The translations under genes and the position numbers were made by a program. DNA of 46,781 bases, taken from the NCBI GenBank assembly GCA_030826715.1, contig JAUUDL010000141.1:1-46781 (forward strand), written 5' to 3'. The DNA comes from Hydrogenimonas sp. Its GTDB lineage: Bacteria > Campylobacterota > Campylobacteria > Campylobacterales > Hydrogenimonadaceae. The notes beneath the pieces were generated by a model. The model was not told the origin of the DNA and ran no database searches. It saw only the letters and a list, made by a program, of their open reading frames with translations. Positions 1 to 46,781 of the stretch are shown here, piece by piece; the stretch's first letter is position 1; the number at the start of each line of letters is the position of its first letter.

Positions 1-1
1 G

Positions 2-988
2 AACACTTTCTTGAACTTTTCTCTTACCCGCGTGGCGTTGACCGAAGATATCGAGGCACGGGCCGAGATTGTCGAGGATGCGCAGATCGTCGTCGATTCC
101 AAAGACCAGCTGCTGGCCAACCTCTCCACACTGGTGGCATCGAGTACCAAAGAGATCGTCCAGCTCAACCGTCACCTCGAAGAGGAGGTTCAAAAGCGGA
201 CCAAAGAACTTGCGGAGCTGAACACCTCGCTGGAGCGGCGCATCGCTTTGGAGGTGAAGAAGAACAGAGAGAAAGACAAGATGCTCTACCGTCAGTCGAA
301 ACTGGCGTCGATGGGGGAGATGATCAACAATATCGCCCATCAGTGGCGACAACCGCTCAATATCATCGCACTGGTGATGCAGGACCTCTCGCTCAAGAGC
401 AAGATAGGAAACCTCACGCCCCAAGCAGTGGAATTTGCCGAGAGCAAGATACAAAACACTTTGAAATATCTCTCGGATACGATCGACGACTTCAGAAGTT
501 TCGCGTCAAAAGGGGAGGACTATACCCATCCAGGAAACTTCGAAGTGTGCCAGACCGTACGCGATACACTGCGACTGGTCTCCATTGTGCTCGAGGATGA
601 AAATATCAAACTCAAACTTTCGCTGCCTGCCAAAGAGGCGTTCGTCAAAGGGAGCCCCAACGACCTGAAGCAGATACTGCTCAATCTCATCTATAACGCC
701 ATCGACGTCCTCAAGGAGCGGAAAATTAAAGAGCCTCAAATTAAAGTCGAGGTGCGCTACAACAACAATATCAATATCATCGTTCGGGACAATGCGGGGG
801 GTATCGAACCTGAAATTCTCGACAAGATTTTCGAACCCTATTTCACGACGAAATATCAGGCCAGAGGGACGGGATTGGGCCTTTATATGTCGAAAATGAT
901 CGCGGAAAAAAGATTGAATGGGAAGATTAGCGCCCGCAACACGCGTCGCGGGGCCGCCTTTTGGGTGGAGATGCCTTTTAAGGCTTGA
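2..988 (+). CDS. Sensor histidine kinase, C-terminal part (5' truncated by window edge)
   Basis: Cytoplasmic kinase core of a two-component sensor. The reading frame is open from the first bases and the only early start is an unconvincing TTG at 11, so the sensor and membrane part lies outside the window. Visible in order: a coiled-coil linker (codons ~45-95), the phospho-acceptor H-box AHQWRQPLN (His codon at 338-340), an N-box (LLNLIYNAID), the G1 box (DNAGGIEPEI) and the G2 box (GTGLGLYMSK), so the kinase core is complete. The extended H-box with WRQPL is typical of kinases common in Campylobacterota. It converges with the response-regulator gene on the other strand and their 3' ends overlap by 11 bp (978-988). 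A partnership with that regulator is possible but is only an inference from adjacency. Confidence 0.9.
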   Translation, partial: NTFLNFSLTRVALTEDIEARAEIVEDAQIVVDSKDQLLANLSTLVASSTKEIVQLNRHLEEEVQKRTKELAELNTSLERRIALEVKKNREKDKMLYRQSKLASMGEMINNIAHQWRQPLNIIALVMQDLSLKSKIGNLTPQAVEFAESKIQNTLKYLSDTIDDFRSFASKGEDYTHPGNFEVCQTVRDTLRLVSIVLEDENIKLKLSLPAKEAFVKGSPNDLKQILLNLIYNAIDVLKERKIKEPQIKVEVRYNNNINIIVRDNAGGIEPEILDKIFEPYFTTKYQARGTGLGLYMSKMIAEKRLNGKISARNTRRGAAFWVEMPFKA

Positions 989-1532
989 TGTTGTAGAAGG
1001 CTTTGAGCGCGCGGATAATCATCGCATTCTTGGAGATGCGCTCGACTTTCGCATCGGCGTGGACGCGATCGTAGAGATCCATCGGCAGTGTGATCGAAAA
1101 AGTTTTCGTTTCGATCTTCTTGCGTTTGGCGATCGTCTGGTTGATGTTTTTGAGCAGATCGATGATCTTATTGGAGTCGATGGGCTTTTGGATAAAGCTG
1201 TCGACACCGATCTTGATCGCTTCTGAAATTTTGCTCATGTCATTGCTGGCTGAGATGATGACGATGATCTGATCAGGCTTGATTTCACGAATTTTCCGTG
1301 CCAGTTCCAGCCCGTCCATTCCCGGTAGGATGATGTCGATGAAAACGACATCGGGCTTTTTCTTTTTGTATATTTCGAGCGCCTCTTCGGCATTCATGGC
1401 TGAATCGACACTGTTGAAGAAGTTGCTGAAGGTCGAGACCATCAATTCATTCGCCTCTTTTTCATCCTCTACGACGAGTGCATTGAGTTTTTTTGTTTCG
1501 TTGGCCAGTTTGACGATATCGTTATCTATCAT
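978..1532 (-). CDS. Response regulator, REC domain fused to a ribbon-helix-helix DNA-binding domain
   Basis: 184 residues when started at the ATG ending at 1532, which has AAGGAG 7 nt upstream; the longer frame to 1598 adds a hydrophobic leader with no ribosome site. Residues 15-135 form a receiver domain: acidic pocket E22/D23/E24, phospho-acceptor D66 in FIDIILPGMDG, the switch serine region VIISAS (~91-96) and conserved K116 in FIQKPID. After a basic linker, residues ~143-181 read as a short beta strand (KTFSITLP) followed by two helices, the pattern of CopG/Arc-type ribbon-helix-helix domains, instead of the usual winged helix or HTH output. Inferred role: phosphorylation-controlled dimeric DNA binding. 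The stop overlaps the kinase gene. The RHH assignment rests on pattern reading, so confidence in the output domain is lower than in REC. Confidence 0.88.
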   Translation of the reverse strand: MIDNDIVKLANETKKLNALVVEDEKEANELMVSTFSNFFNSVDSAMNAEEALEIYKKKKPDVVFIDIILPGMDGLELARKIREIKPDQIIVIISASNDMSKISEAIKIGVDSFIQKPIDSNKIIDLLKNINQTIAKRKKIETKTFSITLPMDLYDRVHADAKVERISKNAMIIRALKAFYNIKP

Positions 1533-1717
1533 GATGTGACTCCTTGATGTTGTTGTTTTGTAATAGTAACAGACAATAACATAAAGAAAAATTAACATAA
1601 TAAATTATGTGGAACAAGCATATGCAATTTTTTGGGCATGAATAGGACAAGGAGATTTGTGTTTTTGATAAAAAAGTGCAAAACAGGGAAAAGAATTTGG
1701 GAATAATTTTTAAAAAG

Positions 1718-1794
1718 TGGCGCGGTGGACGAGACTCGAACTCGCGACCTCCGCCGTGACAGGGCGGCATTCTAACCAACTGAACTACCACCGC
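1718..1794 (-). tRNA. tRNA-Asp (anticodon GTC)
   Basis: On the minus strand the 77-nt cloverleaf starts GCGGTGG and ends CCACCGC-G-CCA, giving a perfect 7-bp acceptor stem, discriminator G and an encoded CCA. The anticodon stem/loop reads CCGCCCTGTCACGGCGG with anticodon GTC, and the T-arm contains GTTCGAGT. It is the last gene of the Lys-Glu-Val-Asp cluster. Confidence 0.97.
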
Positions 1795-1810
1795 ACCAAT
1801 AATGAAAAAG

Positions 1811-1886
1811 TGGTGGTCGCTAGTGGGCTCGAACCACTGACATCCACCTTGTAAGGGTGGCGCTCTACCAACTGAGCTAAGCGACC
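1811..1886 (-). tRNA. tRNA-Val (anticodon TAC)
   Basis: 76 nt on the minus strand. Acceptor arms GGTCGCT and AGCGACC pair fully, the discriminator is A, CCA is encoded. The anticodon loop CTTACAA carries TAC, the D-arm reads TAGCTCAGTTGGTAGAGC, and the T-loop is GTTCGAGC. Confidence 0.97.
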
Positions 1887-1891
1887 GAATT

Positions 1892-1967
1892 TGGCGACCC
1901 CTGAAGGATTTGAACCTTCGTGTCCACCTTGAAAAGATGGCATCCTTGGCCACTAGATGAAGGGGTC
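1892..1967 (-). tRNA. tRNA-Glu (anticodon TTC)
   Basis: 76 nt on the minus strand, starting GACCCCT and ending AGGGGTC-G-CCA. The anticodon loop TTTTCAA has TTC. The T-loop has GTTCAAAT. The 5-nt gap to tRNA-Val shows tight clustering and a shared precursor. Confidence 0.97.
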
Positions 1968-1992
1968 TTGACGACCCTTACAACAAATCGAG

Positions 1993-2068
<76 letters not shown>

Positions 2069-2100
2069 TTTTCAGGCGTTCTCTTGCAAACGTGAGCGAA

Positions 2101-2129
2101 ATTATAGACAAAAAGCGATGTCTTGTCAA
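2101..2129 (-). promoter_or_regulatory. Sigma70 promoter of the tRNA Lys-Glu-Val-Asp operon
   Basis: Minus strand: TTGACA (2129-2124), exactly 17 nt, then TATAAT (2106-2101). Both hexamers match the consensus fully. The tRNA-Lys 5' end lies 32 nt below the -10. The full match fits a strong stable-RNA promoter. Confidence 0.92.
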
Positions 2130-2149
2130 GAGTTGCTGACGAATTTACG

Positions 2150-3235
2150 TTACGAAAGATCTTCGCGTGCAATGGTGATCAAAAGTTTATAGGCATAGAG
2201 CATGCTCTGTTTCTGTATATAGTTGCGGTCTCCGTCAAAATGGAGGGTTTCGACGATGCTGCGATTTTCGTCGGCGGCACCGATGACCACCGTACCTACA
2301 GGTTTTTGCGGCGTTCCGCCGCCGGGGCCTGCGATACCGCTGACGGCGAGGGCGTAATCGGCCTGTGCGATTTCGAGGGCGCCTGTAAGCATCTGTTCGA
2401 CGGTTGGCTGGCTGACGGCGCCGAATTTTTCCAGTATCTCCTTTTCCACACCGAGCCATCCCGCTTTCATTTTGTTCGAGTAGGTCACGAGGGATCCTTT
2501 GAAGATGGCCGACGAACCGGCACGGCTCGTCAGCTGGGCAGCCAAAAGACCACCGGTGCAGCTTTCGGCGAATGTGACACTTTTGCCATTCTGTGAGAGA
2601 TGGTGGATCAGATAGGCGAAGATGTCGGTCGATTCGATCACTTTGTCGCCGAAAAGCTGTTGGGCGCTTTTGAAGAAGTTGCCGAGCTGTCCATACTTTT
2701 TGCTCGCGCAGGCCGCCTGAATCCATCCCGGTGTGAGGGTGGTGAGGGAGACCTCCACATCATGGGTCTTGGCGAGCGGTTCGAGCAGAACACCGGCACT
2801 CTGTTCGTCCATCTGGAAAAGGTGTAGAATGCCCTCTTTTTCACTGTGTTCGATCAGGAACATCGGCAGAGTGGTGCCGGGATCGGCGAGAACGACATTG
2901 ACCGTACATGCGCCATGCTGAACCAGGAAACTGTCGTCGTCGTAGATATCGCTCTTGGAGGGGATGAGGAGATTTTCTTTAAGGATCAGTGTGTCGTCGA
3001 TCATCGTCGCCAGCAGTTTGGCAATGGGGGTGAAAGCGCTTTTATTGGTCACGATGACGAGATTGCCGCCGATTTCAAGCTCTTGCTGCAGCAACGAGAC
3101 GGTGTCGGTACTGGTTTCGGGCAGTTTGGTAATCTGCGCGAGGAAGCCCAGATGGCTCAATTCACGCTCGATATACTCCATGAACGGTTCGTTGAGGTAG
3201 ATATTTTTCCCTATGACGATCAGGCGGTTTTTCAT
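2150..3235 (-). CDS. cinA: CinA-family protein (nicotinamide-nucleotide amidohydrolase C-domain)
   Basis: 361 residues from the ATG ending at 3235, which has AGGAG 8 nt upstream; an earlier in-frame ATG at 3262 has no ribosome site and lies just below a TATAAT. The C-terminal ~160 residues are a PncC domain, which deamidates NMN in pyridine-nucleotide salvage: the nucleophile motif ESCTGG, then GSLVTYSNKMK, and GIAGPGGGTPQKPVGTV. The N-terminal ~170 residues sit where CinA has its MoCF/COG1058 (ADP-ribose pyrophosphatase) domain, but the usual GDELL and TGGLGPT motifs are unrecognisable, so only the amidohydrolase half can be called active. The gene is divergent from ileS. Confidence 0.85.
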   Translation of the reverse strand: MKNRLIVIGKNIYLNEPFMEYIERELSHLGFLAQITKLPETSTDTVSLLQQELEIGGNLVIVTNKSAFTPIAKLLATMIDDTLILKENLLIPSKSDIYDDDSFLVQHGACTVNVVLADPGTTLPMFLIEHSEKEGILHLFQMDEQSAGVLLEPLAKTHDVEVSLTTLTPGWIQAACASKKYGQLGNFFKSAQQLFGDKVIESTDIFAYLIHHLSQNGKSVTFAESCTGGLLAAQLTSRAGSSAIFKGSLVTYSNKMKAGWLGVEKEILEKFGAVSQPTVEQMLTGALEIAQADYALAVSGIAGPGGGTPQKPVGTVVIGAADENRSIVETLHFDGDRNYIQKQSMLYAYKLLITIAREDLS

Positions 3236-3268
3236 GATGCGATCTCCTGCTTGCTTGTGCATGAGGTC

Positions 3269-3274
3269 ATTATA
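3269..3274 (-). promoter_or_regulatory. Probable -10 element of cinA
   Basis: TATAAT on the minus strand, 33 nt above the chosen cinA ATG; no good -35 at 17 nt. A transcript from here would start near 3262, which argues against the ATG at 3262 as start codon. Confidence 0.5.
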
Positions 3275-3319
3275 TCAAAGCAAGCTGATCAAATCAGCAC
3301 ATTTTAATCACCTCTTGAC

Positions 3320-3325
3320 TATAAT
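3320..3325 (+). promoter_or_regulatory. Probable -10 element of ileS
   Basis: TATAAT 26 nt before the ileS ATG, with CGGAG as ribosome site between them. The -35 region is weak, as is common in Campylobacterota promoters. Confidence 0.5.
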
Positions 3326-3351
3326 CTACTAATTTTTCTCCGGAGCGATGA

Positions 3352-6108
3352 ATGGACTACAAGTCGACACTCAATCTTCCCAAAACCGATTTTCCGATGC
3401 GCGGCAATCTCCCGCAGAACGAGCCCAAACGATACGCCAGATGGTTCGAGCAGAAGGCTTACGAGCGGATGAAAAAGAACCGTGAAGGGGCCGAACTCTT
3501 CACCCTCCACGACGGTCCCCCCTATGCCAACGGCAAGATCCATATCGGCCATGCGCTCAACAAGATTCTCAAGGACATCATCGTCAAGGACAACTACTTC
3601 CAGGGCCGGGCGATCCGCTTCACCCCGGGTTGGGACTGTCACGGCCTGCCGATCGAGCAGCAGGTCGAAAAGAAGATCGGCAAGGCGAAGAAAGAGCAGC
3701 TTCCCAAAACCAAGATCCGCGAACTCTGCCGCCAGCACGCCGCCAAATTCGTCGAGGTGCAGAAAGAGGGGTTCAAATCGCTGGGTGTCATCGCCGACTG
3801 GGAACATCCCTATGTGACGATGGACTTCAGATTCGAAGCCAACATCTACCGCACGCTCTGCAACGTAGCCCACAAGGGGCTGCTGGTCGAGCGCAACAAA
3901 CCCGTCTACTGGAGCTGGGCGGAGCGTACGGCGCTGGCCGAGGCGGAAGTGGAGTATGAGGAGAAAGAGGATTTCTCCATCTACGTCGCGTTCGAGCTGG
4001 GTGACAAAGCTAAAGAGAAACTGGGTCATCCGGGAGCCGCGGCTATCGTCATCTGGACGACGACGCCCTGGACGCTGCCCGCCAACACCGGCATCAGCCT
4101 CAACCCCGACGAGATGTACGTCTTGACGAAAGATGGCTATATCGTCGCCGAAAAGCTCTTCGACGACCTGGTCGAAAGCGGTGTCGTCGAAGGGCCGATC
4201 GAGATGCGGATTCCGGCGAAGGATCTGGAGGGGATGATCGCCATCAACCCGCTCAATGGGCGGCCTTCGAGGATCGTGCTGGGCGAACATGTCGTGATGG
4301 AGAACGGTACCGGTGCGGTCCATACGGCTCCCGGGCACGGTGAGGACGACTACCGCGTCGGCCTCGCCAACGAGCTGGACGTGGTGATGCCGGTGGATGA
4401 AGAGGGCAGATACGACGAAACCGTGGTGCGGCTGGGGCTTCTGCCCGATGCCGAAAAGTTCGTCGGTATGCACATCTTCGACGCCAACGAAGAGATTTTG
4501 AAGCTGCTCGGAAAGTCGCTGCTGAAAGTGGAGCGTTTCACCCACAGCTACCCCCACTGCTGGCGAAGCCATACGCCGCTGATATTCAGAGCAACCAAGC
4601 AGTGGTTCATCAGTATCGACGGAACGCCCGAAGGGGCCGAAAAGAGTCTGCGCGAGATCGCTCTCGAAGAGATCGACAAGACCAAATTCTACCCCGAATG
4701 GGGCCGCAATCGCCTCACCTCGATGGTCGAAGGTCGCCCGGACTGGTGTATCAGCCGCCAGAGAGACTGGGGCGTGCCGATCGCTTTTTTCAGAAACAAG
4801 AAGACGGGCGAAGTGATCCTGGACGAGAAGGTTCTCAACTTCGTCGCGATGATCTTCGAGATGAAAGGCTGCGACGCCTGGTATGACATGGAGGTCAAAG
4901 AGCTTCTTTATCCTGGCAGCGGATACAATCCCGACGATCTCGAAAAGGTGATGGACATTCTCGATGTCTGGTTCGACAGCGGATCGACCTGGTACGCCGT
5001 GCTCAAATCGCGCAACTACGATGCCGGTCGCTATCCTGCCGATCTCTATCTGGAAGGCAGCGACCAGCACCGCGGATGGTTCCAGAGTTCTTTGCTGCTC
5101 AGCAGCGCCATCGAACATCGCGCCCCCTACAAAGCGATTCTCACCCACGGCTTCACCGTCGACGAAAAGGGCGAGAAGATGTCCAAATCCAAAGGCAATG
5201 TCGTCGCCCCGGATGAAGTGGCCAAGAAGTACGGAAGCGAAATTCTGCGGCTGTGGGTGGCGATGAGCGAATATAAGAGCGATTTGAAGATCAGTGACGC
5301 GATATTGAAACAGGTGGCCGAAAACTACCGGAAGATTCGCAACACTTTCCGCTTTCTGCTCGCCAACGTCAACGACCTGGAGACGCTCGTACCGGCCCAG
5401 GAGCTGGGAGAGCTCGACCGGTGGATCATTCAAAAGGCGGCCAAAGTCTTCGAAGCCATGCGTGCTTCGTTCGATATGTACGACTTTTCCAAAGGTTTTC
5501 AGCAACTCAACAACTTTCTGACCAACGAACTGAGCGGCATCTATCTGGATATCACCAAAGACCGCCTCTACTGCGACGGTGTCAACGACCATACGCGAAG
5601 AAGCAGCCAGAGCGCGATGGCGATGATCGCCAAAACGCTGTTGCCGATGGTGGCGCCGGTGATTACCTATACCACCGACGAACTTCTCGAATATGCGCCT
5701 GCGGTGATCAAAGGAGAGGCCGAAGATGTCTTCGACCTTCAATATCATCCGCTTCCCAAGGTAGAGACGGCAATCGACGACAACTATATGAGAGCGGCGA
5801 GAGAGGCCTTTTTCGAAGTGGTCGACCGTTTGAAGAAAGAAGGAGCTATCAAACAGACACTGGAACTTGGCCTTGTAACCCAGAGCGAAAAACTGCAAGT
5901 GCTCAGTGAAAAAGATGCCGAAGATTGGTTCGTCGTGAGCGAGATTTCCAAAGAGAGCGAACAAGACGTTTTGGGAGATTTCGAAGTGGATGGCGACGAG
6001 TTTATCATCGTTCGGGCAAGTGGGCACAAATGCCCACGTTGCTGGCGTTTCACCGCGCCCGAAGAGGATGCGCTCTGTGAACGTTGCGCGAAGGTGTTGA
6101 ATGTTTGA
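3352..6108 (+). CDS. ileS: Isoleucyl-tRNA synthetase
   Basis: Class I synthetase of 918 residues that charges tRNA-Ile with isoleucine in the cytoplasm. The catalytic HIGH motif is at residues 64-67 ([14 protein letters not shown]) and the KMSKS loop at 609-613. The large insertion between them is the CP1 editing domain that clears Val-tRNA-Ile ([12 protein letters not shown] and a [15 protein letters not shown] motif). The C-terminus has the zinc-binding CPRCW...CERC motif, so this is the typical bacterial form of full length. The ATG at 3352 follows CGGAG; the ATG 4 nt earlier is out of frame. Its last 8 nt overlap a small membrane-protein gene, and gatA follows, so the three are probably co-transcribed. 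Confidence 0.98.
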
Positions 6109-6232
6109 TCTGACCCAACCGATCGGGTGGCCCGTGATCGTTGGGACGATTGTAGCCATATTCGCTATGACGGCATTGGGAATTGGAGCCGTAAAGATGA
6201 GCGGATGTGACAAGAAGAAAAAAGCGAACTAA
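6101..6232 (+). CDS. Small single-span membrane protein, 43 residues
   Basis: The ATG lies inside the ileS stop region (8-nt overlap, different frame) and the stop TAA is 14 nt before the gatA ATG. The product has a short polar N-terminus ([10 protein letters not shown]), one hydrophobic helix of ~20 residues ([20 protein letters not shown]) and a short basic tail (CDKKKKAN), so it should insert in the inner membrane with the lysines in the cytoplasm. Translational coupling to ileS is suggested by the overlap. I do not recognise a family. Support comes from the clean TM/basic-tail pattern and from filling the gap between two genes exactly. Confidence 0.6.
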
Positions 6233-6246
6233 AGGAGAGAGTTTTG

Positions 6247-9073
<2,827 letters not shown>

Positions 9074-9076
9074 ATG

Positions 9077-9190
9077 GTGAACAGTGAACAGTGAACAGTG
9101 AATGGTAATGGTAGCTGCGCATAGCGCGGTTTAAATAAAAGAGCGCAGCTGCTTTCCTCAACTTTTCACTATTCACTTTTCACTGTTCAC
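9077..9190. repeat. Palindromic heptamer-repeat element (copy A)
   Basis: A 114-bp imperfect palindrome between guaB and metY. The left arm (9077-9105) is a run of GTGAACA-type heptamers and the right arm (9162-9190) is its inverted counterpart, TTCACTA/TTCACTT/TTCACTG; about 25 of 29 positions pair. Inside are AGCTGCGC and its exact complement GCGCAGCT, plus a small GCGC-ATA-GCGC hairpin. Similar structures occur at 11575-11693 and, one-armed, at 45922-45974. Confidence 0.75.
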
Positions 9191-9205
9191 TAAAAAGGAT
9201 TGACA

Positions 9206-10471
9206 ATGAAACAGCAAACCCTCGCACTCCACGCCGGTTACGAAAAAGATTCCCAGGGGACGATGGCGGTGCCGATCTATCAGACGACCGCCTACGAATT
9301 CAGGGATGTCGAGCATGCGGCGAACCTTTTTGCGCTCAAGGAGCTCGGCAACATCTATACGCGTCTGAACAATCCGACGACCGATGTACTCGAAAAGCGT
9401 TTCGCCACGCTCGAGGCGGGGGAGGCGGCACTCGCGACGGCCAGTGGGATGGCGGCGATATTCTACGCCATCGCCAATGCTGCGGAAGCGGGTGACAATA
9501 TCGTCTGTGCATCACAGCTTTATGGCGGTACGTTGACGCAGGCGGCGCATACCTTCAAACGTTTCGGCATCGAGGCGCGCTTTTTCGATGTGCATGACCC
9601 TGAACAGATCAAAACACTCGTGGATGAGCGTACGAAAGTGATCTTTTTCGAGTCGCTGACGAACCCTAGTATCGATGTGGCCGATATCGAAGCGATCGTC
9701 AGCATCGCCGACGAATATGGCATCCTCACCATCGTCGACAATACCGTCGCCACACCGATTCTCTGCCAACCTCTCAAACATGGCGTCGACGTGGTCGTCC
9801 ACAGTGCGAGCAAATATACGACGGGCCAGGGTCTGGCGATCGGGGGGATCATGGTAGAGAGAAAAATGGTCGCCGACAAACTCAAAGACAATCCGCGCTA
9901 TCCGCAGTTCAACGAACCCGACGAGAGCTATCATGGACTCGTCTATCTGGATACGCCGCTGCCTCCTTACACGCTCAGGGCCAGGCTTACCCTTCTACGC
10001 GATATCGGCGCGGTGGTCGCCCCCTTCAACAGTTGGCTCTTCATTCAAGGTCTCGAAACCCTTCCGATCCGTATGCCCGTGCATTCGAAAAACGCTATGA
10101 TGGTCGCGGAGTTCCTCGTTTCACACCCCAAAGTACTCAAGGTCAACTATCCCGGCCTCGTGAGCGACCCCAACCATGAGCTGGCGATGAAATATTTCAA
10201 AGATGGCATGTGCAGCGGTCTTTTGAGTTTCGAAGTGGAAGATTTCGAAACGGCCAAGGCGATCGTCGATCGTACGAAGATTTTTTCGCTCGTGGTCAAT
10301 ATCGGCGACAGCAAGAGCATCATCACCCACCCGGCGAGTACGACCCATCAGCAGCTGAGCGAAGCCGAGATGCTCGCATGTGGCGTCAAGCCGGGCCTCA
10401 TCCGATTGAGCATCGGGCTGGAAGACCCCGAAGATCTGATCGCGGATCTGAAACAGGCACTGGAGGGGTAA
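9206..10471 (+). CDS. metY: O-acetylhomoserine sulfhydrylase (aminocarboxypropyltransferase)
   Basis: 421 residues. A PLP enzyme of the Cys/Met-metabolism family that makes homocysteine from O-acetylhomoserine and sulfide, that is, direct sulfhydrylation. The Schiff-base lysine is K203 in SASKYTTGQG; other family marks are YTRLNNPTTDVLE, the ASGMAAIFYAI stretch and the C-terminal SIGLEDPEDLI motif. The length and the 50-60-residue insertion typical of MetY favour MetY over MetB or MetC. The ATG at 9206 follows AAGGA. metX, which makes its substrate, is 6 nt downstream. No SAM riboswitch is visible upstream; that space is taken by the heptamer element. Confidence 0.94.
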   Translation: MKQQTLALHAGYEKDSQGTMAVPIYQTTAYEFRDVEHAANLFALKELGNIYTRLNNPTTDVLEKRFATLEAGEAALATASGMAAIFYAIANAAEAGDNIVCASQLYGGTLTQAAHTFKRFGIEARFFDVHDPEQIKTLVDERTKVIFFESLTNPSIDVADIEAIVSIADEYGILTIVDNTVATPILCQPLKHGVDVVVHSASKYTTGQGLAIGGIMVERKMVADKLKDNPRYPQFNEPDESYHGLVYLDTPLPPYTLRARLTLLRDIGAVVAPFNSWLFIQGLETLPIRMPVHSKNAMMVAEFLVSHPKVLKVNYPGLVSDPNHELAMKYFKDGMCSGLLSFEVEDFETAKAIVDRTKIFSLVVNIGDSKSIITHPASTTHQQLSEAEMLACGVKPGLIRLSIGLEDPEDLIADLKQALEG

Positions 10472-10477
10472 TACCAT

Positions 10478-11608
10478 TTGAAGATCGTCACGAAAAAAGA
10501 GAGTTTCACCAATCCGCTCTATCTCGAGAGCGGACGGATCCTTGAACCCTACGAGCTGATGTATGAAACGTATGGGGAGATGAACGAGGCCAAAGACAAC
10601 GCCATTTTGATCACCCATGCGCTCAGCGGCAGCCATCATGCGGCGGGCCGATACGAAGGGGATAGAAAGGCGGGCTGGTGGGACGGCCTGATCGGCGACG
10701 GCAAGGCGATCGACACGACGAAATATTTCGTTATCTGCATCAACGTTATCGGCAGCTGTTACGGCTCGACGGGGCCGATGTCGCAGATGTACCCCTCCGA
10801 AGAGCGCTACAGACTCAAATTCCCGGTCATCACCGTCAAAGATATGGTCAAGGCGCAACGTATCCTTCTCGATCGGCTCGGTATCGACCGTCTGCATGCG
10901 ATCATCGGCGGATCGATGGGGGGCATGCAGGCGCTGCGGTTTGCGATCGAGTATCCCAATTTCGCCAAACACACGATCGCGCTGGCGGCTACGCACGCGA
11001 CGAGGCCATGGGCGATCGCCTTCAACAAGGTGGTGCAGGAAGCCATCATCAAAGACCCGAAGTTCAAAAACGGCAATTACGACCCCGAAGATTTCAGGGA
11101 AAACGGCTTCACGGGATTGGCGGTCGGTCGGATGGCAGGCCACATCAGCTATCTGAGCCCCGAATCGATGGACAGAAAATTCGGCCGCAACTACGTGGAG
11201 ACGGATGGGCTTTTCGAACTTTTCGGAAAATTTCAGGTCGAGCGGTATCTGGAGTACAACGGGTACGGATTCAGCAAATGGTTCGATCCGCTCAGCTATC
11301 TCTACATCACGAAGGCGATCAACATATTCGACGTATCGCGCGGTTACGATACGCTGAATGACGCATTGGGACGCATTCGCACCGATTTGCACCTGATCGC
11401 CTTCAAGCGCGACATGCTCTTTATGCCCGAAGAGATGAAAGAGATCGAAATTGTCATGAAAGCGCAGGGGCAGGGAGGACTTGTCAATTACTACGAAGTC
11501 GACAGCGATTACGGCCATGACGCTTTTTTGGTGGAGCTGGAGAAGTTTTCCGATTATGTCGCGGAGGTTATATCAACTAAAAACGAAAAACGAAAAACGA
11601 AAATTTGA
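10478..11608 (+). CDS. metX: Homoserine O-acetyltransferase, TTG start, repeat-derived C-terminal tail
   Basis: 376 residues, alpha/beta-hydrolase fold; acetylates homoserine with acetyl-CoA to feed MetY. The catalytic triad is visible: S146 in GGSMGG, D312 in FKRDMLF and H347 in YGHDAF. The start is a TTG with GGAGGGG 9 nt upstream; there is no ATG before conserved sequence begins. The last ~12 residues (STKNEKRKTKI) are encoded by the left arm of heptamer element B and do not look like MetX, whose fold should end near VAEVI. The insertion therefore seems to have replaced the original stop. Co-transcribed with metY (6-nt gap). Confidence 0.95.
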   Translation: MKIVTKKESFTNPLYLESGRILEPYELMYETYGEMNEAKDNAILITHALSGSHHAAGRYEGDRKAGWWDGLIGDGKAIDTTKYFVICINVIGSCYGSTGPMSQMYPSEERYRLKFPVITVKDMVKAQRILLDRLGIDRLHAIIGGSMGGMQALRFAIEYPNFAKHTIALAATHATRPWAIAFNKVVQEAIIKDPKFKNGNYDPEDFRENGFTGLAVGRMAGHISYLSPESMDRKFGRNYVETDGLFELFGKFQVERYLEYNGYGFSKWFDPLSYLYITKAINIFDVSRGYDTLNDALGRIRTDLHLIAFKRDMLFMPEEMKEIEIVMKAQGQGGLVNYYEVDSDYGHDAFLVELEKFSDYVAEVISTKNEKRKTKI

Positions 11609-11693
11609 GGAAGATCGCTTTGCTCTTTTTAAAGATATGTGTCTGCGAAGCAGCATACCTCAATTTTTAGTTTTTAGTTTTTAACTTTTAGTT
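11575..11693. repeat. Palindromic heptamer-repeat element (copy B), overlapping the metX 3' end
   Basis: A 119-bp imperfect palindrome. The left arm (11575-11610) has AACTAAA followed by AACGAAA heptamers, and the right arm (11658-11693) the complementary TTTTTAG heptamers; the arms pair at ~30 of 36 positions and close with TTGAGG/CCTCAA. The centre holds a small CTGC-GAA-GCAG hairpin. The left arm is translated as the end of MetX. Same architecture and length as copy A with a different heptamer sequence. Confidence 0.75.
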
Positions 11694-11707
11694 TAAAAAG
11701 GTTTGAA

Positions 11708-11920
11708 ATGGAAAAAGAGGAAGATTTCGAAAGCAGGGTCGAAGCGGCCAAAAAGATTATGGAGCAGTTGATGGATCCGGAGATTCCGCTCGAGAAGAGT
11801 GTGAAACTCTACAAAGAGGGGATGCGTCTGCTCAAGGAGGCGGGCGAAATTCTCGAAAAGGCGCAGATCGAAGTGGAGACGATCGAGAAGAGCGACATCG
11901 ACGACGGGGTGCCGGTATGA
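11708..11920 (+). CDS. xseB: Exodeoxyribonuclease VII small subunit
   Basis: 70 residues. XseB pairs in several copies with the large subunit XseA to form exonuclease VII, which degrades single-stranded DNA. The family pattern is clear: FESRVEAAKKIMEQLMDPEIPLEKSVKLYKEG is the XseB core (here residues 7-38), followed by a helix and an acidic tail. The start follows AAAAAGG. The stop TGA overlaps the next ATG (ATGA), so the two are translationally coupled. xseA is not in the window. Confidence 0.93.
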   Translation: MEKEEDFESRVEAAKKIMEQLMDPEIPLEKSVKLYKEGMRLLKEAGEILEKAQIEVETIEKSDIDDGVPV

Positions 11921-12741
11921 TCAACATCGCCGCACTGCAGATGCCCACGCAGGGGATGGACCCCAAGACGCTCGAAGAGTATTTCAAAACCGCCCACCGG
12001 AAAGAGGCGGAGGTCCTTCTTTTGGGTGAATATGTGCTCAACCACTTCTTCAAAGAGCTTGAGACGATGCCGCTCAATATGATAAGGGAGCAGAGCGCCC
12101 ATCATCTCGAGATGGTCAAGAGCCTGAGCAAAAAGTATGAGATGGTGGTCGTTGCACCATTGGTGCAGGTCAAAAACCGCCGATGCTACAAGACGATCGT
12201 CAAGGTGACGCCCAAAACGACGCATACCTATTATCAGCAGATCCTCATAGAGTACAGCCACTGGAATGAAGGGAAGTTTTTCGCCAACGAGGTCAAACCG
12301 CTGGAAGATCCGATGGTCTTTGCGCACGCAGGGATCAGGTTTGGCGTCATCGGCGGGTATGAAGTGCACTTCAACTGGTTTTTCGACCGTTTGAGCGCCA
12401 GGGATGTCGATGTCCTTCTGCTTCCCACCGCCGCCACGTTCGAATCGCACAACCGGTGGCGGGAGATATTGAAGACACGCGCTTTTTTGGGGAATATCTA
12501 TATACTTCGCGCCAATCGGGTGGGTGAGTACCTTGACAGAGAGATCAAATGGAAATTCTACGGCGATTCGATGCTGGTGACACCGATGGGTGAGGTGGAG
12601 CAGGTCCTCGAAGACAAAGAGTCGCTGATGGTCGTCACGGTCGATCGCAAAGCGACGCGGGAAGCCAAGCGCATCTGGGGCTTCGAGAGACAGCTGAAGC
12701 GGCATCTGCAGAGCGATGCCGATAATGAAAGGAAGGAGTGA
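11917..12741 (+). CDS. Nitrilase-superfamily protein lacking the catalytic Cys and Lys
   Basis: 274 residues with the carbon-nitrogen hydrolase fold (opening INIAALQMP, central GVIGGYEVHF, C-terminal SMLVTPMGEV). Active members use a Glu-Lys-Cys triad. Here Glu is present (E38 in LLLGEYV), the Lys position in the Y-x-K-x-x-L motif reads Q107, and the nucleophile position before Y148-E149 is G147 (codons GGC GGG TAT GAA, so no single-base ambiguity). The protein is otherwise full length with an intact frame, so it is maintained rather than decaying. It is coupled to xseB by ATGA and ends inside the ribosome site of pelC. Function unknown; a non-catalytic or binding role is an inference. Confidence 0.85.
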   Translation: MINIAALQMPTQGMDPKTLEEYFKTAHRKEAEVLLLGEYVLNHFFKELETMPLNMIREQSAHHLEMVKSLSKKYEMVVVAPLVQVKNRRCYKTIVKVTPKTTHTYYQQILIEYSHWNEGKFFANEVKPLEDPMVFAHAGIRFGVIGGYEVHFNWFFDRLSARDVDVLLLPTAATFESHNRWREILKTRAFLGNIYILRANRVGEYLDREIKWKFYGDSMLVTPMGEVEQVLEDKESLMVVTVDRKATREAKRIWGFERQLKRHLQSDADNERKE

Positions 12742-12743
12742 AG

Positions 12744-13235
12744 ATGCGTACTTTCATTGTAGCGGCAGTGGCGGTGTTGCTGTTTTTGGGCGGATGCTCG
12801 ACGAAAGTGGCGACGACCGCCTCACTGCCTGAACCCCAGGCGAATGGCGTCGCCAAAAGGGTAGCGGTTTTTGCGTTGCACAACTACACCGATACCCCCG
12901 ATGCCGGTAAACGCGCGGCGAATCTCGTCGAAGGCGTACTGATATCGAAAGGATACGTCGTTTCACGCCATATCGACGAAGGGGAGATGGCCGATTCGCA
13001 GGCGATCGCCAAAGCGGCCGCCGAAGGGGATGACTATGTTCTTCTCGGGGGTGTGAGCGAATGGCGTTACAAAACGGGAATCGACGGCGAACCCGCGGTG
13101 AGTCTGCATATGAAAATGGTCGATCCCAAAAACAGCAAGGTTGTTTGGAGTGCGACGGCTTCGGGGAACGACTGGGGCAACGCGTCGATCGGCACAACGG
13201 CCCAGAAGATGATCGAGGAGATGGTCGCACAATAG
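12744..13235 (+). CDS. pelC: PelC-like outer-membrane lipoprotein of Pel polysaccharide export
   Basis: 163 residues. Signal peptide with lipobox LFLGGC, so C18 is the lipidated residue; the mature part has a RVAVFALHNYTDTP strand and an alternating alpha/beta pattern of the size of PelC. In Pseudomonas PelC forms a periplasmic ring beneath the PelB pore. Start ATG 12744 is preferred over the GTG at 12738 because the ribosome site AAGGAG covers the latter. Direct sequence similarity to PelC is weak to the eye; the call depends on size, lipobox and being first in an unbroken run pelD-E-F-G-A-B. Confidence 0.82.
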   Translation: MRTFIVAAVAVLLFLGGCSTKVATTASLPEPQANGVAKRVAVFALHNYTDTPDAGKRAANLVEGVLISKGYVVSRHIDEGEMADSQAIAKAAAEGDDYVLLGGVSEWRYKTGIDGEPAVSLHMKMVDPKNSKVVWSATASGNDWGNASIGTTAQKMIEEMVAQ

Positions 13236-13245
13236 GCGGCTGCGT

Positions 13246-14475
13246 ATGCGACTCTTCAAACTCTATGATGGCAGCAGTGGCTATTTCGAGTCGCTGATTC
13301 TGACATCTCTCTATCTTGCGGCCGGATACTATCTCAACCCCACCGACCCCTGTGCCATCAAGAGCGACATTCCGGTACTCACGATACTTCTGGCTATTAT
13401 CACGCTCTACCATGGTCTCGGACCGGGTGTCGTATCTCTGCTTCTTGTCGGTGTGGTGATGAAAACATACTATACCGATTTCGAAATTGATCTGTTCCTT
13501 TCGCAATTCGTTCTCGTGCTGATTTTCGGCGAATTTCATTATTACTGGCATCGGGTCATCGGAGAGCAGCGGTATGAGCTGAAGTATCTGAACAGAAAAT
13601 TCGACGAAATGGTCAAAGCCTTCTATGCGCTCAAAATTTCACACGACCAACTCGAAAAGATGTATGTGACAAAGCCGATGAGCCTTCGAAACGCGTTGGA
13701 GACGATACGCCATGAATATGCGAAAAAAAAGCATCAAAGTGCCTATGCGAAATTTTTGGTTCTCCTGCACAAATCGTATGCGGTGGAGTCGTGCGTTCTG
13801 GCGCAGCTCAATGGTGAAACGCTTGATCCGCTCGCTGCGACGGAGAATGTGCACGCGGACTACGACGATGCGTTGGTCCAAAAAGCGCTCGAAAAGAAGA
13901 TGCCGGTCTATATCGCCGACAATCCGCATACCGAAAGTGCCTATATCGCGGTTATCCCTGTTCTTGAAGAGGGCCGTGCCCAATGGCTTTTGATGATCGA
14001 AAAGATGCCTTTTCTGGCCTACAACAAGGATACGCTCGTCACCATTGCGATTTTGCTGCAATATTTTTTCTATCAGATGCAAAAGAGCCGAACGCTCGAA
14101 AGCATACAGCTTCCTTCGTTTCTGGATGAAACGTTCGCTTACGAACTGCACAGGCTCACTCTGCTCGAAAAACGTTTTCACGTCGACTCCACACTGCTCG
14201 TTTTCAAAACTCAAGATCCCCTTTTGCACCATCTGCTCGATCAGAAGGTGAGAGGGGCGCTCAGGTCGCTTGAAATTCCTGTGAGCTACTCTCTTCACGG
14301 CGTGCACTATCTGGCGATTCTCTTCCCGCTCGTGGACGATTCGGCGGTTGAAGGGTTCGTTGCCAGAATGAGAGAGATTCTGGCACGCGAGAATCTTGAA
14401 AAACTCGATTACGCCACATTTAAGCTCAAACAGCGAAAACTCTATCGGCGCTATATGGGAATCGACAATGAATGA
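13246..14475 (+). CDS. pelD: PelD-like c-di-GMP receptor, membrane GAF/degenerate GGDEF protein
   Basis: 409 residues. Residues ~15-105 hold three to four hydrophobic helices (around 16-32, 43-57, 58-72 and 84-98); a coiled coil follows (105-145), then a GAF-like domain (~150-280) and a C-terminal degenerate GGDEF fold (~290-395, GVHYLAILFP where GGDEF would be). PelD activates Pel synthesis when c-di-GMP binds its I-site. The I-site position reads R340-S-L-E343, so Glu replaces the usual Asp of RxxD. Start ATG 13246 lies 11 nt after pelC with only a weak ribosome site. Overlaps pelE by 8 nt. Confidence 0.88.
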   Translation: MRLFKLYDGSSGYFESLILTSLYLAAGYYLNPTDPCAIKSDIPVLTILLAIITLYHGLGPGVVSLLLVGVVMKTYYTDFEIDLFLSQFVLVLIFGEFHYYWHRVIGEQRYELKYLNRKFDEMVKAFYALKISHDQLEKMYVTKPMSLRNALETIRHEYAKKKHQSAYAKFLVLLHKSYAVESCVLAQLNGETLDPLAATENVHADYDDALVQKALEKKMPVYIADNPHTESAYIAVIPVLEEGRAQWLLMIEKMPFLAYNKDTLVTIAILLQYFFYQMQKSRTLESIQLPSFLDETFAYELHRLTLLEKRFHVDSTLLVFKTQDPLLHHLLDQKVRGALRSLEIPVSYSLHGVHYLAILFPLVDDSAVEGFVARMREILARENLEKLDYATFKLKQRKLYRRYMGIDNE

Positions 14476-15409
14476 AACGATGTGGGCTGAAATAGGATTC
14501 CTTGAAGCCTATCTTTTCTACTTTTTCGTTTCGGCGGTGGCGGCCTATATCGCCATGTCTTTTTTGCGGAAAAGATATCCCAAAGAGGCGTGGAGGGTCT
14601 TCCTGTTTTTCCTGCTTTTCAACCAGTCGATGCCGATCGCGGGGCTCTTTTTTACCGTCTGGGTGGTGTGGTTTCTGTTGCATGTGAAATATAGCCGCCA
14701 GATCCACAGGGTCGATGCGATCAATCTCGAAGAGTTCGCACTGACGTTCCCTGAAGTACAAAGAACCTTCGGCGAAGGGTCGATGCTGCTTCTTTTCGAG
14801 GATGCCAATGTCCCACCCCAGCTGAAGATACGTGCGCTCGCCTCTTTGGCGAACGAGCTTTCCAGAACCCATCTGGAGATCATCAAGCTGGCGCTGTCGG
14901 ACCGAAACGATGAGGTGAGGCTTTTCTGTTTTTCGGTCATCGACAAACTCGAAAAGAGGATCAACGAGCAGATCACGGTGGAGCTGAAGCGCTTCGAACA
15001 GGGCGAAACGGAACAAGAGCGCGTCGAAGCGGCCAGCCATCTGGCATTTCTCTATTGGGATCTGGTCTACTATGCGCTTTCCGACGAAGTTCTCGAGAAC
15101 TTCATGGTCGAAGAGGCGAAGAAATTCGTCCTCCATGCATTGAAACAGCGATATGCCAGCGCTCGAATGCATACGCTGCTCGGTAAGATATTTCTCTATG
15201 AAGGCGACTACGAAAAGGCGGCACGGGAATTCGCGCTGGCTATCGAACTCGAAGAGCGTGACAGCGCCTTCATCGCACCCTACCTGGCCGAAGTTTTCTA
15301 TAAGCGTCGCAATTTCGTATCCGTCAAATCACTGCTGAGCAGCGACCGCGATATCATGCTCAATTCCAAACTCTACCATATCGCGCAGATGTGGCGGGGG
15401 GTCTCGTGA
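14468..15409 (+). CDS. pelE: PelE-like inner-membrane TPR protein
   Basis: 313 residues. Two transmembrane helices near the N-terminus (~12-35 and ~42-67), then a soluble alpha-helical region with HEAT-like and TPR-like helices (for example HTLLGKIFLYEGDYEKAAREFALAIE in outline, residues ~238-263). PelE joins PelD, PelF and PelG in the inner-membrane synthase complex. The ATG at 14468 overlaps the pelD stop by 8 nt; an upstream frame extension inside pelD has no support. Ends in GTGA overlapping pelF. Confidence 0.85.
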   Translation: MNETMWAEIGFLEAYLFYFFVSAVAAYIAMSFLRKRYPKEAWRVFLFFLLFNQSMPIAGLFFTVWVVWFLLHVKYSRQIHRVDAINLEEFALTFPEVQRTFGEGSMLLLFEDANVPPQLKIRALASLANELSRTHLEIIKLALSDRNDEVRLFCFSVIDKLEKRINEQITVELKRFEQGETEQERVEAASHLAFLYWDLVYYALSDEVLENFMVEEAKKFVLHALKQRYASARMHTLLGKIFLYEGDYEKAAREFALAIELEERDSAFIAPYLAEVFYKRRNFVSVKSLLSSDRDIMLNSKLYHIAQMWRGVS

Positions 15410-16917
15410 ATTTTCCGCGCAGCGAACGGGTCGATGTGATGATTTTGGCCGAAGGGACCTATCCGTTCATACGCGGCGGGGTATCATCCTGGATCCATCA
15501 GCTTATCACGGGAATGCCCGATGTGACGTTCGGTATCACTTTTCTGGGCTCGAGGCGTGAAGAGTACGATGGCGTTCTCTACACGCTGCCAAAGAATCTT
15601 CTCCATCTGGAGGCGCACTATCTTTTCGAAGAGGATACCGATACCAGGGAGCCTCAAAGGGATATGAGCGAGAGCGCGATGGAGAGGGTCGAGTCGCTGC
15701 ACCGATGGTTCAAAAAGCCGGAAGGTGAAATCCCCGAGACGTTGCGTTCTTTGTCGTTTTATCTCGAGGAGGCGACATACGACCACTTCATGCACGGCCG
15801 AAAGGCGTGGGACTACATTCGAAAGGTCTATTACGACAATGCGCCCGATCTGCCATTCGTGGACTATTTCTGGACACTGCGCAATATGCACAAACCAGTC
15901 TGGTCACTGGCGGAAATCGCCGCCTCGATGCCGGCGTGTTCGATCTTTCATTCCCCTTCGACGGGGTATGCCGGGTTCCTGGCCGCATTGGCAAGTTACC
16001 ACTATGGCCGGCCCATGCTCTTGACCGAACACGGCATCTACACCAGAGAGAGAAAGATCGACCTGCTCGGTGCGGACTGGATCAGCTATCACAAGCCCGC
16101 ACTGATGGCAGGGAACGAAGAGTTCAACTATGTCAAGGGCATGTGGATCCGTTTTTTCGAAAAGATCGCCGATTTTGCCTATGTGCGAAGTGAAAAGATC
16201 CTTTCACTCTATCCGGGTGCGAAGGCGGTGCAGGTGTACTTCGGTGCCGACGAAAGAAAATGCGAGGTGATTCCCAACGGCGTCGATGTGGATGGCCTCT
16301 CGGCCCTCATCCCTGCGCGACCAGCGAGCATTCCGCCCGTTATCACGCTGATCGGGCGTGTCGTGCCGATCAAGGATATCAAGAGTTTCATCCGGGCGAT
16401 GCGCATCACGGCCGACTCGATGCCCCAAGTCAAAGGGTGGATCGTGGGGCCGATGGATGAAGATCCCGAATATGCCAAAGAGTGTGTGAACATGGTCAAG
16501 GCGCTCAAACTCGAAAACAATGTCGAATTTCTTGGATTTCGCAATATCAAAGAGATACTGCCGATGAGCGGCCTTCTGACACTCACCTCCATCAGTGAGG
16601 GAATGCCGCTGGTGGTTCTGGAAGGGTTCGCTGCGGGTCTCCCCGCCGTCACCACCGATGTGGGAAGCTGCCGCGACCTGATCTACGGCGGACTCGACGA
16701 AGAGGATGTGGCCATCGGTGAAGCCGGTGCCGTGACCAAGATCGCCAATCCCACCGAACTTGCCGAACAATATCTGAAGATACTCGGCGACGAAACGTTG
16801 TGGCACAGGATGCAGACAAACGGGCTGCAGCGCGTCAAACGCTATTATCGTCAGGAGATGTTTTTGCAGCGCTACCGGTCACTTTACGAAGATTTGGAGG
16901 CGACATGGCGGGCATAG
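15406..16917 (+). CDS. pelF: PelF glycosyltransferase (GT4), Pel polymerase
   Basis: 503 residues from a GTG that overlaps the pelE stop (GTGA); a GTG five codons earlier is also possible. Cytoplasmic GT-B enzyme that polymerises Pel from UDP-GalNAc/UDP-GlcNAc. Characteristic: N-terminal glycine loop YPFIRGGVSSWIHQL, LTEHGIYTRERK, then the C-terminal Rossmann half beginning with LIGRVVPIKD and the E-x7-E donor motif in SEGMPLVVLEGFAAG. Length equals PelF of Pseudomonas (507). This is the most diagnostic gene of the locus, since PelF has a distinctive N-terminal half compared with other GT4 enzymes. Confidence 0.95.
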   Translation: MNFPRSERVDVMILAEGTYPFIRGGVSSWIHQLITGMPDVTFGITFLGSRREEYDGVLYTLPKNLLHLEAHYLFEEDTDTREPQRDMSESAMERVESLHRWFKKPEGEIPETLRSLSFYLEEATYDHFMHGRKAWDYIRKVYYDNAPDLPFVDYFWTLRNMHKPVWSLAEIAASMPACSIFHSPSTGYAGFLAALASYHYGRPMLLTEHGIYTRERKIDLLGADWISYHKPALMAGNEEFNYVKGMWIRFFEKIADFAYVRSEKILSLYPGAKAVQVYFGADERKCEVIPNGVDVDGLSALIPARPASIPPVITLIGRVVPIKDIKSFIRAMRITADSMPQVKGWIVGPMDEDPEYAKECVNMVKALKLENNVEFLGFRNIKEILPMSGLLTLTSISEGMPLVVLEGFAAGLPAVTTDVGSCRDLIYGGLDEEDVAIGEAGAVTKIANPTELAEQYLKILGDETLWHRMQTNGLQRVKRYYRQEMFLQRYRSLYEDLEATWRA

Positions 16918-18278
16918 GGTTCGAACTTCGACGAATACTCAGGCGAAACAGTCTCCTCTCGCTCGGAAAGGTGTACGGCTATGCCGCACTTTTGAGTTCC
17001 GGCCCGTGGGTCATCTCCATCGTCGCTATCATAATCGTCGGTTTCATCAATATCTCCACGATGGGAAAAATGAACGAGACGGTGCAGTTTCAGATCGTCG
17101 TCACCTACGCCATCGCGCTGGCGTCGAGTCTGATCATCACCGGATTCGTACAGCTTCCGTTTACCAGATACATCGCCGACACGATCTTTTTGAAGCAGGA
17201 AGAGAGGGTGCTTCCCTCTTATATGGGTACCATCTTCATGGCATGGCTGGCGGGGATCCCTTTTGTCGTCCCCGCCGTCATCTATGTCTTCCCCGAACAG
17301 AGTGCCTTTTTCAAACTGAACGTGGTGTCGGTATTTCTGGTGCTGTGTGGTGTCTGGATATCCAATATCCTGGCCACGAGCCTCAAGTACTACAAGGGTG
17401 TGCTTTGGGCCTATGTGGTCAGTTACAGCCTCATCATCGCCCTGTCGTACCTTTTTGGCGGGAACGTGGACCATCTTCTCTTCATCTTCTTTTTGGGCAA
17501 TGCGCTGCTTTTCGTCTGGCTTTTTGTGCTGATCGTCAAAAGTTACGAAGGGAGAGGTTTTCTCGATTTTGGCTTCTTTTTCAATCGAAAGTTCTACTGG
17601 TCACTGGGCTTTGCGGGACTTTTCTACAATCTCGGATCGTGGGTGGACAAATTTATCTTCTGGTACTATCCCACGACCGGTTATCCCGTCATTGGGAAGT
17701 TGCACGCTTCGGTTCTCTACGACCTTCCGATCTTTCTGGCCTACCTCTCGATCGTTCCCGGTATGGCGATATTCTTCTTCAGGCTCGAAGCCGATTTCGC
17801 GCAAAAATATGACCTCTACTACAATGCCGTCCGCACCGACGGGACATTGGAAGCCATCGAACACTACCGAGACGAAATGATCAAGACGATCCGTCATGCG
17901 ATCAGGGAGATCATCATCGTCCAGGGGATCGTGGATATCATGCTCTTCATGCTCGCACCCCAGATATTCTCGTTTCTGAATATACCGCAGCTTTATATCG
18001 GCCTCTTTTACATATTGACCGTCGGGGCGATGCTCCAGCTTGGATTCATGTCGGTTCTGGCGATCCTCTACTATCTGGACAGGCGGGCCGAGGCGATGTG
18101 GCTGTCGATCCTTTTCTTTGTACTCAATATGCTCTTTACCTTCGCGTCGATTCAGATGGGGCCGCCCTTTTACGGCTACGGCTATGCGCTGTCGCTTCTG
18201 ATCAGTTTCGCGTGGAGCCTCAAGGTGATACGTGACGAAATGGAGGATCTCGATTATGAGACATTCATGCTTCAGTAG
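16905..18278 (+). CDS. pelG: PelG polytopic membrane protein (Wzx/MOP-like)
   Basis: 457 residues, about 12 predicted membrane helices (for example ALLSSGPWVISIVAIIIVGF region at 28-48). Pseudomonas PelG is 456 residues and belongs to the polysaccharide flippase superfamily; with PelD and PelE it forms the inner-membrane transport unit. N-terminus MAGIGFELRRILRR is typical of PelG. Start ATG 16905 has GGAGG 4-8 nt upstream and overlaps the pelF stop by 13 nt; the longer frame to 16800 lies inside pelF. Overlaps pelA by 23 nt. Confidence 0.94.
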   Translation: MAGIGFELRRILRRNSLLSLGKVYGYAALLSSGPWVISIVAIIIVGFINISTMGKMNETVQFQIVVTYAIALASSLIITGFVQLPFTRYIADTIFLKQEERVLPSYMGTIFMAWLAGIPFVVPAVIYVFPEQSAFFKLNVVSVFLVLCGVWISNILATSLKYYKGVLWAYVVSYSLIIALSYLFGGNVDHLLFIFFLGNALLFVWLFVLIVKSYEGRGFLDFGFFFNRKFYWSLGFAGLFYNLGSWVDKFIFWYYPTTGYPVIGKLHASVLYDLPIFLAYLSIVPGMAIFFFRLEADFAQKYDLYYNAVRTDGTLEAIEHYRDEMIKTIRHAIREIIIVQGIVDIMLFMLAPQIFSFLNIPQLYIGLFYILTVGAMLQLGFMSVLAILYYLDRRAEAMWLSILFFVLNMLFTFASIQMGPPFYGYGYALSLLISFAWSLKVIRDEMEDLDYETFMLQ

Positions 18279-21012
18279 ATGGTTTTTCATCATCCTTTTG
18301 CCTCTTTGGCTATGGGGCGGGACGGAACACAGGAGTGCCATCTTCTATTACGGAAATGACATATCATGGCCGCTTGTGGGGGCGCACGACTATATCGTGG
18401 TGCAGCCCGAGAATGTCAACGAGCACACCCACGGTTTCAAAACCTATCGACAACGGGTCTATGCCTATGTCAGTGTCGGTGAAGCGGAGCGTGGACAGTG
18501 GTACTTCGAAAAGATTGATCCATCATGGAAGATCGCCAGAAACAGGGCATGGAAGAGTGATGTAATGGATCTGGGCAATCCGGCGTACCGGAAATTTCTG
18601 CTCGAAACGGTGATCGCCCGGCTCAAGAAACGAGGCTTTGAAAACCTCTTTCTCGACACGCTCGATTCGTATCGGTTGGCGGCGGAAAAAGAGAGTGAAA
18701 GAACGAGGCAGCGGGAGGGTCTGGTGGCACTCGTCAAGGCGATCAAACAGCGCTGGCCCGATACGAAGATCATCCTCAACCGTGGTTTCGAACTGCTGCC
18801 CGAATTGAAGGGGATGGTCAAAGCCGTGGCGGCCGAATCGCTCTATCACGGTGTCGGCGGGAAAGATCTTGCGTACGAGAGCGTGTCGCTCAAGGAGAGG
18901 AAATGGCTTCTGGGGCGCATGCGCGAAGCGGCGGCCGAAGGAGTGGATGTGATCGACATCGAGTACCTGCCCACCGAAAAGCTCGCCGCAGAGGGGCCGG
19001 ATCTTGTCGAAAGCGTCTCTGAAGAGGGATGTATAGGCTATGTCGGGGATAGAGATTTGGACCATTACGGCATTTCCAACCGAAAAGTGATGAAACGCGA
19101 AATATTGATGCTCTTTGATGGATCGAAAAATGCCAAAGAGTATCAGGCATTGCATCAATATGGCTCTCTTCCGGCCGAATACCTGGGATATGTGCCGATT
19201 TTGATGGATATCCGTCACGGCCTTCCCGAAAATGCGTGGGAACGGTTCGCCGGTGTCATACTCTGGCTCGACCGCCCCTATGCAGATCCGCAAAAGCTGG
19301 CGGAATGGATCGTGCACAACGCCTCCATGGGCCTCAAGACCCTCATTCTTGGAACCATGCCTATTGCATTGGAAAACCGCCGTGCGCTCGAATCCCTTGG
19401 TATAAAAACGGCGCAAAATGGTGAAACCCTTCAAGAGAGCCGTATCGCTTCGATTGAAGCCGCCGATATGATGAACTTCGAAGCGAAGATCCGACCCGGC
19501 TATCACGACACACTGCTTCGTCCCGACGCCGGCAAAGTCCTCTACGCCTACACGAACGGCAGAGGTCAGAAAAATGTACTTGCAGCCCTGATGCCCTGGG
19601 GCGGGTATGCGGTGGACGAAGCTTCGATGATCGAACTTGGCGGCGACAATATCTGGACAGTCGATCCATTCACACTCTACGATCAGGCGCTGCATCTGCC
19701 AAAAATTCCCGTGCCCGATCCGACGACGGAAAATGGCAGGCGTCTGCTCTTCACGCATATCGACGGGGATGCCTTCATCGATAGAGTCGAGTGGAATCAA
19801 AACATCTATGCCAGCGAAGTGATCCGTGACGAGATACTGAAACGTTTTTCCATCCCACACTCCGTATCCATCGTCGAAGGAGAGATCGCACCCTATGGCC
19901 TCTATCCGAAAATCTCGAAAAAGATGGAGGCGATCGCACGGTCGATCTACCGCCTCCCGAATGTGGAAGCGGCGACACACACCTTTTCGCACCCTTTCGT
20001 CTGGGGCGCGATCGACGAGAAGGGAGATTTGCCCTCCGAATATCGCCTTCCAATCAAAAACTACCGTTTTTCTCTCGACAGGGAGATCGCTGGATCGCTT
20101 CGCTATATCAACACGAAACTGCTTCCACCACTCAAACCCAAAGCCCACGCCATCTTCTGGTCTGGCGACTGTGTACCTCCTGAAAAAGTGCTCGATTATG
20201 TCTATCAGCATGACTTCTTGAATATCAATGGCGGGGACACCTATATCACCAGACAGCATCCCTGGCTCAGTTTCATCGCACCTCTTGGAATTCGCAAGGG
20301 GGAATATTGGCAGATCTATTGCGGCGAGCAGAATGAAAACCTCTACACCAACGAATGGCACGGCCCTTTCTGGGCATTCAAAAATGCGATCCATACTTAC
20401 GAGATGACCGATAGCCCCAGACGCTTCAAGCCGATCGACATCTACTACCACTTCTACTCTGGCTCCAAACGCGCCTCGCTCAACGCCTTGAAAACGGTTT
20501 TTAGCTGGGCTATCAAACAGGATGTGATGCCGATCTACACCACCGAATACATTCCCAAAGTGATGGAGTTCTACGACGCGTCGATCGAGCGGACGGAAGA
20601 TGGGTGGGGTCTGTATGGGCTCGATGCGCTGCGTACCCTGAGACTTCGTGACGAACGTCTCCCCTCTCTTGCGCTCAGTGATGGCGTCATGGGCTTCAGA
20701 AACCTGCCACAGGGACGCTACCTGCACCTTTCGGGAAATAGAAAGAGCGTACTGCGTTACGGGGAATCGAACGAAACGGTCCGGGCCTACCTGGAATCAG
20801 CCAACGGCAGAGTTGTTTCGTTCAAAAAGAGACCTGACGGTTTTTCGGTACGCTTGTTGGCCCATGTGCCGCTCGAAGCGCAATTGAGAGCAAAAAAAGA
20901 GTGCCGTATCACGGCTTATCCATCCAGCTTCTCACTCGAGCGCCGCGGCGAAAGGGCGAGTGTGCGATACAAAAAAGTGAAGGGAGCACGCATCGATGTC
21001 CGATGCCCCTAA
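18256..21012 (+). CDS. pelA: PelA: Pel hydrolase/deacetylase
   Basis: 918 residues. Signal peptide (residues 1-22, FFIILLPLWLWGG), so periplasmic. Residues ~27-260 are the glycoside-hydrolase domain (family GH166, cleaving GalNAc-rich Pel): FYYGNDISWP, NLFLDTLDSY, and the likely catalytic E194 in AAESLY. A middle alpha/beta region (~290-480) follows. Residues ~495-700 are the CE4-like deacetylase with metal ligands D503/D505 (HIDGDAF) and H575-x3-H579 (THTFSH). All key residues seen in PelA are present, so the polymer is probably partly deacetylated. The start ATG has GGAGG 9 nt upstream and overlaps pelG. Overlaps pelB by 17 nt. Confidence 0.95.
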   Translation: MRHSCFSRWFFIILLPLWLWGGTEHRSAIFYYGNDISWPLVGAHDYIVVQPENVNEHTHGFKTYRQRVYAYVSVGEAERGQWYFEKIDPSWKIARNRAWKSDVMDLGNPAYRKFLLETVIARLKKRGFENLFLDTLDSYRLAAEKESERTRQREGLVALVKAIKQRWPDTKIILNRGFELLPELKGMVKAVAAESLYHGVGGKDLAYESVSLKERKWLLGRMREAAAEGVDVIDIEYLPTEKLAAEGPDLVESVSEEGCIGYVGDRDLDHYGISNRKVMKREILMLFDGSKNAKEYQALHQYGSLPAEYLGYVPILMDIRHGLPENAWERFAGVILWLDRPYADPQKLAEWIVHNASMGLKTLILGTMPIALENRRALESLGIKTAQNGETLQESRIASIEAADMMNFEAKIRPGYHDTLLRPDAGKVLYAYTNGRGQKNVLAALMPWGGYAVDEASMIELGGDNIWTVDPFTLYDQALHLPKIPVPDPTTENGRRLLFTHIDGDAFIDRVEWNQNIYASEVIRDEILKRFSIPHSVSIVEGEIAPYGLYPKISKKMEAIARSIYRLPNVEAATHTFSHPFVWGAIDEKGDLPSEYRLPIKNYRFSLDREIAGSLRYINTKLLPPLKPKAHAIFWSGDCVPPEKVLDYVYQHDFLNINGGDTYITRQHPWLSFIAPLGIRKGEYWQIYCGEQNENLYTNEWHGPFWAFKNAIHTYEMTDSPRRFKPIDIYYHFYSGSKRASLNALKTVFSWAIKQDVMPIYTTEYIPKVMEFYDASIERTEDGWGLYGLDALRTLRLRDERLPSLALSDGVMGFRNLPQGRYLHLSGNRKSVLRYGESNETVRAYLESANGRVVSFKKRPDGFSVRLLAHVPLEAQLRAKKECRITAYPSSFSLERRGERASVRYKKVKGARIDVRCP

Positions 21013-24000
21013 ACGACGCCCGAAGGTGATCTCCGACCCGGAGATCATCCTTCTTATCGCGCTTTTTGCTGCCGTACTCTATCTTCTCTACCCGAAAACG
21101 TTTCTTCAAAAACAGCTGCTCGCCGAAAAGAGCAACTACGACCTCACGCTCGTCTATCTCGAAAACCTACTTCCTGCCGATCCCCACAACGAAGCGCTGA
21201 TGCTCAAGCTCGCCGAAGCCGCTTTCAACACCAACCGGATCGATCTGGCACGCAGAATGGGCGCGGCACTGATCGCGAGCAAAAATCCGAAAACGCAACG
21301 CAGGGCGTATCCGCTTTGGTATCAGATCGAAAAACGATACTACTTCACGACGACCGATACCGCCCTGCGTGCACGCCTCAAAGAGGAGCTCGCCGGCATA
21401 TTGGAAGTGATGTTGTCAAAGGGGATGATCGATCTGCAAGACGCTCCCAAATGGTACGCCGAAGCGCTCTGGCTGAAAGACGATGCGCTGGCGCTGAAGA
21501 TCGCCTCGATGATTTTGCGCCGGCAACCGAACGATCCTCTCTGGCTTGAACAAAGCTACTATCTCGCCGCCAAAACCGGTGAGGTGAAAACGGCCGAAAC
21601 GTTGCTTCGACGTCTGATCAAAGCGGACCATGCAAGAGAGTCGCACTGGAGAGAGGCACTGGCATCGCTCTATATCAAAGAGAAGCGGATCGTCGAAGCC
21701 GCCGATCTCTATCTGCAGGCATACCAGGAGGGATCCGAAACGCGCTATCTCTTCAAGGCACTCGATCTTCTCTTATGGAACCATAGGAACAAAGAGGCGG
21801 TTCGTATCGCAAGAGCGTATGAAAAACGTATTCTTGCTGGTACCGGATCAGCACAGAAGATGCTCCGCTTCTATCTGTCGATGAACGCACTGAAGGATGC
21901 GCGGCGCGTGGCACTGTATCTTCTGAAACGGTGTCGAAAAAATGCATGTGATTTCGACCTTCTCTACAAAACTTTCCTCTATGCATCCGATCCATCCCTT
22001 GCCTACGACGTCGCCACAATGGCGTTGCGCGGCAAAAGAAGCTACACATGGCAGATACGTGCCGCCAAGAGCGCCATGTGGTCCAACAAGCCGCAGGCGG
22101 CGATGGACCATTTTCTGCAAGCCTATGCCATGCGGCCCACCGCCAGCCTGCGTAAAAAAGTTCTTCCGATGTTGATCGACGCCTATCGGTACGAATCGGC
22201 GCTGAAACTGGCCAAAGAGGAGGCCCGCAGCCATCCATACGACCGAGATGCCATCAATACCCTCGTCTACCTCTACAATATGGTGGGCGATCCCGAGGGC
22301 GCGATCGATTTTCTTCTTCGGGTGTACGAAAAGAGTCATCAACCCGCCCTCCTTTCACAGGCGCTGCAACTGGCGCTCGATATGGGAGACATGTCGCGGG
22401 CGGATACGATCGTATCGATGCTGCAATCAGCGGGGTTTGAGGACTTCGACACGGCGCGACGTATCGCCTATTATCAATTTTTACAGCGGCATCCAGAAAA
22501 AGCCTATGCGGTTTTGCAGCGGGTATTGAAAAAAAGTCGGGAAAAGGCGCCGGCTGATGTTTTGCAGATGGCGGATGATCTGGCCTGGTACCTGGGTCGA
22601 TACGCCGAGGCCGCCGGATACGCCCTGGCGTTGATGAAGGAAGAGGTTGCCCGGAAAGTCGATCTGCAGCGTATCGTCGACGTCTATCGCAAAGATGACC
22701 CCAACGTCGCCCTCCAGGCGGCCTGGAAAATGTACGAAATGGATCGATCGAGTGAAAACTTCCTCGGCTTTGCCTATCTGGCACTCGACAGCGGGCATTA
22801 CAAGGAACTCTTGCGCGCAATGGAGAGCATCGACGAACAAGGGGATAATTCTTTGCTCAAAGATGCCCGTTTCTGGAGTATCAAAGCGCATCTTCTGATG
22901 GTACTGCACAGGCGTAAAGAGGCATCCGAAGCTCTAATGATGGCGCTGCGCCTGAGCCCGAACGATGCCGCTCTCCAGGCCGAAATGCTCTGGATGCTGG
23001 TCGACAGTGGCGACTGTGTGCGCCTTCATGCCTTTGTGGCGAAACTCGAAAAAGATGGTTTGAAGCTGCCCGAAATCCTGTGGGCACCGCTGATGGTCGC
23101 GCATATGCAGATGCAAGAGGGTGGCATGGCGATGGACTATTTCAAGAAAATTTCAAAACGAGGCGAGCGTTCCATCGATATGAAATTGACCTATGCCTAT
23201 CTGCTGCAGGGGCGAAACGAATATGACGCTTTCATGCGCCAGATGCGAGAAATTGTGCAGAGACTCGACCAAAGAGCATCGAAAGATGCAAGCAGACTGC
23301 ACGATCCGGCATTTTTGCAAAACTATCTGCAGGCGGCGATGCACACGATGAACCCGGATCGTTTCGAATCGAAGCTTAAAAGTGCCGAAGCCTATCTTTC
23401 GCCACAGCGATACCTGCAACTTCGAGCGTTGTGGGCCTTGCACAACGGGGCTTACGAAGAGGCCAGAGTTTTGGTAGAGAGGCTGCACGATCCCGAGGCG
23501 TGGATGCAGCTGACGCTGGCGCTCCATTTTTACGACAGGGATCGCATGAGCGATCTGCTCGACCATGCCGTCTGCGCCCTGCCGATACGCGACCGCGTCG
23601 ATGCCGCCGAACGCTCCGGACGGATCGCTCTCGCGCAGTCGCTCGCTTTTTCGGGTTTGCAGAAGAACCGTTTTGACGAACTGCTCTACTACCAGAACGA
23701 ACAGCTCGAACGCAAGTGGGCGGACGAATTTCGCATCGATACCTCGACCGATTCAAGAAGCAGTCTGCAACAGATGACCACCGATATGACAAACCAAAAC
23801 GCGATAGCCGAGGGGTGGTATCTGCATGAACATCTCAAAACGCGTTTGAACAGCGGGTGGGACGAGACAGTCTACAGGGATCTCCCACGCCTCGACGGCA
23901 CTGCGGAGGTCGGCATCGTCCACAGAGACGATCGCTCGGAACTCTCGTTGGCGGCCGGACTCCGCAACGGGGTGAAAACCCATCTGAAGGCGAAAGGATC

Positions 24001-24628
24001 GATAGCGTACCGAATCGACGACCGATGGCGGGCGGCGCTGGCTCTTTCATGGCATGACGAAGCGCTGGAGAGCGACTATCTTTCTATCGGGGGAATGAAG
24101 AGCGGCATCGAACTCAAAGGCGAATATGCCCTGCTTACCTCCACGACACTCCAGGCGACGATGGGGTATTTTCGTTTTCAATCCCAAGACGGCGTCTCTG
24201 TGGGTGATGGCACGACACTGCGTTTGGAGTCGGCCACCACATTGAGAATCGGTTATCCGGACCTGACCGTCACGCTTTTTGGCGACTATGGAACATTCGA
24301 TGAGAAAAGCGGCCGCAAAGGTGCTCTTGAGAAGATCATGGCCGTGCCCGGCAATGTCTTGCCCGGCGACTATCTCAATGTCGGTACGGGACTCTACTGG
24401 GGGTATCAGAACAAGGCAACCTATGTAAGGCCGTGGCGACCATTCTTTGGCATCTCGCCTTCGATCGATCTTCTCAGCGGAGATTTCAATATGGAACTCG
24501 ATGCGGGCATCGGGGGCAATCTTTTCAACCAGGACCATTGGGCCGTCGGTGCCGGCGTCACCCCAGGCGTCTCCAACAATGTGGAAACGGTATTTCGTCT
24601 CTATCTGCAATATCGAATACTTTATTAA
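20996..24628 (+). CDS. pelB: PelB: outer-membrane export pore with TPR scaffold
   Basis: 1210 residues (Pseudomonas PelB is 1193). One N-terminal membrane helix (~residues 17-34), then about 850 residues of TPR-type helical pairs in the periplasm (for example KSNYDLTLVYLENLLPADPHN in outline at 45-65), then a C-terminal ~300-residue region of alternating beta strands ending in the aromatic YRILY, the mark of an outer-membrane beta-barrel. The TPR part binds PelA and guides the polymer to the barrel, with PelC below. Last gene of the run; overlaps the pelA stop. All seven genes thus form one overlapping unit. Confidence 0.95.
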   Translation: MSDAPKRRPKVISDPEIILLIALFAAVLYLLYPKTFLQKQLLAEKSNYDLTLVYLENLLPADPHNEALMLKLAEAAFNTNRIDLARRMGAALIASKNPKTQRRAYPLWYQIEKRYYFTTTDTALRARLKEELAGILEVMLSKGMIDLQDAPKWYAEALWLKDDALALKIASMILRRQPNDPLWLEQSYYLAAKTGEVKTAETLLRRLIKADHARESHWREALASLYIKEKRIVEAADLYLQAYQEGSETRYLFKALDLLLWNHRNKEAVRIARAYEKRILAGTGSAQKMLRFYLSMNALKDARRVALYLLKRCRKNACDFDLLYKTFLYASDPSLAYDVATMALRGKRSYTWQIRAAKSAMWSNKPQAAMDHFLQAYAMRPTASLRKKVLPMLIDAYRYESALKLAKEEARSHPYDRDAINTLVYLYNMVGDPEGAIDFLLRVYEKSHQPALLSQALQLALDMGDMSRADTIVSMLQSAGFEDFDTARRIAYYQFLQRHPEKAYAVLQRVLKKSREKAPADVLQMADDLAWYLGRYAEAAGYALALMKEEVARKVDLQRIVDVYRKDDPNVALQAAWKMYEMDRSSENFLGFAYLALDSGHYKELLRAMESIDEQGDNSLLKDARFWSIKAHLLMVLHRRKEASEALMMALRLSPNDAALQAEMLWMLVDSGDCVRLHAFVAKLEKDGLKLPEILWAPLMVAHMQMQEGGMAMDYFKKISKRGERSIDMKLTYAYLLQGRNEYDAFMRQMREIVQRLDQRASKDASRLHDPAFLQNYLQAAMHTMNPDRFESKLKSAEAYLSPQRYLQLRALWALHNGAYEEARVLVERLHDPEAWMQLTLALHFYDRDRMSDLLDHAVCALPIRDRVDAAERSGRIALAQSLAFSGLQKNRFDELLYYQNEQLERKWADEFRIDTSTDSRSSLQQMTTDMTNQNAIAEGWYLHEHLKTRLNSGWDETVYRDLPRLDGTAEVGIVHRDDRSELSLAAGLRNGVKTHLKAKGSIAYRIDDRWRAALALSWHDEALESDYLSIGGMKSGIELKGEYALLTSTTLQATMGYFRFQSQDGVSVGDGTTLRLESATTLRIGYPDLTVTLFGDYGTFDEKSGRKGALEKIMAVPGNVLPGDYLNVGTGLYWGYQNKATYVRPWRPFFGISPSIDLLSGDFNMELDAGIGGNLFNQDHWAVGAGVTPGVSNNVETVFRLYLQYRILY

Positions 24629-24666
24629 GGGCATCTCCGCAGGAAGGTTCCGTAGACGTCCCTTAA
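24625..24666 (+). terminator. Inverted repeat at the end of the pel operon
   Basis: TTAAGGG (24625-24631, including the pelB stop) pairs with CCCTTAA (24660-24666); inside, GGAA-GG-TTCC forms a second short stem. No U-run follows, so termination here is only a possibility. Confidence 0.4.
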
Positions 24667-24730
24667 GCTCGCTGAAAGCAGATAAAGATATTATTTTATT
24701 GAATAATTGATTTATAAAGGAACAGGCCGA

Positions 24731-25408
24731 ATGGAGGAGTATTACAGATATTTCAATCGTCAGGTGATGCTGTGGGGTGAGCAGACGCAGGCGTCACTGC
24801 AAAAGAAGAGGATCCTCATCGTAGGTTCCGGCGGTTTGGGGAGTTCTCTGGCCATCGCGCTGGGTGCCAGCGGCATCGGCCATATCGATCTGGTCGATTT
24901 CGATGAGGTGTCGGTGCACAATATTCACCGGCAGATCGCATTCAAGGTCGGAGACGAAGGCAAATACAAAGCCCAGGTGGCGGCCGAACTCGTCGAGGCG
25001 CGTTGTCCATTCGTCAAGGTGACGCCCCACGTCACCGATTTCGCCTCCTTTGCCAAAAAGAAACGTGACTTCGATCTGATCTTCGACGCCACCGACAATC
25101 TGCCCAGCCGCGCACAGATCGACGCCTACGCCAAAGAGATCGGCGTTCCGTGGGTCTACGGCTCGGTCGAAGCGTTCAACGGGCAGGTCTGTTTTATCGA
25201 TAAAAGCTCGTTCGATGCGTTCAAGATCATGGAACGCGAACCCGCCGGAATCGCCGCACCGATCGTGATGCACATTGCTTCGCTGCAGGCCAACCTGGGG
25301 CTTCGCTACCTGGCGGCACAGCGTGTAAAAAAAGATCTGCTCTACTATCTCTTCTTCAACGACGAGGGGGAGTTGGTGACGCAGAAATTCAAAATGCCCG
25401 AGGCGTAA
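24731..25408 (+). CDS. ThiF/MoeB/HesA-family E1-like adenylyltransferase
   Basis: 225 residues. Such enzymes adenylate the C-terminus of a ubiquitin-like sulfur carrier (ThiS, MoaD) to allow thiocarboxylate formation. Seen: nucleotide-binding GSGGLGSS (32-39), VDFDEVSVHNIHRQ with the conserved Arg/Asn region, the Mg/ATP aspartate in FDATDN, and YGSVEAFNGQV. The two CxxC zinc motifs of MoeB are absent and the protein is short, like ThiF/HesA forms. Start ATG 24731 has AAAGGA 9 nt upstream; the earlier in-frame TTG does not. The carrier protein is not adjacent, so thiamine versus molybdopterin cannot be decided. Converges with pit, 12 nt apart. Confidence 0.88.
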   Translation: MEEYYRYFNRQVMLWGEQTQASLQKKRILIVGSGGLGSSLAIALGASGIGHIDLVDFDEVSVHNIHRQIAFKVGDEGKYKAQVAAELVEARCPFVKVTPHVTDFASFAKKKRDFDLIFDATDNLPSRAQIDAYAKEIGVPWVYGSVEAFNGQVCFIDKSSFDAFKIMEREPAGIAAPIVMHIASLQANLGLRYLAAQRVKKDLLYYLFFNDEGELVTQKFKMPEA

Positions 25409-25420
25409 GCCCGGACACTC

Positions 25421-27004
25421 TCAAACCATCATCCCCTTGATGACGTAGAAGATGATGGCCGAGACGACGGCGGCGGCGGGAACGGTGACGATCCATGCCG
25501 CGACGATCTTGTTGAGAGCGGCCCGCTGGACATATTTGGTCTTGTAGACGCTTTTGAGCGCTTTGCTCTCTTTTTTGATCTGTTTTTCATTATTGCCGAT
25601 CTCTTCGAAAAGATGGACGATTCTTTCGTAATCAGATTGGCTCTTCACCTCTTTTCTTTCGAGTGATTCAAGCTCTTTCTTCAGCGCTGCAAGATGGTTT
25701 TTGAGCTCTTCGAGCCGCGCTTTTTCCTCTTTGATACGGTATTCGAGCCGCTGAGTCCGGTCGAGCCATTCACGCAGGAAACCGACCCCGAAAACCCCTC
25801 CGAGCGCGATATGCGTAGAACTGACCGGCAACCCCAGCTGCGAAGCGATGATGACGGTGATCGCTGCGGCGAGGGCGATGCAGAAGGCGCGGATCTGGTC
25901 GAGTTCGGTGATCTCGCTGCCGACCGTTTTGATCAGTTTGGGGCCGTAGAGCGCCAAACCCAGTGAGATGCCAATCGCACCGATCACCATGACCCACAGC
26001 GGAATCGCCGCTTTGGACGAAACGGCTACATGGGTCAGGGCGTCGGCGATGCCCGCCAGAGGGCCCACGGCGTTCGCCACATCGTTGGCGCCGTGTGCGA
26101 AACTGAGCAGCGCGGCCGAAAAGATGAGCGGAATCGTGAAGAGTTTGTTGATATTGACGCGTTCGTTGTCCAGCAGGTGGGCATATTTGGCGATCGTCGC
26201 TTTGACGAGGAAAAAGACCGCTATGGCGGCGACGAGGCCGATACCCGCCGCGGTCGGGAAGCCGAGTTTGACAATATGCTTGAGACCCTTGAGAACGATA
26301 TACGTTACAAACGCCCATCCCATGACTGCCACATAGAGGGGTACCAGCCGCATCGCCGCCTCTTTGGTGTTCTCTTTGTAGAGAATCGTGCGCTTGATGG
26401 CATAGAGGAATCCTGCGGCGATGATACCTCCGAGCACGGGTGAGATGACCCAGCTGGCCGCGATCTTGCCCATCGTACCCCAGTGGACGATGCCGAAGGT
26501 TCCGGCCGCCGCGATGCCGCCGCCCATGACGCCGCCGACGATCGAGTGGGTCGTGGAGACGGGGGCTTTGAGATAGGTCGCGAGGTTGAGCCAGAGTGCC
26601 GCGGCCAGCAGTGCGGCCGTCATCGCCCAGACAAAGTAGTCGGGATTGGCAAAGGCGTGAATGTCGATGATCCCTTTCTTGATCGTACCGGTGACATCGG
26701 CCCCCGCGATCAGGGCCCCCGCCGATTCGAATATGGCGGCGATGATGATGGCCCCCACCATCGTCAGCGCTTTGGATCCGACGGCGGGACCGACATTGTT
26801 CGCGACATCGTTGGCGCCGATGTTCATCGCCATATAGGCACCGAAAACGGCGGCAACGGCGAGGAAGGGGTTGCCGGGTATCTTGTTCCATGTCGCGAGC
26901 AGCACGATCGCCATGAAAACGAGTGAAATACCAAGACGAAGGAAGTCGGTCTGTGACTTCTTCGCCGCCTTTTTCTGCATCTTTTCGAAAGTGTTGATCT
27001 CCAT
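25421..27004 (-). CDS. pit: PiT-family inorganic phosphate transporter with coiled-coil insert
   Basis: 527 residues; low-affinity, ion-driven phosphate importer of the inner membrane (PHO4 family). Both signature repeats are present: GANDVANNVGP in the N-terminal half and GANDVANAVGP in the C-terminal half, with about 12 membrane helices. Between the last two helix groups (~residues 405-495) there is a charged, heptad-rich segment (RLEYRIKEEKARLEELKNH in outline) predicted to form a cytoplasmic coiled coil, after which RAALNKIVAAW leads into the final helix. Start chosen at the ATG ending 27004, with AAAGG 8 nt before it. A Pho-box-like site at 27027-27044 overlaps the likely promoter. Confidence 0.95.
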   Translation of the reverse strand: MEINTFEKMQKKAAKKSQTDFLRLGISLVFMAIVLLATWNKIPGNPFLAVAAVFGAYMAMNIGANDVANNVGPAVGSKALTMVGAIIIAAIFESAGALIAGADVTGTIKKGIIDIHAFANPDYFVWAMTAALLAAALWLNLATYLKAPVSTTHSIVGGVMGGGIAAAGTFGIVHWGTMGKIAASWVISPVLGGIIAAGFLYAIKRTILYKENTKEAAMRLVPLYVAVMGWAFVTYIVLKGLKHIVKLGFPTAAGIGLVAAIAVFFLVKATIAKYAHLLDNERVNINKLFTIPLIFSAALLSFAHGANDVANAVGPLAGIADALTHVAVSSKAAIPLWVMVIGAIGISLGLALYGPKLIKTVGSEITELDQIRAFCIALAAAITVIIASQLGLPVSSTHIALGGVFGVGFLREWLDRTQRLEYRIKEEKARLEELKNHLAALKKELESLERKEVKSQSDYERIVHLFEEIGNNEKQIKKESKALKSVYKTKYVQRAALNKIVAAWIVTVPAAAVVSAIIFYVIKGMMV

Positions 27005-27026
27005 ACAATTTGCCTTTGGTAGAAAT

Positions 27027-27044
27027 ATTACAGAATGGTAACAA
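27027..27044 (-). promoter_or_regulatory. Pho-box-like site upstream of pit, overlapping the likely promoter
   Basis: Minus strand TTGTTAC CATT CTGTAAT, matching the two-unit pattern of the island. Unlike the others, no -10 hexamer stands 10 nt downstream; instead the best promoter (TTAAAG, 18 nt, TGTAAT) is overlapped by the box. This geometry suggests repression of pit by the regulator, an inference. Confidence 0.55.
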
Positions 27045-27094
27045 AACAAACTTTAAGAGTCATATCATCCGAATAGATGCGTGATGTAATGCCA

Positions 27095-27139
27095 CGGTAA
27101 CCGTTTTGTGACGTTATTGCAATGAATCATTGCCATACT
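27095..27139 (+). promoter_or_regulatory. Three-unit Pho-box-like promoter of the OlsF operon
   Basis: Plus strand units CGGTAAC, TTGTGAC and TTGCAAT at 27095, 27106 and 27117 (11-nt period), then exactly 10 nt and CATACT (27134-27139) as -10. A transcript from about 27146 would include the AAGGAG ribosome site at 27161. Confidence 0.65.
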
Positions 27140-27171
27140 TTCATCGTCAAAAAGTTCAAAAAGGAGCGATG

Positions 27172-27360
27172 ATGGATGAGATGGTTCTCGAAGTGGTCGA
27201 GTATCTGTGTCATAAATATGGCATGTGCGCCGAAGAGGCCTATTCGATTGTCTATAACGAGTGGGAGTATGTCGAAGAGATGACGGTGGGGCTCTCTCAT
27301 GAGAAGAAGATCCCGCAAAAGATCGCGAAGAGCCTGATAGAACTCTACATGGTGGCGTAA
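27172..27360 (+). CDS. Small protein with IVYNEWE motif, upstream of olsF
   Basis: 62 residues from the ATG at 27172 (AAGGAG 5 nt upstream; another ATG directly before it is too close to the ribosome site). Acidic and helical, no membrane segment. Its core IVYNEWEYVEEM is shared with the 70-residue protein encoded at 29202, so the operon carries two paralogues flanking olsF. The stop overlaps the olsF ATG by one base (TAATG), which implies coupled translation. I do not recognise a described family; a role connected with the acyltransferase is inferred only from coupling and from being under the same Pho-like promoter. Confidence 0.75.
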   Translation: MDEMVLEVVEYLCHKYGMCAEEAYSIVYNEWEYVEEMTVGLSHEKKIPQKIAKSLIELYMVA

Positions 27361-29075
27361 TGGCGATCTGTGTCGAGGAGTATATCTCCAAAAGTCTGCC
27401 CGCACTTCATCATGCGCCGCAGCCTCTGCAGTGGGGTGTCGTGAAGGCGTTTCAAAAGCTTTTCCATGAAGATGAGATCAACGCCTTTTTGAAAGAGCAC
27501 GCCCACAAGGATGCGTTCGGTTTCGTCGAAGCGGTGCTTGACCGTTTCGATACAAAGGTGGTGATCGACAGAAAAGAGCTGTCGAGAATCCCTTCCACTG
27601 GAAAGGTCGTCATCATCGCCAACCATCCGCTCGGCGCGCTCGATGCGCTGGCACTTCTGTATCTGTTGCAGGATGTCAGGAAGGATATCAAGATTTTGGC
27701 CAACGATTTTCTCTATGCGTTCGAAAATCTCCGTGACCTTCTGATTCCTGTGGACAATATGGGCGGGTCGATGAAAAAGAGCAGCCTCGAATCGCTCTAC
27801 GCCGCACTCGAGAGAGAAGAAGCCGTCGTGATCTTTCCGGCCGGCGAGGTGAGCCGCGTCCGTCCGACGGGCGTGAAAGATACGAAATGGAGCAGCGGTT
27901 TTTACAAAATCGCCAGGCGGATGAGGGCACCGATTCTCCCGGTCCATATCGGCGCGAAGAACACGAAGAGTTTCTATCTCATCTCGATGTTGAACAAACC
28001 GCTCTCCGCCGCTTTTCTGCCCCATGAGATGTTCAAGTTCAAGAACAAGCGGATCGAATTCAGGATCGGCAGGCAGATCCCGCATGAAAACTACGATATT
28101 CCGTCGCTCAAGAGTACGGAAGTGGTCAAACTGCTTCGCAAACACTTCTACCGCGTGGCCAAAAACCGCAAAGAGATCTTCAAGACGCTCAACGAGATCG
28201 CGCTTCCCGAAGCGCGCGGCGATATCAAGACGGCACTCAAAAAGGGGACGCTGTTGGGGGCGACGAATGATGGCAAAAAGATCATCCTCTACGAAGGAGT
28301 GAAGATGGATGCCGTCTTCAGAGAGATCGGAAGGCTCAGGGAGATTTCGTTCAGGCATGTGGGGGAAGGAAGCGGCAAAAAGCGGGATATCGACGATTAC
28401 GACTATATCTACAAACATCTGGTGGTGTGGGACGATGAAGCCCTCGAAATCGCGGGAGCCTACCGCATCGGCATCTGTAACGAAATTCTCGATCTGTTCG
28501 GCGTCGAAGGGCTCTATACCTCGACGCTTTTTAATTTCGACAAGCGGTTCGAGCCGATGATGCGTCAGGGGATCGAGCTCGGCCGCAGTTTCGTCCAGCC
28601 CAAATACTGGAACTCCCGTGCGCTGGACTACCTGTGGCAGGGGATCGGCGCCTATCTGAGAACCTCGCCCGAGATTCGCTATCTCTTCGGGCCCGTGAGC
28701 CTGAGCGCGACCTTCACCCAGGAGGCGACGGCCCTGATTGTCCGTTTCTATACCCTCTATTTCAAAGCCAAAGAGCCACTCGTGAAGCACAAAGAGCCCT
28801 ACAGAATCGACAAAGAGATCGCCTCGAGGATCGATTCGCTCTTTTCGGGAACCGACTACAGGGAAGATTTCAAACGCCTGAAAGAAGCGCTGGAGATGCT
28901 GGGCTTCTCGGTGCCGGTACTCTACAAACAGTATGCCGAAGTGTGTGAAGAGGGGGGTATGCAGCTGATGGACTTCGGTGTCGACAGGGCATTCAACAAC
29001 TGTGTCGACGGCTTTATCGTCGTCGATTTGCACAAACTCAAACCATCGAAGAGAAAACGTTACATAGGAGAATGA
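27360..29075 (+). CDS. olsF: OlsF-type bifunctional acyltransferase (ornithine-lipid synthase)
   Basis: 571 residues. N-terminal half (~75-260) is a PlsC-like acyltransferase: the NHPLGALD block (88-95, catalytic H89/D95), then FPAGEVSR and a late AKNTKSF/NKP region. C-terminal half (~310-545) resembles OlsB-type GNAT N-acyltransferases: FREIGRLREISFR, AGAYRIG, LFGPVSLS. This order is that of OlsF, which makes lyso-ornithine lipid with the C-terminal part and acylates it with the N-terminal part, producing phosphorus-free ornithine lipids. OlsF proteins are known from several proteobacterial groups and Bacteroidetes. Start ATG overlaps the upstream small gene; a 42-residue ORF follows after 1 nt. 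Pho-like promoter upstream. Product specificity is inferred. Confidence 0.85.
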   Translation: MAICVEEYISKSLPALHHAPQPLQWGVVKAFQKLFHEDEINAFLKEHAHKDAFGFVEAVLDRFDTKVVIDRKELSRIPSTGKVVIIANHPLGALDALALLYLLQDVRKDIKILANDFLYAFENLRDLLIPVDNMGGSMKKSSLESLYAALEREEAVVIFPAGEVSRVRPTGVKDTKWSSGFYKIARRMRAPILPVHIGAKNTKSFYLISMLNKPLSAAFLPHEMFKFKNKRIEFRIGRQIPHENYDIPSLKSTEVVKLLRKHFYRVAKNRKEIFKTLNEIALPEARGDIKTALKKGTLLGATNDGKKIILYEGVKMDAVFREIGRLREISFRHVGEGSGKKRDIDDYDYIYKHLVVWDDEALEIAGAYRIGICNEILDLFGVEGLYTSTLFNFDKRFEPMMRQGIELGRSFVQPKYWNSRALDYLWQGIGAYLRTSPEIRYLFGPVSLSATFTQEATALIVRFYTLYFKAKEPLVKHKEPYRIDKEIASRIDSLFSGTDYREDFKRLKEALEMLGFSVPVLYKQYAEVCEEGGMQLMDFGVDRAFNNCVDGFIVVDLHKLKPSKRKRYIGE

Positions 29076-29076
29076 G

Positions 29077-29205
29077 ATGAAAACCAATTGGAAGAGCGTC
29101 TATAAGAAAGTGCGAAAGAAGTATGGAAAGAGCAAGGAGAGCGAAACGATCTATCGTTTCAGAAAATCACCGGAATTCGACTACCTTTTCGGAGGGTTGA
29201 AATGA
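29077..29205 (+). CDS. Very small basic protein, 42 residues, in the olsF operon
   Basis: ATG at 29077, one base after the olsF stop, with GGAG 6 nt upstream. The product is rich in Lys/Arg/Tyr (MKTNWKSVYKKVRKKYG...) and ends FDYLFGGLK. Its stop overlaps the ATG of the next gene (ATGA), so it sits in a coupled chain. No family recognised. The perfectly spaced overlaps on both sides are the main support. Confidence 0.6.
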   Translation: MKTNWKSVYKKVRKKYGKSKESETIYRFRKSPEFDYLFGGLK

Positions 29206-29414
29206 AAGGGTTTGATACCGAAACGATCGAGAGAACTGTCGGAGAGGTGATCGACTGCCTGATGGAGAAGTACTCGTTGACCTTGAAAGAGGCGAATACG
29301 ATCGTCTACAATGAGTGGGAACAGATCGAAGAGATGATACGCTGCGGTTTCGGTGCCAGGAAACTGTGCAAAGCGATCATGCGCGATCTTTTCGAACCTG
29401 AAGGTGTCGCTTAA
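29202..29414 (+). CDS. Small protein with IVYNEWE motif, downstream of olsF
   Basis: 70 residues, with GGAGGG 5 nt before the ATG, which overlaps the preceding stop. The core TIVYNEWEQIEEM matches the 62-residue protein upstream of olsF (SIVYNEWEYVEEM), and both have a preceding helix with a KY dipeptide and a basic stretch after the motif. It is thus a paralogue from duplication around olsF. Unknown function; soluble, helical. Last gene of the operon before a hairpin. Confidence 0.75.
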   Translation: MKGFDTETIERTVGEVIDCLMEKYSLTLKEANTIVYNEWEQIEEMIRCGFGARKLCKAIMRDLFEPEGVA

Positions 29415-29438
29415 TATCACACCCGGCCGTGACCGAAA

Positions 29439-29459
29439 GAAGGCCATTGAGGCCTTCTC
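29439..29459. terminator. Hairpin between convergent operons
   Basis: AGAAGGCC-ATTGA-GGCCTTCT, an 8-bp perfect stem directly before the agt stop. Short pyrimidine runs follow on both strands, so it can serve both the olsF operon and agt. Confidence 0.6.
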
Positions 29460-30626
29460 CTACTCCAAGTGTCCTATACTCCCATACGATTCCACCAAAG
29501 TTTCGTGAACATCGACGAAGTGATTGAAACTCGCTTCGATCGTCATCGATTCCCCTTTTTTCAGGGCCGCCGAGGCGGCTTTTTCCCTTTTGGCAGGATC
29601 GTTGAAGAGAGCCAGAAGTGCCAAGAGCCAGGCTTCCTCATCGTCATACGGCACCACGGCCCCGCACGAATCGTCGACAAAACTCAGGTGCCCGCCGATA
29701 TTTGCCGTCACGACGGGCGTTCCGGAAGCCATCGCTTCGAGAATGCTCTGCCCGAGCGTTTCGGTAATGGAGAGGGAGATGAAAAGATCGCTCGCGGCAT
29801 AGAGATAGGAGAGGCGATCCCCCTCCATGTGCCCGAGGTAGTAAACCGAGAGCCCTTTCATCTCTTCGACTCTCTTGGCGTATTCACCCTCTCCCGCAAC
29901 GATCAACTGGGCCGGCTGACGAATGACAGATTTGAATCGTTTCCAGAGTTCAATCAGTTCCAAAAAGCGCTTCTCTTTCGTCAAACGTCCGACATAGAGC
30001 AGTTTGAACCCAACATCCGGAATTTCGAAATCGCGCCACGAAAATTTTTGCTTGAAGCTTGGATTGAACGTTTTAGTGTCGGTGCCTGCCTGCAGTACCG
30101 TGATCGGTATGTCGTGCAAACCGAGACCCAGAAGAATATCCCGGTATAAGGACGAGCGGGTGAGGATATGTGAAAACGAGCGGTAGAAATGCCGCATCAC
30201 CTGTTTGGTGGCATAACGAAGGGCGCCTATGCCTGTATTGTCGTAGATATATTGCGGGAAATCGGTATGATAGGTCCCCACAAGAGGGATGCCATGGCGC
30301 ATCGCGGCCTTTCGTCCGATCAGACCGACGGGTCCTGGTGTGGAGACGTGAACGATATCGGGAGAAAATGTCTCGAAATGCCGTATCATCGGCTCCCGGC
30401 GGGGAATAGCCAGATCCAGCTGGGGATAAAAGGGCATCGGAAACGCCCAACGAGGCGGAACATTCGAGACATTCCTCGGCGCCGGCAGATGTGGCTTTTT
30501 CCGTGTCGAAGTGAAAATCTCGAGCTCCATCTTTCCTGTTTTGCCGGCCTGTTTCGCCATATCCTGAAGAAATCTGGACACTCCGTTCGGATCGTAGAAT
30601 GTATCGGTAAAAAGTGCAATTTTCAT
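29460..30626 (-). CDS. GT4-family glycosyltransferase, Agt-like (glycolipid synthesis)
   Basis: 388 residues. N-terminus MKIALFTDTFYDPNGVSRFL is the typical GT4 opening with a glycine loop; then GTYHTDFP, LLYVGRLTKEKRF and the E-x7-E donor motif in TETLGQSILEAMASGTP. These features are shared with diacylglycerol glycosyltransferases (MgtA/Agt type). The divergent neighbour is a PlcP-like phosphoesterase, the same pairing known as PlcP-Agt in phosphate-starved marine and rhizobial bacteria, where Agt glycosylates the diacylglycerol released by PlcP. The reading frame stays open to 31436, but upstream of 30626 it is antisense to plcP. No Shine-Dalgarno; a -10 ends 5 nt before the ATG. Acceptor and sugar are inferred. 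Confidence 0.88.
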   Translation of the reverse strand: MKIALFTDTFYDPNGVSRFLQDMAKQAGKTGKMELEIFTSTRKKPHLPAPRNVSNVPPRWAFPMPFYPQLDLAIPRREPMIRHFETFSPDIVHVSTPGPVGLIGRKAAMRHGIPLVGTYHTDFPQYIYDNTGIGALRYATKQVMRHFYRSFSHILTRSSLYRDILLGLGLHDIPITVLQAGTDTKTFNPSFKQKFSWRDFEIPDVGFKLLYVGRLTKEKRFLELIELWKRFKSVIRQPAQLIVAGEGEYAKRVEEMKGLSVYYLGHMEGDRLSYLYAASDLFISLSITETLGQSILEAMASGTPVVTANIGGHLSFVDDSCGAVVPYDDEEAWLLALLALFNDPAKREKAASAALKKGESMTIEASFNHFVDVHETLVESYGSIGHLE

Positions 30627-30631
30627 GCCAC

Positions 30632-30665
30632 ATGATACGATCGGAGTGTTGCAAAAAGGTGACAG
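30632..30665 (-). promoter_or_regulatory. Pho-box-like promoter of agt
   Basis: Minus strand CTGTCAC CTTT TTGCAAC (30665-30648), 10 nt, then TATCAT (30637-30632). A further unit GCGTTAC sits 11 nt upstream, inside the plcP box. The -10 ends 5 nt before the agt ATG, predicting a leaderless mRNA. Confidence 0.65.
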
Positions 30666-30667
30666 GT

Positions 30668-30701
30668 TCGTAACGCTTCTGTAGCCATCCTTCACTACAA
30701 T
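30668..30701 (+). promoter_or_regulatory. Pho-box-like promoter of plcP
   Basis: Plus strand TCGTAAC GCTT CTGTAGC (30668-30685), 10 nt, then TACAAT (30696-30701). Six bases separate the -10 from the ATG and no ribosome site exists, so transcription should begin at or next to the start codon. Confidence 0.65.
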
Positions 30702-30707
30702 GACGGC

Positions 30708-31466
30708 ATGAAATATCGCACCATATTCGTATCGGACATCCATCTTGGCACCCGTTTTTGCAAGGCTGAAGCGTTTCTCGATTTTCTCAAACAGAACGAG
30801 GCCGAATCGATCTATTTCGTCGGCGACATCGTTGACGGATGGGCGATCAAGCGTCGTGTGGTCTGGAAACAGTCGCATTCGGATGTCATTCAAAAAGTTC
30901 TGAGGCTCGCTCGAAAAGGGGTGGATGTCTTTTATATCACCGGCAATCACGACGAATTTCTGCGTCCATTCGTGCCTATGCTGCTGGGAGACCGTATCCA
31001 TGTCTGCAACGAGGCGGTGTACGAGGGGCTCAATGGACGCCGCTACTATGTCACCCACGGGGACTATTTCGATTCGGTGACGATGACCAAACGCTGGGTC
31101 GCCAAACTGGGCGATATCGGCTACGATCTGCTGCTGCACCTGAACCATCTGCTCAACGGTGCGCGCCGTCGCATCGGTTTCAACCGCTACTGGTCGCTTT
31201 CGAAATATGTCAAGGACAATGTCAAAAAATCGGTCACCTTCATCACCGATTTCGAAAAAGTGCTGGCCGAACACGCACACCACAAAGGGTTCGACGGCAT
31301 CGTTTGTGGCCACATTCACAAAGCCGAAATGCGAAAGATCGGCGACATCGACTATTTCAACTGCGGCGACTGGGTCGAGTCGTGCACGGCGCTGGTAGAG
31401 ACGATGGATGGTGAATGGAAAATCGTCGAATGGCAAGAGCGTTTCGTCGAACCTAAAGCCGCGTAA
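30708..31466 (+). CDS. Metallophosphoesterase of the LpxH/PlcP family (COG2908-type)
   Basis: 252 residues. All calcineurin-fold metal motifs are seen: D10-x-H12 (SDIHLG), G39-D40 (VGDIVDGW), GNHD (79-82), H117-G-D119, and GHIHKAE near the C-terminus. The family includes LpxH (UDP-diacylglucosamine hydrolase) and PlcP, a phospholipase C that removes phospho-headgroups under phosphate starvation. Divergence from a GT4 glycosyltransferase with shared Pho-like boxes favours PlcP. The GFNRYWSLSKYVKDNVKKSV stretch is a basic insert suited to membrane contact. Alternative: LpxH function in lipid A synthesis, for which no Pho control is expected. Confidence 0.87.
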   Translation: MKYRTIFVSDIHLGTRFCKAEAFLDFLKQNEAESIYFVGDIVDGWAIKRRVVWKQSHSDVIQKVLRLARKGVDVFYITGNHDEFLRPFVPMLLGDRIHVCNEAVYEGLNGRRYYVTHGDYFDSVTMTKRWVAKLGDIGYDLLLHLNHLLNGARRRIGFNRYWSLSKYVKDNVKKSVTFITDFEKVLAEHAHHKGFDGIVCGHIHKAEMRKIGDIDYFNCGDWVESCTALVETMDGEWKIVEWQERFVEPKAA

Positions 31467-31473
31467 ACGAGTT

Positions 31474-31507
31474 TTGCACCCCTTCTGTAATTTTTTTGTG
31501 TAAAAAT
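31474..31507 (+). promoter_or_regulatory. Pho-box-like promoter of the CHAD gene
   Basis: TTGCACC CCTT CTGTAAT (31474-31491), 10 nt, then AAAAAT (31502-31507) as a weak -10. Six bases lie between it and the ATG at 31514; no ribosome site. Weakest member of the set. Confidence 0.5.
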
Positions 31508-31513
31508 AGTGGT

Positions 31514-32812
31514 ATGAAAACTCGAATCAATGAACGCCGATATCTTCTCCCACCCTGTCGAGTCGAACGCTACCTTCGAAAACTTGGCTTAGAATACGAC
31601 GACGAATCGCTCGAGAAACCTGTTGAAAAAAAGATTTACCACTGCAGGGTCGAGAAGACTCCATGTCTCATAGAAAGTTACAAAAAGAGGCTCAAAGGCC
31701 TCAATATTCTCTCTGTCGAATCGGATTCTCTCCTCCCGGAACTTGAAAAAATGGTTGTCGCGGATGTGACCAACAATGCCGGTTTCAATCCAGAAAATCT
31801 TGCCGAAGCGGTCAGGATTCCGCCCGTCGAAGAGCCTTTGCATACACTTTTGCAAAAAGTGGCCGAATATGACCATTTTCTGAAGGCGGAAACCGCTATC
31901 GAAATATCGGGATATGAAAGTACCGCCCATGCGATTCAGGCTCTTATCTTCTCCCTCACGCATACCATGCATGTCAATGCCAAAGCGATTCTCGAAGGCG
32001 ATGAAGATCCCGAACGGCTCCATCAGCTACGCGTAGCGATGCGGAAGATTCGCGCGATCTTCTCCCGTTTTCGTCCATTTTTTGAAAAGAGATGGCTTTC
32101 GTGCCATAAAGAGGCACTGGCTTCATTGATGGAAAAGAGCAATCCGATCCGCGACGTCGATGTCTATCTACTGAAAATCGACGACTATAAATCGATGGTC
32201 GATCCCTCCTATCATGATGGGTTGGAGCGTCTACGTTCCTATCTCGTGGCACGTTCGAAACTGATGCACGAGCGTTTGATAGAGATGCTCGAAAGCGATC
32301 CATTCCAGCAAGAGGTCGTGTCGCTGTATGAATTTTCAAAAAACGAATCCAGAAATGGATTGTGTGAAATGGCAGAGACACCTATCATTTTTCCGCTCAA
32401 AAAGATTTTGAAACAGACCTTCGCTATCGTGCTGCGTAAAGGCGCGAAGCTTCATCCCGATTCCGATGCCAAAGCTTTCCACGAGGTTCGCATCGAAGTC
32501 AAGAAACTCCGATATACACTGGAGTTTTTTGCATCGGTATTCGATCGCCAAACATATGAAAAGGTTGTAGCGGCCCTGAAAAGAATCCAGACCATTCTGG
32601 GCGACCATCAGGATCTTGTCGTTCAAAAAGCCTATATCCGCTCACTGCTCGATGAACCGGGCCTGAAAGAGAAAGAGACGAAAAAATCGCTTAAAACACT
32701 TATCAAAGCCCTGGAAAAACTGGAGCGAAAGAAACGACGGAGTTTCGAAAAAGCGTTCAAGAAATTTTCAAAAGATGCCGATCTTTTTCACGAGATGATC
32801 TGCCGCTATTAA
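31514..32812 (+). CDS. CHAD-domain protein (predicted polyphosphate-binding)
   Basis: 432 residues. The C-terminal ~280 residues are a CHAD domain, an all-helical fold with conserved His/Lys/Arg: LHQLRVAMRKIRAIFSRFRPF (residues ~171-191 in outline) and FHEVRIEVKKLRYTLEFF. CHAD binds inorganic polyphosphate and is often fused to or next to CYTH triphosphatases. Here the N-terminal ~130 residues (ERRYLLPPCRVERYLRKLG...) may be a decayed CYTH-like module; I cannot confirm it. The context of phosphate genes and a Pho-like promoter fits a role in polyphosphate handling. Start ATG 31514; an in-frame TTG at 31496 lies in the promoter. Converges with pyk, 3 nt apart. Confidence 0.88.
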   Translation: MKTRINERRYLLPPCRVERYLRKLGLEYDDESLEKPVEKKIYHCRVEKTPCLIESYKKRLKGLNILSVESDSLLPELEKMVVADVTNNAGFNPENLAEAVRIPPVEEPLHTLLQKVAEYDHFLKAETAIEISGYESTAHAIQALIFSLTHTMHVNAKAILEGDEDPERLHQLRVAMRKIRAIFSRFRPFFEKRWLSCHKEALASLMEKSNPIRDVDVYLLKIDDYKSMVDPSYHDGLERLRSYLVARSKLMHERLIEMLESDPFQQEVVSLYEFSKNESRNGLCEMAETPIIFPLKKILKQTFAIVLRKGAKLHPDSDAKAFHEVRIEVKKLRYTLEFFASVFDRQTYEKVVAALKRIQTILGDHQDLVVQKAYIRSLLDEPGLKEKETKKSLKTLIKALEKLERKKRRSFEKAFKKFSKDADLFHEMICRY

Positions 32813-32815
32813 CTC

Positions 32816-34651
32816 TCATTTATCACGTTTTTCGGTCATATCGATCAGGGTATCCCGAAAGCCGTCCCATTCGTGGATTCTGGCAAGCTGAGGGCGGCTT
32901 CGCTGGTAGAGCGGCTGCATCGAGGCGATGATTTTTTCGAGCAGTTCGACAGCGCGCGTGGCAAAAGGTCCTTTGTTGAGCATGACGCAGTCGGTACGCT
33001 GAGCGACCGACGCGTCGATGATTTCGGCGCGTGAGGGAATATTCTTTTTCATCAGGTTTTCGAGAATCTGGGTGGCGTAGATCACCGGTGTGTGGGCCGC
33101 TTCGCACAGATCGAGAATCTCCTCCTGTATGCGGCCGAGGTTTTCGAATCCCGCTTCGATCGCCAGGTCGCCGCGTGCGAGCATCACGGCGCCATTGTCC
33201 CATTTGAAAAGAGGGTAGAGAATCATCGGCAACCGATGGACACCGAGCTTCGTTTCGATCTTCGCCACGATGCCGGTCTCTTTTTTACCTCTCTCTTCGA
33301 GCATTGTCTGCAGGGTTTTAACATCCTGCGGGCTTTGCGTGAAGGAGATACCGACGATATCGGCGAAATCGACGATTTTGTCGAAATTTCTTCTATCTTC
33401 TTGGGTCATGGCGGGCAGTTCGATGGCCGTATCGGGAAAGTTGATGCCCTTCTCCTCTTTCACCACGGCGCCGTTCGGTTTGGTGCGCTTGACCCTGCAC
33501 AACAGCCCATCTTCTAGCTTTTCTGCGATAACGAGTTCGATCTTTCCATCATCTATGAAAATCGTATGTCCCGGCTGGGTAAAAGGAAAGATTTTTTCGC
33601 CCCCTTCACAGGGAATCGTCGCTTTGTACGGTTTGCCCGCTACGATATGCCCTTCGACACTTCCGTCGGTCATGAGGATCTCGTCGCCTTCGAAAACCCG
33701 TATCGTCTGCGGAACTTTGGCGAACCGTTCCGGATGTGCCGTAAGATATTTTCTCTTTTTGCATTGAATATGCAGTTTCGTTTCGGGAGAGATATGGACT
33801 CTTTTCTTGCAGCGCAGTACAATCTTTCCAGAATCCGCTTCCATAACCTTCAGATAGCGTGGTTTGTGCTCGCCATCCTCTATTTCGATCACATCGACGT
33901 GTCGTGCTTTGGTGAAAAACTCGGGATCGACGGCGATCGTGGCACATCGCTGCTGCGCTGCTTCCTGCATGCAGCCATCGTTGGTGCCATGCTCTGCGCT
34001 GGATGTAAGCCACAAAGTGTCGTGATATTTCCCGCAGGCCTCGAAGGGCTCGGCGACACGCACGATTTTCCCCGTCCTTATCTTTGGACCGGCAAGATCG
34101 ACATAGATTTTGATCGGATCATCTTTGCGAATATCCTGGTTGAGTTTCGCCACCATGTCAGCCATCGCTTTCCATGTCTCCGGGTCGTCATGGGCCGTGT
34201 TGATGCGCACGATTTTGATGGAGTGTCTCGATAGAAGGTCGATGATGTCGGAATTTTGGGCCGCATCCGATGGAAGCGTGAGCATCACCGAGAGTTGCTC
34301 TTTACCGTTTTTCAAAAAGGCGGCTCTTTTGTTCATGATTTCTTGCGCCGTTTCGGGATCGAGTGGGGCCGGGGCGTCGTCGATATGCTGACCCTGCAGC
34401 GCTCCCAGGAGTCTACGCTCCTGGATGATGGTGTGCATCAGGTGAAAGTGCGATCGCGTCAACGAGGAGAGCCCCAGAAAGACCAAATTTTTCTGAAGTT
34501 TTCTCAGGTCATATTTTTTGAGTGAGAGGAAATCCTGCATATTGAGAAAGGAGTAGGGATAGCGAATCGTGTCCGAAGGTTCGATACGACGCTGTCTCAA
34601 ACTCTCCTGCAAATCCGTCAGCATGCCGAAAACGTATTGAATCTTTTCCAT
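32816..34651 (-). CDS. Pyruvate-kinase-family protein, long N-terminal extension, no C-terminal regulatory domain
   Basis: 611 residues. The pyruvate-kinase barrel begins only near residue 115. Motifs: IVRINTAHDD (usual RLNFSHG), YVDLAGPKIRTG, FIDDGK, VAKIET (catalytic Lys), and MLARGDLAIEAGFENLGRIQ with the Mg ligands, then TQILENL. The sequence ends soon after the barrel (MLNKGPFATRAVELLEKI), where ordinary enzymes have a ~120-residue allosteric domain. The first ~110 residues are a helical extension and the B-domain is long. Substrate change from PEP is possible, but the phosphate-binding residues look present. No Shine-Dalgarno; Pho-like promoter with the -10 6 nt before the ATG. Confidence 0.85.
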   Translation of the reverse strand: MEKIQYVFGMLTDLQESLRQRRIEPSDTIRYPYSFLNMQDFLSLKKYDLRKLQKNLVFLGLSSLTRSHFHLMHTIIQERRLLGALQGQHIDDAPAPLDPETAQEIMNKRAAFLKNGKEQLSVMLTLPSDAAQNSDIIDLLSRHSIKIVRINTAHDDPETWKAMADMVAKLNQDIRKDDPIKIYVDLAGPKIRTGKIVRVAEPFEACGKYHDTLWLTSSAEHGTNDGCMQEAAQQRCATIAVDPEFFTKARHVDVIEIEDGEHKPRYLKVMEADSGKIVLRCKKRVHISPETKLHIQCKKRKYLTAHPERFAKVPQTIRVFEGDEILMTDGSVEGHIVAGKPYKATIPCEGGEKIFPFTQPGHTIFIDDGKIELVIAEKLEDGLLCRVKRTKPNGAVVKEEKGINFPDTAIELPAMTQEDRRNFDKIVDFADIVGISFTQSPQDVKTLQTMLEERGKKETGIVAKIETKLGVHRLPMILYPLFKWDNGAVMLARGDLAIEAGFENLGRIQEEILDLCEAAHTPVIYATQILENLMKKNIPSRAEIIDASVAQRTDCVMLNKGPFATRAVELLEKIIASMQPLYQRSRPQLARIHEWDGFRDTLIDMTEKRDK

Positions 34652-34657
34652 CCCGCC

Positions 34658-34691
34658 ATTCTATGAAAAAGAGGTTACCAAATGGAAACAG
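34658..34691 (-). promoter_or_regulatory. Pho-box-like promoter of the pyruvate-kinase gene
   Basis: Minus strand CTGTTTC CATT TGGTAAC (34691-34674), 10 nt, then TAGAAT (34663-34658). GGCGGG separates the -10 from the ATG; predicted leaderless. Confidence 0.65.
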
Positions 34692-34744
34692 GCGATGGCC
34701 CGGAAATCCGGTGTAGCGCTGCCATCGCGATGTGCATTCAAGTT

Positions 34745-36463
34745 TCATGGAATGAGATAGATCTTATTCCCCGTCTTTTCTCCCTCTTTGACCTCTTTGT
34801 AAACATGTCTGAGTGGTTTAATATGGGCCGCTTTCCCTTCGATGAAGCGCTGTGTCTGCACCAGGACACGATAGGCCTTGTTGAGTTTCACGGCTCTTTC
34901 GTGGCTGGGATAGAGAAGCTCGGTGACATCATCGTGCAAAAGATCGATAGCCGTGTGGTTCATATCGCCGCTTGGCAGGAAGAATTTGGACAACACTTCG
35001 TCGTTTTCTCTGAATTCGTCACCGCTGTGGTTGTGTTTGAGATAATTTTCAAGCTCCCATGTGCCATCCGAGTAGCGGTTTTCCGGTGTTCCTTTGAGGT
35101 CTTTTTGGCTCCAGTGATACCATCCGCCGTGCCAGCCGCCCAGCTTTCGTGGAAAGGCGAAGGTCGAATCGGTAATCGTCGCAATACCGCTGTGGCACCC
35201 CATGCAGTTGAGCGTCTCTTCATAACTTTGCGGACGCAGCTCCCCGTACTTGTCTTCGATAAAGCCCTGATAGATCCATCCCATATTGTTGCCAAGCCCA
35301 ATCTCCATATTACCCCGAAAGGTTTCGAGCCGGTCGGGGTTGATATCCTGTTCTTGCAGGTCGGCAAGCCCTTTGTTGTGCAGGTCGGCATAGGTGAGCC
35401 ACTGTACCTTTTTCGCGTATCGAAGCTCTTTCATTCGTGGGGCCAGGGCGATCTGGCCGGGTTGGTCGCTGCGAATGTAGCGAACCGAGTGGAGAAATTC
35501 CGTCCCTTCGGGATAGAGTCCCGCCGCCAGGTGGATTTTTCCCGCTTTCCTCAACGCTTCGGCTTCACCGACATAGTGCATCTGCCGTCCCTCTTTGGGG
35601 GCCCAGTCATACGTGATTTGGGTGGCGGTATCCAAGGTGCCGTCTTTATCGAGGTCGATGCCAAAGATCCGCTCATCTGTCGCTTCGATCGGTGCATCTT
35701 TGCGCTGGATCAGAGATTGCACGATAGCAAGGTTGGTTCGATAGGTCAGCGGATCGAAGCTCGATTGGGAATCACGCTTGCCGAAAGATTCGGGGAGGCG
35801 AATCAGCACGTCATCGGTAGAGCCGTTGGTGGGCCAGAAAGTCCCTAGAAATGGCATATAGGCAAAGGCGGCCCAGCGGGTATAGTGGCCGTCTGGTGCG
35901 TGATCGAGACCATGCTCGTCGAAATGGTAGTAGCAGTCGGGGATGTAACCGCTCCATTGCCCATCACTATCGAAGTCCCACGCTTTTGGCAGATGTTTGA
36001 GCCGGTCGGCCAAAGCGAGGGTGCCGTCAGGAGCGAAGTAGTTGCTCTGATCGACATAGTCGATAATCGCTTCATCACCGATCTTAGCCACGGCATCACT
36101 GAAATCTTTGAAATGGTTGGTGTAGGGGTTGTGAAGCGCCGTAGCGGGGAAATCGTAGGCTGCTTGCAGCGCTTCGTCTTCCATCACGTAGTTCGGTGGG
36201 GTGTTTCGGTTGTGGCAGGCATAGCAGGGGTTGTGAGCCATCCCCTTTGCATCGGTTGTTTTGGTATAGCACATCTGTACGATATAGGCACTGGGGTGCA
36301 GGACTTTCATCGTACGGATGTCGTAACCGTTGGTTGCTTCGAAAGATCGTGTAGCGGGGCCACCGTTTTGCCCGCAACCGCCCAAAAGGGCGGCCAGGGC
36401 GATGGAGGCGGATGCTGCCATCGTGGAAAAAATAAGCTTATTTGAATTTGACCGTATGGACAT
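34745..36463 (-). CDS. Dihaem c-type cytochrome-like lipoprotein
   Basis: 572 residues. Signal peptide with lipobox ALLGGC (C30 lipidated), so anchored to a membrane and facing the periplasm or outside. Two CxxCH haem motifs: C80-Y-A-C83-H84 and C420-M-G-C423-H424, about 340 residues apart. Between them is a long domain rich in Trp/Tyr/Asp without a family I recognise; a calcium-like DLDKDGTLD loop is at ~270-278. Start ATG 36463 has AAGGGG 9 nt upstream and overlaps the 3' end of the PhoX-like gene by 26 nt, so the two are co-transcribed and perhaps translationally coupled. A redox partner of that protein is possible but unproven. Confidence 0.82.
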   Translation of the reverse strand: MSIRSNSNKLIFSTMAASASIALAALLGGCGQNGGPATRSFEATNGYDIRTMKVLHPSAYIVQMCYTKTTDAKGMAHNPCYACHNRNTPPNYVMEDEALQAAYDFPATALHNPYTNHFKDFSDAVAKIGDEAIIDYVDQSNYFAPDGTLALADRLKHLPKAWDFDSDGQWSGYIPDCYYHFDEHGLDHAPDGHYTRWAAFAYMPFLGTFWPTNGSTDDVLIRLPESFGKRDSQSSFDPLTYRTNLAIVQSLIQRKDAPIEATDERIFGIDLDKDGTLDTATQITYDWAPKEGRQMHYVGEAEALRKAGKIHLAAGLYPEGTEFLHSVRYIRSDQPGQIALAPRMKELRYAKKVQWLTYADLHNKGLADLQEQDINPDRLETFRGNMEIGLGNNMGWIYQGFIEDKYGELRPQSYEETLNCMGCHSGIATITDSTFAFPRKLGGWHGGWYHWSQKDLKGTPENRYSDGTWELENYLKHNHSGDEFRENDEVLSKFFLPSGDMNHTAIDLLHDDVTELLYPSHERAVKLNKAYRVLVQTQRFIEGKAAHIKPLRHVYKEVKEGEKTGNKIYLIP

Positions 36464-39400
36464 GCGTCGCATCCCCTTCGATACCGAAATCGTTGTCGTT
36501 GATGAGAAAGAGATAATCACCGATCACACCGATGCCTTCGATCTTCGAAATAAAGCGGCCGGGCCAATCGGCGGTAGAGAAGACCAGCTTTTTGGAAAGA
36601 ACAGAGGCGGCGACATCGTCGGCACTGTCGGGGTCTTTCCCCAGCTCTTCCAGGGTTGGAGAGGTGGCAGGATCGTCATAGCTTGCAGCCAGCGGTGTCG
36701 CCTGAGCCAGATCGACCTCGTAGATCTTCGTCGTTTTGCTGATGCGCTCAAGAACCAGCAGTTTATCGTCGCCGATGGCTCTCATTTCGCTGACCTTCAC
36801 TTTGTTTTGCTTGGTGGTGTCATCGAGGGTAAACGTGTCGGGCGTATCGAGCGTGTAGACGTACTCCTGGATATCTGAAGGATCGGCGATACTCATCTTG
36901 AAGAGGCGAACGAATCTCGACTGCTTATAGGTGTCTTTATCGGGATTTTCCAGAGGGCTTTGCATGGCGAAATAGAGATGGCTCTCATCCGGGCTCAGCG
37001 CGATCGATTCGATTCCTCTGTTTTTGTGGCGTTTGACCAGTATAGCGGGGAGTTTCCCTTCGACGGTGTAGTTGGCGGCTGTCAGGTTACCCTCGAAACC
37101 GGCGGGAACATAGCGGACGAGTACCTTGCCTTCACTATCCGTATGGACGATACTGGGAGAGTACTCTTCGGCGACCCAGAAGTCCCCGGTAGAAGTTTTG
37201 ACCATCGCCTCGGTGTCGAGTCCGTTGGGATCGTAAGCCAGCTGGTGACCGTCTTTATTGTAGGGGGTATCGTCATATTGGGTATTGGAGACACCGCTGA
37301 TTGCATTACCGTCTTTATCTTTCAACGCGATCGTTTCGAGTACCTGCACCTTGTTGGAAGGTGAGAGCGTATCGATTTCCATTTTATAGATACGAGGGCC
37401 GAAGTCTGCTACCGGAAAGATCTTGCCCTCGTCGCAGTAATCTTTACCGAGGATATCTTCATCGTCTTCGCAATCGATATTGACGCCACGGTCACTAAGT
37501 GCGTAGACAATGTTGATGGGGTCGTTCTGTGCATGATAGGCGCTCGATCCGTATCCGATGGTAAAGTCAAGTGTTTTATTGTTATCGAAGGTAACTGATC
37601 TAAGGGGCGTGTCAAAACTGTAGTCGCTCTCACTCATCGTTTGGCTTGGAAGATCGGTTTTATTGTCGTCAACCTGCATGTAACCCACATAGGATTGCAC
37701 ATCGTCGGGGTTTTTGATCTTGTCCTTGTCCGATTCACCGTAGGGGTGTTGTGTCACGAAGTTGATGTAGGTAAAGCCGTTGATGTTGGGTTGCCACATC
37801 GGCGAAGTGGTTTCCGATCCGTAGGGGGTGGAGGCGATACGGTCTGTGAGCTTGCCTGTCTCGGTATCGAAGCTCCAGAGGAGGTCGTTTTGGTGGTAGG
37901 AGGTGTCTTCTCCGATCAGCAGCGTATGGGAGGCAGGCATATAGGTAATGTTATCGGGGCTGGCGATACCGTTGATATCGCAGCTGTTGCCGTAGTAAGA
38001 GCTGTTTTCATCGTACTCCTTGGGGATACCGGCGATGAGCCCATACATATTCTTGACGCTGTATCCACTCAGTGCCGATCCGTTGGCATCTTTTTTGTTC
38101 GGATCGATATCGAGTGCGTAGACGGCGCCGCACTTGTTGTAACTGAGCTTGATGTCGTTGGGGCCTCCCAGATCGTAGTGATCGCTGGACTTGCCATATT
38201 TTTTGTAATCCTCCATTCCTTTGGCGATCTGGCTGATCGCCATATAGAGACGTTTAGTGTCAGGATCGTAGGTGATTCCCTCCATCTTTCTAAATTCGGT
38301 CGTGGCACCCTTGAGTGCTGCGTAGCGGCGGCTCTCGAGGAACGCGGCGGCTGTTTCCATTCCCTCTTTGACTTTCAGGCATTCGTGGCCGGTTCCGGGA
38401 TGGATGGAGGTAAATCCTGCAGGGCAGCTTCCATCTGCATTGGGCTCTACACGCTCGAAAATATCGCTAAAGAGAGGACGGCTGTCGACGATCTGTTTGA
38501 TCTCGGCATCGGTGGCATGGCCCAGTTCGATCCAACCGAGATCGGCACTTCCCGCACCTTCACCACTTGTCTGCTTCCATTTGGCGGCGTAGAGGGTACC
38601 GGCACTCAAATCACCGGCTTTGTCGGCGATGTACATATAAAAGGCGCAGTTGGTACCGTCGTCTGAGAGGTAGACCGTTTTGGCATCGGGCATCACATAG
38701 GCGAGCTCGTGGGCGAAACGGCCCATGCTGTAGTGTTTGGTGTAACTGTCGTCCCCATTGGCATTGAGAATTTTGACTTCGGTGATCCAGCCGTAATAAT
38801 AGGGGTTCGCTTTGGTCAAGTCGCCACCGAAATAGGGGGCGACTTGATCATAATATGTGTTGATGCTTCCGTTGCTTATGTTGAGGTCGGCGGCATTGGG
38901 CTCATACTCTTCACTTCCGAGGAAGCTGTTCCACGGCGTCTTCATCCCCGCACAGTGGACATAGCCACCGTGGTAATCTTTTTGGGAGATATATTTCAGA
39001 TCGGTTGCCGTCAGTTCTCCTGTTTGGGCATCTTGTTGCAATTTGGATTGATAAATGGCACCGACTTGACATTCGAACTGCGTGATCATAAAAATATTGC
39101 CATCTTTTTCGATAAATTCGGTATGGTCAGGACCGCTTCCCCCGAATTGCCCGTTACAGATATAGGGACTGCCATCTTCCTGCATAAGCGGCTGATCGTT
39201 TTGATCTTTGAGGAGTCCGAATGTTTCACTGCCCAGTGATTGACCAGTGCGAAAGAGAGTTTTGTAGCTAAGATCGTGAAGATTTTGCACCGATTGTGCT
39301 CTTTTATCCAGCGATCGGGTCTTTACGGTTTGAAGCGGAAGATCGATCTTTTTTGCGAAATTGATCGAACGCTTTTCTTCATCGCTTGCCGGATAGGCGA

Positions 39401-39527
39401 TACTTGTGGACTTGCTTGCATAAGTATCCACTTTTTTGATTCCGGCACTATTTGAACTCGAATCGCAGCCGCTCATAATGAGTATGGCAGCACATGTGCT
39501 GAGGCTATATATCGTAAAACGATGCAT
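36438..39527 (-). CDS. PhoX-like alkaline phosphatase fused to a phytase-like esterase domain, lipoprotein
   Basis: 1029 residues. Lipobox LIMSGC (C21). The first ~600 residues match the PhoX (DUF839) pattern: CAGMKTPWNSFLGSEE, GRFAHELAYVMPDAKTVYLSDD, GTLYAAKWKQ, EGITYDP and SPDNITYMP. The last ~330 residues match the 'esterase-like activity of phytase' pattern (PF13449 type): LDTEAMVKTSTGDFWVAEE, KNRGIESIALSPDESHLYF, and KIEGIGVIGDYLFLINDND. Each half should form a beta-propeller. Predicted role: releasing Pi from phosphomonoesters and perhaps inositol phosphates outside the inner membrane. Start ATG 39527 follows AAGGAG. A Pho-like promoter precedes it. Confidence 0.85.
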   Translation of the reverse strand: MHRFTIYSLSTCAAILIMSGCDSSSNSAGIKKVDTYASKSTSIAYPASDEEKRSINFAKKIDLPLQTVKTRSLDKRAQSVQNLHDLSYKTLFRTGQSLGSETFGLLKDQNDQPLMQEDGSPYICNGQFGGSGPDHTEFIEKDGNIFMITQFECQVGAIYQSKLQQDAQTGELTATDLKYISQKDYHGGYVHCAGMKTPWNSFLGSEEYEPNAADLNISNGSINTYYDQVAPYFGGDLTKANPYYYGWITEVKILNANGDDSYTKHYSMGRFAHELAYVMPDAKTVYLSDDGTNCAFYMYIADKAGDLSAGTLYAAKWKQTSGEGAGSADLGWIELGHATDAEIKQIVDSRPLFSDIFERVEPNADGSCPAGFTSIHPGTGHECLKVKEGMETAAAFLESRRYAALKGATTEFRKMEGITYDPDTKRLYMAISQIAKGMEDYKKYGKSSDHYDLGGPNDIKLSYNKCGAVYALDIDPNKKDANGSALSGYSVKNMYGLIAGIPKEYDENSSYYGNSCDINGIASPDNITYMPASHTLLIGEDTSYHQNDLLWSFDTETGKLTDRIASTPYGSETTSPMWQPNINGFTYINFVTQHPYGESDKDKIKNPDDVQSYVGYMQVDDNKTDLPSQTMSESDYSFDTPLRSVTFDNNKTLDFTIGYGSSAYHAQNDPINIVYALSDRGVNIDCEDDEDILGKDYCDEGKIFPVADFGPRIYKMEIDTLSPSNKVQVLETIALKDKDGNAISGVSNTQYDDTPYNKDGHQLAYDPNGLDTEAMVKTSTGDFWVAEEYSPSIVHTDSEGKVLVRYVPAGFEGNLTAANYTVEGKLPAILVKRHKNRGIESIALSPDESHLYFAMQSPLENPDKDTYKQSRFVRLFKMSIADPSDIQEYVYTLDTPDTFTLDDTTKQNKVKVSEMRAIGDDKLLVLERISKTTKIYEVDLAQATPLAASYDDPATSPTLEELGKDPDSADDVAASVLSKKLVFSTADWPGRFISKIEGIGVIGDYLFLINDNDFGIEGDATHVHTVKFK

Positions 39528-39561
39528 GAAACTTCTCCTTTGGGTGTAATGTAACGGCAGC

Positions 39562-39595
39562 ATTCTATGAGACAACGATTACGGCGTCGCTACAG
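39562..39595 (-). promoter_or_regulatory. Pho-box-like promoter of the PhoX-like gene
   Basis: Minus strand CTGTAGC GACG CCGTAAT (39595-39578), 10 nt, then TAGAAT (39567-39562). The mRNA would have a ~28-nt leader containing AAGGAG. Confidence 0.65.
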
Positions 39596-39637
39596 TAGGA
39601 AAACAGTATGATTACAATGAAGCAAGTCGATGACATT

Positions 39638-39666
39638 TTGACTTTCGAGTGTAAAAGCTATACAAT
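39638..39666 (+). promoter_or_regulatory. Sigma70-type promoter of the histone-like gene
   Basis: TTGACT (39638-39643), 17 nt, TACAAT (39661-39666). The transcript would start ~50 nt upstream of the ATG at 39723. Confidence 0.7.
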
Positions 39667-39722
39667 GGTGATAGTTTATTATAAACATGTAATAAATGAT
39701 ATTTTTAAAAAGGAGTCATGAG

Positions 39723-39923
39723 ATGGCTAAGACATTGAAGAAAAAGGCGGTCAAGAAGATTGTCGCGAAAGCGGCGAAAAAGGCGGTCGCAAAAAAAGCG
39801 GTCAAGAAAAATGCAGCGAAAAAAGTGGCGAAGAAAGCGTTGAAACTCGTTTTGAAAAAGAGCCCTTCCAAAACGAAAAAAGCCAAAAAAGCGGCGAAGA
39901 AAGCGATTAAAAAAGCTGCATAA
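39723..39923 (+). CDS. Histone H1-like Lys/Ala-rich nucleoid protein
   Basis: 66 residues, composed almost wholly of Lys, Ala and Val in KKAVKK/AKKA-type repeats, the composition of bacterial histone H1 C-terminal-like proteins (Hc1/AlgP tail type) that bind DNA or RNA without a fixed fold. Start at ATG 39723 with AGGAG 7 nt upstream; an upstream in-frame ATA/ATG frame extension is out of register with the ribosome site. Monocistronic with its own good promoter and a hairpin after it. Low-complexity sequence makes family assignment beyond composition unsafe. Confidence 0.8.
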   Translation: MAKTLKKKAVKKIVAKAAKKAVAKKAVKKNAAKKVAKKALKLVLKKSPSKTKKAKKAAKKAIKKAA

Positions 39924-39929
39924 ACCTTC

Positions 39930-39948
39930 CGCCTCCTTTCAGGAGGCG
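39930..39948. terminator. Hairpin after the histone-like gene
   Basis: CGCCTCC-TTTCA-GGAGGCG, a 7-bp perfect GC-rich stem 7 nt after the stop and 31 nt before the convergent stop of the monooxygenase-like gene. No strong U-run. Confidence 0.6.
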
Positions 39949-39979
39949 AACAACTCTTCAGAGCCGTTTGACGTGTAGG

Positions 39980-40294
39980 TCAGTCGATCGTTTCGTAGAT
40001 CTCCACAGAAGGGCGACCCGCAAACCAGTCGTGCGGCGGCATATTTTCGTGTGACTTTTTGAAAGCGTCGCTTTGGGTGTAGGCCAGAAAACTCGGCATA
40101 TCCAGCCATGTCGTTTCGATGATGAACATGTTGTTCTCTCCGCCATGGGGTGAAGGGTGAGGTGCCAGAAGGCGCATATCTTCAAAACCCGGCTGCTCTT
40201 CGACGCTGTGGCGAGATACCGATGCCTTCAAATGCTCGGCGTAGGCCTCCTTGTGTTCGGGTTTGACGGGAAATTTTGTCATGACTACGATCAT
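39980..40294 (-). CDS. ABM/YgiN-type heme- or quinol-monooxygenase-like protein
   Basis: 104 residues from the ATG ending at 40294, with GAGGAGA just upstream; the longer frame adds 10 residues without a ribosome site. Pattern of the dimeric alpha+beta ferredoxin-like ABM fold: MIVVMTKFPVKPEHKEAYAEH, then EEQPGFEDMRLL, then FIIETTWLDMPSFLAYTQSDAF, ending with a strand. Such proteins act as small monooxygenases or stress-related enzymes; substrate unknown. Between the histone-like gene and pstB, with its own -10, so probably not part of the pst transcript. Confidence 0.85.
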   Translation of the reverse strand: MIVVMTKFPVKPEHKEAYAEHLKASVSRHSVEEQPGFEDMRLLAPHPSPHGGENNMFIIETTWLDMPSFLAYTQSDAFKKSHENMPPHDWFAGRPSVEIYETID

Positions 40295-40326
40295 TCTCTC
40301 TCCTCTTTGAATGGAATATGACACTC

Positions 40327-40332
40327 ATTATA
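40327..40332 (-). promoter_or_regulatory. Probable -10 of the ABM-domain gene
   Basis: TATAAT on the minus strand, 32 nt before the ATG; no convincing -35 at 17 nt. Confidence 0.45.
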
Positions 40333-40388
40333 GATCATGCTCTCAAAAAGATCGTATCAAATCCCCGATTAATTTCCCAATATAAAAA

Positions 40389-41174
40389 TCAACCGAATTT
40401 TCCGGTGATATACTGCTCGGTCATATCCTCTTTCGGGGTGATGAAGAGCTCTTCGGTCACGCCGAGCTCTATCAGTTCCCCCAGGTACATGAAAGCGGTG
40501 TAATCGCTGACCCGCGCGGCTTGCTGCATGTTGTGGGTGACGATGATGATCGTCACTTTCTCTTTGAGCTTGACGATCAGCTCTTCGATCGCCTGGGTCG
40601 AGATGGGGTCGAGTGCCGATGTAGGTTCGTCAAAGAGAAGGACTTCCGGCTCCACCGCGACGGCGCGGGCGATGCAGAGGCGCTGCTGCTGTCCGCCCGA
40701 AAGCGCGGTTCCGGGGCTTTTGAGCCGGTCGCCCACCTCTTTCCAGAGTGCGGCATCTTTGAGGGCCTGTTCGACGCGCCCGTCGAGTTCGCTTTTATCC
40801 TTGATCCCCTTCAGCCGAAGGCCGTAGGCGACATTGTCGTAGATGCTCATCGGGAACGGGGTCGGTTTCTGGAAGATCATGCCGATCTGGGTGCGCAGCT
40901 TGATCAGATCTTCGTTTTTATCGAGGATGTTACGCCCCTCAAAGAGTATCTCCCCTTCGTACCGGTTGCCGGGATAGAGGTCGTGCATGCGGTTGAAACA
41001 GCGCAGCAGCGTCGTCTTTCCGCAGCCGCTCGGCCCGATCAGCGCCGTAACGGCACCCTTGCCGATCGGCATATTGACATGCTTGAGGTTGGGCGTGTCG
41101 CTACCGGCATAGTAGAATGAAAAATCGTTGACTTCGATGATATGGTCGTGCGTGACTTCGCAAATGGTGGCCAT
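40389..41174 (-). CDS. pstB: Phosphate ABC transporter ATP-binding protein
   Basis: 261 residues. ATPase of the high-affinity Pst importer. Walker A GPSGCGKT (47-54), Q-loop [16 protein letters not shown] (PstB-specific FPMSI), signature LSGGQQQR, Walker [14 protein letters not shown], and the H-loop VTHNM. Start ATG 3 nt after the pstA stop. phoU, often next in order, is not found here; the ABM gene follows instead. Confidence 0.97.
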
Positions 41175-41177
41175 GAT

Positions 41178-42023
41178 CTATTTTCCTTTTTTTGTACGAA
41201 TGATGTATCGTCCGAGAATGTTCGAACCCAGAACGAAGAGTGTCAGAATGAGCGCCGCGGCCCAACCGAGATCGATCCAGTCTTCAAAAGGGCTGGTCGC
41301 GTAGTTGAACATTGTCACTGTCAACGATGCGATCGGATGATTGAGGTCGGTCGAATAGAAGTTGTTCGAGAAACTGGTGAACAGAAGCGGCGCGGTCTCG
41401 CCGGCGATTCGGGCGATGGAGAGCAGGATGCCGGTGAGCATCCCCACTTTCGCACCGCGGTAGACCACCTGCATGATCACCTTGTATTTGGGGGCACCCA
41501 GCGCGATGGCGGCCTCTCTCAGAGAACCGGGGACGAGCTGGAGCATGTCGTCGGTGGTGCGAAGCACGATGGGAAGCATCATGATCGCGAGCGCCACGAT
41601 ACCGGCCCACCCGCTGAAGTGACCCATCGGTGCCACCATTATGGCGTAGACGAAGGCGCCGATGACGATCGAAGGGGCGCTCATCATAATGTCGGAGATG
41701 TCGCGGATGAGTCTGGCCAGTTTGCCGTGGCGTCCGCCATATTCACTCAAATAAGTGCCGGCGAGCACCCCGACGGGTACACCTATGACCGAAGCGCCGA
41801 CGACCAGCAGCAGCTGACCGACCAGGGCGTTACGAAGGCCGCTCGGCTCTCTGCCTGGAGGCGCCATATCGACGGTGAAAATATCCCAGTGAAGCGCACC
41901 AAATCCTTTGTAGAGCAAAACCCCGAGGATCCAGAAGAGGAAGGCCAGACCGGCCAGCGCGGCCAGCGACGAGAGGGTCATGACGACCTTGTTCATCAGT
42001 ATGCGTCTGTTTTGGCGGTTCAT
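41178..42023 (-). CDS. pstA: Phosphate ABC transporter permease PstA
   Basis: 281 residues, six membrane helices; the EAA loop lies in LREAAIALGAPKYKVIMQVV, followed by GILLSIARIAGETAPLLFT, the conserved PstA stretch containing the charged residues needed for phosphate passage. Start overlaps the pstC stop (ATGA) so translation is coupled. Confidence 0.96.
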   Translation of the reverse strand: MNRQNRRILMNKVVMTLSSLAALAGLAFLFWILGVLLYKGFGALHWDIFTVDMAPPGREPSGLRNALVGQLLLVVGASVIGVPVGVLAGTYLSEYGGRHGKLARLIRDISDIMMSAPSIVIGAFVYAIMVAPMGHFSGWAGIVALAIMMLPIVLRTTDDMLQLVPGSLREAAIALGAPKYKVIMQVVYRGAKVGMLTGILLSIARIAGETAPLLFTSFSNNFYSTDLNHPIASLTVTMFNYATSPFEDWIDLGWAAALILTLFVLGSNILGRYIIRTKKGK

Positions 42024-42886
42024 GCGCGTGCCTCCTCGATTTTTCTTAGGAATATGAACTTCGCCGCCGCGATGACGGTGAAGCTGATGACCAGCAGGAT
42101 CAACGCCAGATAGAAGAGGCTCGAATAGTACAGATCGCTGTCGGCTTCGGTGAACTCGTTGGCGAGTGTGACCGGAATCGATGTGGCGGGGGCGAAGATC
42201 GTTTGCGGGATCTTGTGGACGTTACCCATGACGAAGGTGACGGCCATCGTTTCGCCGATGGCGCGGCCGAGGGCGAGGATGATGGAGCCGATGATACCGC
42301 TTTTGACGTAGGGAATGACGACATCCTTGAGCACCTCCCAGCGTGTGGCGCCCATACCGTAGGCCGACTCTTTGAGGATGTCGGGTGTGGTTTTCATCGC
42401 ATCGCGCGTGATGGCGGCCATGAAGGGCAATATCATGATCGAAAGTACAAAGCCCGCCGTCGCGAGCCCGAGCCCGTTACCGCCCCAGATGTCGCGAAGA
42501 ATGGGGGCGAGGTAGAAAAGCCCCCACATGCCGTAGATGATCGAAGGGATCGCCGCGAGCAGTTCGATTGCCGAACCGACGACGGCCGCGACCCACGGCG
42601 GGGCCAGCTCGCTCAAAAAGATCGCGATGCCGATGGCGACCGGCGTGGCGATGAGCATCGCGATGATCGTCGAGACGATCGACCCGTAGATCGCCGGCCA
42701 ACCACCGAAGATATCCATATTCGGTGCCCATTTGCTTTCGACGATGAAGTGCAGGCCGAACGCGTCGATAGCGGGCTTCGCCTCCTGGAAGAGGACGACG
42801 AAAAGGGCTCCCAGCAGTATCAGCACACTCAGTGCCAGAAGACGGGTGGAGTGTTCGAACAGTTTGTCGACGATTCTGTAATACAC
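42020..42886 (-). CDS. pstC: Phosphate ABC transporter permease PstC
   Basis: 288 residues, six membrane helices with ILKESAYGMGATRWEVLKDVV (EAA loop, in outline) and the RAIGETMAVTFVMGN motif. The start codon is GTG (42886-42884) with AAGGAT 6 nt upstream; no ATG fits. First gene of pstCAB, driven by a Pho-like promoter ~27 nt upstream. pstS is not directly adjacent; it lies upstream beyond two porin genes. Confidence 0.96.
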   Translation of the reverse strand: MYYRIVDKLFEHSTRLLALSVLILLGALFVVLFQEAKPAIDAFGLHFIVESKWAPNMDIFGGWPAIYGSIVSTIIAMLIATPVAIGIAIFLSELAPPWVAAVVGSAIELLAAIPSIIYGMWGLFYLAPILRDIWGGNGLGLATAGFVLSIMILPFMAAITRDAMKTTPDILKESAYGMGATRWEVLKDVVIPYVKSGIIGSIILALGRAIGETMAVTFVMGNVHKIPQTIFAPATSIPVTLANEFTEADSDLYYSSLFYLALILLVISFTVIAAAKFIFLRKIEEARA

Positions 42887-42912
42887 ACCGATCCTTTTAA
42901 AGAATTTGGCTG

Positions 42913-42946
42913 ATTATAGGAAAAAAAGGTTACAAAATTGTAACAG
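42913..42946 (-). promoter_or_regulatory. Pho-box-like promoter of pstCAB
   Basis: Minus strand CTGTTAC AATT TTGTAAC (42946-42929), 10 nt, then a perfect TATAAT (42918-42913). Best member of the set and the reference for the pattern, because PhoB control of pst is well established in other bacteria. Confidence 0.78.
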
Positions 42947-43022
42947 AACAATCCCTCACATAAAAATTGTTTGGGATTGTACGTTTGAAGTCTTGGAGTA
43001 AGAATGAAAGACGCAAGCTCTC

Positions 43023-43083
43023 AAAGCCCTCATGGAAAGAGGGTTTTCAATTCGATAGGGTCGGAACAGGAACTATTCCGACC
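43023..43083 (-). terminator. Two hairpins after the first porin gene
   Basis: GGTCGGAA/TTCCGACC (43059-43066 with 43076-43083) is an 8-bp perfect stem 15 nt after the porin stop; a second stem pairs AAAGCCCTC (43023-43031) with GAGGGTTTT (43039-43047). Either could end the porin transcript before the pst promoter. Confidence 0.6.
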
Positions 43084-43098
43084 GATTGGGATGCTCTG

Positions 43099-44469
43099 TT
43101 AGAAGAACCACTGTGTGGTGAGTTTGAGGCGATCGACTGTCTTGTCGCCGATGTTTTTGTCGTAATCGTCCTGCTGATAGGAGAGCCCGACTTTGGTGCT
43201 GTTGCCTCTGAGGTACCAGTTGACACCGAAGATTGTGGAAGTGAGGTCGTAGCCGTCGGCATCTTTCCATTTATCCCAGCTTTCGTATCGTGCGAAGGGG
43301 GCGAGGTAATGGAAGTCTTTGAAGACATATTCGCCCGTGACATACCAGCCGTCGGAACTTCCGATGTCGCTTTGGCCCCATTTTTTCACGACGCCGTCGA
43401 AATCGAAGTACTCGGCCTGAATGAACGCACCCAGATAGTGTGCGGAGAGCTCATAGTTGACGAGTTCGTGGTCGATTTTTTTCGACACAGTTCCATCGTC
43501 GTAGGAGATATTGGGGCTTTTCCAGTAGGCGGCACCAACAGAGAAGTGTTTGCCCTCACCGAAGTATGATTCCGTTCTCTTTTTCTCTTCCCATCCGTCA
43601 AATGGAGAGAGAACGATTTTCCCGCCATAGAAGAAGCTCTGCTGTGAAAAAGATGCACCGCTGAAGCTTTTGCCTCTCGCATCTTTGAACTTGCCGGAAT
43701 AGACGCCGTCACCAAACGCGAGCTGGTAATGGACCTTCTTCTTCCAGTCGCCGTACATCTGAGCATTGGTCGCCCGACGGTTGTGAGAGATGTATTGGGC
43801 GGCCTCGTCGGCGACATGCGGCCTGTCGTAGTGCAGAACGTAGGCGGATTTGACGGTTTCCGTTCTCGATACATCGATCTTTCCGCGATAGAGTTTGAAA
43901 TTGACCAGCGATGTGTCGAAGGGTTTTTTGATCTTCAGATAGGCGTCACCGACATTGAACTCCTGTTCACCTTTGTCGCCGTAGTTGGCCTTGTCGTTTC
44001 TGACGTCCATCGTGAAAGAGACGTTTTTGGAGAAACCGACGCCGATTTCGAAGCGTACCCGTCTCAGGTAGGCATCCCAGACGTCGGTATCCGCTTTCGT
44101 GGCATCATTAAAGTCCACTTGCTGGTTTTCGAACGTTCCCTGCAGTCGTACGCCGAGTTTGACCCACATATCGGGGTTGTCGAAGGCCCGTATCTTCATA
44201 TTGGGGCCTGTTTGCCTGCCAAGAAGAAATTCGGGAGACTTTTTGTCGATAACGTGCGGAAGAACCTTTTTGATCTTCAATTCGCTTTTCGCCTCTTTTG
44301 AAGCCTGCTCATCGACATTGACGAAATTTCCGAGCTTCACGCGTCCTGGCCCAGGCTGTGTGCTGATATAGCCTGTCGCCGTATCCTGATAGAGCGTCAT
44401 GGCGCCGGCCGATGCCGCCGAAGAGAGCAGGGCCATAGCCGCTGCCGAGAGAACCGTTTTCTTCATCAT
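43099..44469 (-). CDS. Outer-membrane porin, OprP/OprO-like, Pho-controlled
   Basis: 456 residues. Signal peptide (residues 1-21, ending ASAGA), then a short conserved N-terminal module (TLYQDTATGYISTQPGPGRV) shared with the next porin, then amphipathic beta strands to a C-terminal F (TTQWFF), the barrel-closing mark. Composition and position in front of pstCAB suggest a phosphate or polyphosphate-selective porin, but anion selectivity cannot be read from sequence. ATG with AAGGAT 6 nt upstream. Driven by its own Pho-like promoter. Confidence 0.87.
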   Translation of the reverse strand: MMKKTVLSAAAMALLSSAASAGAMTLYQDTATGYISTQPGPGRVKLGNFVNVDEQASKEAKSELKIKKVLPHVIDKKSPEFLLGRQTGPNMKIRAFDNPDMWVKLGVRLQGTFENQQVDFNDATKADTDVWDAYLRRVRFEIGVGFSKNVSFTMDVRNDKANYGDKGEQEFNVGDAYLKIKKPFDTSLVNFKLYRGKIDVSRTETVKSAYVLHYDRPHVADEAAQYISHNRRATNAQMYGDWKKKVHYQLAFGDGVYSGKFKDARGKSFSGASFSQQSFFYGGKIVLSPFDGWEEKKRTESYFGEGKHFSVGAAYWKSPNISYDDGTVSKKIDHELVNYELSAHYLGAFIQAEYFDFDGVVKKWGQSDIGSSDGWYVTGEYVFKDFHYLAPFARYESWDKWKDADGYDLTSTIFGVNWYLRGNSTKVGLSYQQDDYDKNIGDKTVDRLKLTTQWFF

Positions 44470-44504
44470 GTTGATCCTTTTGTCCTGATTGAATTGGTGC
44501 GGAA

Positions 44505-44538
44505 ATTCTATGGTAAGAGGGTTACAGAACGGTTACCG
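44505..44538 (-). promoter_or_regulatory. Pho-box-like promoter of the first porin
   Basis: Minus strand CGGTAAC CGTT CTGTAAC (44538-44521), 10 nt, then TAGAAT (44510-44505). The leader of ~30 nt holds AAGGAT. Confidence 0.72.
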
Positions 44539-44605
44539 AAAAAAAGAAGAAAAAACCCGCCAGGAGATGGCGGAAGGGAGTAAGAATGAAATGTGCAAGC
44601 TTTTA

Positions 44606-44661
44606 GAGCCCTTCGGCTTCGAAGAGCTCTTTCAAACCGGCAGAGCCGGGACGGTGTCCCG
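44606..44661 (-). terminator. Two hairpins after the second porin gene
   Basis: CGGGAC-ACC-GTCCCG (44661-44647) follows the stop by 6 nt; a second stem pairs GAGC-CTTCG with CGAAG-GCTC (44606-44629, one mismatch) and is followed by TAAAA on the minus strand. Likely terminators. Confidence 0.6.
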
Positions 44662-44667
44662 AGACTC

Positions 44668-45879
44668 TTACCATTTGACCTCTGCGGTGAGCATGTAGTC
44701 GTTTTTATCGTTATTGGTAGTATCGTGTCGATCTTCACTATAGCTGATACCGTTAGCGATGAATTTGACATTTTTGTTGTAGGTGTAGGCGACACCATAG
44801 ATCAGATTTTTCTTGTCGATATCGCCGTCTGTGACATTCCATTTGTCATATCGTGCTAGGATAGACCATTTGTCCACAGGGCGGAATTCACCGTTAACGC
44901 TCCAACCATCACCGTCTCTACTGTCAGTGACGTGGTTCTTTTCAGCCTGGTTTTTCATCCAGTGGCCGGCGATCAGGAACATCGGCTGATTGTAGACGGC
45001 ATGGATGCCTGTCATCGTATCTTTGTTGCGTCCGGCATCTGTACCAGTGAGGTAGCGTCCGTAGAAAGAGATATTGAGCCATTCGTCTTCCGTGGCGTGG
45101 ACATGATGTTTTCCCGTTCCCAGTGCGTTGTAGGTCAGACGCCATTCGAAGCTCTGTCCCGTACCGGTTTTCACACCATGGTAGCCGGCATCGTTGAAGA
45201 GGCCGATCTCGCTTGTGAAGTAGTCGGTTTTCGTTTTGAAGTTCACACCGGGTGCCGACGAGTTGATGGCATGGGCCGCGTTGTGCGTTTCTACGAACGT
45301 TTCAGAGATGGAGCGGTAGAGCCAGCCGTTATGCTCTTCGTAGTCGATCCATGGGCGGTGAACCTGACCGAATTCAACACCGGTGTAGGGAAGAACGTCA
45401 CTGAGGTAGAGATAGGCGTATTTCAACCGTACTTCCCAGCTTCCGATACTGTTGTCATTTCCTGCCACTGCTGTGTGCTGGAACGTATCGAGCGTGATAC
45501 GGGCATAGTCGTGTTTGTTCCAGTAGGCTTTGGCCTGAAAATAGTTACGGCGTGTTTCGAACTTGCTGACATCGGCTTTCAAATCGGCGTCGTAGTCCGT
45601 ATAGTGGTATCCGAGATAGTGTGTACCGCTGAATTTGAGGACCGGTACGCCTGATTTGACTTTGACACCCAGTTTCTTGTTGATTTTGGAGAGCATCGAC
45701 TGCTTTTCGACATACTGCTCTTTGGCGCTGACGAAGTCGCCGAGTTCGACGCGTCCTGCACCGGGCTTGGTGTAGATGGCGCCGGTCGCGGTATCCTGAT
45801 AGAGAGTGATGGCGGCAGCCGATGCCGCTGTAGAGAGGGCCGCTACGGCCGCCACAGAAAGAAGTGCTTTTTTCATCAT
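44668..45879 (-). CDS. Outer-membrane porin, second copy
   Basis: 403 residues. Signal peptide (MMKKALLSVAAVAALSTAASA), then the same N-terminal module ITLYQDTATG...KPGAGRVELGDFV as the neighbouring porin, then beta-strand-rich sequence ending in aromatic VKW. The bodies of the two porins differ, so they are old paralogues that keep a shared N-terminal segment. ATG with AAGGAT upstream. No Pho-like box was found directly before it; transcription probably continues from pstS through the one-armed heptamer repeat. Confidence 0.87.
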   Translation of the reverse strand: MMKKALLSVAAVAALSTAASAAAITLYQDTATGAIYTKPGAGRVELGDFVSAKEQYVEKQSMLSKINKKLGVKVKSGVPVLKFSGTHYLGYHYTDYDADLKADVSKFETRRNYFQAKAYWNKHDYARITLDTFQHTAVAGNDNSIGSWEVRLKYAYLYLSDVLPYTGVEFGQVHRPWIDYEEHNGWLYRSISETFVETHNAAHAINSSAPGVNFKTKTDYFTSEIGLFNDAGYHGVKTGTGQSFEWRLTYNALGTGKHHVHATEDEWLNISFYGRYLTGTDAGRNKDTMTGIHAVYNQPMFLIAGHWMKNQAEKNHVTDSRDGDGWSVNGEFRPVDKWSILARYDKWNVTDGDIDKKNLIYGVAYTYNKNVKFIANGISYSEDRHDTTNNDKNDYMLTAEVKW

Positions 45880-45921
45880 GTGTTTATCCTTTTTTTAGAT
45901 TTGTAATTCGAAAATAATGGC

Positions 45922-45974
45922 GGCGCAAAGCGCCACCCAAAACTTTTCACTTTTAGTTTTTAGTTTTTCACTAA
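45922..45974. repeat. One-armed heptamer-repeat element (copy C) after pstS
   Basis: GGCGC-AAA-GCGCC hairpin (45922-45934) followed by heptamers of the types found in copies A and B mixed together: CTTTTCA, CTTTTAG, TTTTTAG and TTTTTCA (about 45942-45972). It ends 1 nt before the pstS stop codon on the minus strand. The second arm is missing. Confidence 0.6.
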
Positions 45975-45975
45975 A

Positions 45976-46682
45976 TTAGTAGATGCCGTGCTCCCTCCAG
46001 TAGTCACGGATCATGTTTTTGGTTTTGTCAGGAAGCGGGATGTATCCCAGTTTCTTCGCGTCTTCATCACCGTTTTTGAAGGCATAGTCGAAGAATTTCA
46101 CGACCTCTTTGTTCTTTTCGGTCTTTTCGCGGGGGAGCAGAATGAACGTAGCCGCGACGATCGGGTAGCTGTGTGCACCCGGCTGGAGGGCGAGAATCTG
46201 ATAGAAGTGGGTCTTGCCAGACCATTTGGCGTAGGCAGCTGCCGCTTTGAAGTTCTCTTCTTTCGGCTCGACCCAGTGGCCGTCGGCTGTCTGGAGTGTT
46301 GCCGCGCCAAAGCCGTTTTTGAGTTTATAGGCGTATTCGACATAACCGATAGAGTAGGGGTTTTGGGCGATGAGGCTCGAGACCCCTTCGTTACCCTTGC
46401 CGCCAAGACCTGTCGGCCAGTCGAGTGCTTTACCGATGCCGACACTGTTGGCCCACTCGTCGCTGACATGCGCGAGGTAGTAGCTGAAGTTGAAGGTCGT
46501 ACCCGATCCGTCGGCGCGGTGGCAGACAACGATCTTTTTATGGGGAAGTTTCACACCGGGGTTGTCTTCGGTGATGCGTTTGTCGTCCCAGAACTTGATC
46601 TTTCCGAGAAAGATCTCTGCGAGGTCTTTGTTTTCGAGTTTCAGTTCACCGTCCTTGACGCCGGGAATGTTGTAGGCCGCGA
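45976..46682 (-). CDS. pstS: Phosphate-binding protein PstS, C-terminal part (5' end lost at the contig fold-back)
   Basis: Periplasmic phosphate-binding protein of the Pst importer. About 235 genuine residues: VVAAYNIPGV, LAEIFLGKIKFWDD, the Pi-binding loop ADGSGTTFNFSYYL, and NPYSIGYVEYAYKL, which are typical PstS motifs. The frame stays open to the window edge, but upstream of 46682 it runs through a reverse-complement copy of pstS itself, so those residues (MREVVAEVEGRTR region) are not real PstS sequence. The N-terminal part with the signal peptide is missing. The stop codon touches the heptamer element. Confidence 0.9.
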
Positions 46683-46781
46683 CGACGGATCGGGTACGAC
46701 CTTCAACTTCAGCTACTACCTCGCGCATGTCAGCGACGAGTGGGCCAACAGTGTCGGCATCGGTAAAGCACTCGACTGGCC
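46683..46781. repeat. 99-bp inverted copy of an internal pstS segment at the contig end
   Basis: 46683-46781 is the exact reverse complement of 46415-46513, no mismatch in 99 bp, with 169 bp between the arms. On the plus strand it encodes GSGTTFNFSYYLAHVSDEW and on, which is the PstS phosphate-binding loop. Either an assembly/amplification fold-back or a real inverted duplication. Confidence 0.95.

Follow-up and report, generated by a model that had tools for sequence, protein, structure and literature searches.

We have found a candidate Pho regulon in a Campylobacterota genome, in which promoters of the PhoB type would join phosphate uptake, phosphate scavenging and lipid replacement, and in which the main genes and the predicted regulator lie together. 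Neighbouring genes share one promoter design and the run ends at the regulator genes, so control by a single switch is the most likely explanation; judged from sequence, we give this reading a probability of about 0.9. The kind of system is already known, and the part that appears new is a Campylobacterota PhoB regulon that includes lipid remodelling. The window (the whole 46,781-nt stretch that was analysed) is the entire contig C52 of a 1.62-Mb draft genome in 158 contigs, 79% complete. Its features are listed in Table 1.

Table 1. Genes, promoters and other features of the island (window coordinates)
Feature	Position	Strand	Evidence
pit, low-affinity phosphate transporter (PHO4 family)	25421..27004	-	Pfam PF01384, 377 bits
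Pho box at pit start, without -10 at 10 nt	27027..27043	-	15.9 bits
olsF-operon promoter: four 11-bp repeats, 10 nt, CATACT	27085..27139 (33-nt site 27107-27139)	+	
Small protein, 63 aa, YNEWE motif, upstream of olsF	27169..27360	+	ORF; no Pfam match
olsF, bifunctional ornithine lipid synthase	27360..29075	+	NF052615, 790 bits (cut-off 620)
Second YNEWE small protein, downstream of olsF	29202..29414	+	ORF
agt-like GT4 glycosyltransferase	29460..30626	-	Pfam Glycos_transf_1
agt promoter, -10 5 nt before ATG	30632..30664	-	26.2 bits
plcP promoter, -10 6 nt before ATG	30669..30701	+	25.7 bits
plcP-like metallophosphoesterase	30708..31466	+	Pfam Metallophos
CHAD-gene promoter, -10 6 nt before ATG	31475..31507	+	Leave-one-out rank 10/101,300
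CHAD-domain protein (polyphosphate-binding family)	31514..32812	+	PF05235, 164 bits
Pyruvate kinase (pyk), long form	32816..34651	-	Best match PRK14725, 497 bits (cut-off 642)
pyk promoter, -10 6 nt before ATG	34658..34690	-	27.6 bits
Lipoprotein with two CxxCH motifs, downstream of phoX	34745..36463	-	Motifs invariant in 6 homologues
phoX-like lipoprotein fused to C-terminal phytase-like domain	36438..39527	-	PF05787, 84.6 bits; PF13449, 146 bits
phoX promoter, extra 11-bp repeats upstream	39562..39594	-	21.3 bits
pstC-pstA-pstB	40389..42886	-	PstB TIGR00972 and PstA TIGR00974 over cut-off; PstC by position and homology
pstC promoter	42913..42945	-	30.9 bits
Porin-like protein 1	43099..44469	-	Conserved beside pst; no Pfam or PDB match
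Porin 1 promoter	44505..44537	-	30.5 bits
Porin-like protein 2	44668..45879	-	
pstS, 3' part	45976..46690	-	TIGR00975, 269 bits; 5' part on contig C4 (L013)
Inverted-repeat assembly artefact, contig end	46677..46781	.	105 nt, 99% inverted copy of 46415-46519

Promoter grammar and leaders

Read directly, each of the eight promoters in the window has a pair of TGTNAC-like hexamers separated by 5 nt and, after a gap of exactly 10 nt, a -10 element; the half-site period is 11 bp in every case. The sequence-only reading had described them as paired 7-mers 4 nt apart followed by 10 nt and a -10, which is the same period, and its description held for all eight. Two further promoters, those of pstS (TGTAATCGAAATGTATC-n10-TACAAT) and phoU (TGTTACCGTAATGAAAT-n10-TAAAAT), lie on a joined contig and bring the total to ten.

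A 33-nt weight matrix was built from this genome's sites, each of which was left out in turn. The eight left-out sites ranked 3-13 among 101,300 positions, and nearly all of the positions that outranked them were the remaining sites. At 9 bits or more, the matrix found 0 matches in the 43.9 kb of coding DNA in the window and 12 in the 2.9 kb of intergenic DNA, 8 of which were training sites; the top upstream score among the 16 genes in the first 25 kb was 6.1 bits. The equal match rates in intergenic and coding DNA that had been named beforehand as speaking against a regulon are therefore not what is seen. Among 39 distinct boxes picked without regard to the -10, a TATAAT-like hexamer (at least 5/6) occurs at 10 nt in 21 and at any other spacing from 0 to 25 in at most 5. 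The same spacing is found at the matrix's best match in the upstream regions of E. coli phoA and phoB. On these features the promoters are assigned to the ordinary PhoB-type class, and the protein predicted to read them belongs to a divergent PhoB-family branch in the Campylobacterota.

Of the nine genome-wide matches to the pattern with up to two mismatches, five fall in the window and two on the joined contig; pfkA and the region upstream of dnaA account for one each. The weaker sites include those of phoX, CHAD and olsF; the phoX and olsF sites are backed by four tandem repeats, and the CHAD site is not. Matches before dnaA (TCTAACCTCATTTTAACG...) are seen repeatedly in the genus; they lack the invariant G of the half-sites and were rejected as Pho boxes.

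A ninth box had also been proposed at pit. The box itself stands, and an activated promoter does not, as no -10 is found at 10 nt. It lies 23-39 nt before the start codon, and its sequence (TTTGTTACCATTnTGTAAT) is conserved at the pit genes of G010 and G013, in the latter with one change. Its nearness to the start codon, the lack of a spaced -10 and its retention in these two genomes make repression the likelier role, and the box is probably a repressor site for low-affinity uptake.

The most unusual detail is a split in leader length. At agt, plcP, CHAD and pyk the -10 lies only 5-6 nt before the ATG and there is no Shine-Dalgarno sequence, so the mRNAs of these four genes would probably be leaderless. 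The leaders of pstS, pstC, phoU, porin, phoX and olsF are 24-35 nt long and carry a Shine-Dalgarno sequence. A similar short layout is retained at plcP and agt in G013. That the split marks two output classes, with leaderless translation as a possible further level of control that favours the remodelling genes as starvation cuts ribosomes, is a speculative and rather unlikely idea.

The regulator genes

The phoB/phoR pair that the sequence-only reading suggested looking for forms the end of this island, in an operon under the same grammar. The right end of the window and contig C4 share an overlap of 281 bp (97.2% identity), across which the pstS halves complete each other; C4 carries phoU-phoB-phoR in that order, pointing away from the 5' part of pstS. 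From this overlap and the grammar at pstS and phoU, it follows that the island spans pit to phoR and includes a regulator operon with its own operator.

PhoB is one of 12 OmpR-type regulators found in the genome. Its receiver and winged-helix Pfam domains both score over cut-off, and its full-length scores fall below the NCBI equivalog cut-offs (TIGR02154, 183.8 vs 296.2 bits; NF053854, 168.1 vs 270). Identity to the E. coli proteins is 33% for PhoB and 27% for the kinase. By domains, best match and context, the regulator is assigned to the PhoB family; by NCBI's test it is not an E. coli-type PhoB. In a phylogenetic tree such regulators fall into a single long-branched clade of Campylobacterota, separate from proteobacterial PhoB; this clade sits inside a supported PhoB/PhoP group that also includes another regulator of this genome. 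In a scan of named genomes with the PhoB alignment, one named Campylobacterota hit (L117) was among the matches listed, and the rest were general PhoB/OmpR-type proteins.

The best NCBIfam match of the PhoR kinase is PnpS, and the protein scores below NCBI's PhoR equivalog cut-off; a cytoplasmic PAS domain, placed in E. coli-type PhoR between the membrane and HisKA, was not detected in it, and an sCache-like match was weak and sub-threshold. PhoU matches PF01895 over cut-off (54 bits, in two stretches) and TIGR02135 under cut-off (61 bits).

Conservation and competing explanations

With the matrix from this genome alone, orthologues in relatives were scored over their 250-nt upstream regions, each compared with 200 dinucleotide shuffles at a threshold of p<=0.02. 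Boxes were found ahead of phoU in 14/17, pstS in 8/9, pstC in 3/3, olsF in 14/23 and plcP in 5/13 orthologues, counts that overstate the number of separate events because related sequences are not independent. Control genes reached at least 16 bits in 4 of 156 cases; three of the four are a PhoH-like gene that heads the plcP operon in family f20, and this gene is itself a credible Pho gene. The conserved sites recur in several families of the order, and olsF orthologues in other families carry the promoter site; in f20, olsF and phoUBR diverge from each other and each has one box. The genes pfkA (5/29 relatives at p<=0.02, a weak result), CHAD (1/18) and pyk (1/6) were rejected as conserved Pho genes. 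The last two are kept as members for this genome only, and their control in other genomes has almost no support.

Many genomes of the genus have the core, pst-porin-pstS-phoUBR, and the order pst, porins, pstS, phoU, phoB, phoR is similar and unbroken in G010, G002 and G003. G010 also has pit-olsF-pst contiguous, and G008 and G016 retain just a porin site, beside phoBR. G013 also has olsF, plcP-agt next to pstB, and phoX with the CxxCH lipoprotein after it. G005, which ranks nearest on PhoB (81%) and PfkA (91%), lacks plcP, olsF and the island pyk. Given this uneven distribution, the section with plcP/agt, CHAD, pyk and phoX is a patchy accessory block, shaped by gain or loss. The plcP-like protein is 75% identical to that of G013, and 51-66% identity is found in several other families. 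Both motifs of the CxxCH lipoprotein are invariant in six homologues, each beside PhoX; AlphaFold models of this protein (pLDDT 39) and of porin 1 (pLDDT 30) are of low confidence.

Chance is one competing account, since TGTNAC-like repeats occur often and the choice of pattern was made by eye. A looser pattern that drops the spacing and the -10 is hardly more frequent in the window than expected (27 matches vs 20.6), so the full grammar is needed as the test, and at three mismatches the genome-wide pattern shows no excess (25 matches vs 28 for a reversed control), so weak members of the regulon cannot be called. The sites with spacing and -10, however, are specific, intergenic and conserved, and the leave-one-out ranks, the control-gene scan and the -10 peak at 10 nt rule out a chance origin, the probability of which we regard as negligible. 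A narrower regulon is also conceivable, in which only pst, the porins, phoUBR, olsF and phoX belong, and agt, plcP, CHAD and pyk have boxes that came along with an inserted block and have decayed or do not function. The finding of plcP in 1 of 17 same-genus genomes searched and of the island pyk in none is in keeping with this, as is the poor conservation of the CHAD and pyk boxes. Yet all four genes have the exact 10-nt grammar, each ranking in the top 10 of 101,300 when left out, and a plcP box is present in G013, G052, G018 and G079 and, in f20, ahead of the plcP operon; we therefore think the narrower regulon quite improbable.

The remaining alternative concerns the regulator. It may be PhosS/PhosR, with the island as an extended PhosR regulon and PhoB and PhosR as two names for one Campylobacterota lineage, and we consider the chances of this to be slightly less than even. 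This account differs from the preferred one solely in the name and ancestry of the regulator. Both the separate long-branched clade and the score under the PhoB equivalog cut-offs favour it, and the published PhosR box is reportedly likewise an 11-bp direct repeat. PhosR/S has also been termed a homologue of the E. coli system (PMC3197622). Against it, 19 of the 80 genomes searched have no close PhoB orthologue, and 10 of these have a distant Pst operon with no box ahead, so part of the order relies on another system. The contrast drawn in the sequence-only reading, PhoB here and a non-PhoB PhosR in C. jejuni, is thus unproven. Its broader proposal, that one PhoB-like regulator acts through E. 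coli-type promoters, gains support from the intergenic specificity of the boxes, phoBR at the end of the island and the sites kept in relatives.

Proposed response and known systems

In the single Pho switch that we prefer, low phosphate would reduce flux through PstSCAB, and PhoU would then no longer restrain the kinase PhoR, which would phosphorylate PhoB. PhoB on the half-sites would replace the -35 and recruit sigma-70; in other bacteria PhoB is known to bind 11-bp direct repeats and to act through sigma-70 (reviewed in PMC4415409). Pst and the porins would raise phosphate uptake, and the PhoX-phytase protein would free phosphate from esters. PlcP would convert phospholipids to diacylglycerol, which Agt would turn into glycolipids, and OlsF would supply phosphorus-free ornithine lipids. 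The plcP product is predicted to be a PlcP-like phospholipase C from its Metallophos domain and context, and the agt product to be Agt-like from its GT4 domains and place beside plcP; the best NCBIfam match of the latter is GlcN-PG synthase (118 bits, under cut-off). The CHAD protein might adjust polyphosphate handling, CHAD domains being known to bind polyphosphate (PMC6537752), and pyk might adjust glycolysis. Low-affinity pit would be repressed from the box near its start codon, and phoUBR would be autoregulated via its own operator.

The E. coli Pho regulon (pstSCAB-phoU, phoBR, phoA) has the same tandem 11-bp half-sites, 10 nt and -10, and likewise has phoB autoregulated and pst controlled. 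The half-site is TGTNAC here and TGTCAT in E. coli, and, unlike in E. coli, phoU lies inside the phoBR operon and lipid-remodelling genes belong to the regulon. The PhosS/PhosR system of C. jejuni is said to be non-classical, by the title of Wosten 2006, and we know of no lipid-remodelling members in it. It is a two-component system for phosphate limitation that controls pstSCAB and phoX (PMC3197622, PMC9449129). In Vibrio cholerae, OlsF (VC0489) is under PhoB (PMC12186959), whereas here olsF lies in the pst island or, in f20, divergent from phoUBR. Marine heterotrophic bacteria have plcP beside a glycosyltransferase gene (agt) with Pho boxes (PMC4796936); the marine genes are in a row, whereas here plcP and the predicted agt diverge from one shared box region, in a Campylobacterota host.

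A full-text literature search, mostly outside subscription journals, returned no paper on a PhoB-type regulon in Campylobacterota and no report there of ornithine-lipid or glycolipid synthesis under phosphate control. The Campylobacterota gain a well-defined candidate Pho regulon with its regulator, operator, promoter spacing and members, and the operator model can be scanned in other genomes of the phylum. With this regulon, the making of ornithine lipids and glycolipids in Campylobacterota would probably come under the control of phosphate. The model predicts that phosphate supply would set the ornithine-lipid level wherever olsF has a box, which makes testable the observation of 40% ornithine lipids in Sulfurimonas gotlandica, made in a lipidome study where olsF goes unmentioned (PMC9789136).

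Leader lengths of the Pho promoters

Only 5-6 nt separate the -10 from the ATG at agt, plcP, CHAD and pyk, and this spacing suggests that their mRNAs are leaderless. The remaining six Pho promoters (pstS, pstC, phoU, porin, phoX and olsF) have leaders of 24-35 nt with a Shine-Dalgarno sequence.

Gene content of the island and its relatives

The lipoprotein accompanying PhoX occurs with it in six genomes; in two of them (G078 and G066) its gene is divergent from phoX and is preceded by a separate Pho box, which scores 20-23 bits against a matrix built from this genome's Pho promoters. No Pfam family scored above cut-off for this lipoprotein. PhoX homologues of relatives end at about 600-650 aa, versus 1030 aa in the window. 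In f20, a family of the same order, a strong Pho site (18.8-20.8 bits) precedes the PhoH-like gene and plcP operon at all three loci tabulated. The small proteins flanking olsF, one on either side, are related to each other, and no Pfam match was found for them. A weak site (9.7 bits) was observed at 39650, upstream of the histone H1-like protein gene.

Coordinates of features (window positions unless a locus is named)
Feature	Position	Remark
Short -10-to-ATG regions, agt + plcP / CHAD / pyk	30626-30708, 31507-31514, 34651-34658	
Small proteins around olsF	27169-27360, 29202-29414	common YNEWE motif
Lipoprotein	34745-36463	two CxxCH motifs
PhoX-like protein	36438-39527	C-terminal phytase-like domain
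Histone H1-like protein, 65 aa	39726-39923	Lys/Ala-rich; between phoX and pstB
PhoH-like gene	L106 11129-12526, L107 16511-17923, L116 16837-18234	first gene of plcP operon
Divergent box	L099 (contig C134) 2787-2834	between pfkA and FAD/NAD-dependent oxidoreductase-like gene
TCTAACCTCATTTTAACG...ATAAAAT element	L022 (contig C61) 7904-7936	upstream of dnaA

Sites elsewhere in the genome and the contig end

Given the divergent box beside pfkA, two irreversible glycolytic steps, those of pfkA and pyk, may be Pho-linked in this genome, a link weakly supported in relatives. A small protein is encoded downstream of this pfkA. The element ahead of dnaA resembles a Pho box but was rejected as one; it was seen again in several genomes of the same genus. 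The inverted repeat at the contig end (46415-46781; 105 nt, 99%) is an assembly artefact, and it truncates pstS.
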